Source: Candidatus Equimonas faecalis
Lineage (GTDB): Bacteria > Bacteroidota > Bacteroidia > Bacteroidales > Bacteroidaceae
Assembly (NCBI GenBank): GCA_018066245.1
Contig: JAGHRT010000054.1
Span: 1 to 60,914, forward strand
Direction of reading: 5' to 3'
DNA length: 60,914 nt
Part shown: piece after piece, positions 1 to 60,914 of the stretch
Layout of the letters: each line of letters opens with the position of its first letter
How positions within the stretch are numbered: position 1 is the first letter of the stretch
Notes under the pieces: model-generated
Told to the model about the DNA's origin: nothing
The model's input: only the letters and a program-made list of their open reading frames with translations
Database searches by the model: none
Translations under genes and position numbers: made by a program

Positions 1-520
1 TCGTCATCATGACGAATTTGTATCCACTCTTCTGATGTGCGTGGAAGGTAACAATTAGATTACCACTTCCAGAATCCATATTACGACCAAAAAGCAACTG
101 TCCCTGAGGATTGTGGCAGACAAAACCCGAGCAGGCTCTGGTGATGTCCGGTGCTCCCTCGCCCTCCTTCGCATCGTTATACAGAAGGGAATTGAGTCTG
201 AACATCATTTTCTGATATTCGTCCGGCTTATACCTCAGCTTCGGGTCCCGAACAATCAATTCCTCAAATGGGAATTCAGCGACATAGTCCATATAGTAGA
301 GCCGTCCTTTTGAGACGTGTCTGAAAGACTCGAGAGTTTCCTTGGCTCCCGGTAGGATACAATGGATCTGGTTAATCGGATTAGGAGAAACCTCGCCGAG
401 GTCACGCATTCTTTGGACTGCGAAATCTGTTTCTTTCTTGCATTCGCACTCATTGTCATCCTGACACCCGACAATGGTAAACGTGGCTACAACAGCCAAT
501 AAAGCTAGTAGATTTTTCAT
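1..520 (-). CDS. NAAA/acid-ceramidase-like Ntn-hydrolase lipoprotein (3' end off window)
   Basis: Reading leftward from an ATG at 520-518, 173 codons are open to the window edge, so the C-terminal half is missing. The N-terminus is a lipoprotein signal (MKNLLALLAVVATF, lipobox IVGC, Cys at residue 20) followed by an acidic, Cys-rich stretch. Residues 130-150 read CSGFVCHNPQGQLLFGRNMD. This matches the nucleophile region of N-terminal-nucleophile amidases of the choloylglycine hydrolase/NAAA/acid ceramidase superfamily, where Cys becomes the N-terminus after self-cleavage and is followed by a G-R-N-x-D motif. The roughly 129 residues ahead of the Cys resemble the alpha-subunit length of NAAA and acid ceramidase. 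Expected role: hydrolysis of a linear amide (N-acyl amine, ceramide or peptide-like) at the outer membrane or periplasm; the substrate is unknown. The region is AT-rich compared with the chromosome to its right. Confidence 0.75.
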   Translation of the reverse strand, partial: MKNLLALLAVVATFTIVGCQDDNECECKKETDFAVQRMRDLGEVSPNPINQIHCILPGAKETLESFRHVSKGRLYYMDYVAEFPFEELIVRDPKLRYKPDEYQKMMFRLNSLLYNDAKEGEGAPDITRACSGFVCHNPQGQLLFGRNMDSGSGNLIVTFHAHQKSGYKFVMMT

Positions 521-547
521 TTTTTTATAAACCTTCATTTCGCAACA

Positions 548-826
548 CTAATGTAATTTACGTTTCCAATACCCTGAGTAACAAAAAGCCACCCAGGATT
601 TTGCCATGTCAGATTTCTTACTTAACTTAGTGTTGCGATTAGAAATCAAGCGATAATCGTAACAAGGCATTGCAAAGTTACCTTTATGCAGACCTTCCTT
701 TGCTTCGTTGAGATTAATCTCGGCAAGCTTTGCCGGAGCAATGTACCAAATCTGGTTGTCTGCAGGTTCTTCTTCTTGTGCTTGTGCAGCTATGCCTGTC
801 AGACAGAACAGACAAAGCAGAATCAT
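548..826 (-). CDS. small secreted hypothetical protein, possibly a gene remnant
   Basis: A 92-residue open frame with a plausible signal peptide (MILLCLFCLTGIAAQAQ) and a polar remainder with no domain I recognise. An ATG exists 18 bases further upstream (844-842) in the same frame, but the frame is MKQI, then a TAA at 832-830, then H and the listed Met. The upstream Met with its Lys would be the normal signal-peptide start, so the TAA may be a nonsense mutation in a decayed gene. The C-terminus (SGYWKRKLH) looks abrupt. The function is unknown and it may not be expressed. Confidence 0.3.
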   Translation of the reverse strand: MILLCLFCLTGIAAQAQEEEPADNQIWYIAPAKLAEINLNEAKEGLHKGNFAMPCYDYRLISNRNTKLSKKSDMAKSWVAFCYSGYWKRKLH

Positions 827-844
827 GTGTTAAATTTGTTTCAT

Positions 845-1500
845 AAATTCATGAATTTTAATGTTATTAATATTACTTTTGAGTTTCAGTTACTATATAA
901 AATCTCCCCCTCCATCGTCTGACACTTTTGACAAAGGCACGACGACACACCACAGGATGCCCTCGTGTGGCATCTGAACAAGTTGTATGTGAGTAAGTTG
1001 AATGGGTTATATATCGCGCAGTACCATTTCCTAAAATCATTAGAGTTTAGGTTAATACATTGCTTATTGCTGTGAAATGTTCGTAATGCCATGGGCTCAG
1101 TATCAGGAAGGTACATCATGTATGCATACATTTTCTTGCAAAATTACAAAAATTTCTTGTAATTTGATTCATTTTTCCCCGGTTATTAACAATTATTTGC
1201 GGTTTTCATTGTCCAGACACACGTTTCGCATCATTTTGAAGCGCATATTAGGCAAAAGTCACTTGTCTTTATGATTCTTCATTTCATCCTTGCGCTCTTT
1301 CATGCACTCACGATAGTTCTTGATAGGCATCGGCATGACTTCCTGGTCAGAGAACATAAGGTCGACTAAGGAAGAATTTGAACAACTTCTGAGTAATTGT
1401 ACCTGCAAATGGGCAAACGGTGGTCTTCTTTGCACGGGTAAGGGTGCTTATAGTGCCAACAGCGTTTTCTTTCCTGCTGCCGGTATGTCGGCATTTAGGG
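845..1500. other. gene-poor AT-rich stretch
   Basis: I find no convincing intact gene here. On the minus strand a frame ending at the TGA at 1261-1259 reads SDQEVMPMPIKNYRECMKER and continues to DEMKNHKDK. It has a protein-like composition but loses sense upstream, so it may be a decayed C-terminus (about 1259-1370). The rest is AT-rich sequence without clear signals. Open frames crossing 1320-1800 on the plus strand run through the antisense of the tRNA-Leu gene and are not credible. Confidence 0.3.
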
Positions 1501-1546
1501 GAAAAAGAAAAATCTGCAAGTGCTTGTTTTCAGCAACTTGCAGATT
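1501..1546 (-). terminator. Rho-independent terminator of tRNA-Leu
   Basis: Reading leftward, AATCTGCAAG (1546-1537) and its complement (1520-1511) form a 10-bp stem, and the loop contains a second short pairing. The stem is followed by a T-rich tract (TTTTTCTTTTT, 1511-1501). It lies 8 bases beyond the tRNA 3' end and has no other transcript to serve. Confidence 0.85.
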
Positions 1547-1553
1547 GAGGGAG

Positions 1554-1635
1554 TGCCCCGAGCCGGGCTCGAACCGGCACATCTTTCGATATTGGTGTTT
1601 GAGACCAACGCGTCTGCCAATTCCGCCATCGGGGC
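1554..1635 (-). tRNA. tRNA-Leu (anticodon CAA)
   Basis: The reverse strand gives an 82-nt cloverleaf. The acceptor arms GCCCCGA (1635-1629) and TCGGGGC (ending 1555) pair, with discriminator A at 1554. The D-arm segment is GCGGAATTGGCAGACGC. The anticodon arm TTGGT-CTCAAAC-ACCAA places CAA at positions 34-36. A long variable arm of class II type (ATCGAAAGAT) and the T-arm GCCGGTTCGAGCCCGGC complete it. CCA is not encoded. The anticodon reads UUG. Its 3' end faces the AT-rich left flank. Confidence 0.96.
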
Positions 1636-1675
1636 AAGGAGGGGGAAAGCAGGCACAGACGTGCTTTTCTGACTG

Positions 1676-1707
1676 CAAAATTAAGCAATTTTATCCAAAC
1701 GGCCAAA
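1676..1707 (-). promoter_or_regulatory. Bacteroidota-type promoter of tRNA-Leu
   Basis: On the minus strand TTTG (1707-1704), a 20-base spacer and TAATTTTG (1683-1676) match the TTTG / TAnnTTTG consensus of the Bacteroidota primary sigma factor. The expected transcript start, a few bases downstream, lies about 35 bases ahead of the mature tRNA 5' end. Confidence 0.8.
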
Positions 1708-1808
1708 AAAGCGAGGGGAAAAGTAGGCTTTTCTCGCTTTTTATGCGTATCTTAGCACCGCGAATGACTATTTGCCCTGCATATCGTAACCCTAAACCCC
1801 ATATTGCT

Positions 1809-2792
1809 ATGAACAACTATTGCCTTATAATGGCCGGCGGTACAGGCCGGCGGCTGTGGCCCCACTCCACGGTGGAACGGCCCAAACAGTTCATTGACTT
1901 CTTCGGCACGGGGCGCACCTTACTCCAGATGACCTACGACCGCTTCCGCCGTATGATGCCCGCTGCCCACATCTATGTGGCCACGCACACCGACTATGCC
2001 GACCTGGTGCGCCGGCAGTTGCCCGAACTGCCCGAGGCCAACATCCTGGCGGAGAGCACGCGACTGAGCACGGCCCCTGCCGCCGCACAGGCTTCCCGCT
2101 ACATCAGGATGCACGATGCCGAGGCGTGCGTAATCCTGTCGCCCGCCGACCAGTTCATCGTGGACGAGGACCGCTTCGTGGCTGAAGTCAATAAGGCCCT
2201 GCAAAGGCTGCGCGTGTCGGCTGCCGACCGCTTCGTGGCCCTTGCCGTGCAGGCTTCCCATCCCTATACTTCCTACGGCTACATACAGAAGGGCGAGTGC
2301 CTCACGCCCGGCCTCTTCCGCGTGAAGACCTTCACCGAGAAACCCGACGCCGACTTTGCCGAAATGTTTGTGCAGAGCGATGAATTTCTGTGGAACACGG
2401 GGCTTTTTCTCTGGCACGTCAGCACGCTGGAACGCTATTCGTCCGACCTTCTGGAGGAGGTGATGGTGCACTCGCTGGATGCCTTCCTCCTCGACCAGCA
2501 CCGCGCCGACGTGCTCGTGCAGGAGTGTACTTTCGGGTGGACGGACGTGGGCTGCTGGCAGCGGATGCATGAGGCAAGCCATAAGGATGTGGATGGCAAT
2601 GTCCTGCTGGGGCAGTCGCTCGTGCTGATGGAGGGCTGTGCCCACAACACGGTTACGCTGCAACCTGGACTGAAGGCGATTATCAAGGGGCTGAAGGGCT
2701 ATCTCGTGGCCTGCCACAACGGTAGTCTCGTGATAGTGCCCAACACGCCCGACATGGACATCAAGGCCCTGCAAACACGGTTGGAGCAGTAG
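1809..2792 (+). CDS. manC: mannose-1-phosphate guanylyltransferase
   Basis: A cytoplasmic nucleotidyltransferase making GDP-mannose from mannose-1-phosphate and GTP, a precursor for mannose- and fucose-containing glycans. The 327-residue product starts MNNYCLIMAGGTGRRLWP; residues 10-18 are the G-rich nucleotide-binding loop. PADQF (112-116), FTEKP (175-179) and WNTGLF (195-200) are the other family signatures. The ATG at 1809 is chosen because it places the loop at the normal distance from the N-terminus; upstream in-frame Mets read through the antisense of the tRNA gene. It lacks the PMI domain of bifunctional enzymes. It could feed the glycan locus at 27-43 kb, but it stands alone, ending at a repeat-derived terminator. 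Confidence 0.93.
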   Translation: MNNYCLIMAGGTGRRLWPHSTVERPKQFIDFFGTGRTLLQMTYDRFRRMMPAAHIYVATHTDYADLVRRQLPELPEANILAESTRLSTAPAAAQASRYIRMHDAEACVILSPADQFIVDEDRFVAEVNKALQRLRVSAADRFVALAVQASHPYTSYGYIQKGECLTPGLFRVKTFTEKPDADFAEMFVQSDEFLWNTGLFLWHVSTLERYSSDLLEEVMVHSLDAFLLDQHRADVLVQECTFGWTDVGCWQRMHEASHKDVDGNVLLGQSLVLMEGCAHNTVTLQPGLKAIIKGLKGYLVACHNGSLVIVPNTPDMDIKALQTRLEQ

Positions 2793-2863
2793 CCCCTGCG
2801 GTTGTCTGCCTGCGGCTCCTGTGGGGAGGGGAGCGGCATACGGCGGGCACGGCCTTGCGCATT

Positions 2864-2930
2864 GCCGATGGAAGTCCGCCGATAGAAAGAACCGGCCCGC
2901 CGACAGGGAAAACTGTCGGCGGGCTGGTTT
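2864..2930. repeat. 22-bp-type intergenic repeat locus 1
   Basis: One A-type unit in reverse orientation (AGTCCGCCGATAG, 2873-2885) lies about 22 bases before a facing pair of units that forms the hairpin at 2891-2928. The locus sits in the junction between convergent manC and rnc. Same family as the loci at 5.7, 8.4, 11.2, 14.4, 15.9, 18.2, 20.5, 33.7, 50.8, 58.6 and 60.5 kb. Confidence 0.8.
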
Positions 2931-2931
2931 T
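2891..2931. terminator. manC/rnc convergent terminator hairpin built from repeat units
   Basis: The arms at 2891-2906 and 2913-2928 pair over 16 bp (core CGCCGACAG / CTGTCGGCG, one G-T pair) around a six-base loop, GGAAAA. A T-run follows on the plus strand (2928-2931). It should terminate manC; the T-run on the minus side is weaker. Confidence 0.75.
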
Positions 2932-2987
2932 ATGTTGCGGCACCTCCGTCCGCCCCCTTCTTTTGGGGAGCCGGAGGGGGCGGCGGG

Positions 2988-4352
2988 TCAGTCGGTGGTG
3001 GTGCCTGGAGCCCGTTTGGCAGGGCGGTGGCGGCGCGACGGACGCTTGCGCTTCTCGGCAGGCGCGGCGGCTGCGGCCTCCGTGGGAGCCTGTGGGGCTT
3101 CGGGCTCGGCGTGTGCGACGGGCTGGGGTTCGGCTTCGGCGGGCTTGTCCTTGGGCTTGGCCGTCCTGGTGCGCTTGCGCGGGGCGTTGGGCTCAGGGTC
3201 GGCGGCTTTGGCTCCTTGCCGGTTGCTGCCCTCGGCAGTGTCCGTGGCCTGGGGCGTGGGCTCAACGGGCTTGTCCTTGGGCTCAGTGGGCTTATCCTTG
3301 GGCTCAGTGGCCTTTGCCTTGGGTTCGGCGGGCTTGTCTTTGGGCTTGGCGGCTTTGGGGGCTCGTTTCGGCGCATTGTCCTTGGGCTCGGCAGGTTTTT
3401 CCTGCTTCTGCTCGGCGGCTTCGGCCTTGGGAGCGGGCTTTTCGGCGGGTTTGGCCTGTCGCTGGGCGGTGCGCACGGGCTTTTTCTTGCCGGTGGCGGG
3501 CACTGTGCCGGCGTTGGTGGTGTGTTCTATCTCGGCAATGCGCGGCAGGGCGGCGTATTCCTCGGCTTCCATGGCGGTGCGTTTTTCCTTGCTGCCGAAC
3601 ACGCTGTCCTTGAAGCCCTGTTCGTGGCGCAGGCGGGCGAGTGCCTGCCGCGCGGCTTCCTGCTCGGACTGTTTCTTGCTGAATCCGTGGCCCTGTCCGC
3701 AGGCGATGTCTTCGATGATGACGCTTGTCAGGAACTCGGGGCTGCCGTCTTTCTGCGTTTCCTTGTCGAGGCGGAAGTCGCAGCGGAGCTTGTTTTTCTG
3801 GGCCCACTCCAGGAGTTTCGACTTGAAGTTGGTCTCTTTGTTGGCCGTATCGTCGATGTTGAGGGTCTTTTCGTCGGTCATCTTGTTCTCTACGAAGGAG
3901 CGCACGGCTTCATAGCCGTGGTCGAGGTAGAGTGCGCCTACGAGGGCTTCGAAGGTATTTCCGCCGAGGTTAGAGTTGTGGCAGTTGTTATTGACGTTGC
4001 TGTGGAGCAGGTCAATCATGCCCATTCGTGCGGCCAGCCGGTTGAGTGTTTCGCGCTGCACCATTTTGGAGCGCGTGTTGGTGAGGAATCCTTCGCGCTT
4101 GTTGGGGAAGTGGTGGTAGAGCACGTCGCTCACGGTGGCTTCGAGTATGGCGTCGCCGAGGTATTCCAGTCGTTCGTTGTTTACGGGGCGGTCCTGTCCG
4201 TGTCGTCCCCTGTATTGGAGGGAGCGGTGGGCGAGGGCTTCGCGGTAGAGTTCGAGGTTGTGGGGGTATCTCCCCAGTATTCTGTAGAGGGCCTTGCGCA
4301 GCTGCACGTTGCGTTGGAAGGGCAGTCTGGCTCGGTCGATTAGGTTTCTCAT
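2988..4352 (-). CDS. rnc: ribonuclease III with long Lys/Pro/Ala-rich tail
   Basis: Double-strand-specific endoribonuclease for rRNA and mRNA processing. Residues 59-70 (NERLEYLGDAIL) are the catalytic signature; a second acidic site lies in NTFEALVGALYLD. A double-stranded-RNA-binding domain follows at about 175-245, ending in SKKQSEQEAARQALARL. The protein is 454 residues, against about 220-300 for most bacterial homologues: residues from about 270 onward form a low-complexity basic tail rich in K, P, A and E, with repeated EPKDKP-like blocks and an RKRPSRRHRPAKR end. The tail should be disordered and could bind RNA. The start lies 4 bases after the fabF stop, so the genes are co-transcribed. 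Confidence 0.93.
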   Translation of the reverse strand: MRNLIDRARLPFQRNVQLRKALYRILGRYPHNLELYREALAHRSLQYRGRHGQDRPVNNERLEYLGDAILEATVSDVLYHHFPNKREGFLTNTRSKMVQRETLNRLAARMGMIDLLHSNVNNNCHNSNLGGNTFEALVGALYLDHGYEAVRSFVENKMTDEKTLNIDDTANKETNFKSKLLEWAQKNKLRCDFRLDKETQKDGSPEFLTSVIIEDIACGQGHGFSKKQSEQEAARQALARLRHEQGFKDSVFGSKEKRTAMEAEEYAALPRIAEIEHTTNAGTVPATGKKKPVRTAQRQAKPAEKPAPKAEAAEQKQEKPAEPKDNAPKRAPKAAKPKDKPAEPKAKATEPKDKPTEPKDKPVEPTPQATDTAEGSNRQGAKAADPEPNAPRKRTRTAKPKDKPAEAEPQPVAHAEPEAPQAPTEAAAAAPAEKRKRPSRRHRPAKRAPGTTTD

Positions 4353-4356
4353 AAAG

Positions 4357-5622
4357 TTAGGGTGTGAACTTCTTCACTATGCAGCAGGCGTTGTGGCCGC
4401 CGAACCCGAAGGTGTTGCTCAGGGCCGCGCGTATCTCACGTTGCTGCGCGGTGTTGAAGGTGTAGTTCAAGTTGTAGTCAATCTGTGGGTCGCAGTCGCC
4501 TTCCTCGTGGTTGATGGTGGGGGGCACTACGCCTTCTTCCACGGCTTTGCAGCAGGCTATGCATTCCACTGCTCCGGCTGCGCCCAGCAGGTGGCCTGTC
4601 ATGCTCTTGGTGGAGGAGATGTTGAGTTTGTAGGCGTGTTCGCCGAAGAGCTGTACGATGGCTTTGCTCTCGGATATGTCGCCGACGGGCGTACTGGTGC
4701 CGTGGACGTTGATGTAGTCGATGTCGGCGGGAGTGAGGCCGGCATCGCGCAGGGCTTCCTGCATGACGAGCACGGCACCCAGGCCCTCGGGGTGGCTGGC
4801 GGTGATGTGGTGGGCGTCGGCGCTCATGCCTGCGCCGGCCACTTCGCAGTAGATGCGGGCTCCGCGCTGGAGGGCGTGCTCCAGTTCTTCGAGTATGAGT
4901 ATGCCGGAGCCTTCGCCGATGACGAAGCCGTCGCGTGAGGCGCTGAAGGGGCGGCTGGCCGTGGCGGGGTCGTCGTTGCGTGTGGAGAGGGCGTGCATGG
5001 CGCAGAAGCCGCCTACGCCCGTGGCTGTGATGGCCGCTTCGGAGCCGCCCGTTACCATGACGCTGGCCTTGCCCAGCCGGATGAGGTTGAAGGCGTCGGC
5101 TATGGCGTTGGTGCTGCTGGCGCACGCGCTGGTCGTGGTGTAGTTGGGGCCGTGGAAACCGTACTTGATGGAAATGAGTCCGGCGGCTACGTCGCCAATC
5201 ATCTTGGGGATGAGGAAGGGGGAGTAGCGGGGGCCGAGTTCCTCGTGGGTGAGGGCGTACTTGGAGATGTCCTCTTCGAGGGAGGCGATGCCGCCGATGC
5301 CTACGCCCAGCACTACGCCGATGCGGTTTTTGTCCACGCTGTCGAGGTCCAGGCGGCTGTCGGCAATGGCTTCCTGTGCGGCCACCATGGCGAACTGCGC
5401 ATAGCGGTCCATCTTGCGGGCTTCCTTGCGGTCGATGAGGGCGTTGGGGTCGAAGTCCTTTACCTCGCAGGCGAACTGGCTCTTGAAGCTGCTGGCGTCG
5501 AACAGGGTGATGGGTGCTGCTCCGCTATGGCCGCGCTTGAGGTTCTCCCAGGTCTGGGCGAGCGTGTTTCCTACGGGTGTGATGGCTCCGAGGCCGGTAA
5601 CGACTACTCTCTTTAGTTCCAT
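4357..5622 (-). CDS. fabF: beta-ketoacyl-ACP synthase II
   Basis: Condenses malonyl-ACP with acyl-ACP in fatty acid elongation. The 421-residue protein is full length. The active-site Cys is residue 167 in TTTSACASSTNAI; the two catalytic His lie in NVHGTSTPVGD and KSMTGHLLGAAGA, and the C-terminus has NTFGFGGHN. It sits between acpP and rnc, the common Bacteroidota order. Unusually, a 278-bp spacer separates it from acpP; the spacer carries a long hairpin and a repeat array, so expression may be uncoupled from acpP by processing. Confidence 0.96.
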   Translation of the reverse strand: MELKRVVVTGLGAITPVGNTLAQTWENLKRGHSGAAPITLFDASSFKSQFACEVKDFDPNALIDRKEARKMDRYAQFAMVAAQEAIADSRLDLDSVDKNRIGVVLGVGIGGIASLEEDISKYALTHEELGPRYSPFLIPKMIGDVAAGLISIKYGFHGPNYTTTSACASSTNAIADAFNLIRLGKASVMVTGGSEAAITATGVGGFCAMHALSTRNDDPATASRPFSASRDGFVIGEGSGILILEELEHALQRGARIYCEVAGAGMSADAHHITASHPEGLGAVLVMQEALRDAGLTPADIDYINVHGTSTPVGDISESKAIVQLFGEHAYKLNISSTKSMTGHLLGAAGAVECIACCKAVEEGVVPPTINHEEGDCDPQIDYNLNYTFNTAQQREIRAALSNTFGFGGHNACCIVKKFTP

Positions 5623-5669
5623 ATTTTCGGTTTTTGGTGTGTGTGTGCCTTCCGTTGGGCTTTTCTTGG

Positions 5670-5775
5670 CTGTCGGCGGGGTGGGAAGGCGTAGGCCGCC
5701 GATGCTTTTTTCTGCCGTATAGGGTAGGGGGGACTGTCGTATGGGACAGTCAGCCCTGCCTTACAGGACGGTTTG
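5670..5775. repeat. 22-bp-type intergenic repeat locus 2 (acpP-fabF spacer)
   Basis: About five degenerate units read on the plus strand: CTGTCGGCGGGGT at 5670, a variant GGCCGCCGATGC, CTGCCGTATAGGGT at 5712, CTGTCGTATGGGAC at 5734 and CTGCCTTACAGGAC at 5756. The last three starts are exactly 22 bases apart. The T- or G-run side points rightward, antisense to the leftward operon. Confidence 0.75.
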
Positions 5776-5825
5776 CGGGGGGCGTGCCGCAGGGGGGCGC
5801 TCCGCCTGGATGGGCTGTGCGCATA

Positions 5826-5869
5826 CCAAATGTGGCAATGTGCCTCGGGTGGGTACATTGCCACATTGG
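5826..5869 (-). promoter_or_regulatory. long mRNA hairpin between acpP and fabF
   Basis: The arms at 5826-5844 and 5852-5869 pair over 18 bp with a single bulged base (core TGTGGCAATGT / ACATTGCCACA) around a seven-base loop. No T-run follows in either direction, so it is unlikely to be a simple terminator. It may be an RNase processing site or a stabilising element that sets the ratio of acpP to fabF-rnc mRNA. RNase III, encoded in the same operon, cleaves such duplexes in other bacteria; a role here is inference. Confidence 0.6.
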
Positions 5870-5900
5870 CACGGGAGACGGCGCTGGGCCTCTCCTCTGT

Positions 5901-6137
5901 TTACTGCTGCTTGGATTCGATGAGCGCGATGGCGTCGCCAACGGTTACGATCTTCTCGCTTTCGCTGTCTTCGATTTGGAAGCCGAATTCTTCTTCAAGC
6001 TTCATGATGAGCTCTACCTGGTCGAGGCTGTCGGCGCCAAGGTCCTGCTGGAAGCTGGCTTCGGGTTGTACTTGGTCTTCGGTAACTGAGAGTTTGTCAA
6101 CGATAATCTGCTTGACTTTTTCTGCGATTTCTGACAT
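5901..6137 (-). CDS. acpP: acyl carrier protein
   Basis: A 78-residue acidic four-helix carrier of growing acyl chains. Ser37 in [10 protein letters not shown] is the 4'-phosphopantetheine site. Length, charge and the motif are all standard. It is the first gene of acpP-fabF-rnc, with a strong own promoter at 6244-6213, as expected for one of the most abundant proteins in the cell. Confidence 0.97.
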
Positions 6138-6212
6138 TTTCTTGTAGTGTTAGGGTTAATAACTTCTTGTTTATGGGGAAGCGGCGGCGGGGATGCGGCC
6201 ACTTAATTGCTG

Positions 6213-6244
6213 CAAAGATACGCCATTTTATCGGAACGGCCAAA
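6213..6244 (-). promoter_or_regulatory. promoter of acpP
   Basis: Minus strand TTTG (6244-6241), a 20-base spacer and TATCTTTG (6220-6213): a full match to the Bacteroidota consensus. The leader to the acpP ATG is about 70 bases. Confidence 0.85.
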
Positions 6245-6287
6245 TTTTTTGCTAAAAAATGCTAAAATGGCGCTGTCCGAGTGGCGG

Positions 6288-8324
6288 TTATTGCGCCTCG
6301 GCTTGTGCATTTCGGTAGGTTTCGAGGCCTTCCTTCAGCCATTTGGTGTAGGCGGGCACGTCCTCGTTGTAGGAGCGGGGCGGGGCTATGACGTGGCCGT
6401 CGTTGTCGAGGATGAAGTAGTAGGGCTGTGCGTTGCAGCCGAACTTGGAGCGTTGCAGGTAGCTCCAGCGGTCTCCGATGGTGCGGAGGCGCACTTCGTT
6501 GCCCTGCTCCGTGACGGTGAGGGTCTGGGGCAGGGGGGTCTTCTCATCGACGTAGAGCGAGATGAGTACGTAGTCCTTCATCAGCATGTCGCGCACGGCG
6601 GCATCATGCCAGACGGCGAGCTCCATCTTCCTGCAATTGACGCAACCGTGGCCGGTGAAGTCGAGCATGACGGGCTTGCCGGTCTGACGGGCGTAGGCCA
6701 TGCCCTGCTCATAGTCGCGGAAGGGGGCTTCCACCTTGTTCTGGTCGAGATTGAAGTCCTGAGTGGACATCGGGGGGGCGAAGGCGCTGCAAGCCTTGCA
6801 GGGTGCGCCCCAAAGGCCGGGCACCATGTAGATGGCGAAGGCGATGGAGGCCAGGCCGATGAAGAACTTGGTGACGGTGGTGTGCCGTTCGTCCTCGTCG
6901 TCGTGCGGGAACTTGACGATGCCCCACAGGTAGAGGCCGAGGCAGCCGAAGAGGGCTATCCACAGGGCGAGGAAGGTCTCGCGGTCGAGGAGGTGCCAGC
7001 CGTAGGCGAGGTCGGCCACGCTGAAGAACTTCAGGGCGAAGGCCAGCTCGATGAAGCCGAGGGTTACCTTGACGGTGTTCATCCATGAGCCTCCGCGCGA
7101 GGTTTTGCTCAGGAGGGCGGGGAACATGGCGAAGAGGGTGAAGGGGAGGGCGAGGGCCAGCGCGAAGCCGAACATGCCTATGGTGGGGGCCAGCATACCG
7201 CCGCCGCCGGTGCTGACTTCTACGAGGAGGAAGCCGATGATGGGGCCGGTGCAGGAGAAGCTCACCAGGGTGAGCGTGAAGGCCATGAGGAAGATGGCCA
7301 TGAGGCCGCTGGCTTTTTCGGCCTTGCCGTCCACGGCGTTGCTCCAGCTGCTGGGCAGGGTGATTTCGAAGCCGCCGAGGAAGGAGGCGCCGAAGGCTAC
7401 GAGCATGAGGAAGAAAAGGATGTTGAACACGGCGTTGGTGCTCAGGTCGTTCAGGGCTGAGGCGCCGAACAGGGCGGTAACGATGAGGCCGAGGGCTACG
7501 TAGATGACGACGATGCTGATGCCGTAGATGACGGCGTCGCGTATGCCTTTCGCCTTGTCGCCGCTACGCTTGAGGAAGAAGCTCACGGTCATGGGGATGA
7601 TGGGCCATACGCAGGGCGTGATGAGGGCTACGAGGCCGCCCAGTATGCCGAGGAGGAAAATCATCCAGAGGCTTTGGCCGGCGGCGTTCTCGGCGATGTC
7701 GTATTGTTTCAGTTCGCTGATGCTGCTTTCCCACCAGCCTGCGGTGTCGCCGTCGCCCTGGATGAGGGCTGCTGCTGCGAGGCTGTCGGCCGGGGCTGTC
7801 TGGGCGGTGTCGGCGGGCTGGACGGGTTCTTCTGCCGGGGCTTCGGGCTCTTCTGCCGTGGCGGCTGCTGCGCTCTTGTCGGGGCCGTCGGTGCCCTTGA
7901 GCTTGCAGCTGACGTCGGTGGGGGGCAGGCAGTTTTCGTCGTTGCAGGCCGAGAACTGGAGGTAGCCTTCCATTTCGTAGTTTTTCTCGGTGAGTTCGAT
8001 GCGCTGGACGAACTGTGCCTTGCCTTCGAAGAACTGTATTTCCTGGCCGAACATTTCGTCGTAGGCTTTCTTGATGCCCGGGCCGTCCTTCAGGGCTCCC
8101 TTGGGCTTGGCTCCCTTGAGTTTGTCGGTACCGAAGATGGCGGGATTGGGGCCGTCGCCTCCGACGTGGCAGCCATAGACGTGCCAGCCTTTGTCGGCGG
8201 TGCCGTTGAAGATGATGTCGATTTCGGTGGGGCTCACGCGCTTGTAGCTGACCGTGAAATGTACCTGGGCCACTGCTGCGAGGGCGCAGAGGGCGAGTGT
8301 GAATATGAGAGTGAGTCGTTTCAT
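6288..8324 (-). CDS. DsbD-like thiol:disulfide interchange protein
   Basis: Moves reducing power from cytoplasmic thioredoxin across the inner membrane. The 678-residue protein has a signal peptide (MKRLTLIFTLALCALAAVAQ), an N-terminal immunoglobulin-like domain with a Cys pair (SACNDENCLPPTD), a linker rich in A, E and P (about 165-205), eight or so membrane helices with the paired Cys sites TPCVWPIIP and SFSCTGPI, and a C-terminal thioredoxin domain with CVNC at 561-564. This is the full alpha-beta-gamma DsbD layout. It has its own promoter at 8380-8350. Partners are probably periplasmic disulfide isomerases or cytochrome c maturation proteins; none is adjacent. Confidence 0.9.
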   Translation of the reverse strand: MKRLTLIFTLALCALAAVAQVHFTVSYKRVSPTEIDIIFNGTADKGWHVYGCHVGGDGPNPAIFGTDKLKGAKPKGALKDGPGIKKAYDEMFGQEIQFFEGKAQFVQRIELTEKNYEMEGYLQFSACNDENCLPPTDVSCKLKGTDGPDKSAAAATAEEPEAPAEEPVQPADTAQTAPADSLAAAALIQGDGDTAGWWESSISELKQYDIAENAAGQSLWMIFLLGILGGLVALITPCVWPIIPMTVSFFLKRSGDKAKGIRDAVIYGISIVVIYVALGLIVTALFGASALNDLSTNAVFNILFFLMLVAFGASFLGGFEITLPSSWSNAVDGKAEKASGLMAIFLMAFTLTLVSFSCTGPIIGFLLVEVSTGGGGMLAPTIGMFGFALALALPFTLFAMFPALLSKTSRGGSWMNTVKVTLGFIELAFALKFFSVADLAYGWHLLDRETFLALWIALFGCLGLYLWGIVKFPHDDEDERHTTVTKFFIGLASIAFAIYMVPGLWGAPCKACSAFAPPMSTQDFNLDQNKVEAPFRDYEQGMAYARQTGKPVMLDFTGHGCVNCRKMELAVWHDAAVRDMLMKDYVLISLYVDEKTPLPQTLTVTEQGNEVRLRTIGDRWSYLQRSKFGCNAQPYYFILDNDGHVIAPPRSYNEDVPAYTKWLKEGLETYRNAQAEAQ

Positions 8325-8349
8325 AGTCGGGGTATGACGTTTCGGGATG

Positions 8350-8380
8350 CAAAGTTACGATTTTCAGCGGAAAGGGCAAA
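8350..8380 (-). promoter_or_regulatory. promoter of the DsbD-like gene
   Basis: Minus strand TTTG (8380-8377), a 19-base spacer and TAACTTTG (8357-8350). The leader to the ATG at 8324 is about 20 bases. Confidence 0.85.
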
Positions 8381-8420
8381 ATTCTGGGCTGATAATTTTG
8401 TTTTTCGCAGGCTGGGCTTT

Positions 8421-8507
8421 TTCTGTCGGCGGACTGGTTTTTTCTGTCGTACAGGAGGGTTTTCCCTGTCGTATAGGAGAGTTTTTCCTGCCGTAGGGGG
8501 GCGGTCA
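8421..8507. repeat. 22-bp-type intergenic repeat locus 3
   Basis: Four units read on the plus strand start at 8423 (CTGTCGGCGGACTGG), 8444 (CTGTCGTACAGGAGG), 8466 (CTGTCGTATAGGAGA) and 8488 (CTGCCGTAGGGGG). Spacings are 21, 22 and 22 bases. The last unit runs into the stop codon of the dus gene. Confidence 0.85.
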
Positions 8508-9575
8508 GGCCTGTGTGCTGACCAGGGGGCGGCACTCCTCCAGAATGTGGAAGAGCTCGTCGAGGCTTTCGGCTCGGAGCATGGCTATGCGCGTCTGCCG
8601 GAAGTTGGGGAGGCCCTTGAAGAGGGGCGAGGCGGCGAGGTGGCGGCGCACGTGGAGGATGCCCCGGTATTCGGCGTTGTCCTTGCCCTGCCGGTCCACG
8701 AGGCGTATGCTCTCGGTGGCCTGGAACTTGAGCACGTCGAGTTTCCAGTCGGGCGAGAGGAATGGATGCGGGCTGATGCCCTGAAGGGCTTTGGGGCAGG
8801 GCGGAATCTGTCCGGCGGAAGCGTCGTCCCGGGGGATTTCGGCGAATATCCAGGGCCGTCCGAAGGTGGCCCGGCCTATCATCACGGCATCCACGCCGTA
8901 GCGCTCGAAGGCCGTCCGGCAGGCTTCGGCTGAATCGATGTCGCCGTTGCCGACGACGGGTATATGGATGCGGGGGTTCTGGCGGACGCGGGCTATGGGC
9001 TCCCAGCAGGCCTGTCCGGTGTACATCTGGGCCCGGGTGCGTCCGTGCAGGGTGAGGGCGCTGATGCCCTGGTCCTGCAGGCGCTCGGCCAGCGTTTCGA
9101 TGAGGTAGGGCTGGCCGGCGGCGGGCGCGGTCCAGTCCAGGCGCGTCTTCACCGTTACGGGCACGCGGTTGCCCACCCTTTCGACCACGGCTCGTGTAAT
9201 CCGGCACATCAGGTCGGGCTGCTGGAGCAGGCCTGCGCCGGCTCCCTTGCCGGCCACCCGCTTCACGGGGCAGCCGAAGTTAAGGTCGATCACGTCGGGC
9301 GCAGCCTCGGCCAGCACGATTTCGGCGGCTTCGGCCACGGAGCCTGCGTCGCGTCCGTAAATCTGTATGGCCACGGGCCGCTCTTCCTGGCACACGCGCA
9401 GCTTCTGCAGCGACTTGTTCACCATTCTCACAAGGGCATCGGCCGCTACGAACTCGCTATACACCATTGCCGCCCCCATGCGCCGGCACAGCAGGCGGAA
9501 GCCGATGTCGGTAACGTCCTCCATCGGCGCCAGAAGCACGGGGCTCGGCCCCAGGTCAAGCTTGCCTATCAGCAT
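8505..9575 (-). CDS. dus: tRNA-dihydrouridine synthase
   Basis: FMN enzyme reducing uridines in the tRNA D-loop. The 356-residue protein starts with an FMN-barrel signature (LAPMEDVTDIGFR). The catalytic Cys lies in NLNFGCPVKR-type sequence (DLNFGCPVKRVAGKGAGAGL), followed by HGRTRAQMYTG and GNGDIDS. Which uridine it modifies cannot be told; DusB-like is the most usual in Bacteroidota. Its ATG overlaps the end of the CPBP protease gene by 7 bases, making it the third gene of ribF-CPBP-dus. Confidence 0.92.
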   Translation of the reverse strand: MLIGKLDLGPSPVLLAPMEDVTDIGFRLLCRRMGAAMVYSEFVAADALVRMVNKSLQKLRVCQEERPVAIQIYGRDAGSVAEAAEIVLAEAAPDVIDLNFGCPVKRVAGKGAGAGLLQQPDLMCRITRAVVERVGNRVPVTVKTRLDWTAPAAGQPYLIETLAERLQDQGISALTLHGRTRAQMYTGQACWEPIARVRQNPRIHIPVVGNGDIDSAEACRTAFERYGVDAVMIGRATFGRPWIFAEIPRDDASAGQIPPCPKALQGISPHPFLSPDWKLDVLKFQATESIRLVDRQGKDNAEYRGILHVRRHLAASPLFKGLPNFRQTRIAMLRAESLDELFHILEECRPLVSTQA

Positions 9576-10312
9576 TCCTTACGGCAGGGTTTGCTCGTCA
9601 GCCACCACACGAGGCCGAAGCCTGCGATGAGCAGCGGCAGGCCTGCGGCGATGTGGGCCGTCAGGCTCCAGCTTTTCGTCCAGTCGGCGCTGCCGGGCAC
9701 GTACATAAGGCCAATGGCCAGCGAGTTGTTGAAGATGTGGGCCGGCAGGCAGAGAGAGAGGTTGCCCGTGCGGATGAACAGTGCGCCCAGGGCGATGCCG
9801 CCCACTATGGCAGGCACCATCTGTGCGGGGTCTATGTGGATGACGCCGAACAGTGCGGCGCTCACCGCCACGGCCACCCAGGGCTTCATGCCGCCTGCTA
9901 CGAGGTGGCGCAGTATGCCGTCGCGGAACACGACTTCCTCGGTCAGCGGGCCTACCACGCAGATGGCCAGCACGCACAAGGGGTCGGAGCGCATGGCGTT
10001 GAGCCTGGCTTCCATCCCGAGGTCGTTGAGGTTGAAGGGTTCTGTGAGCAGGCTCATGCCGAATATCACTCCGAACACCGCAAGCAGGGCTACGCCCACT
10101 TCGTGGCTTTTCCATGAGGAGCAGGGCTGCCATGCGCTTTCGCGGCCTGCCAGCCGGCACAGCCAGAGCAGGGCCACGATGGCGAGGCTGGCGGCAAACA
10201 GGCCGCGCCCTGCCGCCAGGGCATTTTCCTGTAGGCCGAGGACTTGCAGCACGATGCCGGAGATGGCTTGGATGCCTAAGAAGATGAGGAATACTTTAAG
10301 GGCTTTTTTCAT
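9569..10312 (-). CDS. CPBP family intramembrane metalloprotease
   Basis: A 247-residue multi-helix membrane protein starting MKKALKVFLIFLG. The ATG at 10312 is chosen because it overlaps the ribF stop as ATGA; the open frame extends further but reads a proline/arginine-rich ribF shadow. The CAAX-protease/bacteriocin-processing (CPBP) motifs are present: LTEEVVFRDGIL (motif 1, EExxxR), FGVIHID (motif 2 His) and LPAHIFNN (motif 3). It is probably a glutamic-type intramembrane peptidase; the substrate is unknown. Confidence 0.87.
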   Translation of the reverse strand: MKKALKVFLIFLGIQAISGIVLQVLGLQENALAAGRGLFAASLAIVALLWLCRLAGRESAWQPCSSWKSHEVGVALLAVFGVIFGMSLLTEPFNLNDLGMEARLNAMRSDPLCVLAICVVGPLTEEVVFRDGILRHLVAGGMKPWVAVAVSAALFGVIHIDPAQMVPAIVGGIALGALFIRTGNLSLCLPAHIFNNSLAIGLMYVPGSADWTKSWSLTAHIAAGLPLLIAGFGLVWWLTSKPCRKEC

Positions 10313-11136
10313 AGTTGTGCTATGTCGTTTTGGATTTGTAGGCGAAGGGAATCGATGTCGGGGAACTGCCGCTCGCTTCTCAGCCGCCGCTGCAGGCTGA
10401 CGCTGAGAGGCTGGCCGTAGAGGTTGCCCTCGAAGCCGGGGACGTGTACTTCCACGGTAACGTCCGTACCGTTCTGCAGCGTGGGGCGGCGGCCCACGTT
10501 GATGAGGCAGGGGCCCAGCGTACACGCACCGGCATATACGCCCGTCCGGGGCAGGGCCTGCTGCGTGCTGAGGTTGGCCGTGGGAAAGCCAATGGTAGAA
10601 CCGACGTGGCGGCCGTGTACGACGGTGCCCGTCAGTCGGTAGGGGCGGCCCAGGAGGTCGTTGGCCTCGGCCAGACGGCCCTCGGCGAGAGCCTGGCGTA
10701 TGGCCGTGCTGCTCACGCCTGCCAGCGGCTCGGCTCGGTGCAGTTCTATGCCCAGGCTCCGGGCATCGCGCCGGTAGTCGTCGCCCTCCTGCGGATGGCC
10801 GAAGCGGTGGTCATAGCCCAGGAGGAGCAACTCCGCGCCCCGTTCTTCTTTCAGCAGGCGCATGAAGCCGTAGGCGCTGAGGCGGGCCAGGGCGGGGGTG
10901 AAGGGCATCACTTCCACGCCGTCGGCCAGTTCGGCCAGCAGGGCTCGTTTTTCCTCCACGGTGCAGAGGGCGGGCGGCTCGGCTCGTCCCACCACGCCGG
11001 CGGGGTGGCGGTCGAAGGTCAGGGCGAGGGTGCGCAGCCCCTTCCGCCGCGCCCACTCGCCCAACTGGCTGAGGAGGAAGCGGTGGCCGCGGTGTACACC
11101 GTCGAAGGTGCCTATGGTGATGGCTGTCCCTGTCAT
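10309..11136 (-). CDS. ribF: bifunctional riboflavin kinase / FAD synthetase
   Basis: Converts riboflavin to FMN and then FAD. The N-terminal adenylyltransferase has IGTFDGVHRGHRFLL (HxGH type) and GVSSTAIRQALAEG; the C-terminal flavokinase domain has GRHVGSTIGFPTANL and GVYAG. At 275 residues it is slightly shorter than the usual 300-310. It heads a coupled set: its TGA overlaps the next ATG. FMN is the cofactor of the Dus encoded two genes on, which may be why they travel together. Confidence 0.95.
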   Translation of the reverse strand: MTGTAITIGTFDGVHRGHRFLLSQLGEWARRKGLRTLALTFDRHPAGVVGRAEPPALCTVEEKRALLAELADGVEVMPFTPALARLSAYGFMRLLKEERGAELLLLGYDHRFGHPQEGDDYRRDARSLGIELHRAEPLAGVSSTAIRQALAEGRLAEANDLLGRPYRLTGTVVHGRHVGSTIGFPTANLSTQQALPRTGVYAGACTLGPCLINVGRRPTLQNGTDVTVEVHVPGFEGNLYGQPLSVSLQRRLRSERQFPDIDSLRLQIQNDIAQL

Positions 11137-11148
11137 GCTGATGATTGT

Positions 11149-11253
11149 CCTGTAGGCTGGTGGTTTTTAGTCCGCCGATGGTTTTTCCTGCCGTATAGGA
11201 TGATTTTCCCTGTCCTATACGCCGGTTTACGCTGCCCCGTAGAGGGGTGCGGG
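11149..11253. repeat. 22-bp-type intergenic repeat locus 4
   Basis: Plus-strand units start at 11149 (CCTGTAGGCTGG and T-run), about 11170 (AGTCCGCCGATGG and T-run), 11188 (CTGCCGTATAGGATG), 11210 (CTGTCCTATACGCC) and 11232 (CTGCCCCGTAGAGG). The last three starts are 22 bases apart. It fills the 124-bp gap between the U32 gene and ribF. Confidence 0.8.
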
Positions 11254-11260
11254 CCGTCGG

Positions 11261-12517
11261 CTATTGGGGTGCGGCTTGTGCCTGCTCCGCCGTGGGCTTG
11301 ACCAGATAGACTTTGTCGCCCGGGCGGACTTTTTCCGGCACGCGCACGGCGGCAAATTCGCCGCGCAGGGCCTCGGTGTCGGGGCCGTCGGTGTGGATTT
11401 CGTCGGCGGTGAGATAGAGCGCACCGGTGGTGGGGCCGATAATCAGGAGGCGGTCGCCCTGATGAATGTCGGCGGCTTCCACCTTCATCTCGCCCACGCC
11501 CAGTTTGCTGTAGTACTTCGTGATTTTGCCCACGTACTGCTTCTTCTCCGTGGCGGAGGAGCCGTAGTGCGGGGTCCACTCGCCCAGACGCTGACCCAGG
11601 TAGTAGCCGTTCCAGAAGCCACGGTTGAACACGCTGGCCAGGCGGCGGTCCCACTCGTCCTTGCGCTCCTCCGTGAAAGTCCCCTCCTGGATGGCACGCA
11701 GGGCCTCCTTGTAGCAACTGACGGTGGTCAGCACGTACTCGGCAGAGCGGGCTCGGCCCTCAATCTTGAAGACGCTGACGCCGGCCTCTACGATTTCGTC
11801 GAGGAACCTAATGGTCTTGAGGTCTTTCGGCGACATGATGTACTTGTTATCTACGAGGAGTTCGGTGTCGCTCTCATAGTCCTTCACGCTATACCCACGG
11901 CGGCACACCTGCATACAGCTGCCTCGGTTGGCTGAGCCGCCGAGGTTGTGCAGGCTCAGGTAGCACTTTCCGCTTACTGCCATGCAGAGTGCGCCGTGGC
12001 AGAACATTTCGATGCGCACGGGGCGGCCCGACGGTCCGCAGATGCCCTCGCGCTCGATGGCGTCGTGGATTTCGCGCACCTGCCGGAGGTTGAGCTCGCG
12101 GGCCAGCACGGCCACGTCGGCATACTGGGCGTAGAAGCGCAGGGCTTCGGCGTTGCTGATGTTGAGCTGGGTGGAGAGGTGTACCTCCTGCCCTATCTGG
12201 CGGCAGTAGCTGAGCACGGCCACGTCGGCGGCTATGACGGCGCTGATGCCGGCGGCCTTGGCGGCATCGCAAATCTGCCGCATGAGAGGCAGCTCGGAGC
12301 CGTAGATGATCGTGTTCACGGTGAGGTACGACTTCACGCCGGCCTCGGCGCATCGGGCGGCGATGTCGTGGAGGTCGTCCAGCGTGAAGTGGGTGGCGGA
12401 GTGTGCTCTCATGTTGAGCTGCTCTACGCCAAAGTATATGCTGTCGGCTCCGGCTTTCAGGGCGGCGGCGAGACATTCGCGGCTGCCTACGGGAGCCATC
12501 ACTTCAAGGCTTTGCAT
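11261..12517 (-). CDS. U32 family protein, TrhP/YegQ-like tRNA hydroxylation factor
   Basis: A 418-residue member of the U32 family. It starts LEVMAPVGSRECLAAALKAGADSIYFG, with a TIM-barrel-like N-terminal half. A cysteine-rich block (MFCHGALCMAVSGKCYLS, then GSCMQVCRR) would bind an iron-sulfur cluster, and a C-terminal beta-barrel region follows at about 335-410. In other bacteria TrhP/YegQ is needed for prephenate-dependent 5-hydroxyuridine at tRNA position 34; older annotations say peptidase or collagenase. Assignment to TrhP rather than another U32 branch rests on length and the single Cys cluster. It overlaps the upstream hexosaminidase by 14 bases. Confidence 0.82.
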   Translation of the reverse strand: MQSLEVMAPVGSRECLAAALKAGADSIYFGVEQLNMRAHSATHFTLDDLHDIAARCAEAGVKSYLTVNTIIYGSELPLMRQICDAAKAAGISAVIAADVAVLSYCRQIGQEVHLSTQLNISNAEALRFYAQYADVAVLARELNLRQVREIHDAIEREGICGPSGRPVRIEMFCHGALCMAVSGKCYLSLHNLGGSANRGSCMQVCRRGYSVKDYESDTELLVDNKYIMSPKDLKTIRFLDEIVEAGVSVFKIEGRARSAEYVLTTVSCYKEALRAIQEGTFTEERKDEWDRRLASVFNRGFWNGYYLGQRLGEWTPHYGSSATEKKQYVGKITKYYSKLGVGEMKVEAADIHQGDRLLIIGPTTGALYLTADEIHTDGPDTEALRGEFAAVRVPEKVRPGDKVYLVKPTAEQAQAAPQ

Positions 12518-14405
12518 CGGGCGTAACGGTAAGGGGGAGTGAGCGGTGGCCGGGGCTGGCCACGGTTATGGCGCGGAGGGTCTGCCCTTCGGCAAGGCTG
12601 ACGGGCGCCGTATATAATAAGGAGTGTTCGTGGGGCAGGGAGCCGTCCAGCGTGTAGCGGACTTCTGCGCCTTCCACGGGGGAGAGCAGGGTGTAGAGGC
12701 CGCCTTCCGAGGCGCAGCGGGGCTCCGGCACGCGGTAGTGTACGTCCATACAGTCCAGGCGGCGGAACTGCCGTTCGAGGGCCTTTTGGAAGCGGGGCCA
12801 GGAGCGGTCGGCTTTTTTGCACCAGGCCACTTCGCTGACGGCCAGCAGGCGGGGGAAGGTGAGGTAGTCGATGTAGGCTTCGCTTCGGTTTTCGGCGAGA
12901 GGCTCGAACTCGGGCAGGCCTACGCCGTGTATGAACAGGTCGCTCCACACGCAGGCTTGCAGTCCGATGCAGGCGCTTTCGGGGCTGTAGTCCTCGCAGG
13001 GCATGGCATAGACCTTTTCCAGCGGGATGGGGCTGCGCCATGTGGCGGCGGGCACCTCCCCCGGCGTCGCGCACTCGGGGAAGTCGAGGTAGAGGTAGGC
13101 GTTGGGCGAGAGCAGAACCTTATGCCCCATTTCCTTAATCTTGAGGGAGTCGCCCATAGCCCCCGACCAGACGGTGGCCACCACCTGATGGTCCACCTTG
13201 CCGCGCTCCACGATTTCCTGCCACCCCACGGCGGTGCGGCCTTTCGCGGCGAGGTAGCCGGCCATCTGGCCGGTAAGCCAGCCTTGCAGCTGGCTGGCCT
13301 TTTCCAGTCCCTGGCGGCGCATCAGGGCCTGGCAGTCGGGGCAGGCTTCCCAGCGGGTGTATTTGGCTTCGTCGCCGCCGATGTTTACGTAGCGGCAGGG
13401 GAAGAGGTCGCACACCTCGTCCAGCACGTCGCGGAGGAACTGCAGGCTGGCGGGCTTGCCCACGCAGAGCAACTCGGGGCTGATGGAGTGGCGCGTCTGG
13501 AGGACTTGCTGCTCGCCGGTACACGACAGCCAGGGGTAGGCCACCACGGCGCTGAGGATGTGGGCGGGAAATTCCACTTCGGGCACGATTTCCACGCCGC
13601 GCAGCTGGGCGTAGCGGATGAGGTCCTGCATTTCCTGCTGCGTGTAGTACCCGCCAAGGCGGCTTTCCTCAGGTCCGGCGAAGGCTCCCTGCTGGGTGAG
13701 GCGGGGGTACTTCTTGATTTCCAGGCGCCAGCCGCTGTCGTCGATGAGGTGAAGCTGGAGGCGGTTCAGCTTGTAGTGGGCCATGCAGTCGATGTAGTGG
13801 CGCAGGTAGCTCAGGTCGTGGAAGTAGCGGGCCACGTCGAGCATGAGGCCGCGCCAGGGCCGCTGCGGGGCATCGCACACGGTGGCGCAGGGGGCCGTCC
13901 ACTGCCGCCCGTCGGTCATCCTCTTGTGGAGCCGCGCGTCCATCGCTTCGGGCGGCAGAAGCTGCAGCAGGGTCTGCACGCCGTAGAAAGCGCCGGCGGG
14001 GTCGGCGGCTTCTATGGTGGCTCGTTGCGGCGTGATGCTGAGGCGGTAGCCTTCCCGGGGCAGGCCTTCCGTGAGGAACAGGCCGATGGCCGTGCGCTTG
14101 CGGAGCTTCATGCGCTGGAAGGCTTTGGCCTCGGCGGCTTGCAGGGTGAGGGTAAGCCCCGTGGAGGGTTCGAGGCGGTCGCGCAGGTAGGCGGCTAACT
14201 CGGCCAGGCGTGCGTCGTGGCACACCACGGTGCCTGCGTCCAGCACCCACTCGCCCTGACCCCACGCCACGCTCTGCGGCTGGGGCACGAGGCTTGGCTC
14301 TGCCGCCGAGATATTGAGGCTGAGCAGGGCGCACACCATATATAATATATACGCGCGTAGGGAAGTCGGGAGATGGGGCTGTCGGGAAGTGCTGTGGTGT
14401 ATCAT
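12504..14405 (-). CDS. GH20 beta-N-acetylhexosaminidase
   Basis: Removes terminal N-acetylglucosamine or N-acetylgalactosamine from glycans. The 633-residue protein has an N-terminal hydrophobic segment (residues 19-34, probably exported), a GH20b-type domain at about 40-180, and the catalytic barrel. The acid/base pair is D345-E346 in NIGGDEAKYTRWEAC; the upstream motif is EVEFPAH. A small C-terminal domain of chitobiase type (about 555-630, VRYTLDGSLP) follows. An alternative start is Met23. It may act with the EndoF1-like enzyme at 49 kb on host or dietary glycans, though the genes are far apart. Confidence 0.93.
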   Translation of the reverse strand: MIHHSTSRQPHLPTSLRAYILYMVCALLSLNISAAEPSLVPQPQSVAWGQGEWVLDAGTVVCHDARLAELAAYLRDRLEPSTGLTLTLQAAEAKAFQRMKLRKRTAIGLFLTEGLPREGYRLSITPQRATIEAADPAGAFYGVQTLLQLLPPEAMDARLHKRMTDGRQWTAPCATVCDAPQRPWRGLMLDVARYFHDLSYLRHYIDCMAHYKLNRLQLHLIDDSGWRLEIKKYPRLTQQGAFAGPEESRLGGYYTQQEMQDLIRYAQLRGVEIVPEVEFPAHILSAVVAYPWLSCTGEQQVLQTRHSISPELLCVGKPASLQFLRDVLDEVCDLFPCRYVNIGGDEAKYTRWEACPDCQALMRRQGLEKASQLQGWLTGQMAGYLAAKGRTAVGWQEIVERGKVDHQVVATVWSGAMGDSLKIKEMGHKVLLSPNAYLYLDFPECATPGEVPAATWRSPIPLEKVYAMPCEDYSPESACIGLQACVWSDLFIHGVGLPEFEPLAENRSEAYIDYLTFPRLLAVSEVAWCKKADRSWPRFQKALERQFRRLDCMDVHYRVPEPRCASEGGLYTLLSPVEGAEVRYTLDGSLPHEHSLLYTAPVSLAEGQTLRAITVASPGHRSLPLTVTPDAKP

Positions 14406-14445
14406 GCCGTAGGGATTGTAGGGGGTGGTTTGCAGAGGCGCTATC

Positions 14446-14524
14446 CTGTCGTATAGGATGCTTTTTCCTGCCGTATAGGACGGTGCAGCCTGCCGTATAG
14501 GATGGATTTTCCTATCGGCGGACT
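14446..14524. repeat. 22-bp-type intergenic repeat locus 5
   Basis: Four units on the plus strand start at 14446, 14468, 14490 (all B-type, CTGYCGTATAGGAY) and 14512 (A-type, CTATCGGCGGACTA), every start exactly 22 bases from the last. This is the cleanest copy of the periodicity. It lies in the presumed leader of the hexosaminidase gene. Confidence 0.9.
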
Positions 14525-14584
14525 AAGGAGGCACAGCCGCCGCCCGCTGCGGCGGATAGGCGGGCGTGCAGCGATTTCTCCCCG

Positions 14585-14622
14585 CAAAATTACGAATAAA
14601 AGGGCGAAAATTCGTAACTTTG
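14585..14622. promoter_or_regulatory. divergent -7 elements for the hexosaminidase and sigma factor genes
   Basis: TAATTTTG on the minus strand (14592-14585) points to the hexosaminidase, and TAACTTTG on the plus strand (14615-14622) to the sigma factor. Both match TAnnTTTG. Neither has a good TTTG 19-21 bases upstream, so strength is uncertain and one could be decoration. Placing the sigma transcript start near 14629 argues for the translation start at 14699. Confidence 0.5.
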
Positions 14623-14698
14623 TAGCGAAAAAGTGAAAAAAAGCAGGCCAAAGGTGAAACTTTTGGCCACTTCGTCCGTCATATATATAGAAAGCACG

Positions 14699-15184
14699 AT
14701 GAAAGAGTTAGACTTCCGCACGGAACTGCTGCCGCAGAAAAACCGCCTCTACCGCCTCGCCATGGGCATCCTGCTCGACTCGGCAGAAGCCGAGGATACG
14801 GTGGAAGACACCCTGCTCCGCGCATGGGAGGAAAGCCGGAAGCCCGATGCAGCCCCCATCCAGAACCTGCCCGCCTACCTCACCACCGTGTGCCGCCGCC
14901 TCGCCCTCGACCGCGCCCAGCGCCTGCAGGCACAGGCCGCACCCCTCGACGAAGCACCCGACCTGCCCGACGAATCCGAACCTAACCCGCAGGACGAAAC
15001 CTACCGCCGCGTAGTGGCACTCATACACCAGCTGCGCGAACCCCAACGCTCCTGCCTCCTCCTGCGCGACGTGGAAGGACTTTCCTATCAGGAAATTGCC
15101 GCCGCCCTTGCGCTCACCGAGGCCCAAGTAAAGACAAACATACACCGAGGCCGGCAGCGCGTGCGCGAAGCCTTCCAGAGCTGA
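14699..15184 (+). CDS. ECF-type RNA polymerase sigma factor
   Basis: A 161-residue sigma-70 family protein. Region 2 covers about 10-80 (LYRLAMGILLDSAEAEDTVE, then AYLTTVCRRLALDRAQ); region 4 covers about 105-160 (LREPQRSCLLLRDVEGLSYQ, EIAAALALTEAQVKTNIHRG). A 22-residue upstream extension from 14633 is possible, but it would begin within a few bases of the predicted transcript start and lacks sigma similarity. The next gene is a single-TM protein, probably its anti-sigma factor. Target genes are unknown. Confidence 0.9.
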   Translation: MKELDFRTELLPQKNRLYRLAMGILLDSAEAEDTVEDTLLRAWEESRKPDAAPIQNLPAYLTTVCRRLALDRAQRLQAQAAPLDEAPDLPDESEPNPQDETYRRVVALIHQLREPQRSCLLLRDVEGLSYQEIAAALALTEAQVKTNIHRGRQRVREAFQS

Positions 15185-15231
15185 GGGCCGCCATTCACTC
15201 CTATCGTTTACCTCTTAACAGAAATTGACCC

Positions 15232-15729
15232 GTGGACTACGCATACATCGAACAGCTCCTTGAGCGCTACTTCCAGGCCGACACCACCGAACAGGAGGAG
15301 CGCATCCTGCAAGCCTTCTTCCGGCAAGACACCCTGCCCGCCCACTTGCAGCAATATGCCCCCCTCTTCCGCACGCTCGACCGCCTCGGCCGGCAGCAAC
15401 TGGGCGAAGGCTTCGACCGGCGCCTCCTCCAGCGTGCCGGACTGCCCCTCAACGACCGGCCCGCGCCCCGCGTAGCCCCGCGCCCGCTCACCCTCTTCGA
15501 CCGCGTGCGCCCCTACTTCCGAGCCGCAGCCGCCGTGGCCATCGTAGCCCTGCTCGCAGGCAGCGTGGAACGCGCCATCACACGCTCACCCCAGCCCCAG
15601 GCTCCCCTCGCCGTGCAGAAAGCGGCACCCGCCGAGAGCATCGCCTCCGAAATGGAGACCCTGCGCCCCATGCAGCCCCTCCAGCGCACTGCCGCCGCCG
15701 ACTCCGCAGCAGCCCCCCTGCCACAGTGA
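15232..15729 (+). CDS. probable membrane anti-sigma factor (GTG start)
   Basis: A 165-residue protein starting at GTG with MDYAYIEQLLERYFQADTTE, the typical opening of small proteins that follow ECF sigma genes in Prevotella and Bacteroides. The N-terminal about 90 residues are cytoplasmic, one membrane helix lies near 98-114 (AAAAVAIVALLAGS), and a short P/A/Q-rich outer part ends the protein. It is 47 bases downstream of the sigma gene. I infer that it holds the sigma factor at the membrane; no zinc-binding anti-sigma motif is visible. Confidence 0.65.
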   Translation: MDYAYIEQLLERYFQADTTEQEERILQAFFRQDTLPAHLQQYAPLFRTLDRLGRQQLGEGFDRRLLQRAGLPLNDRPAPRVAPRPLTLFDRVRPYFRAAAAVAIVALLAGSVERAITRSPQPQAPLAVQKAAPAESIASEMETLRPMQPLQRTAAADSAAAPLPQ

Positions 15730-15886
15730 GCACCTCACCCCGAACAAGAAACAATCTTGCTATATTAAAACACCCCCTCCCCCTCCCTTGTCTGAACTCA
15801 GGTTCAGTTCTCTCTCCACCCATTGGGCCGCCACCGGCCCCTGTCCCGCCGGCCGTCAGAGCCGCCATGGAAGGTCGCAGAATCCA

Positions 15887-15963
15887 TCGTACAGGACAGT
15901 AAAAACAAGTCCGCCGACAGGTAAAACTGTCGGCGGACTATTTCGTACTGTCGGCGGACTAAG
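15887..15963. repeat. 22-bp-type intergenic repeat locus 6
   Basis: A B-like unit (ATCGTACAGGACAG, 15886-15899) is followed by a facing pair of A units (hairpin 15907-15938) and one more forward A unit (CTGTCGGCGGACTAAG, 15947). The two forward A starts (15926 and 15947) are 21 bases apart. Confidence 0.85.
15907..15942. terminator. bidirectional terminator hairpin built from repeat units
   Basis: AGTCCGCCGACAG (15907-15919) pairs perfectly with CTGTCGGCGGACT (15926-15938) around a six-base loop. TATTT follows on the plus strand, and TTGTTTT follows on the minus strand beyond 15907. It sits between the convergent anti-sigma and FKBP genes. Confidence 0.78.
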
Positions 15964-16047
15964 GAAGGCCCGGCCAGAGAGGCGGCTGCCGCCTCCGGGC
16001 GAGGGGGCTCAGCCTCAGGGAGAGGGCCCTCAGCCTCAGGGCGGGAG

Positions 16048-16656
16048 CTACTTCCACACGGGCAGGGGATTGCCCGTGCGGGCATACTGCTTCAGCTCCA
16101 CGTCGAACTGCAACATGCTGTGGGCGGGAATGGCCGTAGTGGCCGCAGGACCATAGCCCAGCTGCCAGGGGATATAAACGTGCCAAAGGTCGCCGATGTG
16201 CATCTGTTGCAGGGCCGTGGTGAATCCCTCGACGGTGTTTTTCACCAGCAGGGCCGCAGGGCTGCACAGCGTGGGCGAGAAGATGCTCTCGTAGTCCTTG
16301 AAGAGTCCCGAGTGGTCGAACTGTTTGCCCGTGAGCAGGAGGCCTTGGTAGTTCACGCGGACCGAGTCGGTGTAGAGCGGGCAGCCCGACCCCGTGCCCT
16401 GCCTGTCGATGCGCACCACTATGGAGTTCTCCGGCGTGGCGGCGAGGGTGGTGGCATAGCTCTTGAAGATGCGCCACTTCGAGCTGCCCTGCGCAATCTC
16501 ATGCTGCGCCTGGGCATAGACGGCGGCGAAGGCCGAATCATTGCGCTCCTGCCAGCGGTCGTAGGTGTGGTCCTCCAGGCCGTCGGTGTCGGAGCAGGAA
16601 ATGATGGCCGGCAGGCAGATGGCCGCGCAAAGGAGGAAAAGAAGACGCTTCATCAT
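16048..16656 (-). CDS. FKBP-type peptidyl-prolyl isomerase lipoprotein
   Basis: A 202-residue lipoprotein: signal MMKRLLFLLCAAICLPAIISC (lipobox IISC), then a helical linker, then an FKBP domain from about residue 85 (DSVRVNYQGLLLTGKQFDHS, GFTTALQQMHIGDLWHVYIP, LGYGPAATTAIPAHSMLQF). The usual FKBP signature has F-D-S; the loops are longer than in FkpA. It should help fold envelope proteins from the outer-membrane or periplasmic face. Its ATG overlaps the glyS stop (ATGA), so it is the last gene of that operon. Confidence 0.9.
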   Translation of the reverse strand: MMKRLLFLLCAAICLPAIISCSDTDGLEDHTYDRWQERNDSAFAAVYAQAQHEIAQGSSKWRIFKSYATTLAATPENSIVVRIDRQGTGSGCPLYTDSVRVNYQGLLLTGKQFDHSGLFKDYESIFSPTLCSPAALLVKNTVEGFTTALQQMHIGDLWHVYIPWQLGYGPAATTAIPAHSMLQFDVELKQYARTGNPLPVWK

Positions 16657-18206
16657 TTCAGTTGCTTGAGGAGTGAGGGTATGCTGACTTTGTCCTCGAT
16701 GAGGGAGCGCAGGTCCTCGATGCGCACGCGCTGCTGCTCCATGGTGTCGCGGTCGCGCAGGGTTACGCAGCCGTCCTGTAGGGAGTCGGGGTCCACGGTT
16801 ACGCAGAAAGGCGTGCCTATGGCATCCTGCCGGCGGTAGCGCTTGCCGATTTGGTCCTTCTCCTCGTACGTGCAGTTGAAGTGGAACTTGAGTTCATCGA
16901 CGATGCGGCGGGCCAGTTCGGGCAGGCCGTCCTTCTTGGTCAGGGGGAACACGGCCAGCTTGACGGGGGCCAGGGCGGCGGGCAGGTGGAGCACCGTGCG
17001 TGTGTCGCCGCCGGGGAGCTGCTCCTCCTCGAAGGCGTGGCACATTATCGTAAGGAACATGCGGTCCACGCCGATGCTGGTCTCGATGACGTAGGGCGTG
17101 TAGCGTTCGTTCGTCTCGGGGTCGAAGTATTCGATTTTCTTGCCTGAGAACTGCGCGTGCTGGGAGAGGTCGAAGTTGGTGCGGGAGTGTATGCCCTCCA
17201 CCTCCTTGAAGCCGAACGGCATCCGGAACTCTATGTCGGTGGCGGCGTTGGCGTAGTGCGCCAGCTTGTCGTGGTCGTGGTAGCGGTAGTTGTCGGTGCC
17301 GAAGCCCAGGGCCTGGTGCCACGCCATGCGGCGCTCTTTCCACGTCTTGAACCATTCGAGTTCGGTGCCGGGCTTTACGAAGAACTGCATCTCCATCTGC
17401 TCGAACTCGCGCATTCGGAAGATGAACTGGCGGGCCACTATCTCGTTGCGGAAGGCCTTGCCGATTTGCGCAATGCCGAAGGGTACTTTCATGCGCCCCG
17501 TCTTTTGCACGTTGAGGTAGTTCACGAAGATGCCCTGGGCGGTTTCGGGCCGCAGGTAGATGGTGGAGGCTCCCTCGGCGGCGGCTCCCATTTCCGTCTT
17601 GAACATGAGGTTGAACTGGCGCACGTCGGTCCAGTTGCGCGTGCCGCTGATGGGGCAGGCTATCTCCTCGTCGATGATGATTTGCTTGAGGGCGGCGAGG
17701 TCGATGCCGCCTTCGGCGTTCATGGCCTGCTGGAAGCGCTCGTGCAGGGCATCGCGGCGTGCGGCGTTCTCCAGGCAGCGGGGATTGGTCTGGCGGAACT
17801 GTGCTTCGTCGAAGGCTTCGCCGAAGCGCTTGCGGCCTTTGGCCACTTCCTTGTCTATCTTGTCGTCGTACTTGGCCATCTGGTCCTCAATCAGGACGTC
17901 GGCCCTGTAGCGCTTCTTGCTGTCGCGGTTGTCAATGAGGGGGTCGTTGAACGCATCGACGTGGCCGGAAGCTTTCCAGATGGTGGGGTGCATGAAGATG
18001 GCGCTGTCGATGCCCACGATGTTCTCGTGGAGGAGCACCATGTACTGCCACCAGAATTGCTTGATGTTGTTTTTCAGTTCTACGCCGTTCTGGCCGTAGT
18101 CATAGACTGCGCCGAGTCCGTCGTAGATGTCGCTGGAGGGGAAGACGAAGCCGTACTCTTTGCAGTGCGAGACTATCTTCTTGAAAATGTCTTCTTGCTG
18201 TGCCAT
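16653..18206 (-). CDS. glyS: glycyl-tRNA synthetase
   Basis: Single-polypeptide class II (alpha2 type) enzyme charging tRNA-Gly. The 517-residue protein begins with the eukaryote-like GlyRS motif FVFPSSDIYDGLGAVYDYG. It contains the class II motif 2/3 regions (FRNEIVARQFIFRMREFEQM; ETSIGVDRMFLTIM) and a C-terminal anticodon-binding domain from about 410. This is the form normal for Bacteroidota. A repeat array fills the gap upstream; I see no consensus promoter there, so it may be transcribed with the glycosyltransferase genes. Confidence 0.96.
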   Translation of the reverse strand: MAQQEDIFKKIVSHCKEYGFVFPSSDIYDGLGAVYDYGQNGVELKNNIKQFWWQYMVLLHENIVGIDSAIFMHPTIWKASGHVDAFNDPLIDNRDSKKRYRADVLIEDQMAKYDDKIDKEVAKGRKRFGEAFDEAQFRQTNPRCLENAARRDALHERFQQAMNAEGGIDLAALKQIIIDEEIACPISGTRNWTDVRQFNLMFKTEMGAAAEGASTIYLRPETAQGIFVNYLNVQKTGRMKVPFGIAQIGKAFRNEIVARQFIFRMREFEQMEMQFFVKPGTELEWFKTWKERRMAWHQALGFGTDNYRYHDHDKLAHYANAATDIEFRMPFGFKEVEGIHSRTNFDLSQHAQFSGKKIEYFDPETNERYTPYVIETSIGVDRMFLTIMCHAFEEEQLPGGDTRTVLHLPAALAPVKLAVFPLTKKDGLPELARRIVDELKFHFNCTYEEKDQIGKRYRRQDAIGTPFCVTVDPDSLQDGCVTLRDRDTMEQQRVRIEDLRSLIEDKVSIPSLLKQLK

Positions 18207-18231
18207 TTTTCTTATTGTTTGGATTGTTTTT

Positions 18232-18318
18232 ACGGGTGTATAGTGTAGTTTTTCCTATCGGCGGAATAGTTTTTCCTGCCGTATAGGGTAGTTTTCGCGG
18301 TTGTATGGGATAGTGACG
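18232..18318. repeat. 22-bp-type intergenic repeat locus 7
   Basis: Plus-strand units start at 18232 (ACGGGTGTATAGTGTAG and T-run), 18254 (CCTATCGGCGGAATAG and T-run), 18275 (CCTGCCGTATAGGGTAG) and about 18297 (GCGGTTGTATGGGATAG). Spacings of 22, 21 and 22 bases fit the rule that A units are 21 and B units 22 bases long. Gap between the GT2 gene and glyS. Confidence 0.85.
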
Positions 18319-18335
18319 GGCGGTGTGTGGGGCGG

Positions 18336-19196
18336 TTATTTCTTGACGGCGGCGCGTATGACGAACCAGGCGTGGAGGATGGCGGTCTGCAGCCAGCCGT
18401 AGTGCTGGCGCATGATGCTGAAGCGCTCGCGCAGGGAGGCGTTGTGGTGCTGGTGGGTGGTGCCGCCTTCCGTGTCGAGGAAGTCGGCCACGGTGCCTAT
18501 TTGTCCGTCCTGTTCCAGCAGCGGTGTGAGCGGCAGGCTCTGGCGTGCGGCCTGGCGCATGATGCGTATGCACCAGTCGAAGTCGGCGCTGTAGCGGTAG
18601 TGCCCGTCGTCGTAGGGGAACTGGCGTGCGATGTCGGTGCGTGCGGCGAAGCTTTGGTGGCACACCACCATGCCGCTGCGGAAGCTGCGCCATGTGAGGC
18701 GGCGGGGCGGTGCGAGGCGGCGCTTTCGGATGAAGCGGCCCTCGTTGTCCACGATGTCGGTGTGGCCGTAGAGCACGGCGGGCCGGCGTTGCGGGTCGTT
18801 GCCTGCGAGGGCGGCCAGCCGGCTGAGGGTGTGGGGTGAGTGGAGGGTGTCGCCGGCGTTGATGTAGAGGATGTAGTGGCCGGTGGCCAGCTGGAGGGCC
18901 TTGTTCATGGCATCGTAGATGCCGTTGTCGGGTTCGGAGCGCACGATGAGTTCGTGGCGCTGGTCGGCCACGCTGTTGCGCTCCAGGTAGTGCTGGAGGA
19001 GGGTGAAGGTTTGGTCCTGGGAGTTGCCGTCAATCACCACGTGCTCCACGTGGGGATAGTCCTGCTGCTCGATGCTCCGTATGGTGCGTTCGATGTGGCT
19101 GGCGGCGTTGTAGGTAACGGTGGCGACGGTGAATTTCAGGGGGCCGTTGGGCTGGTTTTGCGGTCGGGGCGGTTCCGCGACAGGGTCGGGGGACAT
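18336..19196 (-). CDS. family 2 glycosyltransferase
   Basis: A 286-residue GT-A fold enzyme. VATVTYNAASHIERTIRSIE opens the nucleotide-binding domain; IDGNSQDQTF, RSEPDNGIYDAMNKAL and YINAGDTLH are typical of WcaA-like GT2 enzymes of polysaccharide synthesis. The N-terminal 20 residues are proline-rich and polar. The ATG follows a tract of 7-bp repeats that leaves no purine-rich ribosome site. Donor and acceptor are unknown. It pairs with the GT4 gene upstream. Confidence 0.88.
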   Translation of the reverse strand: MSPDPVAEPPRPQNQPNGPLKFTVATVTYNAASHIERTIRSIEQQDYPHVEHVVIDGNSQDQTFTLLQHYLERNSVADQRHELIVRSEPDNGIYDAMNKALQLATGHYILYINAGDTLHSPHTLSRLAALAGNDPQRRPAVLYGHTDIVDNEGRFIRKRRLAPPRRLTWRSFRSGMVVCHQSFAARTDIARQFPYDDGHYRYSADFDWCIRIMRQAARQSLPLTPLLEQDGQIGTVADFLDTEGGTTHQHHNASLRERFSIMRQHYGWLQTAILHAWFVIRAAVKK

Positions 19197-19201
19197 AGAG
19201 G

Positions 19202-19246
19202 TTAGGGGTTAAGGGTTATGGGTTATGGGTTAAGGGTTATGGGTTG
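19202..19246. repeat. 7-bp G-run repeat (telomere-like, quadruplex candidate)
   Basis: Six G-runs (GGGG at 19205, then GGG at 19213, 19220, 19227, 19234 and 19241) separated by TTAA or TTAT, a strict 7-base period on the plus strand. It lies exactly between the GT4 stop (19247) and GT2 start (19196). Spacing fits the G3-N4 pattern of four-stranded G structures on the template strand; the mRNA would carry the CCC side. Confidence 0.9.
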
Positions 19247-20476
19247 TCAGAAGGGCTGTCCTGCCAGCGCCTTGGTGTAGAGGCTGGCGTACTTTGAGGC
19301 TACGGCGGGTTCGGAGTAGGTCTGTACGGCCTTGAGGCGGGCCGTGCGGCGCAGGTGGCCGATGTGCGGGCTTTCGAGCACGTAGCGCAGTCCTCGGCGC
19401 AGGTCGGTGGCGTCGCGGTAGGCGCAGAGGTAGCCGTTCTTGAAGTGGTCTATCATTTCGGGCAGGCCGCCTATGCGGAAGCCGGCGCAGGGGAGGCCGC
19501 AGGCCATGGCTTCGACGATGGTGTTGGGGAGGTTGTCGCGCAGGGTGGGCATGGCCAGCACGTCGCAGGCTTGGTAGAGGCTGCGTATGGTCTGGTCGTC
19601 GCTGACGGGCCCTATGGGGATGAGCTTTCCCGTGCGGGGCGTGCGGCCTTGGGCGGCGCAGGCTTCGGCTGCTCCCTGACCGACGACGACGACGTCGGCG
19701 TCCATGTCGGCGGTGGCTTCCATGAGGTATTGTATGCCTTTGCGGGGGTCGCTGGCCTTGTAGGCTATGAAGAGTATGAGGGGGCGTGCGTCGGGCAGGT
19801 GGAGCTGCTGCCGGGCCTGGAGCTTGTCGGCTGCGGCGTAGAAGTTGGTGTCGATGGGGTTGGGTATGCAGGCGATGCTGTGGCCGCTGAGCAGGGGCGA
19901 TTTTCGGGCGAGGTCGGTGAGCCACTGGCTACAGCCCACGAAGTGGATGGGCATGAGGCCGTTGGCCGGCGCGTAGAGGGCGGCTTTGCGGGCGTAGGTG
20001 GCGGCGGCGAGGCGGGCCGTGAGGGTACACGTGCGGCAGGAGGTGCCGTCGTGCCATGCGGTACACTCGTCGGCGTGGTGGCACACGGCGGTGAAGGGCC
20101 ACATGTCGTGCATCGTCCACACCACGGGTTTGCCCGTGCGGCGTATGGCGGCAATGTTGTCGAGGGAGAGCATTCCCTGGTTTATCCAGTGGAGATGGAT
20201 GATGTCGGCTTCCTGAAAAGCGGGCAGGCGGGTGATGTCGCTGCCCTGCGTGGCGGCGTCGATGGCCCAGAGGTTGCGGCGGCGCAGCTTCTGATTGAGC
20301 CACACTTCCAGCCGCTCGGTGAGGAAATGCCGCCGGTCGGCCAGATGGTCGGGCAGGTCGTCGCGCGTGAGCAGGGAGGCGTCCAGCCCGTAGCGTTGCT
20401 CGGCCTGAATGATGCGGCGGGCGGCGATGGCTGCTCCGCCTGCGGTGGCGCTGGTATTGACGTGGAGAATTTTCAT
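19247..20476 (-). CDS. family 4 glycosyltransferase
   Basis: A 409-residue GT-B enzyme starting MKILHVNTSATAGGAAIAARRI. The N-terminal half has HLHWINQGMLS and MHDMWPFTAVCHHADECTAW, with a Cys/His cluster (CHHADEC, CRTC) common in WcaL-like Bacteroidota enzymes. The C-terminal donor-binding half has VPSDDQT-like and ALPTLRDNLPNTIVEAMACG-like sequence (E-x7-E region). It is likely to act in a surface polysaccharide pathway with the adjacent GT2. Confidence 0.9.
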   Translation of the reverse strand: MKILHVNTSATAGGAAIAARRIIQAEQRYGLDASLLTRDDLPDHLADRRHFLTERLEVWLNQKLRRRNLWAIDAATQGSDITRLPAFQEADIIHLHWINQGMLSLDNIAAIRRTGKPVVWTMHDMWPFTAVCHHADECTAWHDGTSCRTCTLTARLAAATYARKAALYAPANGLMPIHFVGCSQWLTDLARKSPLLSGHSIACIPNPIDTNFYAAADKLQARQQLHLPDARPLILFIAYKASDPRKGIQYLMEATADMDADVVVVGQGAAEACAAQGRTPRTGKLIPIGPVSDDQTIRSLYQACDVLAMPTLRDNLPNTIVEAMACGLPCAGFRIGGLPEMIDHFKNGYLCAYRDATDLRRGLRYVLESPHIGHLRRTARLKAVQTYSEPAVASKYASLYTKALAGQPF

Positions 20477-20538
20477 CGGAGGGGGATGGCCTCCTCGGTC
20501 TCTTTCTGCATGAAGGGGCGGCGGGGGCGGTGTTAGGG

Positions 20539-20640
20539 GTCTATAGGATTGTTGTGCGTAGTCTATAGGATGGTCGTGCGTAGTCTATAGGATGGTGTGT
20601 CCTGTCGGCGGACTTGTTTGTCCTCTCGTTGGACGGGCTG
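20539..20640. repeat. 22-bp-type intergenic repeat locus 8
   Basis: Three variant B units (GTCTATAGGATNGT, starts 20539, 20561, 20583) with near-identical 22-base sequences are followed by an A unit (GTCGGCGGACTTG, 20604) and a degenerate A unit (20625). The B units here carry GTGCGTA in place of the T-run, and so form a locally homogenised sub-family. Confidence 0.88.
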
Positions 20641-20677
20641 CCCGTTCCCTTTGGTGCGGGGGGAGGGAGCGTAGGGT

Positions 20678-21613
20678 TTAGAGTTTCCGGACGGCGGCTG
20701 CGATGCCCTCATACGGCAGGTCGCGGGCTGCTATCCGGCCTTTGGCATCGATGAGCAGGCAGCCGGGCACGTAGCGCAGGCCGTAGGTATTGCGCAGCGA
20801 GTCGAAGTCGCGGTCGTCAGCCTTGATTTCCTCCACGCGCACGCCGCCCCGTGCTTCGGCCTGCCGGCGGATTTCCTGCAAGAGCTGGGTGCTTTCGTAC
20901 TGGGTGCCGAGGGTGAACACGTAGGCTGCGGGCAGGCCGCCTTTCGTCAGGAGGGCGGGGGCTTTGGCGCCTGTGGCGGTGCGCAGCTGCGGGGCCAGGC
21001 GCTGGCGGAGGGCGGCCAGGCCGTTGTGCCGGGGCAGGGCTTTGCAGAGGAGGGCGAGAAGCGCAGTCGTGGGCTTGGCCTGCAGCGTCTCCACCCTGAC
21101 GAAGTATTTCTGGAACAGGGCTACGCTGGCCATGTCGGCGGGCCGGCGGCGGATGTAGGCTTCGGCGGACTTGCGCTGGGCGGCGAGGGGCTCGGTGGCG
21201 TGGCGCAGGCGGAAGGCGGTGAGGGAGTCGTTGGCCTCGGAGCCCGACACTTCGGCCTGGAGCAGGTGCTTGGCATCGGCTTCGTAGGTGAGGGCCACGC
21301 CGGGTTCGGCCACGAACATCGTCTCGGAGAAGTTGGGGAACATCAGCGTAAGGACGGTGGGCTCGCTCAGGGGGGTGGTGTAGTGGAAGTCGCCTTGGAC
21401 CACGTTGATGGTGTCGAAGCGTTGGAAGTCGGCCCCTTCGCCATAGACGTAGAGCTGCGCCTGTTGCAAGTGGTCGAAGCTTCCGCTGATTTCCGCCTGT
21501 CCGGGTGCGGCTCGGCGGCACGCCGCAAGCAGCACAGCCAGCGCAAGCCCCGCCCAGAGGGGAAGGGTGCGCAGGCTGCGGCTGTGGCTGTGGCTTTTCG
21601 TCGGCAGAAGCAT
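20678..21613 (-). CDS. DUF4369-type lipoprotein with thioredoxin-like C-terminus lacking CxxC
   Basis: A 311-residue lipoprotein (lipobox LAAC after a long hydrophobic segment). Residues about 40-140 form the beta-rich DUF4369 domain (ISGSFDHLQQAQLYVYGEGA, VVQGDFHYTTPL) found in Bacteroidota thiol-disulfide proteins. A helical linker follows, and the C-terminal 90 residues look like a thioredoxin fold (YVFTLGTQYESTQLLQEIRR, YVPGCLLIDAKGRI) but lack the redox CxxC. It may be structural or signalling rather than a reductase. It is the last gene after the TPR lipoprotein. Confidence 0.75.
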   Translation of the reverse strand: MLLPTKSHSHSRSLRTLPLWAGLALAVLLAACRRAAPGQAEISGSFDHLQQAQLYVYGEGADFQRFDTINVVQGDFHYTTPLSEPTVLTLMFPNFSETMFVAEPGVALTYEADAKHLLQAEVSGSEANDSLTAFRLRHATEPLAAQRKSAEAYIRRRPADMASVALFQKYFVRVETLQAKPTTALLALLCKALPRHNGLAALRQRLAPQLRTATGAKAPALLTKGGLPAAYVFTLGTQYESTQLLQEIRRQAEARGGVRVEEIKADDRDFDSLRNTYGLRYVPGCLLIDAKGRIAARDLPYEGIAAAVRKL

Positions 21614-21636
21614 GGCGTCGGCAGGCTTGAGGGGGC

Positions 21637-23328
21637 TTACTTCAGCAGGTTCTGGAAGGACGAGTCGCCCATGAGGGCGGCAAACTCAAGGTCGCGTGCG
21701 GCGTAGCCCTTGAGGGAGGCGTCCTTTCCTATGGCCTCGCGCAACTGGGCGATGGCTTCGCTCTCCTTGTTGGTGCGCATGGCCACGATGGCCTTGAGGT
21801 AGGCCGTAGTGGCGTCGGCATTCACCACGCTCTGGAGGGTCTTCTGTGCAGAAGCGTAGTCCTTGTTGAGAATCTGGGCGAGGGCGGCGCTGTTGGTGCG
21901 GCTGCCGGACAGGGCGTTCTGCGCCTGGGCGTACTGGCCTCGGGCTATGCAGATGTTGCCCAGCACTTCGTTGTAGTTGGCGGCATCGGTGGCCTGGCCC
22001 AACAGTATTTCAGCCTGATCCACGTCGCCGCCGGCCAGTGCCAGGAGCGACTTGTTGGCCTTCACCTCCTGGGCCGTGGCACTCTTCTGCGCGGCCTGGT
22101 TGAGGTAGGCTTCCGCCATGTTGGCGTCGCCGTGGCTGAAGGCCATCTGTGCCAGGTTGTTGTAGGCTCGGTAGTCGGAGGGGTACTGACGGGTGGTCTG
22201 CTGCAGAATCTTTTCCTGCTGGGCAGGGTCGTCGGTCAGCGTGGCGGCATAGAGCATCTCCTCGACAGAGAGTTGCGTGGGGTCGGTGCTGAACTGCTCC
22301 GTAATCTCGTCGTCGCTGCGGCCTATGAGTTCGTAGTTCACGCGGAGGCGGGCCCGGCGCAGGGCAGGCAGCACTTCTTCCGTCAGCTCCTTGAAGGCCA
22401 CGGAGAGGTTTTTGATTTGCTGCTCGCGCTCCTCGGGGTCGTCGTACATGCTCAGCACGCGGATGATGACCTCCTTGTCCTGAATGTTGCTTGCACTGAC
22501 GAGTTGCTGGAAGCCCTCCCAGTCCTCGGCGGTGTAGCGCGAATCGACGGGAGCCTTGAAGGCCATCTTCTTCAACTCACTCTCCACATACTGCTTGGAG
22601 GACTTCTCACGCGCGGCGGCGAGGTCGGTGTTCAGCTTCATGCCGCCGTCGGGCGAAGCGTAGGCGCTCACTTCAATGTTGTTAAGAGCGAAGCCCTTCT
22701 GGTCGGCCTTGATCTGGCGCAAGGTCTTCACGAAATCCTGCACGCTGACGCTCTTCAGCTCGGAGGTGCGGATGTTGGCCTGCTGAATGAGGTACTTGAT
22801 TTCAGCCGACTGGCTCTGCTCGATGGCGTACTGATAGGCATCCTTGCCGGTGGCCGTCTGCGCCCCATACACGGTGCGGGAGAGCAGGGTGGAGGTGGAG
22901 AGCACGCCATAGCCTATTTCCACGTCGGGCAGCGCCACGCTCTTCTTGCCCAGAGCAGCCTTGAAGGTGAGCCACAGGCGGCTCTGCTCCATTTGGGGCA
23001 CGTAGTCAAACTGCGTGCGCATGGTGTAGTTGGCCCCAAGCTTGTAGGAGACGGTCTGGTCGTTGCCCAGGATTTTCTCGCCTTGGAACGTCTGGCTCTG
23101 GCCGGTGGCCACGCCGCCCTCATAGCGGAGTTCGGGAATCACGGTTACCACGGCCTTTTTCTTCATGTACTTTTCGGGAAATCTGCCGTTGATGACAGCC
23201 TGCACCTTCCCGCCGTTGGCTTCGAGAGGCTGGGGCATGACGTTGAAGTTCTCAGGGCCAAGATTGCCCAGTTTGCTGCAACCGCACATCAGGAGTGCGG
23301 CGGCTGAAAGAATCGTTAGTCTATTCAT
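21637..23328 (-). CDS. TPR-containing lipoprotein with OmpA-like segment
   Basis: A 563-residue lipoprotein (lipobox MCGC). The first half is beta-rich with a conserved opening (NFNVMPQPLEANGGKVQAVI). Around residues 220-260, NIEVSAYASPDGGMKLNTDL followed by AAAREKSSKQYV resembles the peptidoglycan-binding OmpA C-terminal motif. The last 200 residues are tetratricopeptide-like helices (AYNNLAQMAFSHGDANMAEA). I know similar Bacteroidales proteins only as uncharacterised; a periplasmic scaffold is plausible. Its start overlaps the lgt stop region by 8 bases, so the lipoprotein is translated right after the enzyme that modifies it. Confidence 0.72.
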   Translation of the reverse strand: MNRLTILSAAALLMCGCSKLGNLGPENFNVMPQPLEANGGKVQAVINGRFPEKYMKKKAVVTVIPELRYEGGVATGQSQTFQGEKILGNDQTVSYKLGANYTMRTQFDYVPQMEQSRLWLTFKAALGKKSVALPDVEIGYGVLSTSTLLSRTVYGAQTATGKDAYQYAIEQSQSAEIKYLIQQANIRTSELKSVSVQDFVKTLRQIKADQKGFALNNIEVSAYASPDGGMKLNTDLAAAREKSSKQYVESELKKMAFKAPVDSRYTAEDWEGFQQLVSASNIQDKEVIIRVLSMYDDPEEREQQIKNLSVAFKELTEEVLPALRRARLRVNYELIGRSDDEITEQFSTDPTQLSVEEMLYAATLTDDPAQQEKILQQTTRQYPSDYRAYNNLAQMAFSHGDANMAEAYLNQAAQKSATAQEVKANKSLLALAGGDVDQAEILLGQATDAANYNEVLGNICIARGQYAQAQNALSGSRTNSAALAQILNKDYASAQKTLQSVVNADATTAYLKAIVAMRTNKESEAIAQLREAIGKDASLKGYAARDLEFAALMGDSSFQNLLK

Positions 23329-24193
23329 AGTTTATAGGTGTGTGATGTTTGTTACTGTATATCAGGCAGGCCACGCCCAGCGCGATGAAGGGGATGCTGA
23401 GCATCTGGCCTTGGTTCAGTCCTATGAGTTCCTGCATCTGGAGCTCCCACGGTTCCTGCACCTCCTTGAATACTTCCACGAAGAGGCGGAACGTGAAAAT
23501 GCTGGTCAGGCACCAGCCGAAGTAGAAGCCCGTGCCCACTTTCTGCGGCCACTTGCGGTAGAGCCGGAAGCCCGCTGCGAAAATCAGCAGGTAGGCCACG
23601 GCCTCGTAGAGTTGTCCGGGGTGGCGCGGAAGCACGTCGCCGTTGGCGGCAAACACAAAGCCCCAATCCGTACCCGTGTATTTACCCACGATTTCCGAGT
23701 TCATGAGGTTGCCCAGCCGTATGCAGCACGCCGTTATCGGTGTGGCTATGGCTATGTTGTCCAGCACGGTGCGCAGCGTGAGCTTGGTCTTGCGGCAGTA
23801 GAGCCAGAGGGCTGTCATCAGGCCCAGCGTGCCGCCGTGCGAGGCCAGCCCAGCGTAGCCCGAAAAGTGCCACGCGCCCGCAGCGTCCTGCCGGATGGGC
23901 AGCAGCATTTCTATGGGGTGCGCGAGGAAGTAGCCGGGGGCGTAGAGCAGGCAGTGGCCCAGACGTGCGCCAACCAGGATGCCGATGAAGCAGTAGAGGA
24001 AGAGCGGGTCGAACTTCTCGTCGGCGATGCCCTGTCGGCGGTAGAGCCGTTGCACAATGAAGTAGGCGGCGCCCAGGCCCAGCACCCAGAACAGCGAGTA
24101 GTAGCGCAGGGCCACGGGTCCTATCTGCAGCGCCTCAGGGGGCTGCCATTGGATAATTAGCAAATTAGCGAATGAAGAAAATAGAAAGTCCAT
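23321..24193 (-). CDS. lgt: prolipoprotein diacylglyceryl transferase
   Basis: Inner-membrane enzyme attaching diacylglycerol to the lipobox Cys of prolipoproteins. The 290-residue protein has about seven membrane helices. The signature region reads CCIRLGNLMNSEIVGKYTGT, and the conserved RPGQLYEAVAY motif appears as HPGQLYEAVAY. FSGYAGLASHGGTLGL is the conserved His region. The five lipoproteins in this window would all be its clients. It lies 37 bases after ychF. Confidence 0.95.
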   Translation of the reverse strand: MDFLFSSFANLLIIQWQPPEALQIGPVALRYYSLFWVLGLGAAYFIVQRLYRRQGIADEKFDPLFLYCFIGILVGARLGHCLLYAPGYFLAHPIEMLLPIRQDAAGAWHFSGYAGLASHGGTLGLMTALWLYCRKTKLTLRTVLDNIAIATPITACCIRLGNLMNSEIVGKYTGTDWGFVFAANGDVLPRHPGQLYEAVAYLLIFAAGFRLYRKWPQKVGTGFYFGWCLTSIFTFRLFVEVFKEVQEPWELQMQELIGLNQGQMLSIPFIALGVACLIYSNKHHTPINYE

Positions 24194-24230
24194 TCCTGAA
24201 AGGTTCTTTTAGGAGTGCCGGCAGTGAGGC

Positions 24231-25334
24231 CTACACATTAAACCGGAAATGCATGATGTCGCCGTCCTGCACCTCGTATTCTTTACCCTCGACGTGCAAG
24301 AGGCCGGCATCGCGCACGGCCGATTCGCTGCCCAGGCGGACGTAGTCGTCGTACTTGATGACTTCGGCTCGGATAAAGCCCTTCTCGAAGTCCGTGTGTA
24401 TCACGCCCGCACATTGAGGGGCTTTCCAGCCGCGACGATACGTCCAGGCCTTCACCTCCATTTCGCCGGCGGTGATGAACGTTTCCAGTTGCAGCATCTT
24501 GTAGGCCGCCTTGATGAGGCGGTTGCAGCCGCTTTCTTGCAAGCCAATGTCTTCCAGGAACATCTGGCGCTCCTCGTAGGTCTCCAGTTCGGCAATGTCG
24601 GCCTCCGTCTGGGCGGCCAGCACCAGCACCTCGGCTCCCTCGTCGGCCACGGCCTTGCGCACCTCGTCCACATAGTGGTTGCCGGAGGCCGCGCTGGCCT
24701 CATCCACGTTGCAGACGTACAGCACGGGCTTGCTCGTCAGCAGGAAAAGGCCCTTGGCCGCCTGCTGCTCGTCCTTCGTCTCAAACACGACGCTACGGGC
24801 ATTGCGGCCTTGCAGCAGAGCCTGCTTGTAGGCCATGATAACCTCATACTCCAGTTTAGCCTGCTTGTCGCCGCCGACCATGGCCACCTTCTCCACCTTC
24901 TTCTGGCGGTTCTCCAGCGTCTCAAGGTCTTTGAGTTGCAGTTCCGTGTCAATGATTTCCTTGTCGCGCACGGGGTTCACGCTGCCATCGACGTGTACCA
25001 CGTTGCCGTCGTCGAAGCAGCGCAGCACGTGGATGATGGCATCCGTCTCACGAATGTTGCCCAGGAACTGGTTACCCAGCCCTTCGCCCTTGCTGGCCCC
25101 CTTCACGAGGCCCGCAATGTCCACAATCTCCACCGTAGTCGGCACGATGCGGCCAGGATGCACCAGCTCGGCCAGCTTGGTCAGCCGCTCGTCGGGCACG
25201 GTGATGACCCCGACGTTGGGTTCAATCGTACAGAAAGGAAAATTGGCGCTCTGCGCCTTGGCGTTGCTCAGACAGTTAAACAGGGTCGATTTGCCCACGT
25301 TGGGCAGCCCTACTATACCGCATTGTAAGCTCAT
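24231..25334 (-). CDS. ychF: YchF/OLA1 family redox-regulated ATPase
   Basis: Ribosome-associated Obg-family NTPase that prefers ATP. The 367-residue protein starts MSLQCGIVGLPNVGKSTLFN. The base-specificity motif is NVDE (VLYVCNVDEAS) rather than NKxD, the hallmark of ATP preference. A coiled-coil insertion follows (about 130-200), and the C-terminal TGS domain begins near 280. The ATG at 25334 gives the standard family length; the open frame continues upstream without similarity. A -7 element (TACCTTTG, 25395-25388) lies about 55 bases upstream. Confidence 0.95.
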   Translation of the reverse strand: MSLQCGIVGLPNVGKSTLFNCLSNAKAQSANFPFCTIEPNVGVITVPDERLTKLAELVHPGRIVPTTVEIVDIAGLVKGASKGEGLGNQFLGNIRETDAIIHVLRCFDDGNVVHVDGSVNPVRDKEIIDTELQLKDLETLENRQKKVEKVAMVGGDKQAKLEYEVIMAYKQALLQGRNARSVVFETKDEQQAAKGLFLLTSKPVLYVCNVDEASAASGNHYVDEVRKAVADEGAEVLVLAAQTEADIAELETYEERQMFLEDIGLQESGCNRLIKAAYKMLQLETFITAGEMEVKAWTYRRGWKAPQCAGVIHTDFEKGFIRAEVIKYDDYVRLGSESAVRDAGLLHVEGKEYEVQDGDIMHFRFNV

Positions 25335-25387
25335 AATAGAATATACTGGTTTTAGATGGATGTTTCTTTCCGTGGGAGTTTTCGCTG

Positions 25388-25395
25388 CAAAGGTA
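25388..25395 (-). promoter_or_regulatory. probable -7 element of ychF
   Basis: TACCTTTG on the minus strand. No TTTG is found at 19-21 bases upstream (one lies 26 bases away), so this is a partial match. The implied leader is about 50 bases. Confidence 0.45.
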
Positions 25396-25481
25396 CAAAA
25401 TAAATATAACATACGCGCACGCAAAGAGGCTCTTTTTGCTTTTTTAAGCCTCCGAAAGCGGGAAATATCCCCGCTTATTCG

Positions 25482-25489
25482 TACCTTTG
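25482..25489 (+). promoter_or_regulatory. probable -7 element of the TPR gene, almost on its ATG
   Basis: TACCTTTG ends only 5 bases before the ATG at 25495. If used, the mRNA would start at or next to the ATG and be leaderless. No -33 TTTG is seen. Confidence 0.4.
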
Positions 25490-25494
25490 CACCT

Positions 25495-26409
25495 ATGATT
25501 AGCAATATCCGCCCTCACCTCATCGCCCTTTGCCTTATCTGCGTCGCCGCCGCAGCCTCGGCGCAGACGGTCATCGACCTCCATCGCGGAGGAGCTGCCG
25601 TCCGCTCCAAAAGCATGGACGACTATGCCGTGTCCGGCCGTCCGGCCGGCGCCCTCCGCCAAGACTCCCTCGACTATGCCGACTGCCTCGCCCGCGCCTA
25701 CAGCCACCTCCATGCCGACTCGCTCGCACAGGCCCGCCAATGCTTCCTCCGCGCCCTCCAGTTGCGCCCCGAAGCCCCCGGCAACTATATCCTCCACCGC
25801 GAACTCGGAAAAATACACCTTGCCGAAGGAAAAATCCACGAATCCATCGGAGAATTTGACCACGTCCTGCGCCAATTTCCCACCGACAAAGAGGCCCGTC
25901 GCCACCGTGCCGTGTGCCATCTCGCACTCCAGCATCCGCAAGCCGCCCTCGACGACTGCCTCGCCCTCTCCCAGCAAGCCCTCGACACCGCCTCCACCGT
26001 CGAAGTCCTCTTCCTGCAAGCCGAAGCCCACCGCCAACTGCGACACTTCCCCCAAGTCGATGCCGACCTCAGCCGCATCCTTGCCCTCGCGCCCCTCAAT
26101 GCCAATGCCCGGCTCCTCCAGATACTCAATCTCGAAGCCCTCGGCCAGCCGCAGGAAGCCCGAAACCGCCTCAACCTCTACCTCGAAGGCCATCCCGCCG
26201 ATGTAGAAGCCCTCGCCGCCCGAGCCGACTTCCTCCTCCGCCACGGCTATCCCCTCCTTGCCCGCGAAGATGCCGACCTCGCCATAAAGCTTCGCCCCGA
26301 TGTCCCATCCCTCTATCTCCTCCGTGCCAAAATCTCCGATGAAATGGGCGAAAAAGCACTTTCTTCCCGCGACCGCCGCACAGCTCTGAAGCTCCAAAAT
26401 TCGCAGTAA
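25495..26409 (+). CDS. secreted tetratricopeptide-repeat protein
   Basis: A 304-residue exported protein: signal peptide MISNIRPHLIALCLICVAAA followed by SAQ, then a short linker and about six TPR units from residue 75 onward (GNYILHRELGKIHLAEGKIH, then EVLFLQAEAHRQLRHFPQVD). The ATG at 25495 is favoured because it gives an intact signal peptide; no ribosome site precedes it. TPR proteins of this type mediate protein contacts in the periplasm; the partner is unknown. Codon use is GC-rich, like the left flank. Confidence 0.78.
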   Translation: MISNIRPHLIALCLICVAAAASAQTVIDLHRGGAAVRSKSMDDYAVSGRPAGALRQDSLDYADCLARAYSHLHADSLAQARQCFLRALQLRPEAPGNYILHRELGKIHLAEGKIHESIGEFDHVLRQFPTDKEARRHRAVCHLALQHPQAALDDCLALSQQALDTASTVEVLFLQAEAHRQLRHFPQVDADLSRILALAPLNANARLLQILNLEALGQPQEARNRLNLYLEGHPADVEALAARADFLLRHGYPLLAREDADLAIKLRPDVPSLYLLRAKISDEMGEKALSSRDRRTALKLQNSQ

Positions 26410-26473
26410 TACCAGCCGGTTTCTCTTCCCCTGCACCTGACATACGCTCCCGTCCAATAGCCTTTCCCGCCCC

Positions 26474-26649
26474 CTGCGACCAGCCCTCCCTCCCCTGCAC
26501 ATTAGCACTTTCTCCCCTATACACTAGCTTTTCCTCCCCTATACACTAGTGTTCCCTCTCATATACACTAGTTTTTTCGCTCATATACACTAGTTCATCC
26601 TCTTATATGCACTAGTGTTCCCTCCTCCGTACACCGGTACGTGCTGGCG
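26474..26649. repeat. 22-bp tandem array with TATACACTAG core
   Basis: The core TATACACTAG or a variant starts at 26496 (TGCACATTAG), 26518, 26540, 26562, 26584, 26606 (TATGCACTAG) and 26628 (CGTACACCGG). Every spacing is exactly 22 bases; a weaker unit is possible at 26474. The inter-core sequence is T/C-rich (TTTTCCTCCCC type). Aligned on the T-run, it has the same frame as the B units (CGTATAGGAT) of the other loci, but a different core. Confidence 0.9.
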
Positions 26650-26768
26650 TATGCTTGAATCATCAGTCGAGTATGCTCCGTTGAAAGTCATTCCGCCCTG
26701 CATACGTCTCAAAAAAGCACTCTAAAAAATCACCAAACCCCCAATTCCTGCAAATTCGCTTGTCAAAA

Positions 26769-26800
26769 TTTGCCGTTTTGTATTTTTTTCACTAACTTTG
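26769..26800 (+). promoter_or_regulatory. promoter of the glycan locus
   Basis: TTTG (26769-26772), a 20-base spacer and TAACTTTG (26793-26800): a full Bacteroidota consensus. The next gene rightward is the Wzx flippase, giving a leader of about 380 bases. Confidence 0.82.
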
Positions 26801-27185
26801 CCCCGCATTGGTAATCTCGCGTGTGCGCATGGTTATATTGCCTTTCTCAGTTGCAGGCAAAGCCCTTTCCCGCCTTGTCCCCTTCCCCGACCTTCACGGT
26901 TTGGGATGAACCAAGACTTTTGTCCCAACAGAACCTCTGTAGAATCCAGCCAACGGCTGCACACTCCCCAAAATCCCAGCAAGTTCCTTTTTCTTAGGCA
27001 AATAAAATTGCACGCTCAGATGTAGGAGTGCAGCAAATGTACTACCATGTGACGCATTCGACGCACTCGACGCAGAAAAATACATTTTCGCACGCCAATA
27101 CGCCCTCTCCCCCTACCTTTTCCCAAAGTGGGGTAAAGTAAAGAAAATCTATATAAACTCTATACATTGGAGCATACACAGTAGA

Positions 27186-28703
27186 ATGTCAACTGCCAAT
27201 CGTGTCATAAAGAATACCGGATACCTCTATGCTAAGATGGGTATCACGATGTTCGTGTCGCTCTATACCACGCGTCTCATTCTCAACGGACTTGGTGCGA
27301 GCGACTTCGGCATCTTCAATATCGTGGGCGGTGCCATTGCTATGCTCGGCTTCCTCAATGCAGCCATGGCCAGTGCCACGCAACGCTTTATGAGCTACGC
27401 AGAGGGAGAGGGAAACAAGGAGAAGCAGAAGTATATTTTCAATATTAGCATTGTGCTGCACGCGGCAATAGCCCTTATTGTTGGTTTAGTTCTCGTAGGT
27501 GCAGGATGGTTCTTCTTCAATGGTATCCTTACAATACCAGACAACCGAGTTTTTGCTGCAGAAATAGTATATGCAAGCCTCATCGTCAGCACGATGTTCA
27601 CGGTCATGTCTGTACCCTACGATGCCGTGCTCAACGCTCACGAAAACATGAAGTATTATGCCCTTGTGGGTATATTGGAAAGTTTTCTTAAACTCGCTGT
27701 GGCTTTTGCTTGCGTTTACGCTACAAGCGATAAACTCATCGTTTATGGAGTCCTAATGGCTTGTATCCCGTTTATTACTTTGTCCATCATGCGTATTTAT
27801 TGCCATCGTCATTATGAAGAGTGTATATTGGCTCCTCGACGCTATTATTCCCAAGCGCTGATGAAGGAGATGACAGGGTTCGCGGGTTGGAATTTTTTGA
27901 CCTCGGTATCTTCTATCTTAGGTCAGTATGGATTGGGTGTTGTTGTTAATCATTTCTTTGGTGTATTACTTAATGCAGCTCAAGGAATCGCCAACCAAAT
28001 ATCAGGTATGTTAATGGCCTTTTCTAATAATATGATGAAAGCCGTTAATCCTGTTCTAGTAAAAAGCGAAGGATCGCAAGATAGAGAGCGTGTAACTTAT
28101 GTAGCGTTATTCGGTTGTAGGATTTCTTTTTTGATTATGGCGATTTTTGAAGTTCCAATGATTCTTCTTGCTCCGTATGTACTTAAAATTTGGTTAAAAA
28201 ATGTACCGGAATGGGCTGTGGTTTTCACGCAACTACAACTAACGCGTTCCTTGATAGAGCAATTATTCAGTAGCTTATTCACGTCCATCTATGCAACAGG
28301 TAAAATTAGAGAGTATGCAATAGTCAAATCATTTCTTAACATATTGCCCCTTCCTTTAACAATTTTATGCTTTGAATTAGGCTTTTCTCCTTATTGGTTA
28401 TATCTAAATTGGATACTATGTTGGGGTGTTCTTGGCGGATTTGTTGGTGTCCACTTTTCTTGGAAGGTAGCAAGAATACCTTCTGCCTGCTTTACAAAGG
28501 TGGTATTACTACCTTGTGTGTTAACTGTAATTTTATCTGTTAGTGCATATTTAATAAACTTTTTAGTAGGTAATGCCAATTACAACTTGTACTTGGGTTT
28601 ACTGACTCCTTTCTTTATTCTTAGTATAGGGTGGTTCGTCATCCTACAAAAACAAGAACGCACGATACTGAAGTCAATGTTACAAGATATTATCACAAAA
28701 TAG
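27186..28703 (+). CDS. wzx: Wzx-type lipid-linked oligosaccharide flippase
   Basis: A 505-residue membrane protein with about 12-14 helices of the MATE/oligosaccharide flippase fold (MSTANRVIKNTGYLYAKMGI; SLYTTRLILNGLGASDFGIF). It should move undecaprenyl-linked repeat units across the inner membrane for Wzy polymerisation. It is the first gene of the locus. Base composition changes inside it: the first 300 bases look like the GC-rich chromosome and the rest is AT-rich, suggesting a recombination join within the gene. Confidence 0.9.
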   Translation: MSTANRVIKNTGYLYAKMGITMFVSLYTTRLILNGLGASDFGIFNIVGGAIAMLGFLNAAMASATQRFMSYAEGEGNKEKQKYIFNISIVLHAAIALIVGLVLVGAGWFFFNGILTIPDNRVFAAEIVYASLIVSTMFTVMSVPYDAVLNAHENMKYYALVGILESFLKLAVAFACVYATSDKLIVYGVLMACIPFITLSIMRIYCHRHYEECILAPRRYYSQALMKEMTGFAGWNFLTSVSSILGQYGLGVVVNHFFGVLLNAAQGIANQISGMLMAFSNNMMKAVNPVLVKSEGSQDRERVTYVALFGCRISFLIMAIFEVPMILLAPYVLKIWLKNVPEWAVVFTQLQLTRSLIEQLFSSLFTSIYATGKIREYAIVKSFLNILPLPLTILCFELGFSPYWLYLNWILCWGVLGGFVGVHFSWKVARIPSACFTKVVLLPCVLTVILSVSAYLINFLVGNANYNLYLGLLTPFFILSIGWFVILQKQERTILKSMLQDIITK

Positions 28704-28714
28704 AAATTGTAAGA

Positions 28715-29515
28715 ATGAAACTTACACTAGTTCCCTATGCAGGTTTATGCAATCGAATGAATGCAATAATGTCTGCACTATCTTATCAAAAAAAGACAGG
28801 TATAAAGCCTACTATTTTTTGGGAAAAAACAAGTGATTGCTGTGCCTGGTTTGACGAATTGTTTGAACCAATTCCATCATTAGAGATAGGAAGGCTTAAT
28901 GATTTTTATCTTAAGCCATCGGAAAAAAGAAATCTGTATTTACCAAGTCTAATTAGAACGTTTATTTTTGATAAATCATTTCAAGGAGAAAAAATTTCAA
29001 ACGAAAACATTTTGATTAATGGGAAAAATCTCGGAAATGTATATGTATCCTCAAGCAATCGATTCTGTCCGTTATGTGAGACGGAGTGTTTAGGAAGACA
29101 CTTTGTTCCATTACAACATATACAAGAGCGTATAAATGCGATTACAAGCCAATACACTACAGACACAATCGGTGTCCATATAAGAAGAACAGACAATGTA
29201 GCAGCCATTTCTAATAGTCCGATTGAATTGTTTTTTTTTAAAATGAATGAAGCAATACGAAATAATTCTAATGTGAATTTTTTTCTTGCTACTGATGATT
29301 CACAATTAAAAAGTGAAATAAAAAGGAAATACAAGGATCGCCTTATAACTTTTGATTCTACATTGAACAGATGTAGTCGCGAAGGAATGGAGGATGCAGT
29401 AGTAGAACTTTGGGCCCTCTCTTTATGTGCGAAGATACTTGGTAGTAGTCATAGTACTTATAGTTCCTTTGCTTCAAAATTATATGGGAGGCCAATAGAA
29501 ACGATTGCACAATAG
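28715..29515 (+). CDS. fucosyltransferase-like GT-B glycosyltransferase
   Basis: A 266-residue protein starting MKLTLVPYAGLCNRMNAIMS, an N-terminal loop like the G-L-G-N-Q motif of family 11/23-type fucosyltransferases. The donor-binding signature HIRRTDN (in TIGVHIRRTDN) is the HxRRxD motif of that superfamily, and FFLATDDSQLKSEIK with LWALSLCAKILGSSHSTYSS matches its C-terminal half. GDP-fucose is the likely donor, not proven. The ATG at 28715 is 12 bases after the flippase stop; the open frame upstream overlaps the flippase and is not similar. Confidence 0.72.
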   Translation: MKLTLVPYAGLCNRMNAIMSALSYQKKTGIKPTIFWEKTSDCCAWFDELFEPIPSLEIGRLNDFYLKPSEKRNLYLPSLIRTFIFDKSFQGEKISNENILINGKNLGNVYVSSSNRFCPLCETECLGRHFVPLQHIQERINAITSQYTTDTIGVHIRRTDNVAAISNSPIELFFFKMNEAIRNNSNVNFFLATDDSQLKSEIKRKYKDRLITFDSTLNRCSREGMEDAVVELWALSLCAKILGSSHSTYSSFASKLYGRPIETIAQ

Positions 29516-29538
29516 AAAGTTATTAATGATACTGAAAA

Positions 29539-30777
29539 ATGAAATTTCTTTTTGATTTAGATGGAACGGTAACGTCTCAAGAAACTCTCCCTTGTATTTC
29601 CAAGTATTTTGGTTGTACAGAACAGATAGAAGAGCTAACTGCACGAACAATTGCAGGAAATGTTCCTTTTATTGAAAGTTTTATCCGAAGAGTCAATATT
29701 CTTGGGCAGTATTCAGTAAAGGAGACATCTGATTTGTTAGCACAGGTCCCTGTATATCCCCAATTAGCTAAGTTCATTTTAGAGCATGCCGAAGATTGTA
29801 TAATTGTAACAGGTAATCTAACTTGTTGGTGTGAAGGGATTTTTAAGAAGATAGGATGTCAGTGTTATGGTTCTATCGCAGAGTGTGAAAATGATAAAGT
29901 TGTCAAGATTAAGTCAATTCTTCGTAAGGAAACGATAGTTGACCAATATAAAGCTCTTGGTGAAACTGTCGTTTTTATTGGTGATGGAAATAATGATCTT
30001 GAGGCAATGCGGCATGCTAATATCTCAATAGCAGTAGGACTTACACATAGTCCGGCACAAAGCCTTATGTCTATTTGCGATTATGTTATCTTCAATGAGA
30101 AAGCCCTTATTAGGCAACTGAAGCAGCTCCTAGGTATTTGTAAACCTGAGAAATCTGTTGTTATCAGTTGTGCTGGCATTGGCTCTCGCCTTGGATTGGG
30201 ACTCACAAAAGCCTTGGTTCAAATAAATGGTGGTTCCTTAATTTCTTGGCAACTTAAATTATTTAAAGATGTTGAGGATGTCCGTCTTGTAATAGGTTTC
30301 CAAGGTAGCGAAATAATTGAAGAGGTGCGTAAGTATCGAGATGATATTATATTCTGCTACAACCACCATTACTTTGAAACAAAGACAGGTGCCAGTTATT
30401 ACCTTGGTGCTCGCCACGCTAATTATGAGACTATAGAATGGGATGGAGATCTTTTAGTTCATCCAGATGATGTGAAGATGCTATTGGCAACAGATGGAGA
30501 ATATATTTGTTATGGAGATATTACTTCCGAAGACTCTGTTTGTGTTCATGTCAATGAAAAAGGGGAAGTCCTTGGTTTCTCTCGTGAAAGTGGAGATTAT
30601 GAATGGACGGGGCCTGCTTGCATGAATAAGAAACATCTTATCTATAGTTCGCAGAATGTTTTTAATATGTTTGAACCCTTTTGTCCTATGAGAGGCATTA
30701 AAGTGCGGGCTTATGACATAGATACATATAACGATTATCTGCGTGTATCGGAGATAACAAAAGATTGGAGACTATGA
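29539..30777 (+). CDS. HAD phosphatase-nucleotidyltransferase fusion
   Basis: A 412-residue two-domain protein. Residues 1-195 are a SerB-like HAD enzyme: nucleophile and acid D6 and D8 in FLFDLDGT, a Thr loop (VTGN) near 90, and GDGNND at 148-153. Residues 205-412 are a LicC-like nucleotidyltransferase: AGIGSRLGLGLTKALVQING (212-231) binds nucleotide and HPDD (308-311) is a candidate metal site. The pairing suggests a phospho-compound is processed and activated as a CDP- or similar derivative. The stop overlaps the next ATG, and a LicD transferase lies two genes on. The substrate cannot be inferred from sequence alone; choline is possible, but no choline kinase or transporter is present. Confidence 0.8.
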   Translation: MKFLFDLDGTVTSQETLPCISKYFGCTEQIEELTARTIAGNVPFIESFIRRVNILGQYSVKETSDLLAQVPVYPQLAKFILEHAEDCIIVTGNLTCWCEGIFKKIGCQCYGSIAECENDKVVKIKSILRKETIVDQYKALGETVVFIGDGNNDLEAMRHANISIAVGLTHSPAQSLMSICDYVIFNEKALIRQLKQLLGICKPEKSVVISCAGIGSRLGLGLTKALVQINGGSLISWQLKLFKDVEDVRLVIGFQGSEIIEEVRKYRDDIIFCYNHHYFETKTGASYYLGARHANYETIEWDGDLLVHPDDVKMLLATDGEYICYGDITSEDSVCVHVNEKGEVLGFSRESGDYEWTGPACMNKKHLIYSSQNVFNMFEPFCPMRGIKVRAYDIDTYNDYLRVSEITKDWRL

Positions 30778-31493
30778 TAGGTGTCATAGGTGGCAATGGA
30801 GTTGCTGCCACAAATAAGCTTTGTCTGTTAGTTGAAGAGACACTGACACAAAAAGGGGCATTCCGTGATGCTCATCATCCTGAGATGCTTATATGGCAAG
30901 CCACACAAGCACCTTCACGAAGTATGTACCTTGAAGGCAGGGGGCCTTCTTGGATTGAGGATTATGTCGAGATAGGCAAAAAACTCAAAGCCTGTGGGTG
31001 TTCAGAACTTTGCATGTGCTGTAATACTGCTCATTATGCAATAGATGAACTTGAGGAAAAGATAGGAATCAAATTTATTAATCTTCTTGATCTTGTTGCT
31101 GTTCGTTGCCACAAACTCCGTGTTAAAAAAGTTGGAATGATGTGTTCTGATGGTCTCCGCAAAGTTGGACTCTATGAAAAACGATTTGCCATTTATGCTC
31201 CTGAAATAAAATTTGTTTATCCAGAAGAAACAATGCAAAAGATGGTAACAAGGGGGATTTGCAATGCAAAGAATAATATACGTTTTACAGACTCTCATCA
31301 AGAGGAGTTTCATCCCTATAATTGTTTTAATAAAGTATGCGAACATCTTCACGAAGAAAAATGTGTTGATTGCATAGTTGCAGGATGTACGGATATATGT
31401 AATGTGTATTATCCACCGAAAGATGCTCCTTATAAATATGTAGACAGCCTCCAGGTTTTAGCCAGTTATATTACGAATTCTGTTAAAATATGA
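30774..31493 (+). CDS. aspartate/glutamate racemase family protein
   Basis: A 239-residue cofactor-independent racemase-fold protein. IGVIGGNGVAATNK opens the first lobe. Both active-site Cys are present: C83 in CMCCNTAHY and C205 in IVAGCTDI, as required for two-base racemisation. It is not MurI-like in context, because it is wedged between the HAD-nucleotidyltransferase and LicD with ATGA overlaps on both sides. An in-frame TTG at 30765 is possible, but the ATG at 30774 has GGAG five bases upstream. It may supply a D-amino acid or isomerise a related acid for the glycan. Confidence 0.83.
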   Translation: MIGVIGGNGVAATNKLCLLVEETLTQKGAFRDAHHPEMLIWQATQAPSRSMYLEGRGPSWIEDYVEIGKKLKACGCSELCMCCNTAHYAIDELEEKIGIKFINLLDLVAVRCHKLRVKKVGMMCSDGLRKVGLYEKRFAIYAPEIKFVYPEETMQKMVTRGICNAKNNIRFTDSHQEEFHPYNCFNKVCEHLHEEKCVDCIVAGCTDICNVYYPPKDAPYKYVDSLQVLASYITNSVKI

Positions 31494-32275
31494 AAGCAAT
31501 AGACGTAGAAGAGCTGAAGATCATTCAGCTGGAAATATTGGATTATGTAGATGACTTTTGTAAACATCATGGGATTAAGTACTCATTAAGTGGTGGTACA
31601 TTGATAGGAGCTATTCGTCATCATGGATTTATTCCATGGGATGATGATATTGATATCCAACTATTGCGTGAGGACTATGACTTATTTATTGAAGAATGGA
31701 ACAAGTATGAACACCCGTATGTTTTTCATAATGTAGAAACAAAAAGTAATAAAGGAACGGCTTATGGTAAGATATCTAATCCAAAAACTATTATGAAGGA
31801 TGGAGATACCATACAAATGGGGGTTAATATTGATGTTTTCCCTATTGATAAGGTTATAGACATGGATGATTTCTATAAGCGACATGCAAAAATTTTGAAT
31901 CTTTATTTTTATCATTGGAGAGTAAGCCGCCAGTGGAAATGGAATTTTAAAATTTTGATTTGGAAATTTTGGGGGATGATTTTTTGTCCGGCATATTACG
32001 AAAGAAAAATTAATTCTCTTGCAAAGAAATATCAAGGAAAAGAAGCGCCATTTTTATTTGAAATGATAGCAGGAAGAGGATATAAGAATCCGTGGCCACT
32101 TGATGCTTTTAGAGCAACGGTAGACGTTTCTTTTGAGAACAAACGATATCAAGCATTAATAGGCTATCATGAATATCTTACTGCAACATTTGGGAACTAT
32201 ATGCAACTTCCTCCAGAAGAAAAGCAAGTCAGCCATCATCGCTTTGAAGCATGGTGGAAAGAATATCCGAAATAA
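31490..32275 (+). CDS. LicD family phosphotransferase
   Basis: A 261-residue LicD/fukutin-type enzyme: YSLSGGTLIGAIRHHGFIPW (32-50) and DDDIDI (51-56) are the family signature and metal site. Members transfer phosphocholine or another phospho-alcohol from a CDP-activated donor to a sugar. It overlaps the racemase by 4 bases. With the upstream nucleotidyltransferase it forms a likely activate-and-attach pair. Confidence 0.9.
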   Translation: MKAIDVEELKIIQLEILDYVDDFCKHHGIKYSLSGGTLIGAIRHHGFIPWDDDIDIQLLREDYDLFIEEWNKYEHPYVFHNVETKSNKGTAYGKISNPKTIMKDGDTIQMGVNIDVFPIDKVIDMDDFYKRHAKILNLYFYHWRVSRQWKWNFKILIWKFWGMIFCPAYYERKINSLAKKYQGKEAPFLFEMIAGRGYKNPWPLDAFRATVDVSFENKRYQALIGYHEYLTATFGNYMQLPPEEKQVSHHRFEAWWKEYPK

Positions 32276-32298
32276 ACAATTTATAAAGATCACCCAGA

Positions 32299-33636
32299 AT
32301 GTTAAGCTATAGGCAAATAACGATTTTAGGCATATTTGTTATCCTTAACACAATCATGTCTGTATCTCAATGGTGTATAGTGCCAATAGGGAACACATAC
32401 CTGTTGTGGGGCGTAAATATAATACTAATTTGTCTTTTTGCAAAAGAGGCTTCTTCTTTTGGCTCAAAATTGGTACATTCCAATTATTTGTGGTCTTCTC
32501 TTTACCTTGTTTGGGCGATTATTGGTATAATACGTAGTATTCAAGAGCCCTTTGACTACTGGATGTATAAACAGTTGATGACAGCCACATTTAGTCTGAT
32601 GCTTCCCCTCGTTGTATATGCATTTTCTGATGAAGATATTAATCAACGAGTGTGTAAAATGTGGAATTTCTGGATGGTTCCAGTATTCGTTATACTCTTT
32701 GCCTGGAATCTATCTCCGACAGCGTACCATTTCTTGTTATGGCCCATATTCTTCTATGCTATATTTACTAGGTACTTACCAAAACGCTGGATGATAATAG
32801 TAGCCATTTTTTTTGTTATCATGATGTCGTTTGGTATATCAGCGCGTGCTCAAGCTATAAAGGTGGGAATGTCAATAGCTTTAGCTTGCGCTGTATATTT
32901 GCGAGGAGTAATTACAGAAAAACTTTTGAAGTTGCTGCATTGGGGATTCTATGTTGTCCCCATTGTTTTATTGTATCTTGGACTGACGGGGCAATATAAT
33001 ATCTTTGAGGATCTTGCAACGAGAGAGGGCGAGTATGTCGCTTATGAAGAAGGAGATGACGGGGAAATGGTGGAGGTGGATGCTTCTGCTGATACACGAA
33101 CCTTTATCTATTATGAAGTAGTGTCATCAGCTATTCGCAATGATTATATATGGGCTGGGCGTACACCTGCCCGAGGAAATGATTCGGAAACTTTTGGTAA
33201 AGTAATTGCTAAAGAAACAGGTGTCAATCGTTGGGAGCGGCCTGCCAACGAGATGTGTCATCCCAATATATTCACTTGGCTGGGGATGATAGGCGTTATA
33301 CTTTATTCGCTCATTTACCTGAGCGCCTCGTGGATGGCCATATATCGTTCGCGCAGTTTTGCGTTAAAAGTATTAGGCTGTTTTGTTGCTTTTCACTGGG
33401 CTGTAGGTTGGATAGAGGACATGAACCGTTTCAGTGTAGATAATATCTTCCTTTGGATGTGCATGGCAATGTGCCTATCAGACCGATTTCGAGATTTGGA
33501 GGAGGCAGAATTCTACTTGTGGTTTAAGGGCATTTTTCATCGTGTGAGCAATAATGATATTGAAGAGATAGACGATGAAACTGATGAGGAAGAATTTCTT
33601 GAAGAGGAGGCGAATACAGAAGCGGGTGTATTTTAG
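32299..33636 (+). CDS. Wzy-like O-antigen/polysaccharide polymerase
   Basis: A 445-residue membrane protein with about 10-11 helices and a large outer loop (about 245-325, TREGEYVAYEEGDDGEMVEV through RWERPANEMCHPN) ending near NIFTWLGMIGV, the layout of Wzy polymerases and WaaL-type ligases. Sequence identity in this family is always low, so the call rests on topology and position after Wzx. The C-terminal 40 residues are strikingly acidic (DIEEIDDETDEEEFLEEEAN), which is unusual. Confidence 0.7.
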   Translation: MLSYRQITILGIFVILNTIMSVSQWCIVPIGNTYLLWGVNIILICLFAKEASSFGSKLVHSNYLWSSLYLVWAIIGIIRSIQEPFDYWMYKQLMTATFSLMLPLVVYAFSDEDINQRVCKMWNFWMVPVFVILFAWNLSPTAYHFLLWPIFFYAIFTRYLPKRWMIIVAIFFVIMMSFGISARAQAIKVGMSIALACAVYLRGVITEKLLKLLHWGFYVVPIVLLYLGLTGQYNIFEDLATREGEYVAYEEGDDGEMVEVDASADTRTFIYYEVVSSAIRNDYIWAGRTPARGNDSETFGKVIAKETGVNRWERPANEMCHPNIFTWLGMIGVILYSLIYLSASWMAIYRSRSFALKVLGCFVAFHWAVGWIEDMNRFSVDNIFLWMCMAMCLSDRFRDLEEAEFYLWFKGIFHRVSNNDIEEIDDETDEEEFLEEEANTEAGVF

Positions 33637-33682
33637 GGCGCAACCAAATATGGCAAAGTTTGTGCCAAAGGCTAGGAATAAT

Positions 33683-33735
33683 GATTTCGCCGATAGATTT
33701 TACCATCTTGCCAATAGGAAAAACCATCTTATACG
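33683..33735. repeat. 22-bp-type repeat locus 9 inside the AT-rich glycan locus
   Basis: On the plus strand TCGCCGATAGATTTTACCAT, CTTGCCAATAGGAAAAACCA and CTTATACGATA are reverse-orientation A and B units, with the ACCAT cores at 33702 and 33723 (21 bases apart). The T-run side is on the minus strand, antisense to the rightward genes. It lies in the only large gap of the cassette, between the Wzy-like gene and the next GT4. Confidence 0.7.
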
Positions 33736-33803
33736 ATAATAAATACCGACTATTTTTCAGAGTGCTCAACCCTATTCAATAAATAATCCAACGATTTCAA
33801 TAA

Positions 33804-35108
33804 ATGCGTGTACTTTGGCTTTCAATGACCCCAGGTTTATATGGGAAAGGAAATAATGCGTACAATGGCGGAGGGTGGATTGCATCACTTCAAGGATTGC
33901 TTGAAAACGAACAAATAGATTTAGGCCTTTCTTTTATTACCCATACTGAATTGGAAAAGAAAGTAGAGGGTCATACGATATACTATCCTGTCTTTGTGCC
34001 AGAACTGACAATGTTCCAGAAGTTGCGTACTTATTATGGCGGTTATCGTAAAGAGGATAAATCTGTTTTAGAATCAGCCTTACAACGTGTTGTAGAAGAC
34101 TTTCAACCTGATATAATTCACGTTTTCGGCATAGAAAATCCTCAGGCTATTATTCTTGGTAAAACTGATATACCGGTGATAGTGCATCTTCAAGGAATTC
34201 TCGGACCTTGCGATACTGCTTTTTGGCCACCTGCTGTAAATGCATCTTCGTTTACTAAGCCTTTTACCAAACGGGAATGGATTATGAGAAACGGCTATAT
34301 ATTTGCGAAGAAGTCTATTCATGTAAGGGCACTCCGTGAAAAGAAACTGTTTAAAAGACTGGAATATGCTATGGGGAGGACGACGTGGGATAAGCAATGT
34401 ACTTCCCTTATGGCTCCTCAATCTGAGTACTTCCATGTGGATGAGGTGCTTCGCCCTGTATTTTATGAGAATTCGGGCAAATGGGAGAGGCCTGTGGATA
34501 CTCAGATTCAAATCTTCTCAACAATAAGCAATACAGTTTATAAAGGTTTAGACCTTATTTTGAAAACGGCAAAGCTTCTTAAAGAATACATGGATATATC
34601 TTTTAACTGGTATGTCGCAGGTGTGAAACCGGATGATTGTCTTGTAAAATTCTTTGAGAAAATATTCAACATCAGGAGTGAAGAAGTAAATATCAGATAT
34701 CTTGGAGTATTGACTGCAAAGGATTTATGCCAGAAAGAGTTGCAAAGCCATTGTTATGTTCATACTTCCTATATAGATAATAGTCCCAATTCTTTATGTG
34801 AAGCACAACTTTTGGGCGTACCATGTATATCTACAAATGTAGGAGGTATCTCCAGCTTGGTGGAACATGGCAAAACGGGGTTTCTTGTTCCTGCGAATGC
34901 TCCGTATGAATTGGCCTATTATATTAGTCAAATAGCTTGTGATAACGATCTGGCTACAGTGGTGAGCAAAAAAGGCACCTTATCTGCCGCCAAACGTCAT
35001 GATAAGGAAAAAATAGTAAACCAGCTGCTCAATACGTATAAAATGGTAATTAACAATCTTGAAAACAATAAAATCCCTAGTACAAATGCTCAAAAAGAAG
35101 ATTCTTAA
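33804..35108 (+). CDS. family 4 glycosyltransferase
   Basis: A 434-residue GT-B enzyme. MRVLWLSMTPGLYGKGNNAY opens the acceptor half. The donor half has DNSPNSLCEAQLLGVPCIST and GKTGFLVPANAPYELAYYI, typical of GT4 capsule enzymes (E-x7-E type region). The next gene starts directly after its stop. Sugar specificity is unknown. Confidence 0.88.
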   Translation: MRVLWLSMTPGLYGKGNNAYNGGGWIASLQGLLENEQIDLGLSFITHTELEKKVEGHTIYYPVFVPELTMFQKLRTYYGGYRKEDKSVLESALQRVVEDFQPDIIHVFGIENPQAIILGKTDIPVIVHLQGILGPCDTAFWPPAVNASSFTKPFTKREWIMRNGYIFAKKSIHVRALREKKLFKRLEYAMGRTTWDKQCTSLMAPQSEYFHVDEVLRPVFYENSGKWERPVDTQIQIFSTISNTVYKGLDLILKTAKLLKEYMDISFNWYVAGVKPDDCLVKFFEKIFNIRSEEVNIRYLGVLTAKDLCQKELQSHCYVHTSYIDNSPNSLCEAQLLGVPCISTNVGGISSLVEHGKTGFLVPANAPYELAYYISQIACDNDLATVVSKKGTLSAAKRHDKEKIVNQLLNTYKMVINNLENNKIPSTNAQKEDS

Positions 35109-35933
35109 ATGACAAGAGGTTTAGCAATACTTCTTACAGTATATAACCGCAAGAGTTGTACCTTAAAATGCCTTCAGCAAATCTCGTCACAAGAGTTGAA
35201 GGGGTTTGACATCGCTATTGATATATACATAGTAGATGGCGGCTCCAATGATGGAACTGTTGAGGCTGTGCGCAATCTGTTTCCAGATGTTCATATTAAA
35301 GTGAAAGATGGAGTATATTGGAATCGAGGCATGTATGCGGCATGGGAATGGGCTTCGTCTGTTAGAGAATACGATTTTTATTTGTGGCTTAACGATGATA
35401 CGTTTATTTATCCTTTTTGCATCTCATCTTTGTTGGAAGAGTCCCTGCGATATAAGGATAAGGCAATAATAGTTGGTGCGACAGTAAATACGGAAATTAG
35501 TTCAAAGCAAACATACGGAGGTCGCATGGCCAATGGACTATTTCCTACGTTGGGTATAACTTCAGAAATTCACCATTTTAACGGAAATATCGTACTTATT
35601 CCTATAGCAGTGTTTAATAAATTAGGGAATCTTGACCCTTATTTTCAACACTCAAAAGGAGATTTTGATTATGGAATGCGAGCCTTGGCAGTAGGTATAA
35701 AGATGTATCAAGCAGCGCAAGCCCTAGGTGAATGTGATATTCATCCTAGTCTTGACCAGTGGTGTAATCCGGAGTTTCCTTTCCCAGAGCGTTGGAAAGC
35801 GATGAACCAACCTAATGGTATGCCGCCTAATGAGACATTTTATTTGGAAAGGAAACATATAGGGCTTATTTCTGCTTCTTTTCATTGGCTAACAATACAC
35901 ATACGATGCATGTTCCCTTCTTTATGGAAATAG
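35109..35933 (+). CDS. family 2 glycosyltransferase
   Basis: A 274-residue GT-A enzyme: GLAILLTVYNRKSCTLKCLQ, VDGGSNDGT, GVYWNRGMYAAWEWA and LWLNDDT (D-x-D type). It resembles rhamnosyltransferase-like GT2 enzymes of O-antigen loci. It starts on the base after the previous stop, so translation is coupled. Confidence 0.88.
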   Translation: MTRGLAILLTVYNRKSCTLKCLQQISSQELKGFDIAIDIYIVDGGSNDGTVEAVRNLFPDVHIKVKDGVYWNRGMYAAWEWASSVREYDFYLWLNDDTFIYPFCISSLLEESLRYKDKAIIVGATVNTEISSKQTYGGRMANGLFPTLGITSEIHHFNGNIVLIPIAVFNKLGNLDPYFQHSKGDFDYGMRALAVGIKMYQAAQALGECDIHPSLDQWCNPEFPFPERWKAMNQPNGMPPNETFYLERKHIGLISASFHWLTIHIRCMFPSLWK

Positions 35934-35969
35934 ACCATGTGAATTTAGATTAATTTAAAGGTGTTACTT

Positions 35970-36887
35970 ATGAATAAGAAAGTACCGATTCTTGTTTTGG
36001 CTTTTAATCGTCCAGACCATGTCGCAAAATCCATGGAAGCCATTCGTGAGTACCAGCCGGATAAGCTTTATTTGGAATGTGACGGTGCTCGTACTCACAA
36101 AGGGGGAGAAAGAAAAGCCGTTGAAGAAACCCGTAAAGCGATGCTTGATAGTGTTGATTGGCCCTGTGAAGTGAAAACATTGTTTCGTGAAGAAAATCTT
36201 GGATGTGCCAATGCTGTGTATGGTGCAATATCATGGTTCTTTGAAAATGAGGAATATGGATGTATAATAGAAGATGATATTGTAGTCTCTCAAGATTTTT
36301 TTCGTCTTTGTGAAGATTTATTGCCAAGATATAAAGATGAAGAACGTATAATGGAAATCGGGGCAAGAAATCATCGGCCAAATATAAATAAAGCAAACAC
36401 ATACGTTTACACCAATGGCTTTCATATTTGGGGCTGGGCTACATGGCGGCGGGCTTGGCATAAAATGGATATGAACATGAAAAATTGGCCAAGGATTTCG
36501 ATTGGTCATTTGTGGGGAAAATTTGGTATGTTTAAGGGTTCTATGATGTATTATTACTGGAAGGACTGCTATAAACATCTGGAAGAGAACACATCATGGG
36601 GAACTCGGTGGTATTTTTGTGTAACATTCCATAACGGATTGGTTCTCATTCCTTGTGTGAACTTAGCTATTAATGTAGGAGTGGATGGCGGCGGTACACA
36701 TTATGATGAGGGGGACATAGACCCCTACGCCTACCTTTGCCTTCAAACAATTTCGTGGCCATTGGCGTATAACGACACTTTTGAATTTGATAAACACCAA
36801 CTTAAGGTGGAAAAGGAGGATTTTCTGTATATCCGTAAACTCGGTTTAAAGAAAAAAATAAAAAAAATCTTTTACCGTGGCTGTTAA
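35970..36887 (+). CDS. GT-A (GNT-I-like) nucleotide-sugar transferase
   Basis: A 305-residue protein starting MNKKVPILVLAFNRPDHVAK, with EENLGCANAVYGAISWFFEN, GCIIEDDIV (metal-binding DD) and FHIWGWATWRRAW. It resembles the hemolysin HlpA-like / GNT-I-like group in bacterial glycan loci. The ATG at 35970 has AAAGG upstream at 8-12 bases; a GTG nine bases earlier in frame is less likely. The C-terminus is strongly basic (LKKKIKKIFYR). Confidence 0.8.
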   Translation: MNKKVPILVLAFNRPDHVAKSMEAIREYQPDKLYLECDGARTHKGGERKAVEETRKAMLDSVDWPCEVKTLFREENLGCANAVYGAISWFFENEEYGCIIEDDIVVSQDFFRLCEDLLPRYKDEERIMEIGARNHRPNINKANTYVYTNGFHIWGWATWRRAWHKMDMNMKNWPRISIGHLWGKFGMFKGSMMYYYWKDCYKHLEENTSWGTRWYFCVTFHNGLVLIPCVNLAINVGVDGGGTHYDEGDIDPYAYLCLQTISWPLAYNDTFEFDKHQLKVEKEDFLYIRKLGLKKKIKKIFYRGC

Positions 36888-37455
36888 TTATCACAACATG
36901 GGCAATGGAGATTCGCAATTAAAGTTTTTTCTCCATTATATCTTTAATAAATTGCGTACTTGGATTTATTTCCATTTGCGCTATCGCAATGTGGAGTATA
37001 AAGGATTCATTAGGGTTTTAAAAGGCACTTCGTTTGGCAGTTTCCCAATATCATTGGGACATAATGTACAATTCGGAGAATACAGCAATATATCCACTCC
37101 TGCTAAAATAGGGAATAATGTCCTGCTCGCAGGAAGGGTTTGTTTGGTAGGCCGCAATGACCATACTTTTAATGTCCCAGGACAGACAATTTGGGATGGG
37201 GCACGAAAAGTTGATGGATATACAATTATTGAAGATGATGTCTGGATTGGCCATCGTTCTACGATAGTTGGCCCTGTTACAATAGGGTCAGGTAGTATCA
37301 TTGCCGCAGGTTCAATCGTTACAAAAGATATTCCTACTTGTGAAATATGGGGTGGAGTCCCTGCCAAAAAAATTAAAGATAGATTTTCTACTCAAAAGGA
37401 AAAAGAGTTGCATTTAGAATATTTAAAAACAAATGAAGCGCATAAGAGCTTTTGA
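36877..37455 (+). CDS. hexapeptide-repeat acyltransferase
   Basis: A 192-residue left-handed beta-helix protein of the CysE/LacA/WbbJ group: IEDDVWIGHRSTIVGPVTIG, SIIAAGSIVTKDIP and IWGGVPAKKI with the catalytic-type H in GRNDHTF. It should O- or N-acetylate a sugar of the repeat unit. The listed GTG start overlaps the previous gene; an ATG at 36898 gives 185 residues, and neither has a clear ribosome site. Confidence 0.85.
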   Translation: MAVNYHNMGNGDSQLKFFLHYIFNKLRTWIYFHLRYRNVEYKGFIRVLKGTSFGSFPISLGHNVQFGEYSNISTPAKIGNNVLLAGRVCLVGRNDHTFNVPGQTIWDGARKVDGYTIIEDDVWIGHRSTIVGPVTIGSGSIIAAGSIVTKDIPTCEIWGGVPAKKIKDRFSTQKEKELHLEYLKTNEAHKSF

Positions 37456-38395
37456 TTATATTAGGGCTTTTTCTATCCTTGGAATTGTTCTGTGTCATTA
37501 TTGTTTTAATTGGAGTGCAGCCACGGGGACAGGCAGATGGCTTGGGACGACCTTTAATGTCGTTTTCCTATGCATTTCCGCTTTACTTTTGGGAAAATCA
37601 TGGGGAGAGAAAGGATGTGCTGCATACAATTTGGAGTTTTTTAAGCACCGTATTATAAGATTGGTAATAGCCTACTATCCTTTTTTAATACTGATGTTTA
37701 TATTCCTTGGGGTCACTGGTTTTTCCTTCAGGATTTATGATGTAGTCATGCACTTCGCTTTTCTGCCATGGCTTGACAAACTACCAGGTTTTGGGCATTT
37801 ATGGTTTGTAACGATGATAGTGCTATGCTATTTGGCCGTTTTGTTGCAAAGTAGATGGCATGGATTGACAACTTGTCAAGAAATAATGGCCGTGGCCGTG
37901 GCCGGTATTCTTCACTATTGTTGCCTTGATAAAGGTTTGCCCGGACAGGCTTTTTCCTATTTGGCAGTCTTCCTTGTAACTTTCAACCATTCTTCTCAAA
38001 TTCTTGATAAGGTAAGGAGCCTAAACAAAGTTACATTCTTTGATGTAACTGGAATTCTTCTGTTTGTTGTGTCATGGAAGGCTTTTGATTTAGGCTTGTA
38101 TGATCATTATCGCTTTGTTGCGGAATGGGTAGGGATTATTGATGCGGCAATGGCTATAGCTTTAATGCTTAAGGTATTTGATAACGCCCCTCATAGCCGT
38201 TATATTGATTATACGTCCAAAATAAGTTTTGAAATATATCTTATCCACCATATTGTAGCTTTTGGAAGATTCTCTGTGCTGCATATTTTGTCAAATCCGT
38301 TGTTGGCTCTATTGTTTTTACTTACATTTTCTTATTTTGGGGGCTTTATTCTGAATATTATTAGTGAAAAGTTCAGGGCTGCTATAACATGCTGA
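37433..38395 (+). CDS. membrane acyltransferase (family 3, OafA-like)
   Basis: A 320-residue protein with about ten membrane helices. RIRAFDYIRAFSILGIVLCH has the R-x10-H motif of acyltransferase family 3 (R near the N-terminus, H in LCH), and FGHLWFVTMIVLCYL is the second conserved block. Such enzymes acetylate glycan residues at the membrane. It overlaps the preceding acyltransferase by 23 bases. Confidence 0.87.
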   Translation: MKRIRAFDYIRAFSILGIVLCHYCFNWSAATGTGRWLGTTFNVVFLCISALLLGKSWGEKGCAAYNLEFFKHRIIRLVIAYYPFLILMFIFLGVTGFSFRIYDVVMHFAFLPWLDKLPGFGHLWFVTMIVLCYLAVLLQSRWHGLTTCQEIMAVAVAGILHYCCLDKGLPGQAFSYLAVFLVTFNHSSQILDKVRSLNKVTFFDVTGILLFVVSWKAFDLGLYDHYRFVAEWVGIIDAAMAIALMLKVFDNAPHSRYIDYTSKISFEIYLIHHIVAFGRFSVLHILSNPLLALLFLLTFSYFGGFILNIISEKFRAAITC

Positions 38396-39633
38396 CTATT
38401 CTCATTAACGCTTACGCTTGTGGTCCAGGTAGAGGGTCAGAGCCAGGGATGGCTTGGAACTGGTGCCTGAATCTTGCACGGTATTGTAATTTGTATATCA
38501 TTACAGAAGGCGAGTTTCGTGAAGATATAGATCGTGTGCTTCCTTCTCTGAAACAAGGCGCAAATATGCACTTTTATTTCCTGCCTGTGAGTGATAAAAT
38601 AAGGAATATGTGTTGGAACCAAGGTGATTGGCGCTTCTATTATTATTATTCAAAATGGCAGAAGAGGGCACTTAAGCAAGCTCAAGAGATTATAAAAACG
38701 ACTCATATTGATGTAATACATCAGTTGAATATGATTGGTTTCCGCGAGCCTGGCCGATTATGGAAAATAGATGGTATCCCATTAGTGTGGGGGCCGACGA
38801 ATGCAAAAGAAGCTTTCCCCATGGCCTATCTCAAAGGAGCAAGTACAAAGAGTAAAATATTTATCTACACAAAAAACGCCCTTACTCGCTTCCAACTTAT
38901 ATGCAGTCCTAATGTACACAAGATGGCTAAAAGGGCTCAGACGATTGTTGCAGCTTCAAGTGATAGTGCTGCCTCCATTTGTAAATTTCTACATAGGAAC
39001 CCAGTAGTAATTAATGAATCGGGGTGTGAATTTGTTGAGAATAGCGTCGCTATTCAGCCAAATAACGGTACTCTCCAACTCCTTTGGGTGGGACGCTACA
39101 TATTCACCAAACAATTAACTTTAGCTCTTGAATCCCTAGCAAAGATAACAGCAGATGTACGTTTGCATATTGTGGGTGGATTAATAGAAGAAGAAAAGCC
39201 CTTTAAAGTTCTTGCTCATCAACTGGGAATTGAAGATTTGTGTATTTGGCACGAAAGAATTTCCCATTCAGAGGTTCAGACGCTTATGAGACAGTGCGAT
39301 TTGTTCTTTTTTACAAGTGTTGCTGAAGGCACTCCGCATGTTGTTTTGGAATCTATTGCCAATAATTTGCCTGTCTTGTGTTTTGATACTTGCGGTCATG
39401 GTGATTGTGTGGATGATACTGTTGGCATCAAGATACCTTTGACAAATCCTCAGCAAAGTATAAAAGATTTTGCAGAGAAGATAGACTATCTCTATTATCA
39501 TCGAGAGGAACTTCAACGTATGTCGGAGGGATGTGCAGTTAAGCAAAAAGCATTAAGCTGGGAGTCAAAAGCCCTACAGATGTTAGACATTTACCAAAAA
39601 GCTATTTCTTCATATAATAATGAGAAAAATTAG
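38389..39633 (+). CDS. family 4 glycosyltransferase
   Basis: A 414-residue GT-B enzyme: ILINAYACGPGRGSEPGMAW (N-terminal donor-side loop), LLWVGRYIFTKQLTLALESL and SVAEGTPHVVLESIANNLPV (E-x7-E type). It overlaps both neighbours (7 and 14 bases). It is the last gene entirely within the AT-rich cassette. Confidence 0.9.
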   Translation: MLTILINAYACGPGRGSEPGMAWNWCLNLARYCNLYIITEGEFREDIDRVLPSLKQGANMHFYFLPVSDKIRNMCWNQGDWRFYYYYSKWQKRALKQAQEIIKTTHIDVIHQLNMIGFREPGRLWKIDGIPLVWGPTNAKEAFPMAYLKGASTKSKIFIYTKNALTRFQLICSPNVHKMAKRAQTIVAASSDSAASICKFLHRNPVVINESGCEFVENSVAIQPNNGTLQLLWVGRYIFTKQLTLALESLAKITADVRLHIVGGLIEEEKPFKVLAHQLGIEDLCIWHERISHSEVQTLMRQCDLFFFTSVAEGTPHVVLESIANNLPVLCFDTCGHGDCVDDTVGIKIPLTNPQQSIKDFAEKIDYLYYHREELQRMSEGCAVKQKALSWESKALQMLDIYQKAISSYNNEKN

Positions 39634-40366
39634 CCTTAAGCAAATTAGATTGCTACTTAGTCAAGAAGAACTCCGATACCTTCCCTCCGGTAAACTCCTC
39701 ATCAACACAATTAATGCGCACTCCTATAATGTGGCGCGTCAGGATGAGGCGTTTGCCGAGGCGCTGACGAAGTGCGATGTGCTGGCTCCCGATGGTGCAA
39801 GCATCGTGAAAGCCTGCCGATGGATTAATGCCCTGTCGCGCCCTACGGAGCGCTGTGCCGGTTGGGACTTGTTTGAGATTGAGATGCAGCGCCTTCAGCA
39901 AGAGGCTGAGGCCTGCGGGCGGAAAAAGGTGATGTTCGTGGGTTCTTCGGAGAAGGTGCTGGGGCTTATACGGGAGCGGGCGACACAGGACTATCCCGAT
40001 TTGGAGGTTGTCACGCTCTCGCCGCCTTATGTGAAGGATTTCAGCGAGGAGCAGAGCCGCGAGATGATTGAGACTATCAATGCGGCAGACCCCGACCTTC
40101 TCTGGATAGGTATGACGGCTCCTAAACAGGAGAAATGGACCTATCAACATTGGAATGAACTGAACATACATTGCCATTGCGGCTGTATCGGCGCGGTGTT
40201 TGACTTCTACGCCGGCACGGTAAAGCGCGCCCCGCTCTGGTGGCAACGCCACGGCCTGGAATGGCTCTACCGACTGATAAGTGAGCCCCGCCGTATGTGG
40301 CGACGCTATCTGATAGGAAACACGAAGTTCCTCTGGTATATGCTGGGGGAGAAATTCTCTCGCTAA
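39620..40366 (+). CDS. WecG/TagA/CpsF family glycosyltransferase (GT26)
   Basis: A 248-residue peripheral membrane enzyme usually adding the second sugar (ManNAc or ManNAcA type) to the lipid carrier. INTINAHSYNVARQDEAFAE, DVLAPDGASIVKACRWI, WIGMTAPKQEKWTYQHW and CHCGCIGAVFDFYAG are the family motifs. The base composition switches from AT-rich to GC-rich about 60-80 bases into the gene, marking the right edge of the cassette. Its TAA overlaps the DUF4250 ATG. Confidence 0.92.
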   Translation: MRKISLKQIRLLLSQEELRYLPSGKLLINTINAHSYNVARQDEAFAEALTKCDVLAPDGASIVKACRWINALSRPTERCAGWDLFEIEMQRLQQEAEACGRKKVMFVGSSEKVLGLIRERATQDYPDLEVVTLSPPYVKDFSEEQSREMIETINAADPDLLWIGMTAPKQEKWTYQHWNELNIHCHCGCIGAVFDFYAGTVKRAPLWWQRHGLEWLYRLISEPRRMWRRYLIGNTKFLWYMLGEKFSR

Positions 40367-40542
40367 TGACACTTCCCAACGACCCTTATATACTGATGAG
40401 CCAGATGAATATGCTGCTGCGCGACCGCTATGACTCGCTGGCGGAGTTGTGTGCATCAGAAGACATTGATGAGAACGATCTTTGCCGCCGCCTGGCTGAT
40501 GCTGGATTTGAGTATGATGGAAAATATAACAAGTTTTGGTAA
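40366..40542 (+). CDS. DUF4250 small protein
   Basis: A 58-residue protein (MTLPNDPYILMSQMNMLLRD, then SLAELCASEDIDENDLCRRL and GFEYDGKYNKFW) matching the short DUF4250 family, whose function is unknown. It overlaps the WecG stop by one base (TAATG) and overlaps the next gene by 29 bases, so all three are translationally linked. Confidence 0.82.
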   Translation: MTLPNDPYILMSQMNMLLRDRYDSLAELCASEDIDENDLCRRLADAGFEYDGKYNKFW

Positions 40543-41650
40543 GACGGACACACTGTTTCTGCATCTGTTGCGCTGTGGCGTGACGGGTGAAGAACCGTGC
40601 GCTGACCTGTTCCCTATCAGTGAAGAGGAATGGTCGGCCGTATGGCAGACGGCGCAGCAGCAAGCCGTGTCGGCCGTGGTGTTCAGTGCAGTACGGCGTT
40701 TGTCGCAGGAACTGCGTCCTGACCGCCAGAAGGTTTTCTTGCCGTGGTTGTCGGAAACATCCGATATAACGATGACCAACGAAAGGCTCTTCCAGACTTG
40801 CCAGAATATATGCCAGCGTTTTAGGAAGGCTGGTTTCCACGCCTGCATCCTGAAAGGACAAGGTGTGGCGCAACTCTACCCCGACCCCTTGCTGCGCCAG
40901 TCGGGCGACATTGACGTGTGGCTCTGGCCTGTAGCCGTGGCACTGGGTACAACGGCTTCGCTGAGATGTCGCCGCAAGCTGATTATGAATTATGTGCGGC
41001 GGGTGTGCCCGCAGGTACGGCCTGTTTATCATCATGTGGATTTTAATGTATTGAAGCATACGGATATGGAGTTGCATTTTACGCCGACCTGGATGAACTT
41101 CCCCTTGCGCAACCGCTGGCTCCAACGTTGGTTTGAGCGGCAGGCCGCACGTCAGTTCCAGGAGGTGGAGGATGGCTTCTGCGCTCCTACGGCGGCCTTC
41201 AATGCCGTCTATCTGTTGCTGCACATCTACCGGCACCTGTTTGCTGAGGGCATAGGCCTCAGGCAACTGACGGATTATTTTCAACTGCTCCAGTCGTGGC
41301 ACCCCTCTCCACAGGAGGTGGCCGATGTGAACGCAACCCTACGGAAGTTGGGCGTAAGCCGCTTTGCGGGTGCACTGATGTATGTGATGGAGCGCGTGTT
41401 CGGGCTGGAAAAATCCGCGATGCTGTGTGTGCCGCGTGAGGAGGAAGGGATGCAGCTACTTGACGAGGTGATGTTGGCTGGCAATTTCGGGCATAGCGAC
41501 ACACGCTTTACCCACTACGCTGACGGCACCCTGGGTGCATTCCTCACCCGCACCCGCCGCAACCTGCGCTTCCTCTACTATTATCCCTCGGAGGTACTGT
41601 GGTCACCCGTGTGGAAGCTGACCCACTGGCTGCGAATGAAGTTTTACTGA
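40514..41650 (+). CDS. NTP_transf_5 family nucleotidyltransferase-like protein
   Basis: About 378 residues from ATG ATG at 40514/40517. FHACILKGQGVAQLYPDPLL and RQSGDIDVWLWP give the G-x-D-x-D catalytic-type core of the NTP_transf_5 (PF14907) group, and the C-terminal helical half has YLLLHIYRHLFAEGIGLRQL. These proteins are common in polysaccharide loci, but their reaction is not known to me. An open frame begins earlier inside DUF4250; starting at MMENITSFGKTDT fits family length. Confidence 0.75.
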   Translation: MMENITSFGKTDTLFLHLLRCGVTGEEPCADLFPISEEEWSAVWQTAQQQAVSAVVFSAVRRLSQELRPDRQKVFLPWLSETSDITMTNERLFQTCQNICQRFRKAGFHACILKGQGVAQLYPDPLLRQSGDIDVWLWPVAVALGTTASLRCRRKLIMNYVRRVCPQVRPVYHHVDFNVLKHTDMELHFTPTWMNFPLRNRWLQRWFERQAARQFQEVEDGFCAPTAAFNAVYLLLHIYRHLFAEGIGLRQLTDYFQLLQSWHPSPQEVADVNATLRKLGVSRFAGALMYVMERVFGLEKSAMLCVPREEEGMQLLDEVMLAGNFGHSDTRFTHYADGTLGAFLTRTRRNLRFLYYYPSEVLWSPVWKLTHWLRMKFY

Positions 41651-41709
41651 CGACCCTTGCATAAAAGAACCTTAACCCCCTTGACGGGCATCTCCTTAAC
41701 CATTCTGCT

Positions 41710-43119
41710 ATGATACAACAACAGAACTCCAGCGACCGCCTTGTGCGCTTCATCGTATTGCTTGGCGAGATAGTGCTCATAGCCTTGATGATGGCGGCAC
41801 TCTACGCCGTATATTGGCATCAGATGGGCGGTTTCCCGCCTCATTTCAAGCGTCTGGTCGTGCTGATGTGCCTTTGCTACGGCATCTGCCAGCTCTATGT
41901 GGGCGTGGTGGTACACGAACGCTTCGTAACGGGTGATCAAATTCTGCATCGCTATCTTATGACGTTCCTTACCTATATGCTACTTAGCCTTACGGTACTG
42001 TGGGTGTTCCGCTGGCCGCTGTTTACCGTGCATTTCATGGTGCCGCTCTATGCCGGTAGTTTTGTGGTTGTGCTGTTCTTCCGCTTTGTGACGCGCCGGA
42101 TTGTGCGCCTCTATCGTAGCAGGGGGCGCAACACCAACTACGCCGTGTTCGTGGGGCCGCTGGCTCCTATTCAGACTCTTGTCCGTAAGATGGTGGCCGA
42201 CCGCTCTACAGGCTACACGGTGAAGGGCTATTTTGCGGATTCTGCCGATGCCTCCGCCGAAGAATTGGGCTTGGAATGGCTTGGCGTGCCTGGTGAGTTT
42301 GCCAAAACGATGGGCGAGCGAGGTATAACGTCTAATTACGTCTATTGCACTCTTACGGCAGACCATCGCGATGAAATCCAGAGCATTATTCGCTATTGCG
42401 AAGCTCAGATGATTCGTTACTGTAGCATCCCCACGGCCTTCAACTACATGAAGCACAATATGTCCATAGAACTGATTGACAACATCCCTGTGCTGTCATT
42501 CCACAATGAGCCGCTGGAGTCCACGGGCAACCGCCTCCTGAAGCGCGGTTTCGACATCGTGTTCTCGTGCCTTGTCTTGGTGATCGTCTTTCCCGTGGTA
42601 TATCTCATTTTTGGTACGTGGATTAAGCTCAGTAGTCCCGGCCCCATATTCTTCAAGCAGAAGCGCAGCGGGCTGGGGGGTAAGGAGTTCTGGTGCTACA
42701 AGTTCCGTTCCATGCGTCAGAGCGCTGACGCTGACACCAAGCAGGCCACACGCGACGACCCCCGCAAGACGCGTGTTGGAGAGTTGATGCGCAAGACCAG
42801 CATCGACGAACTTCCGCAGTTCATCAACGTGCTGCGTGGCGATATGTCGGTAGTAGGCCCGCGCCCCCACATGCTGAAGCACACGGCGCAGTATTCCGAA
42901 ATCATCAACTCCTATATGGTGCGCCATTTCGTGAAGCCCGGCATCACGGGCTATGCACAGGTTACGGGCTACCGAGGTGAAACCTCTGAGCTGTGGCAGA
43001 TGGAGGGCCGTGTGGAGCGGGATATCTGGTACATTGAGCACTGGAGCATCTCCCTTGACCTTTTTATTATCTACAAAACTATAGCAAACGCCCTTTGTGG
43101 CGAGGACAAGGCTTATTAG
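41710..43119 (+). CDS. WcaJ-like undecaprenyl-phosphate sugar phosphotransferase
   Basis: A 469-residue polyprenol phosphoglycosyltransferase that starts glycan repeat synthesis. Four N-terminal helices (20-115) and a Rossmann-like domain (about 140-260) precede the catalytic domain. That domain has KRGFDIVFSCLVLVIVFPVV, the D-E pair in TSIDELPQFINVLRGDMSVV, and VVGPRPHMLKH. Long form of the WcaJ/PglC superfamily. First sugar unknown (glucose, galactose or a HexNAc). GC-rich and probably the fixed end of the glycan locus. Confidence 0.92.
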   Translation: MIQQQNSSDRLVRFIVLLGEIVLIALMMAALYAVYWHQMGGFPPHFKRLVVLMCLCYGICQLYVGVVVHERFVTGDQILHRYLMTFLTYMLLSLTVLWVFRWPLFTVHFMVPLYAGSFVVVLFFRFVTRRIVRLYRSRGRNTNYAVFVGPLAPIQTLVRKMVADRSTGYTVKGYFADSADASAEELGLEWLGVPGEFAKTMGERGITSNYVYCTLTADHRDEIQSIIRYCEAQMIRYCSIPTAFNYMKHNMSIELIDNIPVLSFHNEPLESTGNRLLKRGFDIVFSCLVLVIVFPVVYLIFGTWIKLSSPGPIFFKQKRSGLGGKEFWCYKFRSMRQSADADTKQATRDDPRKTRVGELMRKTSIDELPQFINVLRGDMSVVGPRPHMLKHTAQYSEIINSYMVRHFVKPGITGYAQVTGYRGETSELWQMEGRVERDIWYIEHWSISLDLFIIYKTIANALCGEDKAY

Positions 43120-43165
43120 GGGCGGTCCTGTCGAAATATCGAATAATCGAGAACTCAAAAAAGCA

Positions 43166-44995
43166 ATGAAAAGATTCCTCCTCCTTGCTTTTGGGCTGTT
43201 GCTGGCCATGATGCTTCAGGCCGACAATATTCGTGTGATGACCTACAATGTCCGCCATTGTGAAGGTCTTGACGGCCATCTTGATATAGCCCGTACGGCG
43301 AGTGTCATAGAGAAGGCCGCCCCCGACTTCGTGGCCGTGCAGGAAATCGACAGTTGCACCGAGCGCACGGGCCGCGTTGACCAACTTCGCGAACTGGGCA
43401 TTGCCACACTGATGCACCCCACCTTTGCCGCTGCCATCCCTTTGCAGGGTGGTGCCTACGGCGTGGGACTTCTCAGTCGTGAGCGTCCGATAAGTGTGCG
43501 TCGCATCCCCTTGCCCAATGACAGCGAGAGCCGTGTGCTCCTCGTCTGTGAGTTCCGCGAATGTGTCGTGGCTTGCACCCATCTCTCGCTGAATGAGGCT
43601 GACCATACCGCTTCTGCCGATGTCATTGAGCAGGAGGCGGCACGATGGCAGAAGCCTTTCATCATTATGGGTGATTGGAACAGCCGGCCCGACAGTCCTT
43701 TCATTGCCCGTATCAAGCAGCATTTCTCCCTCCTGAGCAACACGAAGTATGCCACCTTCCCCGCTGATGAGCCCAAAGAGTGCATCGACTATATCGCCGC
43801 CTATCGTCCGCAGGGACCGGCACAGGCTGTACGCGCTTCGTTCCGTGTACTGAAGGAGCCGCAGGCCTCCGACCACCGGCCGCTGCTTGCCAGTTTGAAA
43901 CTCAAAGTGCCGGCAGCCCGTCTCATGACGAAGAAGCCCTATCTCCAAGATCCGCGTCCTGATGCCATGACCGTCATGTTCCAGACCAACGCCGTGTGTC
44001 ACGCCTGGGTGGAGTATGGCACGGACTCCCTCAACACACAGCGTGCCCGCACTATGATTGACGGTCAGGAGGTGTGCTACGACATCGAGAACGCCATTCA
44101 TCTCACGGGCCTCACGTCGGGTCAGCGCTATTACTACCGTGTGTGCCTCGTGGGCCTTACCCACAAGGAGTCATACAACACGTGTTTTGGCGACACGCTC
44201 TGCACACCTTGCTATTCCTTCCGCACTCCCGATCCCGCCGCTTCCGACTTCACGGCTGTTATCTTCAACGACTTGCATGAGAACGACCATGTGTATAAGG
44301 CTTTGCTGAAACAGCTGGACGGCGTCAGTCCCGACTTCGTGGTCTTTAACGGTGACTGCCTTCCCGAGCCCAGCGACCGCGAACATGCCATCGAGATGAT
44401 TCATAACCTTGCCGACCCCATCAACGGTGCCGAGGTGCCTGTCATCTTTGTCCGCGGCAACCACGAAATACGCAATTTCTACTCCGCTGGTATGCACAGT
44501 CTCATCGGCTATCGCGATGACAAGACCTATGGTGCCTTCACCTGGGCTGACACGCGCTTCGTCATCCTCGACCTTGGCGAGGACAAACCCGATGACACCC
44601 CTGTCTATGCCGGCCTCAACGACTTCACTTCACTGCGCTCCAATCAGAAGATATTCCTTCAGGAGGAGTTTCGCAGCAAGGCCTTCCGCAAGGCAGGGCG
44701 TCGTGTACTCATCAGTCACATACCTATCTTCGTCAATGACGACAAGTATCAGCCTTGCGCCCAACTCTGGGAACCGTTGCTCGCCAAGCAACCTTTTGAC
44801 ATCTATCTGTGTGCTCATGTCCACAAGTTCAAGTTCTTCCCCGACGGCGTAGGTAATGCCTCTTTTCCCATTATGCGCGGCGGTGCTCCTCGCAATGGCG
44901 AAAGCGTCGTGGCCATTCTCTCCAAGAAAGGTAAGAACCTCCACCTCCGCGCCCTCTGCGATAACGGAACCACGCATCTTGACATAGATCTTTAA
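43166..44995 (+). CDS. exported EEP-calcineurin double phosphoesterase
   Basis: A 609-residue protein with a signal peptide (MKRFLLLAFGLLLAMMLQAD). Residues 20-247 are an endonuclease/exonuclease/phosphatase fold: VMTYNVRHCEG, E60 in VQEID, GDWNSRP (169-175) and SDHRP (235-239). Residues 250-355 form a fibronectin-like segment as in purple acid phosphatases (PYLQDPRPDAMTVMFQTNAV). Residues 360-600 are a metallophosphoesterase: NDLHEN (368), NGDCL (395), RGNHE (430) and CAHVHKF. Both sites look intact. The start is set at the Met of the signal peptide. Confidence 0.88.
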   Translation: MKRFLLLAFGLLLAMMLQADNIRVMTYNVRHCEGLDGHLDIARTASVIEKAAPDFVAVQEIDSCTERTGRVDQLRELGIATLMHPTFAAAIPLQGGAYGVGLLSRERPISVRRIPLPNDSESRVLLVCEFRECVVACTHLSLNEADHTASADVIEQEAARWQKPFIIMGDWNSRPDSPFIARIKQHFSLLSNTKYATFPADEPKECIDYIAAYRPQGPAQAVRASFRVLKEPQASDHRPLLASLKLKVPAARLMTKKPYLQDPRPDAMTVMFQTNAVCHAWVEYGTDSLNTQRARTMIDGQEVCYDIENAIHLTGLTSGQRYYYRVCLVGLTHKESYNTCFGDTLCTPCYSFRTPDPAASDFTAVIFNDLHENDHVYKALLKQLDGVSPDFVVFNGDCLPEPSDREHAIEMIHNLADPINGAEVPVIFVRGNHEIRNFYSAGMHSLIGYRDDKTYGAFTWADTRFVILDLGEDKPDDTPVYAGLNDFTSLRSNQKIFLQEEFRSKAFRKAGRRVLISHIPIFVNDDKYQPCAQLWEPLLAKQPFDIYLCAHVHKFKFFPDGVGNASFPIMRGGAPRNGESVVAILSKKGKNLHLRALCDNGTTHLDIDL

Positions 44996-45008
44996 ACCTC
45001 TTTATTCT

Positions 45009-46466
45009 TTGAAAAAAACAATTACTTCCTTTATAGGATTTTGGGGTCTGTGCGGCCTGTTGGCCGCACAGACTCTTTCGTTTCTCAACGCTCCTGACAC
45101 CGTATGTTATTCCCGTGAGGTCACTCTTCTTCCCCGCGAAGTGCGGGCTGTGTGGCTCACTACCATCGGGGGGCTTGATTGGCCTGGCCGTCCTGCGCAG
45201 AATGCCGCGGGATGGCAGCGGCAGCGCAACGACCTCTGTAACCAGCTCGACCAGCTTAAGGCTGCAGGTATCAACACCGTCATTGTACAGACACGCATCC
45301 GTGGCACCGTGATTTACCCCTCTGCCCTGGAGCCTTTCGATGACTGCTTCACGGGTCAGCCCGACCGTCAGCCCGACTACGACCCGCTGGCTCTCTGCGT
45401 GGAGGAGTGTCATAAGCGCGGCTTGGAGTGTCATGCGTGGGTGGTGTGCTTTCCTGTGGGTAAGTTTGCGCAGCAGAAACGCTACGGCAAGCGGGCCATC
45501 AATGTGCGCCGCCCCGACCTTGTGAAGCGGGCCGCCGCTGAGTGGATTATGGACCCCGCCAAGCCCGCCACGGCCACCTATCTGGCCGACCTCTGTCGCG
45601 AAATCGTGGAGCACTACGCCGTGGATGGCATACAACTCGACTATATCCGCTATCCTGAACACGAGGTGGGCTTCCCCTGCCGGCTGTCGTTGGCCGAAAA
45701 GCAGGCCAATGTAACACGCTGTGTGCGGGCCGTCCACGATGCCGTGAAGAGCGTGCGTCCTTGGGTGAAGTTGTCGTGCTCGCCTGTAGGCAAGTATGCC
45801 GACCTTCCTCGCCAGAGTAGCAGGGGTTGGAATGCCCGCGATGCCGTGGCGCAGGATGCTGTGAAATGGCTGGGCGAGGGGCTTATGGATTGGTTGGCCC
45901 CGATGATGTACTTTCAGGGTCAGAACTTCTACCCCTTCGCCTGCGACTGGCAAGAGCGGTCCAATGGCCATCCCATCGTGCCGGGACTCGGCATCTACTT
46001 CCTTTCCGAAAAAGAGCGCGACTGGCCCCTCAGTGTCATCAGCGCGGAGATGGGCTTCCTCCGCCGTCAGGGCATGGGACACGCCTTTTTCCGCACGCGC
46101 TTCCTCCTTGACGACACCAAGGGCCTGCTACGCTTCACCGCTGCGCATAACAGGCAACCCGCACTCTGGCCCGCCATGACATGGGCAGACAGCATAGCCC
46201 CTCCTGCGCCTCGCAGCCAGATCCGCAGGGAAGGCTATACGCTCCACGTCAGTTGGCAGGCCGTGGCCGACGACCGCCCCGGTACACCTGTCCGCTACAA
46301 TGTCTATCGCCTGCCCCGGCAGGAAGGGGCAGCCCCCGTGTTGCTGGCCCAGAACCTTGACCATACACAATTTTCCTATACACCAGCCCTGCCCAGCCTG
46401 CTGTACGACACCATCGTCGTTACCGCGCTGGATGCCTATGGTAACGAAAGCACCTACAACCCATGA
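45009..46466 (+). CDS. GHL10-type glycoside hydrolase (TTG start)
   Basis: A 485-residue exported protein starting at TTG (KKTITSFIGFWGLCGLLAAQ signal). REVRAVWLTTIGGLDWPGRP and GINTVIVQTRIRGTVIYPSA are signatures of the GHL10/DUF187 barrel; YAVDGIQLDYIRYPEHEVGF and YFQGQNFYPFACDW follow. A fibronectin-type C-terminal domain spans about 395-485. Members are thought to act on peptidoglycan-like or N-acetyl sugars, but few have been tested. No better ATG is available without losing the signal peptide. Its stop overlaps the recX ATG. Confidence 0.87.
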   Translation: MKKTITSFIGFWGLCGLLAAQTLSFLNAPDTVCYSREVTLLPREVRAVWLTTIGGLDWPGRPAQNAAGWQRQRNDLCNQLDQLKAAGINTVIVQTRIRGTVIYPSALEPFDDCFTGQPDRQPDYDPLALCVEECHKRGLECHAWVVCFPVGKFAQQKRYGKRAINVRRPDLVKRAAAEWIMDPAKPATATYLADLCREIVEHYAVDGIQLDYIRYPEHEVGFPCRLSLAEKQANVTRCVRAVHDAVKSVRPWVKLSCSPVGKYADLPRQSSRGWNARDAVAQDAVKWLGEGLMDWLAPMMYFQGQNFYPFACDWQERSNGHPIVPGLGIYFLSEKERDWPLSVISAEMGFLRRQGMGHAFFRTRFLLDDTKGLLRFTAAHNRQPALWPAMTWADSIAPPAPRSQIRREGYTLHVSWQAVADDRPGTPVRYNVYRLPRQEGAAPVLLAQNLDHTQFSYTPALPSLLYDTIVVTALDAYGNESTYNP

Positions 46467-46942
46467 AATTATCTAAACCATTTACCAAACACGAAGCCTT
46501 TGCATGGGCCTCCGCCCGCTGTTCCCGTTCTGAGCAATGCCGATCCGAGTTGGAGTATAAACTCATCGGACGTGGCCTTACCGCCTCGGAGGCCTCCAGC
46601 GTGTGCGACCGCCTGGAGGATGAGGACTTTCTGAGCGACGCCCGCTATGCCTGCGCCTTCGCCCACGACCAGCTTGTGCTGGCCAAATGGGGGCGCGTGA
46701 AGGTGGAGAAGGCCTTGCGCGAGAAGCACATCTCCGCCGGCGACATACGCGCTGCCCTGGAGAAGAACTTCGTTGAGGAGGACTACCTCAGCCGCCTCGC
46801 CAACTTGCTGAAAATAAAAATAAAGGAGTTTCCCGACACCTACGATCCCTTCGAGGTGGCCCAGCGCTTGCTGCGCTATGCCACAGCCAAGGGCTATGAA
46901 TCCGAACTGGTGTTCCGCGTGATTCAGGACCTGGAGGTCTGA
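46463..46942 (+). CDS. recX: RecX regulatory protein
   Basis: A 159-residue helical protein that modulates RecA filaments. HEAFAWASARCSRSEQCRSE, YKLIGRGLTASEASSVCDRL, DEDFLSDARYACAFAHDQLV and KWGRVKVEKALREKHIS give the three tandem three-helix repeats. recA is not in the window. It overlaps the GHL10 gene by four bases and ends at a strong bidirectional terminator. Confidence 0.92.
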   Translation: MKLSKPFTKHEAFAWASARCSRSEQCRSELEYKLIGRGLTASEASSVCDRLEDEDFLSDARYACAFAHDQLVLAKWGRVKVEKALREKHISAGDIRAALEKNFVEEDYLSRLANLLKIKIKEFPDTYDPFEVAQRLLRYATAKGYESELVFRVIQDLEV

Positions 46943-46979
46943 GCCGTGCGGCTCAGACCGCTTTCCCTCCTTGAGAAAA

Positions 46980-47041
46980 GAGCCGTCAGGCACTCGTTGC
47001 ACATACTGCTTTCAGCGTGTAAACGAGTGCCTGACGGCTTT
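46980..47041. terminator. bidirectional terminator between recX and the CobW gene
   Basis: AGCCGTCAGGCACTCGTT (46981-46998) pairs with its perfect complement (47022-47039), an 18-bp stem with a 23-base loop. TTTCTT follows on the plus strand and CTTTTCTC on the minus. The sequence is unrelated to the 21/22-bp repeat family. Confidence 0.85.
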
Positions 47042-47066
47042 CTTGTGTCCTGCCTGTCTGCGCGGC

Positions 47067-48344
47067 CTATCGCAGGCAGTTGTCGAGGGCGGCCTTGATG
47101 GCGGCTTGGTCCATGTGCTGGCCGATGAACACGATTTTTTGCATTCGGTCGCCGTACTCCTCGTCCCAGTCGCGCTCGCGGAGCAAGGGGTTGTTTTCCA
47201 GCAGGGCGTGGAGTTCCTCGGGAGGCATTGTGGCGTACCACTGCCCTGCATCGCGCAGGTTCACCTGCCGTCCGGCTTGCTCGAATACATAGCAGATGTC
47301 TGGCTCGTCGTGGAACCAGCACATTCCCTTGGCTCGAATTACGCCTTTCGGCCAGTGGCGGGCTACGAACTCATCGAACAGGCTGATGTTGAACGGCCTG
47401 CGTGCGAAATACACGAAGGTGGAGATGCCGTATTCCTCGGTGTGGCTGTGGCCCTCGCCGTGGCAATGGTGGCAGTGGCAGCCCGGGCCATGATGGTGGT
47501 GGTGCTCTTCCTCGTGGTGGTGATGTTCTTCCTCGTGGTGGTGGTGCTCTTCCTCGTGGTGGTGATGCTCTTCTTCGTGGTGGTGGTGCTCTTCCTCGTC
47601 ATTTTCGGCTACGTGCCCTTCTATCTCCTTTATCCATGTGGCTGAGGTGGCTACGCCGTCGAAGTCGAAGAGGCGGGTGTTGAGCAGGAGGGTGAGGTCG
47701 ATGTCGCAGTAGTCGCAGGGAATGATTTCGGCCTTGGGCTGGAGGGCACGCAGCACTTCTTCGGTGCGGCCCAGCTCCTCGGGCGACACTTCGGAGGCTT
47801 TGTTGAGCAGCACCTTGTTGCAGAATTCGATTTGCTCCACTACGAGTTTCTCGATGTCGTCCTCGTCCATCGGGCGGGTGAAGTCGAGTCCGCCCCGGAA
47901 CTCGTCTTTCAGGCGGAGGGCATCTACGACGGTGGCGATGCAGTCGAGGCGTGGCACGCCGTGCTGTATGAATTCCTCGCCCATGGTGGGGATGCTGCAG
48001 ATGGTCTGGGCGATGGGGGCGGGCTCACAGATGCCGCTGGCTTCGATAACGATGTAGTCGAACCGCTGCATGGCCATGATGTCGCAGAGTTGCTTTACGA
48101 GGTCCAGTTTCAGGGAGCAGCAGATGCAGCCGTTCTGGAGGGCCACGAGGCTGTCGTCGGCTTGTCCCACGATGCCGCCCTGTGCGATGAGCTCGGCATC
48201 AATGTTTACCTCGCCTATGTCATTGACGATGACGGCAAAGCGTATGCCGCGCTCGTTCTGGAGGATGCGGTTCAGCAGGGTGGTTTTTCCGCTGCCCAGG
48301 TAGCCGGTGAGCAGCAGGACGGGTATTTCGGGGATGGTTTTCAT
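47067..48344 (-). CDS. CobW/ZNG1-type GTPase metallochaperone with His-rich repeat
   Basis: A 425-residue COG0523 GTPase. GYLGSGKTT (14-22) is the P-loop; CICC (73-76) is the zinc-binding CxCC motif; NKAS near 181 is the guanine-specificity motif. Residues 249-285 are five (HHHHEEE) repeats followed by GPGCHCHHCHGEGHSH, a large metal-binding insert. The C-terminal CobW domain covers about 305-425. It probably delivers or stores zinc in the cytoplasm. The ATG at 48344 overlaps the DUF3109 stop; the upstream open frame is DUF3109 read in another frame. No Zur site was recognised. Confidence 0.92.
   Translation of the reverse strand: MKTIPEIPVLLLTGYLGSGKTTLLNRILQNERGIRFAVIVNDIGEVNIDAELIAQGGIVGQADDSLVALQNGCICCSLKLDLVKQLCDIMAMQRFDYIVIEASGICEPAPIAQTICSIPTMGEEFIQHGVPRLDCIATVVDALRLKDEFRGGLDFTRPMDEDDIEKLVVEQIEFCNKVLLNKASEVSPEELGRTEEVLRALQPKAEIIPCDYCDIDLTLLLNTRLFDFDGVATSATWIKEIEGHVAENDEEEHHHHEEEHHHHEEEHHHHEEEHHHHEEEHHHHHGPGCHCHHCHGEGHSHTEEYGISTFVYFARRPFNISLFDEFVARHWPKGVIRAKGMCWFHDEPDICYVFEQAGRQVNLRDAGQWYATMPPEELHALLENNPLLRERDWDEEYGDRMQKIVFIGQHMDQAAIKAALDNCLR
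47490..47597 (-). repeat. 21-bp tandem repeat coding for (HHHHEEE)n
   Basis: Five near-identical 21-base units inside the CobW gene encode the His4-Glu3 block. In-frame slippage could change the number of metal-binding units without breaking the gene. Confidence 0.9.
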
Positions 48345-48910
48345 TGTGACAGGAGTTGTTGGGCCACTTCGCAGAGTTCCCGGTACCAGTCGGGTCCGAA
48401 GCGGCGTATGAGAGGTTGTTTGAGGAAGCGGTAGAGGGGGAGGCTGAGGCGGCGGCCTTGCTCCACGGCGGGTTTGCAGATGGCCCAGCGGTGGTAGTTG
48501 AGGCAGGTGAGGCCGCCTATTTGCTTCTCGCGCAGGGGATAGAGGGCGCAGGATATGGGTTTGCCGTCTTCCACGAGGCAGAGGGTGGCTTCGCACCCGT
48601 TCAGGCAGCCCTGATGGGCAAACACGCAGTCGCGCCCGTCCACAATGCTGGTGACGAGGTCGCCTTCGCGGTCGGTGTAGGCTACGCCGTGGGCGTTTAC
48701 CTCGGCCTTGGCTCCCGCCGTCATGTGGGGCCAGATGTCATCGAGGCGACTCTCCAAATCCGCGATTTCATCGAGAGAAACGGGTGCGCCGGCATCGCCT
48801 TCCACGCAGCAGGCTCCGTGGCACGCGGCAAGGTCGCAGCAGAACATTTCGGTGAGAATGTCGCTGGAGAGCAGGACTTCGCCCACTTGCAGGATGGGGG
48901 GGATGGTCAT
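48341..48910 (-). CDS. DUF3109 cysteine-rich protein
   Basis: A 189-residue protein with many Cys: MFCCDLAACHGACCVEGDAG, GCLNGCEATLCL and CLNYHRWAIC. It matches DUF3109, related to YkgJ-like putative zinc- or iron-cluster proteins. No reaction is known. Being translationally coupled to a zinc GTPase (ATGA overlap) makes it a candidate metal client; that is inference. Confidence 0.85.
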   Translation of the reverse strand: MTIPPILQVGEVLLSSDILTEMFCCDLAACHGACCVEGDAGAPVSLDEIADLESRLDDIWPHMTAGAKAEVNAHGVAYTDREGDLVTSIVDGRDCVFAHQGCLNGCEATLCLVEDGKPISCALYPLREKQIGGLTCLNYHRWAICKPAVEQGRRLSLPLYRFLKQPLIRRFGPDWYRELCEVAQQLLSQ

Positions 48911-48913
48911 GGC

Positions 48914-50080
48914 CTAACGGTTGGGCTCGCGCAGCCAGTCCATCGTCTTCCAGTCCTTGGGGTAGGACTTTGTGCCGAACACGACGTCATCGTCGAACAG
49001 GGCTTTCCCGACTTTGGTGAGTATGGTTTTCTGCGTGGGATAGTTGGAGGTGTTGTAGGGGGTCAGGTTGTAGATGAGCAGTCCGCCGTACTTGCCTTTG
49101 CGCACGGAGGCCATGGTGTTGGTTACGTCCATGCCGTTGTTATTGTTGTTGAGCGTGATGGAGTTGATGCCCTCATGCTCTTTGGTAAGTCCCGGGTAGG
49201 AGGTGGCGGGAATGGTCGGGACGTTGTAGTTGGCCAGCACGTAGTCCACATACTCGCCCGGCTTGTGCCCGTCCACGGCCACGAGGCTCGTGATGCCGCC
49301 CCAGCGATATACCACCGTCCAGCGGTCGGGGCCGATGGCCTGTTTGATTTCATAGATGAGGCGTGAGGCTGCACTGTAGGAGTTCTGCACGAACCCATCC
49401 TTGGTTTTGTAGTAGTTGGCACCGTAGTCGGAGTATTCGTCGTCGAAGAACACGCCGTCGAGGTCGTACTTGTCGCAAGTGTCGGCCAGGGCCTGGGCAA
49501 ACTTGCGGGCACGCTCGGGGCCGAGGTTGCAGATGCCGGAGCCGTCGTGGTTGCCCAGAATGGAGAGGAGCACCTTTATGCCTTTCTCCTTCAGGGGTTT
49601 GATGTACTTGTCGGCGTGGAGGAGGATGGGCTGTACGTTCTCGTTGTTGTGGAGATAGACGACGTCTTCCGCCTGGCTATAGTTGATGTTGGAGGAAAAG
49701 AGGACTACGGCATCGAACAGGTACTTGCCCGACTTCTTCAGCGTATAGTTGAGCGTTACGAGGGGGCTGACGTTGTTCACTTCAAGGCAGTTGAACACCA
49801 CGGGGGCGGGCTGGCCGTCGGCATACTTCTGCACCAAATTCGCGGATTCATCGGAGAAATCTACACTGGTGATGTCGCTCACGGTGAAGGTGGAGGTGGT
49901 GTTGTTGGCCTTGGTTACCTTCAGGCTCTGGCCGTTGTTGGTGAAAGTAATCTGCTTCACGTTGCCCGTTTCAAACGAGGCCTGGTTGCCGTAATTGACG
50001 TTGAAGCTCTGAGCCTGTGCAGGAGCCGTGCCTGCCAGTGCGAGGAGAGCAAGGATGGCGTTGGAAATGAGGTGTTTCAT
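48914..50080 (-). CDS. EndoF1-like GH18 endo-beta-N-acetylglucosaminidase
   Basis: A 388-residue exported protein (signal MKHLISNAILALLALAGTAP, cleavage after AQAQ). Residues 25-85 form a small N-terminal domain common in Bacteroidota secreted proteins. The GH18 barrel has YDLDGVFFDDEYSDYG at 205-220: E215 is the catalytic acid, and D213 assists. The FF in place of the usual D-F is shared with Endo F1 of Elizabethkingia, and the whole C-terminal half follows that enzyme's pattern (AIGPDRWTVVYRW, DYVLANYN, GLLIYNLTPYN). It should cut the chitobiose core of high-mannose or hybrid N-glycans. It lies 3 bases before DUF3109. Confidence 0.88.
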   Translation of the reverse strand: MKHLISNAILALLALAGTAPAQAQSFNVNYGNQASFETGNVKQITFTNNGQSLKVTKANNTTSTFTVSDITSVDFSDESANLVQKYADGQPAPVVFNCLEVNNVSPLVTLNYTLKKSGKYLFDAVVLFSSNINYSQAEDVVYLHNNENVQPILLHADKYIKPLKEKGIKVLLSILGNHDGSGICNLGPERARKFAQALADTCDKYDLDGVFFDDEYSDYGANYYKTKDGFVQNSYSAASRLIYEIKQAIGPDRWTVVYRWGGITSLVAVDGHKPGEYVDYVLANYNVPTIPATSYPGLTKEHEGINSITLNNNNNGMDVTNTMASVRKGKYGGLLIYNLTPYNTSNYPTQKTILTKVGKALFDDDVVFGTKSYPKDWKTMDWLREPNR

Positions 50081-50122
50081 AGGGGGTATGGTTTTGAGGT
50101 TTATGGTTGCGGGAGGATGGCC

Positions 50123-50776
50123 TTACCACACGATGGGCTGCAGGCCGTGCCGGCAGAGGTAGTCGTTGGCCAGGGTGAAGTGGTGCTGCCCGAAGAATCC
50201 ACGGTAGGCCGAGAGGGGAGAGGGATGGGCCGAATGGAGCACGAGGTGGCGGTTTCTGTCGATGAAATCGCCCTTTTTCTGCGCATAGCTGCCCCAGAGT
50301 ATGAACACGAGGTGCTCCCGTTCTTCGGCCAAGCGGCGCACGGCGGCATCGGTCAGCTGTTCCCAGCCGTGGCCTGCATGGGAGGCGGCCTGATGAGCCC
50401 TCACGGTGAGCGTGCTGTTCAGCAGGAGTACGCCTTGTGCGGGCCAGGTGGCCAGCGGATGGGCGGGCCGGCCCAGGTCGGCCTGGATTTCCTTATATAT
50501 ATTGAGGAGTGAGGGCGGGTAGGGCTGGCCTTCGGGCACTGAGAAGCAGAGGCCTTCGGCCTGTCCGGGCTCGTGGTAGGGGTCTTGGCCGAGTATGACC
50601 ACCTTGACTTGCTCGAAGGGGCAGCAGTCGAAGGCTCGGAATATCTGTCCGGCGGGCGGGTAGCAGGGGCCTGCGGCGTATTCGGCCTTGACGAACTGCG
50701 TCAGGGCCTGGAAGTAGGGCGCATCGAACTCGCCTTGGAGCCGCGCCTTCCAGCTTGCTTCTATTTTTACGTCCAT
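50123..50776 (-). CDS. ung: uracil-DNA glycosylase
   Basis: Family 1 UDG removing uracil from DNA. The 217-residue protein is full length. D65 in VILGQDPYHEPGQAEGLCFS is the catalytic base and HSAHPSPLSAYRG holds the catalytic His and the DNA-intercalating loop. It lies downstream of speA across a repeat-filled gap. Confidence 0.97.
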   Translation of the reverse strand: MDVKIEASWKARLQGEFDAPYFQALTQFVKAEYAAGPCYPPAGQIFRAFDCCPFEQVKVVILGQDPYHEPGQAEGLCFSVPEGQPYPPSLLNIYKEIQADLGRPAHPLATWPAQGVLLLNSTLTVRAHQAASHAGHGWEQLTDAAVRRLAEEREHLVFILWGSYAQKKGDFIDRNRHLVLHSAHPSPLSAYRGFFGQHHFTLANDYLCRHGLQPIVW

Positions 50777-50792
50777 TGTAGTGGGGTGTTTT

Positions 50793-50865
50793 CTATCCCG
50801 CCGATAGTTTTTTCTGTCGGCGGACTTGTCGGCACTGTCCCGCCGCCGGTTTTTCCTCGCCTTGG
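50793..50865. repeat. 22-bp-type intergenic repeat locus 10 (A units only)
   Basis: Plus-strand units start at 50793 (CTATCCCGCCGATAG), 50814 (CTGTCGGCGGACTTG) and 50835 (CTGTCCCGCCGCCGG), with a fourth trace at 50856. Every spacing is 21 bases. Cores alternate in orientation (CCGCCGA versus TCGGCGGA). Gap between ung and speA. Confidence 0.85.
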
Positions 50866-50873
50866 GGGGCGGC

Positions 50874-52766
50874 TTACTCCAGGTAGGTGTAGCCGTACAG
50901 GCCTGCGCGGTAGTTGGAAATGAACTCCTTGCCCTCTTCGTGGGTGATGCGGCCTTCCTTCACGGCCTTGCTGACCCATGATTCGAGGCGGCGGACCAGT
51001 TGCTTGGGGTCGTACTGCACGTATTCCAGCACGTCGGCCACCGTCTCGCCGTCTATGGTCTTGTCGATGGTGTAGCCCTGCGCATCGACGGAGATGTGCA
51101 CGGCGTTGGTGTCGCCGAAGAGGTTGTGGAGATTACCCAGGATTTCCTGATAGGCACCCACGAGGAACACGCCGATGTAGTAGTGCTGGCCCTGCTTGAC
51201 CCCATGCAGCGGAATGTAGTTGGTCTGCTGCGTGCCCGTAACGTAGTTCACGATTTTGCCGTCCGAGTCGCAGGTGATGTCTTGCAGGCTGGCCGAGCGC
51301 GTGGGCTTCTCGTCGAGGCGGCTGATGGGCATGACGGGAAACAGCTGGTCGATGCCCCACGAATCGGGCAGCGACTGGAAGAGCGAGAAGTTGCAGAAGT
51401 ACTTTTCAGCCATGCGCTTGTCGAGTGAGCGCAGTTCGTCGGGGACGTGTTTCTGGTGGTGGCAGAGTTCGGCGATTTCGCGGGAGAGGCTCCAGTAGAT
51501 GCTTTCAATCTGGGCGCGGGTCTTGAGGTCGATGATGCCGTGGCGGAAGAGGTCGAGTGCCTCCTCGCGGATGTCCTGCGCATCGTGCCAGTCCTCCAGC
51601 ATGGAGCGGGTGGAGAGTTTGTCCCAGATGTCGGTGAGGTCGCGCACCAGCTGGTGGTCGTCGGCGGAGGCTTCGAAGTCTTCGCGCATGTGGGGCACGT
51701 CCACCGTTTCCAGCACGTCGAGAATGAGCACCGAGTGGTGGGCCGTCAGCGAGCGCCCGCCCTCGGTGATGATGTTGGGGTGGGGGATGCCGTTCTTGTT
51801 GCTGGCATCCACGAAGGTATAGACGCAGTCGTTCACGTACTCCTGTATGCTGTAGTTCACGCTGGATTCGCTGTTGCTGGAGCGCGTGCCGTCGTAGTCC
51901 ACGCCGAGGCCGCCGCCGCAGTCCACGAACTTGATGTCGTAGCCCAGCGCATGGAGCTGCACATAGAACTGTGCGGCCTCGCGGAGGGCCGTGGATATGC
52001 GCCGAATCTTGGTGATTTGCGAGCCGATGTGGAAGTGTATAAGCTTGAGGCAGTCGTGCATACCGTACTCCTTGAGCCGGTCGAGGGCTTGGAGGAGTTC
52101 GCTGCTGTTGAGGCCGAACTTACTGGCATCGCCGCCGCTCTCCTCCCACTTTCCCGCTCCCGAGCTGGCCAGCTTGATGCGTATGCCGAGGTTGGGGCAC
52201 ACCCCGAGTTTCTCGGCGGTGCGGGCGATGATGTCCAGCTCCGGCAGTTTCTCGATGACGAGGAACACGCGCTTGCCCATCTTCTGTGCGAGCAATGCCA
52301 GCTCAATGTAGTTCTGGTCCTTGTGGCCGTTGCAGATGATAAGGCTGTCGGAATCCATGTTAGTGGCCAGCACGGCGTGCAGTTCAGGCTTGGAGCCGGC
52401 CTCCAGGCCGAGGTTGTGGCGTTTGCCGTGTGAGATGATTTCCTCCACCACGGGGCGCATCTGATTGACCTTTATGGGATAGATGATGAAGTGCTCGGCC
52501 TGGAAATCGTACTCCTTCTCGGCTTTCTCGAAGCACTCCGCCGTCTTTTCGATGCGGTTGTCCAGTATGTCGGGGAAGCGGAGGAGCACGGGCGCGGTGA
52601 TGTCGCGTGCGGTGAGTTCATCGACCACTTCTTTCAAATCCACTTGCACGGAATCTTTTCGGGGGCTGACATACACGTTGCCCGCCGCGTTTATTCCGAA
52701 GTAATTGACTCCCCAACCCTTGATGTTGTAGAGTTCCTCGGAGTCTTCAATTCGCCATTTTCTCAT
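50874..52766 (-). CDS. speA: biosynthetic arginine decarboxylase
   Basis: PLP enzyme making agmatine, the first step to putrescine and spermidine. The 630-residue protein matches the long SpeA form: the PLP lysine lies in YPIKVNQMRPVVEEI, and GLEAGSKPEL, HFHIGSQ, CGGGLGVDYDG and EGGRSLTAHH follow in order. The start MRKWRIEDSEELYNI is standard; an in-frame Met 14 residues earlier would lie inside a terminator hairpin. The ATG is only about 7 bases beyond the T-run of the aroK terminator, and no separate promoter is visible, so expression may depend on read-through. Confidence 0.95.
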   Translation of the reverse strand: MRKWRIEDSEELYNIKGWGVNYFGINAAGNVYVSPRKDSVQVDLKEVVDELTARDITAPVLLRFPDILDNRIEKTAECFEKAEKEYDFQAEHFIIYPIKVNQMRPVVEEIISHGKRHNLGLEAGSKPELHAVLATNMDSDSLIICNGHKDQNYIELALLAQKMGKRVFLVIEKLPELDIIARTAEKLGVCPNLGIRIKLASSGAGKWEESGGDASKFGLNSSELLQALDRLKEYGMHDCLKLIHFHIGSQITKIRRISTALREAAQFYVQLHALGYDIKFVDCGGGLGVDYDGTRSSNSESSVNYSIQEYVNDCVYTFVDASNKNGIPHPNIITEGGRSLTAHHSVLILDVLETVDVPHMREDFEASADDHQLVRDLTDIWDKLSTRSMLEDWHDAQDIREEALDLFRHGIIDLKTRAQIESIYWSLSREIAELCHHQKHVPDELRSLDKRMAEKYFCNFSLFQSLPDSWGIDQLFPVMPISRLDEKPTRSASLQDITCDSDGKIVNYVTGTQQTNYIPLHGVKQGQHYYIGVFLVGAYQEILGNLHNLFGDTNAVHISVDAQGYTIDKTIDGETVADVLEYVQYDPKQLVRRLESWVSKAVKEGRITHEEGKEFISNYRAGLYGYTYLE

Positions 52767-52772
52767 TTGCAG

Positions 52773-52812
52773 GATAATAAAAAGCCGAGTGGCCCCGCTG
52801 CGGGGCACTCGG
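52773..52812 (-). terminator. terminator or attenuator between aroK and speA
   Basis: Reading leftward, CCGAGTGCCCCG (52812-52801) pairs with CGGGG-CCACTCGG (52797-52785, one bulged base) around a three-base loop. TTTTTATTAT follows (52782-52773). The structure is a textbook Rho-independent terminator. It lies in the 56-bp gap between the aroK stop and the speA ATG. Confidence 0.87.
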
Positions 52813-52822
52813 GGAATGGGTG

Positions 52823-53350
52823 TTACAGATTAAGGGTGTGGCGGATGCTCGTTACAAGGTGCTGCACCTTGCACTCCTCATCCAGCACGTCGATACATAC
52901 GGTATGCCGGGCCTGGCTGTAGAAAGGCTCACGTTCGGCCAGCTGGGCAGTTACGAAGGCCTGCAGTTCTTCGGGCGACTTGCCCGTGAGAAGGGGCCTC
53001 TCGCCGCGTGAGAGGCGGATATGCTCAATCAGCGTCTCGGGGGTTGCCTTCAGATAGACGGTGGTGCCCACCTGATTCATGTACTCCATGTTTCCTGAGT
53101 GGCAGGGCGTACCTCCGCCGCAACTGAGTACGATGTCTTCAAACTCAGCCGCTTCGCGCAGCATGTTGGCCTCACGGCGTCGGAACACCTCCTCTCCCTC
53201 TTCGGCGAACATGGCGGCCACGCGCTTGCGGAAGCGCTCCTCGATGTACCAGTCCAGGTCGTAGAAGCGCAGTCCCAGGGCTTTGGCCAGCGGACGCCCC
53301 ACCGTGGTTTTGCCTGAGCACATATAGCCCAGCAGGATTATACTTTTCAT
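52823..53350 (-). CDS. aroK: shikimate kinase
   Basis: Phosphorylates shikimate in aromatic amino acid synthesis. 175 residues: P-loop GYMCSGKTTVGR (8-19), DLDWYIE (shikimate-binding D), FRRREANML and SCGGGTPC, then the lid arginine in GERPLL. It lies 36 bases after topA. Confidence 0.95.
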   Translation of the reverse strand: MKSIILLGYMCSGKTTVGRPLAKALGLRFYDLDWYIEERFRKRVAAMFAEEGEEVFRRREANMLREAAEFEDIVLSCGGGTPCHSGNMEYMNQVGTTVYLKATPETLIEHIRLSRGERPLLTGKSPEELQAFVTAQLAEREPFYSQARHTVCIDVLDEECKVQHLVTSIRHTLNL

Positions 53351-53386
53351 TGCAGCACTGAAGTTCCCCTTCTTATCTTTGCTTCT

Positions 53387-55744
53387 TTAACTTTTAGCGC
53401 CGCCTCCACGGGAGCGGGAAGTGGGCTTGGGGGCTTCCTTGATTATGGCCATGCATTCCTCCAGAGTCAGCTCGGCGGCACGCTGGGCCTGCGCTTTTGG
53501 AAGCTTGTAGTTCTTGCCTTTGTAGGACAGGTAGGGGCCGAAGCGTCCGGAGCGCACTTCCATGTCGGGATCTTCGGCAAATTGCTTGAGGTGGCTGGCC
53601 TTTTCGGCCTCACTGGCTGCTTTGAGGAGGGAAGCGGCACGCATGATGTCGATTTCCAGCGGGTTGTCGTCCTTGCCCAGGCTGACGCACCGCCCTCCGT
53701 GCTGGACGTAGGGCCCATACCGCCCGCTGGCCACGCGGACGGGTGTACCGTTGATGGTGCCCAACTGCCGGGGCAGCTTAAACAGTTCGAGGGCTTCCTC
53801 CAGCGTGATGGTTTCAATGCGTTGGTCGCTCTTGAGGCTGGCGAAGCGAGGCTTGCTCTGTCCATCCGTCGTGCTGCCAATCTGCACCAGAGGCCCGAAG
53901 CGTCCTATTTTCGCACTTACCGGTTCGCCGGAGAGGGGGTCGGTGCCCAGCAGGCGTTCGCCTACCCGCCGTTCGGAGCGCACTTGCATGGCGTCCTCCA
54001 CAGCGGAGTTGAAGCCGCCGTAGAACTCGCGGATGAGCCCCGTCCATTCTTTCTTTCCTTCGGCCACGGTGTCGAAGTCCCTTTCCACGTTGGCCGTGAA
54101 GTTATAGTCCATAATCGTGGGGAAGCACTGCTCCAGAAAGTCGGTAACTACCACGCCCACGTCGGTGGGAGACAGTTTGCTCTTCTCCGCTCCAATAACC
54201 TTAGACACCACTTCCACGTCAATCCGTCCGTCGGGCTTCAACGTGAGCATCCTGTGGGGGCGCTCCTCGCCCGGCTTGTCGCCACGCTGCACGTATTCGC
54301 GCTGCTGGATTGTGCTGATGATGGGGGCGTAGGTGGAAGGCCGTCCGATTCCCAATTCGTCCAGTTTGTGGACGAGGGTCATTTCGTTGTAGCGGGGCGG
54401 GGCAAGCGAATAGCGCTGCTGAGCCACGATGGCCGAGGCCTGCACGGCGGTGCCGGGGCTGCAAAAGTTTTCTCCTTTGGGGGACGCGGGGAGGCTGTAG
54501 GGAGCGGCATCGTCCGCTGTATCGTCGGCACGGGTATCTCCGTAGAGCTTCAGGAAGCCGTCGAACAGCACCTCCTCGCCCGTGGTGGAGAACTGCTCTT
54601 CACGTCCGTCCATACTGATGGTCACGGTGGTGCGCTCAATCTGTGCGTCGGCCATCTGGCAAGCCATCGTCCGCCGCCAGATGAGTTGGTAGAGGCGTTG
54701 CTCCTGTGGCGTTCCCTCAATGGTGCGGCGCTCCATATAGGTGGGGTGAATGGCCTCGTGAGCCTCTTGTGCGCCCTTGCTGTGGGTCTGGTATGTGCGC
54801 CGCTTGAGGTAGGCCTCGCCCATGCTTTCCCGGATGGCCTTGGCCGTGGCATCCAGACAGAGGGTGCTCAGGTTCATGGAGTCAGTACGCATGTAGGTGA
54901 TGAGGCCGTTCTCGTAGAGGCTCTGAGCTAAGCGCATGGTCAGAGCCACGGGAAAGTTCAGCCGTCGTCCGGCTTCCTGCTGCAGCGTGCTGGTGGTGAA
55001 GGGAGCGGCAGGGCTGCGGCGAGCAGGTTCCCTCTGCACCTCGGCCACGTGGAATGAGGCTGTGCGGCACGCCGCCAGAAACTCCCGTGCCTCATCCTCC
55101 GTAGCGAATGTGCGCGACAGGTGGCAGGGCAGCTTCCGGCCGTCAGGCAGGGTGAACTCGGCTGAGATGCGATAGGAGGCTACCTGCTGAAACCGCTGAA
55201 TCTCCCTCTCGCGCTCCACGATGAGCTTTACGGCCACGCTCTGTACGCGTCCGGCTGAGAGGCCGAGGCGCACTTTTTTCCAGAGCACGGGGCTCAGGCG
55301 GAAGCCCACCAGGCGGTCCAGCACGCGGCGGGCCTGTTGGGCGTTCACCAGGTTGAGGTCGATGGTGCGTGGGGCGGCGATGGCTTCGCGGATGGCTGTT
55401 GGCGTGATTTCGTGGAACACGATGCGTCGGGCCTCCTTGGGGTCCAATTTCAGCACCTCGGCCAGGTGCCAGGCAATAGCCTCGCCCTCGCGGTCGTCAT
55501 CGGAGGCCAGCCATACGGTGGCAGCGCCTTTGGCTGCCGTGCGCAGCTCGCTCACGATGTGCCGCTTGTCGGCAGGGATTTCATATTCGGGAGAAAAGGA
55601 GCCCAAATCGACACCGAAGTTCCTTTTGCGCAGGTCGCGGATATGCCCGAAGGTGGACACTACTTTGAAGTCCGGCCCCAGAAACTTCTCGATGGTCTTC
55701 GATTTCGTGGGACTCTCCACGATAATCAGGTTTTTCGTAGCCAT
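53387..55744 (-). CDS. topA: DNA topoisomerase I
   Basis: Type IA topoisomerase relaxing negative supercoils. 785 residues: Toprim domain IIVESPTKSKTIEKFLG with DDDREGE at 82-88, the active Tyr284 in GLITYMRTDSM, and GIGRPSTYAPIISTI. The C-terminus carries three topoisomerase C-terminal repeats (IGRFGPLVQIG, SGRYGPYVQHG, SGRFGPYLSYKGK) rather than zinc ribbons, and a basic end (SRSRGGGAKS). A -7 element lies at 55783-55776. Confidence 0.96.
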   Translation of the reverse strand: MATKNLIIVESPTKSKTIEKFLGPDFKVVSTFGHIRDLRKRNFGVDLGSFSPEYEIPADKRHIVSELRTAAKGAATVWLASDDDREGEAIAWHLAEVLKLDPKEARRIVFHEITPTAIREAIAAPRTIDLNLVNAQQARRVLDRLVGFRLSPVLWKKVRLGLSAGRVQSVAVKLIVEREREIQRFQQVASYRISAEFTLPDGRKLPCHLSRTFATEDEAREFLAACRTASFHVAEVQREPARRSPAAPFTTSTLQQEAGRRLNFPVALTMRLAQSLYENGLITYMRTDSMNLSTLCLDATAKAIRESMGEAYLKRRTYQTHSKGAQEAHEAIHPTYMERRTIEGTPQEQRLYQLIWRRTMACQMADAQIERTTVTISMDGREEQFSTTGEEVLFDGFLKLYGDTRADDTADDAAPYSLPASPKGENFCSPGTAVQASAIVAQQRYSLAPPRYNEMTLVHKLDELGIGRPSTYAPIISTIQQREYVQRGDKPGEERPHRMLTLKPDGRIDVEVVSKVIGAEKSKLSPTDVGVVVTDFLEQCFPTIMDYNFTANVERDFDTVAEGKKEWTGLIREFYGGFNSAVEDAMQVRSERRVGERLLGTDPLSGEPVSAKIGRFGPLVQIGSTTDGQSKPRFASLKSDQRIETITLEEALELFKLPRQLGTINGTPVRVASGRYGPYVQHGGRCVSLGKDDNPLEIDIMRAASLLKAASEAEKASHLKQFAEDPDMEVRSGRFGPYLSYKGKNYKLPKAQAQRAAELTLEECMAIIKEAPKPTSRSRGGGAKS

Positions 55745-55775
55745 GGAAATTAGGAGTGAAAATTGAATTTAGGCG

Positions 55776-55783
55776 CAAAATTA
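55776..55783 (-). promoter_or_regulatory. probable -7 element of topA
   Basis: TAATTTTG on the minus strand, about 32 bases before the ATG. At -33 only a weak TGTG/TGTC is present. Just upstream lies a perfect 12-base palindrome, CTTTGTACAAAG (55848-55859). Confidence 0.5.
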
Positions 55784-55933
55784 CAACATTTTTCCGAAAC
55801 GACACATTATTTTATATAAGAAAATTTTCGTGGCCATCGGATTTGTACTTTGTACAAAGGCTTTTGCCGTCTGTGGGGCAGTTCTGTGAAACGCTGCCTG
55901 CCGTTGGCACTTTGCACGGTATGGGCTGCCGGC

Positions 55934-56977
55934 CTACTTGCCGCCGATGAGGCGATACACGCCGCCCGGCAAGATGCTGACAAGCCCTTGCATTTCAAGG
56001 TCGGTGAGGATGGCGCTCACGGCGAAGGCGGGCTGCCCCGTCTGGCCGGCGATTTGGTCGGCTGTCAGGCCGTCGGTGCCGCGCAGCAGGCTGATGAGGG
56101 GTTGGGCCTCGGGGCTGATGTCGGTTTCGGGCGGGAAGAGCGCTTGCTCCGTAGCTTGCGGGGCGGCGTGCGGTGTCCAGCCCATGCGTTTCAGCAGGTC
56201 GGCCACGCTTGTGAAGGCGGCGGCTCGTCCTTCGGCAATGGCAAGGTTGCATCCGGCTGAGGTGCCGTCGGTCAGCCGGCCGGGACAGGCCAGCACGGGG
56301 CGGTGGCAGTCGATGGCCCGCTGTAGGGTGATGAGGCTGCCGCCCTTGCTGCCGCTTTCCACCACGATGGTGCAGTCGGCCATGGCGGCCACGATGCGGT
56401 TGCGGTGGACGAAGTTATAGCGTTCGGGCATGGTGCCGGTCGGGTATTCGGTCAGGAGGCCGCCCTGGCGGGTCATTTCGGCGGCGGTGGCCTTGTGTGC
56501 GTAGGGGTAGATGCGGTCGATGCCGTGGGCCAGCACGCCTATGGTCTGCAGGCCGGATTTCAGGGCTCCTCGGTGGGCGTGTATGTCGATGCCGTAGGCC
56601 AGTCCGCTCACTATGAGGGTGTCGGGCAACTGACAGGCGAGTTCGGTGGTGATGAGCTGGCAGAGGTCTTTGCCGTAGGGCGATATGTGGCGCGTGCCCA
56701 CTATGGCTACGATGTGGCGGGCGTTGAGGCTGGCCTGTCCCCTGTAGAAGAGCACGAGGGGCGCGTCGGGACACGCTTTCAGCCGCTCGGGGTAGGCTTC
56801 GTCGCCGTAGCAGATGACTTGCACGGCGTGCTCGTGGCAGAAGGCCATCTCGCGGTCCATCCGGATGGTCTGATCCTTGTGTTTCTCCCACTGCAAGAGG
56901 GCACGCCGGTGCAGGTGGGGCGGCAGGGCGGCAAGGTCGCGTTCGCTTTTCAGGTAGAGGAAGAGGGCGTCGTTCAT
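55934..56977 (-). CDS. dprA: DNA-processing protein DprA
   Basis: Protects incoming single-stranded DNA and loads RecA during transformation. 347 residues: the Rossmann-like domain has IVGTRHISPYGKDLCQ, SGLAYGIDIHAHRGAL, VLAHGIDRIYPYAH, LLTEYPTGTMPERYNFVHRN and SGSKGGSLITLQRAID; a C-terminal winged helix (about 285-347) follows. The start at 56977 overlaps the DUF2851 stop by 4 bases. Confidence 0.95.
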   Translation of the reverse strand: MNDALFLYLKSERDLAALPPHLHRRALLQWEKHKDQTIRMDREMAFCHEHAVQVICYGDEAYPERLKACPDAPLVLFYRGQASLNARHIVAIVGTRHISPYGKDLCQLITTELACQLPDTLIVSGLAYGIDIHAHRGALKSGLQTIGVLAHGIDRIYPYAHKATAAEMTRQGGLLTEYPTGTMPERYNFVHRNRIVAAMADCTIVVESGSKGGSLITLQRAIDCHRPVLACPGRLTDGTSAGCNLAIAEGRAAAFTSVADLLKRMGWTPHAAPQATEQALFPPETDISPEAQPLISLLRGTDGLTADQIAGQTGQPAFAVSAILTDLEMQGLVSILPGGVYRLIGGK

Positions 56978-58233
56978 GGTGTAGTGGTCGTTGGAGTGCG
57001 TGAGGCGAGAAATTGGGTGCCGAAGCGGCAGCGCAGGCAGTCCTTGCGGTCGCAGTAGCGGGTGCGGAGTTGGATGAGGGCCTGCGAGTCGGCGGCGTTG
57101 TCCACCGCGAGGCCGGCTTTTTCCCACGAGCGCGTGATGTGGTTGCGCTCTGCCTTCAGGCTTTCCAGCAGGGCGAAGGCTCGGTCGCACTGGCGGTCGT
57201 CGGCGTGGCTTTGCCCGTGGGCGAAGAGGGTGGGGGAGGCGGCGTTTATCAGCAGCAGGTCGAGGCTGGCGGCTTGGAGTTGGGGCAGGGCGGCGTGGAA
57301 GATTTGGCGGATGGCCTGCGGGCTGTCGGCTTCCAGCAGGGAGGAGAGCGTGAGTTGCCCTTCGTGGAAGGCTCGGGCGAGTTGGATCAGGCGCACGTGG
57401 GGGAAGTTCTGCGGGCGGAGGCGCAGGTAGCGCCACTGGCTGCCGTCGATGGGCTTGAGGCCGAACTTGCTGCGCAGGAAGTGCCACTCGCGTTCCCATG
57501 CGGCGGTTTCGGCGGGCGTGGCCCACTTTTCGCGCTGCTCGGGGGCGAATCTGTCCAGCAGACCTGCCGTGCCGAGGAAATAGGCCCCTACCTGCTCCGG
57601 ATGGTCGCGGTGCTTGCCCACACTGCCCAGGTCGATGGTTGCGGCCCACTGCTCAAAGGTGTCGCTGTTCACGCCGAAGCCCATGGCGCGGGCCAGGGTA
57701 ATGAAGAAGGTCTGCTCCCAGTGGCCGCCTGTCAGGCCGAGCCTGTGGCTGATGCGCCGGGTCTTCTGCTCCAGCCGTTCCACGGTGAGTGCGCTCAGCC
57801 ATGCCCTTACTTCTATGGGGGCGAGCGTGGGGATGATGCGGTGGCAGGGCGGATAGGCTTCCTCGGCCATGAGGCTGTCGAAGCGGGCTTCCGCGTCGGG
57901 CGGCACGGACAGGACGAGTTGGGGAAGCGTCCGCCCCGAGGGGAGTGCGATTTCGGCATCGGCTTCGGCCACTGCGTGCAGGATGACGTTGGCATAGGCG
58001 GCGTCGAGCTGGTGTCCGTGGAGCTGCCAGTCGGAGGCTCTGACGTGTACCTCCACATTGCCCACCCAGAGCTCCCCGCCTATTTTCAGTTTGGCGTTGA
58101 AGAAATCGGGGCCGGCATCGTGGTTCCACAGGCCGGGGTCGAGTATTTCCACGGCGGCGCCCTGTGTGGTCCGTAGCGGTGCAGGGGGCAGGAGGCGGTG
58201 CTTCCAAACGTATTGGAGGAACTGTTCTTTCAT
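56974..58233 (-). CDS. DUF2851 family protein
   Basis: A 419-residue cytoplasmic protein typical of Bacteroidota: MKEQFLQYVWKHRLLPPAPL, GLWNHDAGPDFFNAKLKIGG, LWVGNVEVHVRASDWQLHGH and a C-terminal CDRKDCLRCRFG Cys cluster. The N-terminal half has a nuclease-like look (D..E.H residues in the NHDAGPDFFNA and NVEVHV motifs), but no activity has been shown that I know of. Its coupling with dprA suggests a DNA-handling role; this is inference. Confidence 0.85.
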   Translation of the reverse strand: MKEQFLQYVWKHRLLPPAPLRTTQGAAVEILDPGLWNHDAGPDFFNAKLKIGGELWVGNVEVHVRASDWQLHGHQLDAAYANVILHAVAEADAEIALPSGRTLPQLVLSVPPDAEARFDSLMAEEAYPPCHRIIPTLAPIEVRAWLSALTVERLEQKTRRISHRLGLTGGHWEQTFFITLARAMGFGVNSDTFEQWAATIDLGSVGKHRDHPEQVGAYFLGTAGLLDRFAPEQREKWATPAETAAWEREWHFLRSKFGLKPIDGSQWRYLRLRPQNFPHVRLIQLARAFHEGQLTLSSLLEADSPQAIRQIFHAALPQLQAASLDLLLINAASPTLFAHGQSHADDRQCDRAFALLESLKAERNHITRSWEKAGLAVDNAADSQALIQLRTRYCDRKDCLRCRFGTQFLASRTPTTTTP

Positions 58234-58261
58234 TGGGGGGCGGAATTGGGGGTGGTATGGC

Positions 58262-58280
58262 CTACTGCAAGGTGCAGTAG
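58262..58280 (-). promoter_or_regulatory. leader hairpin of DUF2851-dprA
   Basis: CTACTGCA and TGCAGTAG form an 8-bp stem with a three-base loop just downstream of the expected transcript start and about 29 bases before the ATG. No T-run follows. It could be an operator or an mRNA structure. Confidence 0.5.
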
Positions 58281-58293
58281 TCTTTTGAGCACA

Positions 58294-58325
58294 CAAAGTT
58301 ACGCTTTTGTGCTGAATTTGCCAAG
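58294..58325 (-). promoter_or_regulatory. promoter of DUF2851-dprA
   Basis: TAACTTTG (58301-58294) with CTTG (58325-58322) 20 bases upstream on the minus strand: a good -7 and a one-mismatch -33. Confidence 0.7.
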
Positions 58326-58341
58326 GCAGACAGGGGGAAAG

Positions 58342-58373
58342 CTTGGCCGTCCGCGTTTTTTTTGTTACTTTTG
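58342..58373 (+). promoter_or_regulatory. promoter of the DEAD-box helicase
   Basis: CTTG (58342-58345), a 20-base spacer and TACTTTTG (58366-58373). The ATG at 58382 is only 8 bases past the -7 element, so the mRNA leader would be very short. Confidence 0.65.
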
Positions 58374-58381
58374 TCCGTGAA

Positions 58382-60508
58382 ATGAAGACTTTTGAAGAAC
58401 TTGGCCTCGCCGCCCCGTTGCTGCGTGCCGTAGAGGAGCTGGGATTTGTGGCTCCCATGCCCGTGCAGGAGGCTGTGATACCTGTATTGCTCAGTGAGCA
58501 GCGTGACATCATCGCCCTGGCGCAGACCGGCACAGGCAAGACGGCTACCTTCGGCCTGCCTCTGCTGCAAAAAATCGTGGGGCTGGCCCCCGCTGACCCT
58601 GAGGTGGTTACCGCTCCCCTGCCGGGCGATGAAACTATCGGCGGGATAGATGAAACTGTCGGCGGGATAGATGAAACTGTCGGCGGACTTGTTGAAACTG
58701 TCGGCGACCAGGAAAGAAAGCAAGGCTTGCCGCACCTGCGGCCCGGCGACCGGGAAACAGGCAGTTCGGCTGCCGCACCTGCGGCCGGCGGGAGCCGCAC
58801 GCCCCGAGCCATTGTGCTGAGCCCCACCCGCGAACTGTGCGTGCAAATCGCCGGCGACCTGCAATCCTACGCCCAGCACCTGCCCACCATGCGCATAGTA
58901 TGCGTCTATGGCGGTGCCAACATCTATCCCCAGATAAAGGAACTGGAGCGCGGAGCCGACATCGTGGTGGCCACCCCAGGACGCCTCATCGACCTCATGG
59001 AGAGGGGCGTGGCCGACCTCGGCACCGTGGCCAACGTGGTGCTGGACGAGGCCGACGAGATGCTGAACATGGGCTTCTCGGAAAGCATCGACCGCATCTT
59101 GGAGGGCGTGCCGCCCACGCGCACCACATGGCTCTTCTCCGCCACCATGAGCCGCGAAGTGCAGAAGGTGGCCCAGCGCTACCTCAAGGGGCACCGCGAA
59201 ATAGTGGTGGGCTCCCGCAATGAGGGCGCGGAGAACGTGAACCACGTGTGCTACGTAGTAAAGGCCGCCGACAAGTACCGTGCGCTGAAGCGACTGGTGG
59301 ACTATCATCCGCATATCTACGCCATCGTTTTCTGCCGCACGCGCCGCGAAACGGCAGAGGTGGCCGCCGGACTCATACGCGACGGCTACAACGCCGAAGC
59401 CCTGCACGGCGACCTCTCGCAGCTGCAGCGCGACCAGACAATGCTCAAGTTCCGCGAACACCGCACCCAGTTGCTCGTAGCCACCGACGTGGCCGCACGC
59501 GGACTCGACGTGGAGGACCTCACGCACGTCATAAACTATGGTCTGCCCGACGACGTGGAGAACTACACCCACCGCTCCGGTCGCACCGGAAGGGCGGGAA
59601 AGAACGGCACGTCGCTGAGCATTATCCACGTTAAGGAGAAGCATAAGGTGCGCCTTATAGAAAAGACCATCGGCAAAGCCTTCGACATGGCACAGCTCCC
59701 CGAGCCGCGCGACATCTGCCAGCGCCAGCTCTTCCGCGTCATCGACCAACTGGAACGCACGGAGGTGGACGAGGAACAGATAGCCCCCTTCATAGGCGAA
59801 GTGATGGGCAAGCTCTCATGGCTCTCGAAGGAGGACATCGTGAAGCGCCTCGTGCAGCAAGAGTTCGGGCGGTTCGTGGCCTACTACTCACAGGAAAAAC
59901 CCATCGAGGCCCCCACTGCGGAAAAAGGACGTAAGAGTGCAAGCCGCTCCCAGAGCACCTCTCCGAAGGGAGAGCGGGGAGAAGTGTCCCCCGGCTATGC
60001 CCGCCTGTTCCTCAACCTGGGCAAGAAGGACCGCTTCTATGCCCGCGACGTGATTAACCTTGTGAACCGCTACGTCAAAGGCCGCGTAGATATAGGCCAC
60101 ATAGAGTTGGCCGACCGCTTCTCCCTGTTTGAGGTGCCCGAGGCCGAGGCACGCATGGTCATCAACGCCATGAGCAAAGCCAAGGCAGCCGACCGCCGCG
60201 TGGTGGTGGACTTCGACCGCGACCAGGCCTCCCGTCCCGCCAAAGGCTCCCGCCGAGCCTCCCGGGCACTCTCCGAAGCGGAAAACACGGATTGGGAGGA
60301 ATCTTCTGCCTCCCCCCGTGATGGCGAGGCCTGGCAGGACCGTGGACGCAAGCCTCGGGGCGGCGCATCTCACGAGGGCCGCACCCAGACGAAGAAGGAG
60401 ATACGGGCGCAGCGCAATGCCGACCGTAAAGCCGCCCGTAAGGCTGAGAAACAAAACCGCAAGGCCAAGCAGTTCACAGCCGACGACTGGAAGCAATTTT
60501 TCAAATAA
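58382..60508 (+). CDS. DEAD-box RNA helicase with in-frame repeat insertion
   Basis: A 708-residue DEAD-box ATPase remodelling RNA. In order: Q motif (TFEELGLAAPLLRAVEELGF), motif I AQTGTGKT (47-54), PTRELC, LDEADEM, SATMS, RRETAEVA region, VATDVAARGLDV and HRSGRTGRAG. A DbpA-like RNA-binding domain follows (RLFLNLGKKDRFYARDVINL), then a basic tail (KAARKAEKQNRKAKQF). Between motif I and Ia, residues about 72-140 are an unusual insertion holding four copies of a seven-residue repeat (DETVGGI type, 83-108) and an A/G-rich stretch. These are encoded by intergenic-type repeat DNA. The start is fixed by the Q motif. Confidence 0.93.
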   Translation: MKTFEELGLAAPLLRAVEELGFVAPMPVQEAVIPVLLSEQRDIIALAQTGTGKTATFGLPLLQKIVGLAPADPEVVTAPLPGDETIGGIDETVGGIDETVGGLVETVGDQERKQGLPHLRPGDRETGSSAAAPAAGGSRTPRAIVLSPTRELCVQIAGDLQSYAQHLPTMRIVCVYGGANIYPQIKELERGADIVVATPGRLIDLMERGVADLGTVANVVLDEADEMLNMGFSESIDRILEGVPPTRTTWLFSATMSREVQKVAQRYLKGHREIVVGSRNEGAENVNHVCYVVKAADKYRALKRLVDYHPHIYAIVFCRTRRETAEVAAGLIRDGYNAEALHGDLSQLQRDQTMLKFREHRTQLLVATDVAARGLDVEDLTHVINYGLPDDVENYTHRSGRTGRAGKNGTSLSIIHVKEKHKVRLIEKTIGKAFDMAQLPEPRDICQRQLFRVIDQLERTEVDEEQIAPFIGEVMGKLSWLSKEDIVKRLVQQEFGRFVAYYSQEKPIEAPTAEKGRKSASRSQSTSPKGERGEVSPGYARLFLNLGKKDRFYARDVINLVNRYVKGRVDIGHIELADRFSLFEVPEAEARMVINAMSKAKAADRRVVVDFDRDQASRPAKGSRRASRALSEAENTDWEESSASPRDGEAWQDRGRKPRGGASHEGRTQTKKEIRAQRNADRKAARKAEKQNRKAKQFTADDWKQFFK
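58626..58712. repeat. 21-bp repeat array inside the helicase gene
   Basis: A-type units start at 58635 (CTATCGGCGGGATAGATG), 58656, 58677 (CTGTCGGCGGGATAG and CTGTCGGCGGACTTG) and 58698, each exactly 21 bases apart, so the reading frame is preserved. The T-run of the intergenic form is replaced by GAAA. Confidence 0.93.
58729..58792. repeat. GCCGCACCTGCGG palindrome repeat, two copies in the helicase
   Basis: GCCGCACCTGCGGCC occurs at 58729-58743 and again at 58772-58786, and a third copy with the same flank lies in the intergenic region at 60618-60638. The copies at 58772 and 60618 share the following GGCGG as well. Together with the 21-bp array this suggests that a whole intergenic element lies inside the gene. 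Confidence 0.8.
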
Positions 60509-60538
60509 AGACACCTTCTCCTTCTCCCTAAGAGAAAG

Positions 60539-60600
60539 AAAAAATAGTCCGCCGACAGGAAAAACTGTCGGCGGACTATTTTTCCCTATAGGCGGACTAA
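60539..60600. repeat. 22-bp-type intergenic repeat locus 12
   Basis: A facing pair of A units (hairpin 60540-60583) is followed at 60586 by a hybrid unit (CTATAGGCGGACTAAG) 21 bases after the forward A start at 60565, and then by the GCCGCACCTGCGG element at 60618. The same mixture of elements is found inside the upstream helicase gene. Confidence 0.85.
60540..60583. terminator. bidirectional terminator after the helicase
   Basis: The arms 60540-60558 and 60565-60583 pair over 19 bp (core TAGTCCGCCGACAG / CTGTCGGCGGACTA plus A/T ends) around a six-base loop. T-runs flank the GC core on both strands, so it can stop both the helicase and the incoming leftward gene. Confidence 0.87.
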
Positions 60601-60658
60601 GAATGGGGAGTATGGTTGCCGCACCTGCGGCCGGCGGACTAAGAATGAGAAATAAAAG

Positions 60659-60682
60659 AGGCCACGGCATTCGCCGTGGCCT
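60659..60682 (-). terminator. terminator of the right-edge gene
   Basis: AGGCCACGGC and GCCGTGGCCT form a perfect 10-bp stem with a four-base loop. On the minus strand it is followed by CTTTTATTTCTC. It lies 6 bases beyond the stop codon of the leftward gene. Confidence 0.85.
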
Positions 60683-60687
60683 AAGCT

Positions 60688-60914
60688 TTATTTAACGAGA
60701 AGTTTACGTCCGTCCTGTATGGCTATGCTGCCGTGCCGGGGGGCGGCGGGCTGGCCTTGGAGGTTGTAGATGGCGGAGGAGGAAGCAGGAGCGGCGGGCT
60801 CGGCGAGTACGGTGCCGATACCGGTGAAGAGGGGATCGTCGTCGCTCACCTCTGCATCTTCCATGCGTACCTGGGCGGCGTTCACGATTTCCATGCTCTC
60901 GGCATCCAGCAGGA
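60688..60914 (-). CDS. secreted protein, C-terminal part (5' end off window)
   Basis: Seventy-five codons enter from the right edge. The last 30 residues (AIYNLQGQPAAPRHGSIAIQ, then DGRKLLVK) match the C-terminal domain seen on many Prevotella and other Bacteroidales secreted proteins (pattern Y-N-L-x-G-Q ... G-x-x-I ... G-x-K-x-L-V-K), which resembles secretion or surface-sorting tails. The domain carrying the function lies outside the window. Confidence 0.75.
   Translation of the reverse strand, partial: LLDAESMEIVNAAQVRMEDAEVSDDDPLFTGIGTVLAEPAAPASSSAIYNLQGQPAAPRHGSIAIQDGRKLLVK

Follow-up and report, generated by a model that had tools for sequence, protein, structure and literature searches.

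Rickettsia palindromic elements (RPE) insert in frame in genes, and we know of no RPE with a phased four-module architecture. Uptake sequences are single 9-12-mers; when paired they act as terminators, inverted between converging genes. Their dialects differ from species to species, and some copies lie in genes. Interspersed repeats of the REP/REPIN type, with their RAYT transposases, form the GTAG and CGTC super-families and are short, palindromic, high-copy and dispersed (PMC3733652). The same account describes REPs as stem-loops with an unpaired GTAG or CGTC tag, found mainly as singles or dimers with variable spacers; GTAG families are often clustered with tandemly reiterated units, CGTC families are described without a linked transposase, some RPE are equated with CGTC repeats, and some REPs lie inside genes, with stretches of 20-30 residues encoded by dimers or groups (PMC3733652). 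BrickBuilt, from Porphyromonas gingivalis, is built on a 23-nt unit, AGAYCATARTATCCTCTCRTRTG, and has a leader, a tail and terminal inverted repeats resembling IS5-family elements; its 19 copies in strain ATCC 33277 are always intergenic (PMC4596501).

The arrays described here lie in a 60,914-nt stretch of DNA from Candidatus Equimonas faecalis (the window), in which a preliminary description had placed runs of units of 21 (A) and 22 (B) bases at 12 loci. We found repeat units at all 12; 11 of them parse as arrays of at least three modules, and the one at 33.7 kb is degenerate, its scoring modules, at 33,682 and 33,724, being 42 bp apart and so in register. An array at 26,512-26,615 had been missed, and the window thus holds 12 arrays of at least three modules (Table 1). 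Both unit types were enriched, with 49 A-type matches (at most three mismatches) for 19.0 expected and 15 B-type matches for 4.1 expected, and no shuffle equalled either count. A search of the window against Rfam at the gathering score returned a single tRNA and no known RNA family at the arrays.

Table 1. Module arrays of the window, with orientation of A modules (+/-) and surroundings
Position	Strand	Modules	Context and remarks
2871..2927		A-,A-,A+	Convergent gene junction; A-/A+ pair forms a hairpin ending TGGTTTT
5670..5771		A+,A-,B,B,B	Co-directional gap, minus-strand genes on both sides (fabF side); G031 and G032 lack modules in their orthologous gaps
8423..8481		A+,B,B	Just past a minus-strand stop codon; degenerate fourth unit to ~8503 (by eye); orthologous G032 gap without modules
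11145..11247		B,A-,B,B,B	Profile parse; orthologous gap of G032 has a different inverted-repeat element, that of G031 no module
14446..14526		B,B,B,A+	Divergent gap; orthologous G032 gap without modules
15884..15962		B,A-,A+,A+	Convergent junction; hairpin pair
18233..18313		B,A+,B,B	Profile parse
20558..20616		B,B,A+	Extra unit before, from ~20,536 (by eye); orthologous G031 gap without modules
26512..26615		five B modules	TRF extent 26482-26625; absent from the preliminary description
33682..33739	-	degenerate run	Low-GC island; weak module (by eye) flanked by two scoring ones
50793..50849		A-,A+,A-	Profile parse
58635..58712	+	four A modules	In frame within a DEAD-box helicase gene (58382-60508); encodes TVGGIDE-type repeats
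60544..60600		A-,A+,A+	Convergent junction; hairpin and T-run

To place these arrays in their genome, a 62-contig draft about 90% complete, we used a 461-kb sample made up of contigs chosen for length among those already known to hold matches. A profile parser found 61 arrays of at least three modules in this sample, and two multi-module arrays in its reversed-sequence control. Most counts exclude single modules, of which there were 169 (135 in the reversed control), as well as four two-module arrays. Over the whole genome a single unit pattern gave 161 matches and its reversed form none, and the total is estimated at a few hundred cassettes, mostly of four similar modules two helix turns apart. 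The 21- and 22-base units resolve into modules of 15 bp (A) and 16 bp (B) joined by linkers of 6 bp, and it is because these linkers are constant that the steps come out at 21 or 22. The register noted before holds throughout the genome; what is invariant is the linker, 6 bp in 180/180 module pairs (all those separated by -3 to 11 bp), while the module-to-module step varies (21, 22 or 21.5). Nor do the runs simply spread over two to five units, as had been thought: arrays of two to eight modules numbered 4, 13, 35, 9, 2, 1 and 1, with a mode at four (35/61) and a typical element of about 80-90 bp. In the 35 four-module arrays the mean scores were even across the modules (17.3, 18.6, 19.0 and 17.3 bits) and fell to -10.8 in the next register, against a background of -23.0, so that the edge is sharp yet not absolute.

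Adjacent modules of the same type differed at 430 of 2,242 compared bases (143 pairs), or 19%. Core positions showed conservation of about 0.9 or more and the remaining ones of 0.4-0.6, values biased toward conserved positions by the choice of modules on score. B modules were more alike within arrays (identity 0.795) than between arrays (0.676). They are near-palindromic, A modules weakly so, and CTAC/GTAG, in the B modules that have it, sits within the palindrome. A modules occur in either orientation and stay in register, and the 6-bp linker is unaltered at the A/B junctions (32/194). An A4 or T4 tract was present in 103/190 linkers (background, 5.9%), the commonest being GAAAAA/TTTTTC, and the strand of the tract was mixed in 18/61 arrays. 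A rigid spacing close to two helical turns, together with A-tracts on either strand, suggests a protein that reads double-stranded DNA, and protein binding on one DNA face, proposed in the preliminary description, is a likely reason for that spacing. The absence of spacing indels at 19% mismatch (the profile is gapless, and an indel inside a module would show as a missed module) looks like a lasting constraint, not expected of a decaying selfish element.

The arrays had been taken to be intergenic, and the one at 58.6 kb is an exception; in the sample 10/61 lie inside called genes, with folP, menD and a helicase among the host genes (genes were called with a custom script, and the array at C37:96833 begins at residue 2 and may precede the true start). 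Inside genes we found only copies that preserve the frame: all ten in-gene arrays have a length divisible by three and nine consist entirely of A modules, with 8/8 four-module arrays in genes against 6/27 in gaps (p = 1.3e-4, post hoc and uncorrected for multiple tests like all comparisons of context, frame and size given here). The insert in folP was missing from 16/16 readable relatives (29 fetched), and that in the helicase from 6/6 readable relatives (11 shown, 29 fetched). In both genes the arrays show the trait of RPE, in-frame insertion in conserved genes whose homologues lack the insert. Between genes, the two nearest species had empty orthologous gaps at 4/4 sites (G032) and 3/3 sites (G031), a count that leaves out two G031 sites sharing one flank only.

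The sequence of the modules is specific to this lineage. The unit patterns gave 49 matches in the source genome, 6 in G001 and 0-3 in the remaining genomes of the genus; a looser pattern exceeded its control in some relatives, most clearly in G056 (48 vs 21). Seed scans of the relatives that fell below their reversed controls (three seeds in G032, one in G057) or were only 1.5-3x above them (one in G031, two in G009) were disregarded. One exact pattern had no match in viral contigs; among named genomes it matched once in each of seven cases outside the source organism, a set from which records close to the source genome may have been left out; non-genus genomes were sampled at contigs holding a chance match. 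The spacing is more widely shared: the genus genomes held 70 arrays at period 21/22, with other sequences, and two at periods 20/23. Some of the period-21 arrays may be heptad repeats of coding sequence, as exemplified in the window, but period 22, which cannot reflect codon repeats, accounted for 28 arrays on its own, against the two at periods 20 and 23. A palindrome test of consensus units (p<0.05) scored 7/28 of the 22-bp arrays, 4/42 of the 21-bp arrays and 3/65 at other periods; because its positive control, the arrays of the source genome, scored only 2/57, the test is powerless and we do not call the arrays of other species palindromic.

Like REP/REPIN sequences, the arrays are short, dispersed and high-copy, have tandem units and lie sometimes in genes, and the REP-like element of unusual tandem form that had been suggested is supported. 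They differ from REPs in their four modules, constant 6-bp linker, weak A palindromy and lack of a constant tag. In place of an unpaired GTAG or CGTC at one end of a stem-loop, the B 5' arms vary (n=145; CTACT 23, CTATC 17, CTAGT 15, CTGCC 11, CTACC 11, CTGTC 10, others rarer). The genome has three Y1 (HUH) transposase genes, none closely flanked by arrays as in REP/RAYT linkage: one has its nearest arrays at distances of about 1.2 and 1.6 kb, and no array was observed closer than about 1.5 kb to the other two. The earlier remark that no transposase is present stands for Y1 genes near the arrays, the only type sought. We found no Y1 gene in G001, G026 or G041, all of which have period-21/22 arrays. 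With RPE the arrays share in-frame insertion within genes, and with paired uptake sequences the inverted pairs where genes converge, a species dialect and some copies in genes, although they are phased arrays rather than 9-12-mers. BrickBuilt is likewise dispersed in a member of the Bacteroidales, in tandem units that each span about two helical turns; the units here are 21/22 bp and of other sequence than its published 23-nt consensus. The target-site duplications of MITEs were not found in the 35 four-module arrays, whose flanking direct repeats were compared with re-paired flanks (at least 6 bp, for example, 8 vs 6.8); a best z of 3.6 among 150 width and offset tests was taken as chance. 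A flank profile pooled over both sides showed a partial half-site outside the ends and no other conserved ends. CRISPR was rejected on the 6-bp linkers, which take the place of unique spacers, in line with the original statement that spacers are lacking. No master copy was evident, and with one genome per species we infer mobility from distribution only. The literature searches that we made returned no recognised description of this type of array.

Several other readings have to be weighed. The arrays could be terminators or mRNA 3'-end elements, in which tandem hairpins with T-tracts end transcripts. Co-directional arrays do lie closer to the upstream stop in 26/34 cases (median, 34.5 nt), and inverted A pairs are present in 7/9 arrays at convergent gene ends, compared with 4/42 in other gaps (p = 8.7e-5); in the three such arrays of the window a hairpin is followed by T-rich DNA, most clearly at 60.5 kb, and the nine convergent arrays fold at -43.7, against -38.2 for module-swapped versions. 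However, array rates are similar in co-directional (30/99), convergent (8/20) and divergent (8/26) gaps. The T-run, described before as antisense to the transcript, is so in 6/7 co-directional arrays of the window and in 17/26 outside it (p = 0.17), a tendency at most, and overall the T-tract is antisense in 23 cases and sense in 10. The arms of B modules covary no more than in within-array shuffles (0.608 in both; 0.565 in a global shuffle), and only 31/61 whole arrays fold better than module-swapped versions, which is chance level. A per-module RNA hairpin is accordingly not supported, nor is whole-array RNA structure as a general reading or, overall, the RNA-level repeat once offered as an option. 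Support for terminator-like hairpins with a T-run comes from convergent gene ends, to which the earlier idea of a termination repeat also has to be restricted; as an account of the arrays at large, termination is improbable.

Host sites are a better contender, if still an unlikely one. Each array would offer four dimer sites to a nucleoid or regulatory protein, under selection, with positions turning over between species, which suits the rigid spacing, the conserved cores, the missing spacing indels, the A/T-tracts in phase on either strand and the presence of arrays in every gap type. It sits poorly with the copies within folP, menD, the helicase and other genes, with the seven empty orthologous gaps and with the irregular placement of arrays along contig C15 (28 arrays), where even spacing was looked for and not found (CV 1.15; random placement 0.89). 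As a general reading, the host-maintained regulatory repeat first envisaged, if set at fixed positions, is not supported, given the in-gene copies, the empty gaps and the spread over all gap types. Neutral minisatellites, formed by slippage duplication of founder modules with a period set by chance, would explain why modules are more similar within than between arrays, and we hold them to be very unlikely: the same families recur at many loci, A and B mix at junctions that keep the linker intact, the four-module size has sharp edges and spacing indels are absent. Least probable of all is a dialect of the uptake or site-specific recombination kind, with linker-centred inverted half-sites (8-6-8) for a competence factor or recombinase. 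The constant linker between modules of variable length, the partial half-site beyond the ends, A modules in both orientations in register and a sequence private to the lineage speak for it; known uptake sequences, as single 9-12-mers, speak against it.

On balance the preliminary interpretation is partly supported, and the observation itself is confirmed and larger than first described. We give an even chance to the arrays being a lineage-specific, non-autonomous dispersed element of the REP/RPE kind, built as an unusual rigid tetrad that a putative protein reads as DNA, and serving secondarily as terminators. Insertion or copying would give rise to new copies, and modules would duplicate in tandem and be exchanged at the linkers. 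The double-stranded DNA of the array would be read by a protein touching phased sites on one face, and this hypothetical reader could be a mobiliser of the element or a DNA-organising protein. Between converging genes, head-to-head A modules may give a transcript hairpin and T-run that act as a bidirectional terminator. A bolder possibility, which we regard as doubtful, is an undescribed class of bacterial element defined by geometry, four modules at two helical turns, both created and moved by dedicated trans-acting machinery, with a dialect for each species of the genus and the 21/22-bp rule fixed.

If a protein does read the rigid two-turn tetrad, the arrays would be an accessible system for asking how, with no obvious transposase, a dispersed bacterial repeat multiplies, attains its size and keeps its register, and the reader could be found by a simple DNA pull-down. 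The genus-wide preference for 21/22 bp, in sequences that differ, would provide many natural replicates. The in-frame copies illustrate the addition of repeat-encoded peptides to housekeeping enzymes, and the convergent ones a route by which such repeats may turn into terminators.

The preliminary description reported units at 21- or 22-bp steps at 12 loci in the window; these were found at all 12 loci, more often than expected by chance, and a further array of five modules lies at 26.5 kb. When the whole draft genome and its relatives were scanned, as that description had proposed, the units proved to be genome-wide and the 21/22-bp spacing to be kept throughout Candidatus Equimonas faecalis (a 2.59-Mb draft in 62 contigs, about 90% complete; the best matches of the window's proteins and DNA are Bacteroidales). 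A first search pattern gave 169 matches in the whole genome against 24 for the reversed pattern, and a second gave 161 against 0, split about equally between strands. We parsed a 461-kb sample, formed by the window and 400 kb of three other contigs picked by size among those already known to carry matches. It holds 65 arrays with at least two modules, as opposed to 2 in the reversed sequence, and most have four modules (35 arrays), followed by three (13), five (9), two (4), six (2), and seven and eight (one each).

Iterated profiles defined two modules. Module B (16 bp, CTRYYSTATASRRYAG) is close to a palindrome: of 145 modules, 81, 70, 48, 42 and 63% are complementary at the five outer pairs, respectively; module A (15 bp) consists of CTRTCGGCGG and a more variable tail, and its palindromy is weak. 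Modules found independently and spaced -3 to 11 bp apart are separated by exactly 6 bp in 180/180 pairs, and steps of 21 or 22 bp therefore follow from module length plus linker. Among wider pairs, 12 are at 27/28 bp, fitting one missed module (the profile being ungapped, an indel within a module would register as such), and 8 are scattered over 12-36 bp. A and B are mixed at 32/194 junctions, with the linker undisturbed. Linkers are most often GAAAAA (34) or TTTTTC (25); an A4 or T4 run occurs in 103 of 190, against a background of 5.9%, on either strand even inside a single array. In the 35 four-module arrays, module scores are even and then drop from about 17 bits to -10.8 in the next register, a value above the background of -23.0 that fits the trace of a further half-site outside the array.

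Among 58 genomes of the genus, a stricter pattern matched 49 times in this genome, 6 times in one relative, G001, and 0-3 times in the others. The arrays of G001 share their outer arms and linker with those of this genome and differ in the core (CTRTCTGCGCRGAYAG), with 27/27 steps of 22 bp; a B-like family in G031 has 42/42 (palindromic families may count on both strands in either figure). A scan for tandem repeats of any sequence covered 28 other genomes of the genus, mostly 20 kb each, and found 42 arrays of period 21, 28 of period 22, none of period 20 and 2 of period 23, with at least one period-21/22 array in 22 of the 28; in ten genomes from other genera there were 3 arrays at 21/22 and 2 at 20/23. 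Copy numbers in other species ranged from 1.9 to 4.8, and the four-module size, evident in this genome, is there suggested.

Window arrays between 5.6 and 20.7 kb with both flanks orthologous were compared with the two nearest species, G032 and G031 (helicase identity 83% and 80%). The seven orthologous gaps (see the table) contained no module of at least 4 bits and no period-21/22 repeat. Two more G031 sites share a single flank; one is empty, and the other has a lone 11-bit match falling, by eye, in a tRNA-like stretch. One G031 junction, between orthologues of array-flanking genes of the window, bears modules of its own that keep a 22-bp register, three of them scoring and a further one weak (by eye there are four), together with an inverted pair and a T-run. 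One G032 gap holds another type of inverted-repeat element, GACCCTCCCC...GGGGAGGGTC.

Coordinates of compared arrays and other features (window positions unless a genome is named)
Feature	Position	Remark
Array 5670	5670	counterpart gaps in G032 and G031
Array 8423	8423	counterpart gap in G032
Array 11145	11145	counterpart gaps in G032 and G031
Array 14446	14446	counterpart gap in G032
Array 20558	20558	counterpart gap in G031
Other inverted-repeat elements of G032 (gap type and helicase type)	L189 14480-14670 and L062	
Low-GC island	27001-39000	37-39% GC vs about 57-65% between 3 and 27 kb; co-directional plus-strand ORFs
RNase III gene, long C-terminal extension	3257-3346	about four in-frame 21-bp repeats, KPKDKPxEP type
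Heptanucleotide repeat	19200-19245	GGTTATG/GGTTAGG
His/Glu-rich repeats	47494-47599	minus-strand gene; five 21-bp repeats encoding HHHHEEE heptads

Some repeats are distinct from the arrays. The HHHHEEE heptads are possibly metal-binding; a 12-mer of the GGTTATG/GGTTAGG type, AACCCATAACCC, occurs 8 times in the sample, and a separate short repeat with CTATGCTCGTCA has 16 copies there, outside arrays.

Sixty-one arrays have three or more modules, and 51 of them are intergenic: 34 between co-directional, 9 between convergent and 8 between divergent genes. Arrays occupy 30/99, 8/20 and 8/26, respectively, of the gaps that measure at least 120 bp, and in co-directional gaps the array is closer to the upstream stop codon in 26/34. 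The sole array seen in the low-GC island is a degenerate one at 33.7 kb, the five-module array at 26.5 kb being on its edge. The other 10 of the 61 lie within called genes, including the DEAD-box helicase of the window, folP and menD; some others are, by our own reading, rRNA-methyltransferase-like. The length of all 10 is divisible by three: nine are all-A (84 bp with four modules), and one, ABBB, measures 87 bp. When only arrays of four modules are compared, the length is a multiple of three in 8/8 in genes vs 6/27 in gaps (p=1.3e-4). Homologues were compared for folP and the helicase, with 29 relatives fetched for each. In folP, the 16 readable at the N-terminal region have a short loop at the place of the repeat. 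For the helicase, 6 of 11 shown were readable at the repeat site; five have a shorter linker, and the sixth, from G032, has a different palindromic insert of the CTCCCCCTTTGGGGGAG type, in the same place and in frame.

Protein binding, an RNA-level repeat and a termination repeat had all been put forward in the preliminary description. Module arms would be expected to covary if each module folded as an RNA hairpin; in B they do not, pairing being 0.608 both in the real arrays and with 3' arms reshuffled within arrays, and slightly lower, 0.565, after a global reshuffle. When whole arrays are folded, those carrying modules exchanged with other arrays do as well as the real ones (31/61 real arrays are better), except at the nine convergent junctions (-43.7 vs -38.2 kcal/mol for module-swapped ones). 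Compared with arrays whose module columns were resampled singly, real arrays are somewhat better (40/61). Inverted A pairs are present at 7/9 convergent junctions vs 4/42 other gaps (p=8.7e-5); a role in termination is supported at the former only. At 2.9, 15.9 and, most clearly, 60.5 kb, such a pair gives a predicted long hairpin followed by T-rich DNA, a credible candidate for a bidirectional terminator. Outside convergent junctions, A-tracts that may lie on either strand, an unvarying spacing and the conservation of module cores suggest that the arrays are recognised as double-stranded DNA.

A REP-like element of unusual tandem form had also been proposed. By behaviour the family stands beside REP/RPE elements. 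It is not placed among the GTAG/CGTC REP families or with BrickBuilt, since defining features of these were tested and not observed; the literature compared comprised PMC4596501, PMC5771137 and PMC3733652, with rickettsial elements and uptake sequences as further background. The comparison with MITEs concerned target-site duplication, which was not found. No array of this family lies close to the three Y1 (HUH) transposase-like genes, L210, L211 and L212, whose open frames span 173-180 residues. The rigid geometry, the conserved cores and a spacing free of indels, even though neighbouring modules show 19% mismatches, speak for recognition of the arrays by a putative protein. The dispersal of the arrays, the empty orthologous gaps, the presence of only in-frame copies in conserved genes and the similarity within arrays speak for an element that spreads and also duplicates in tandem.
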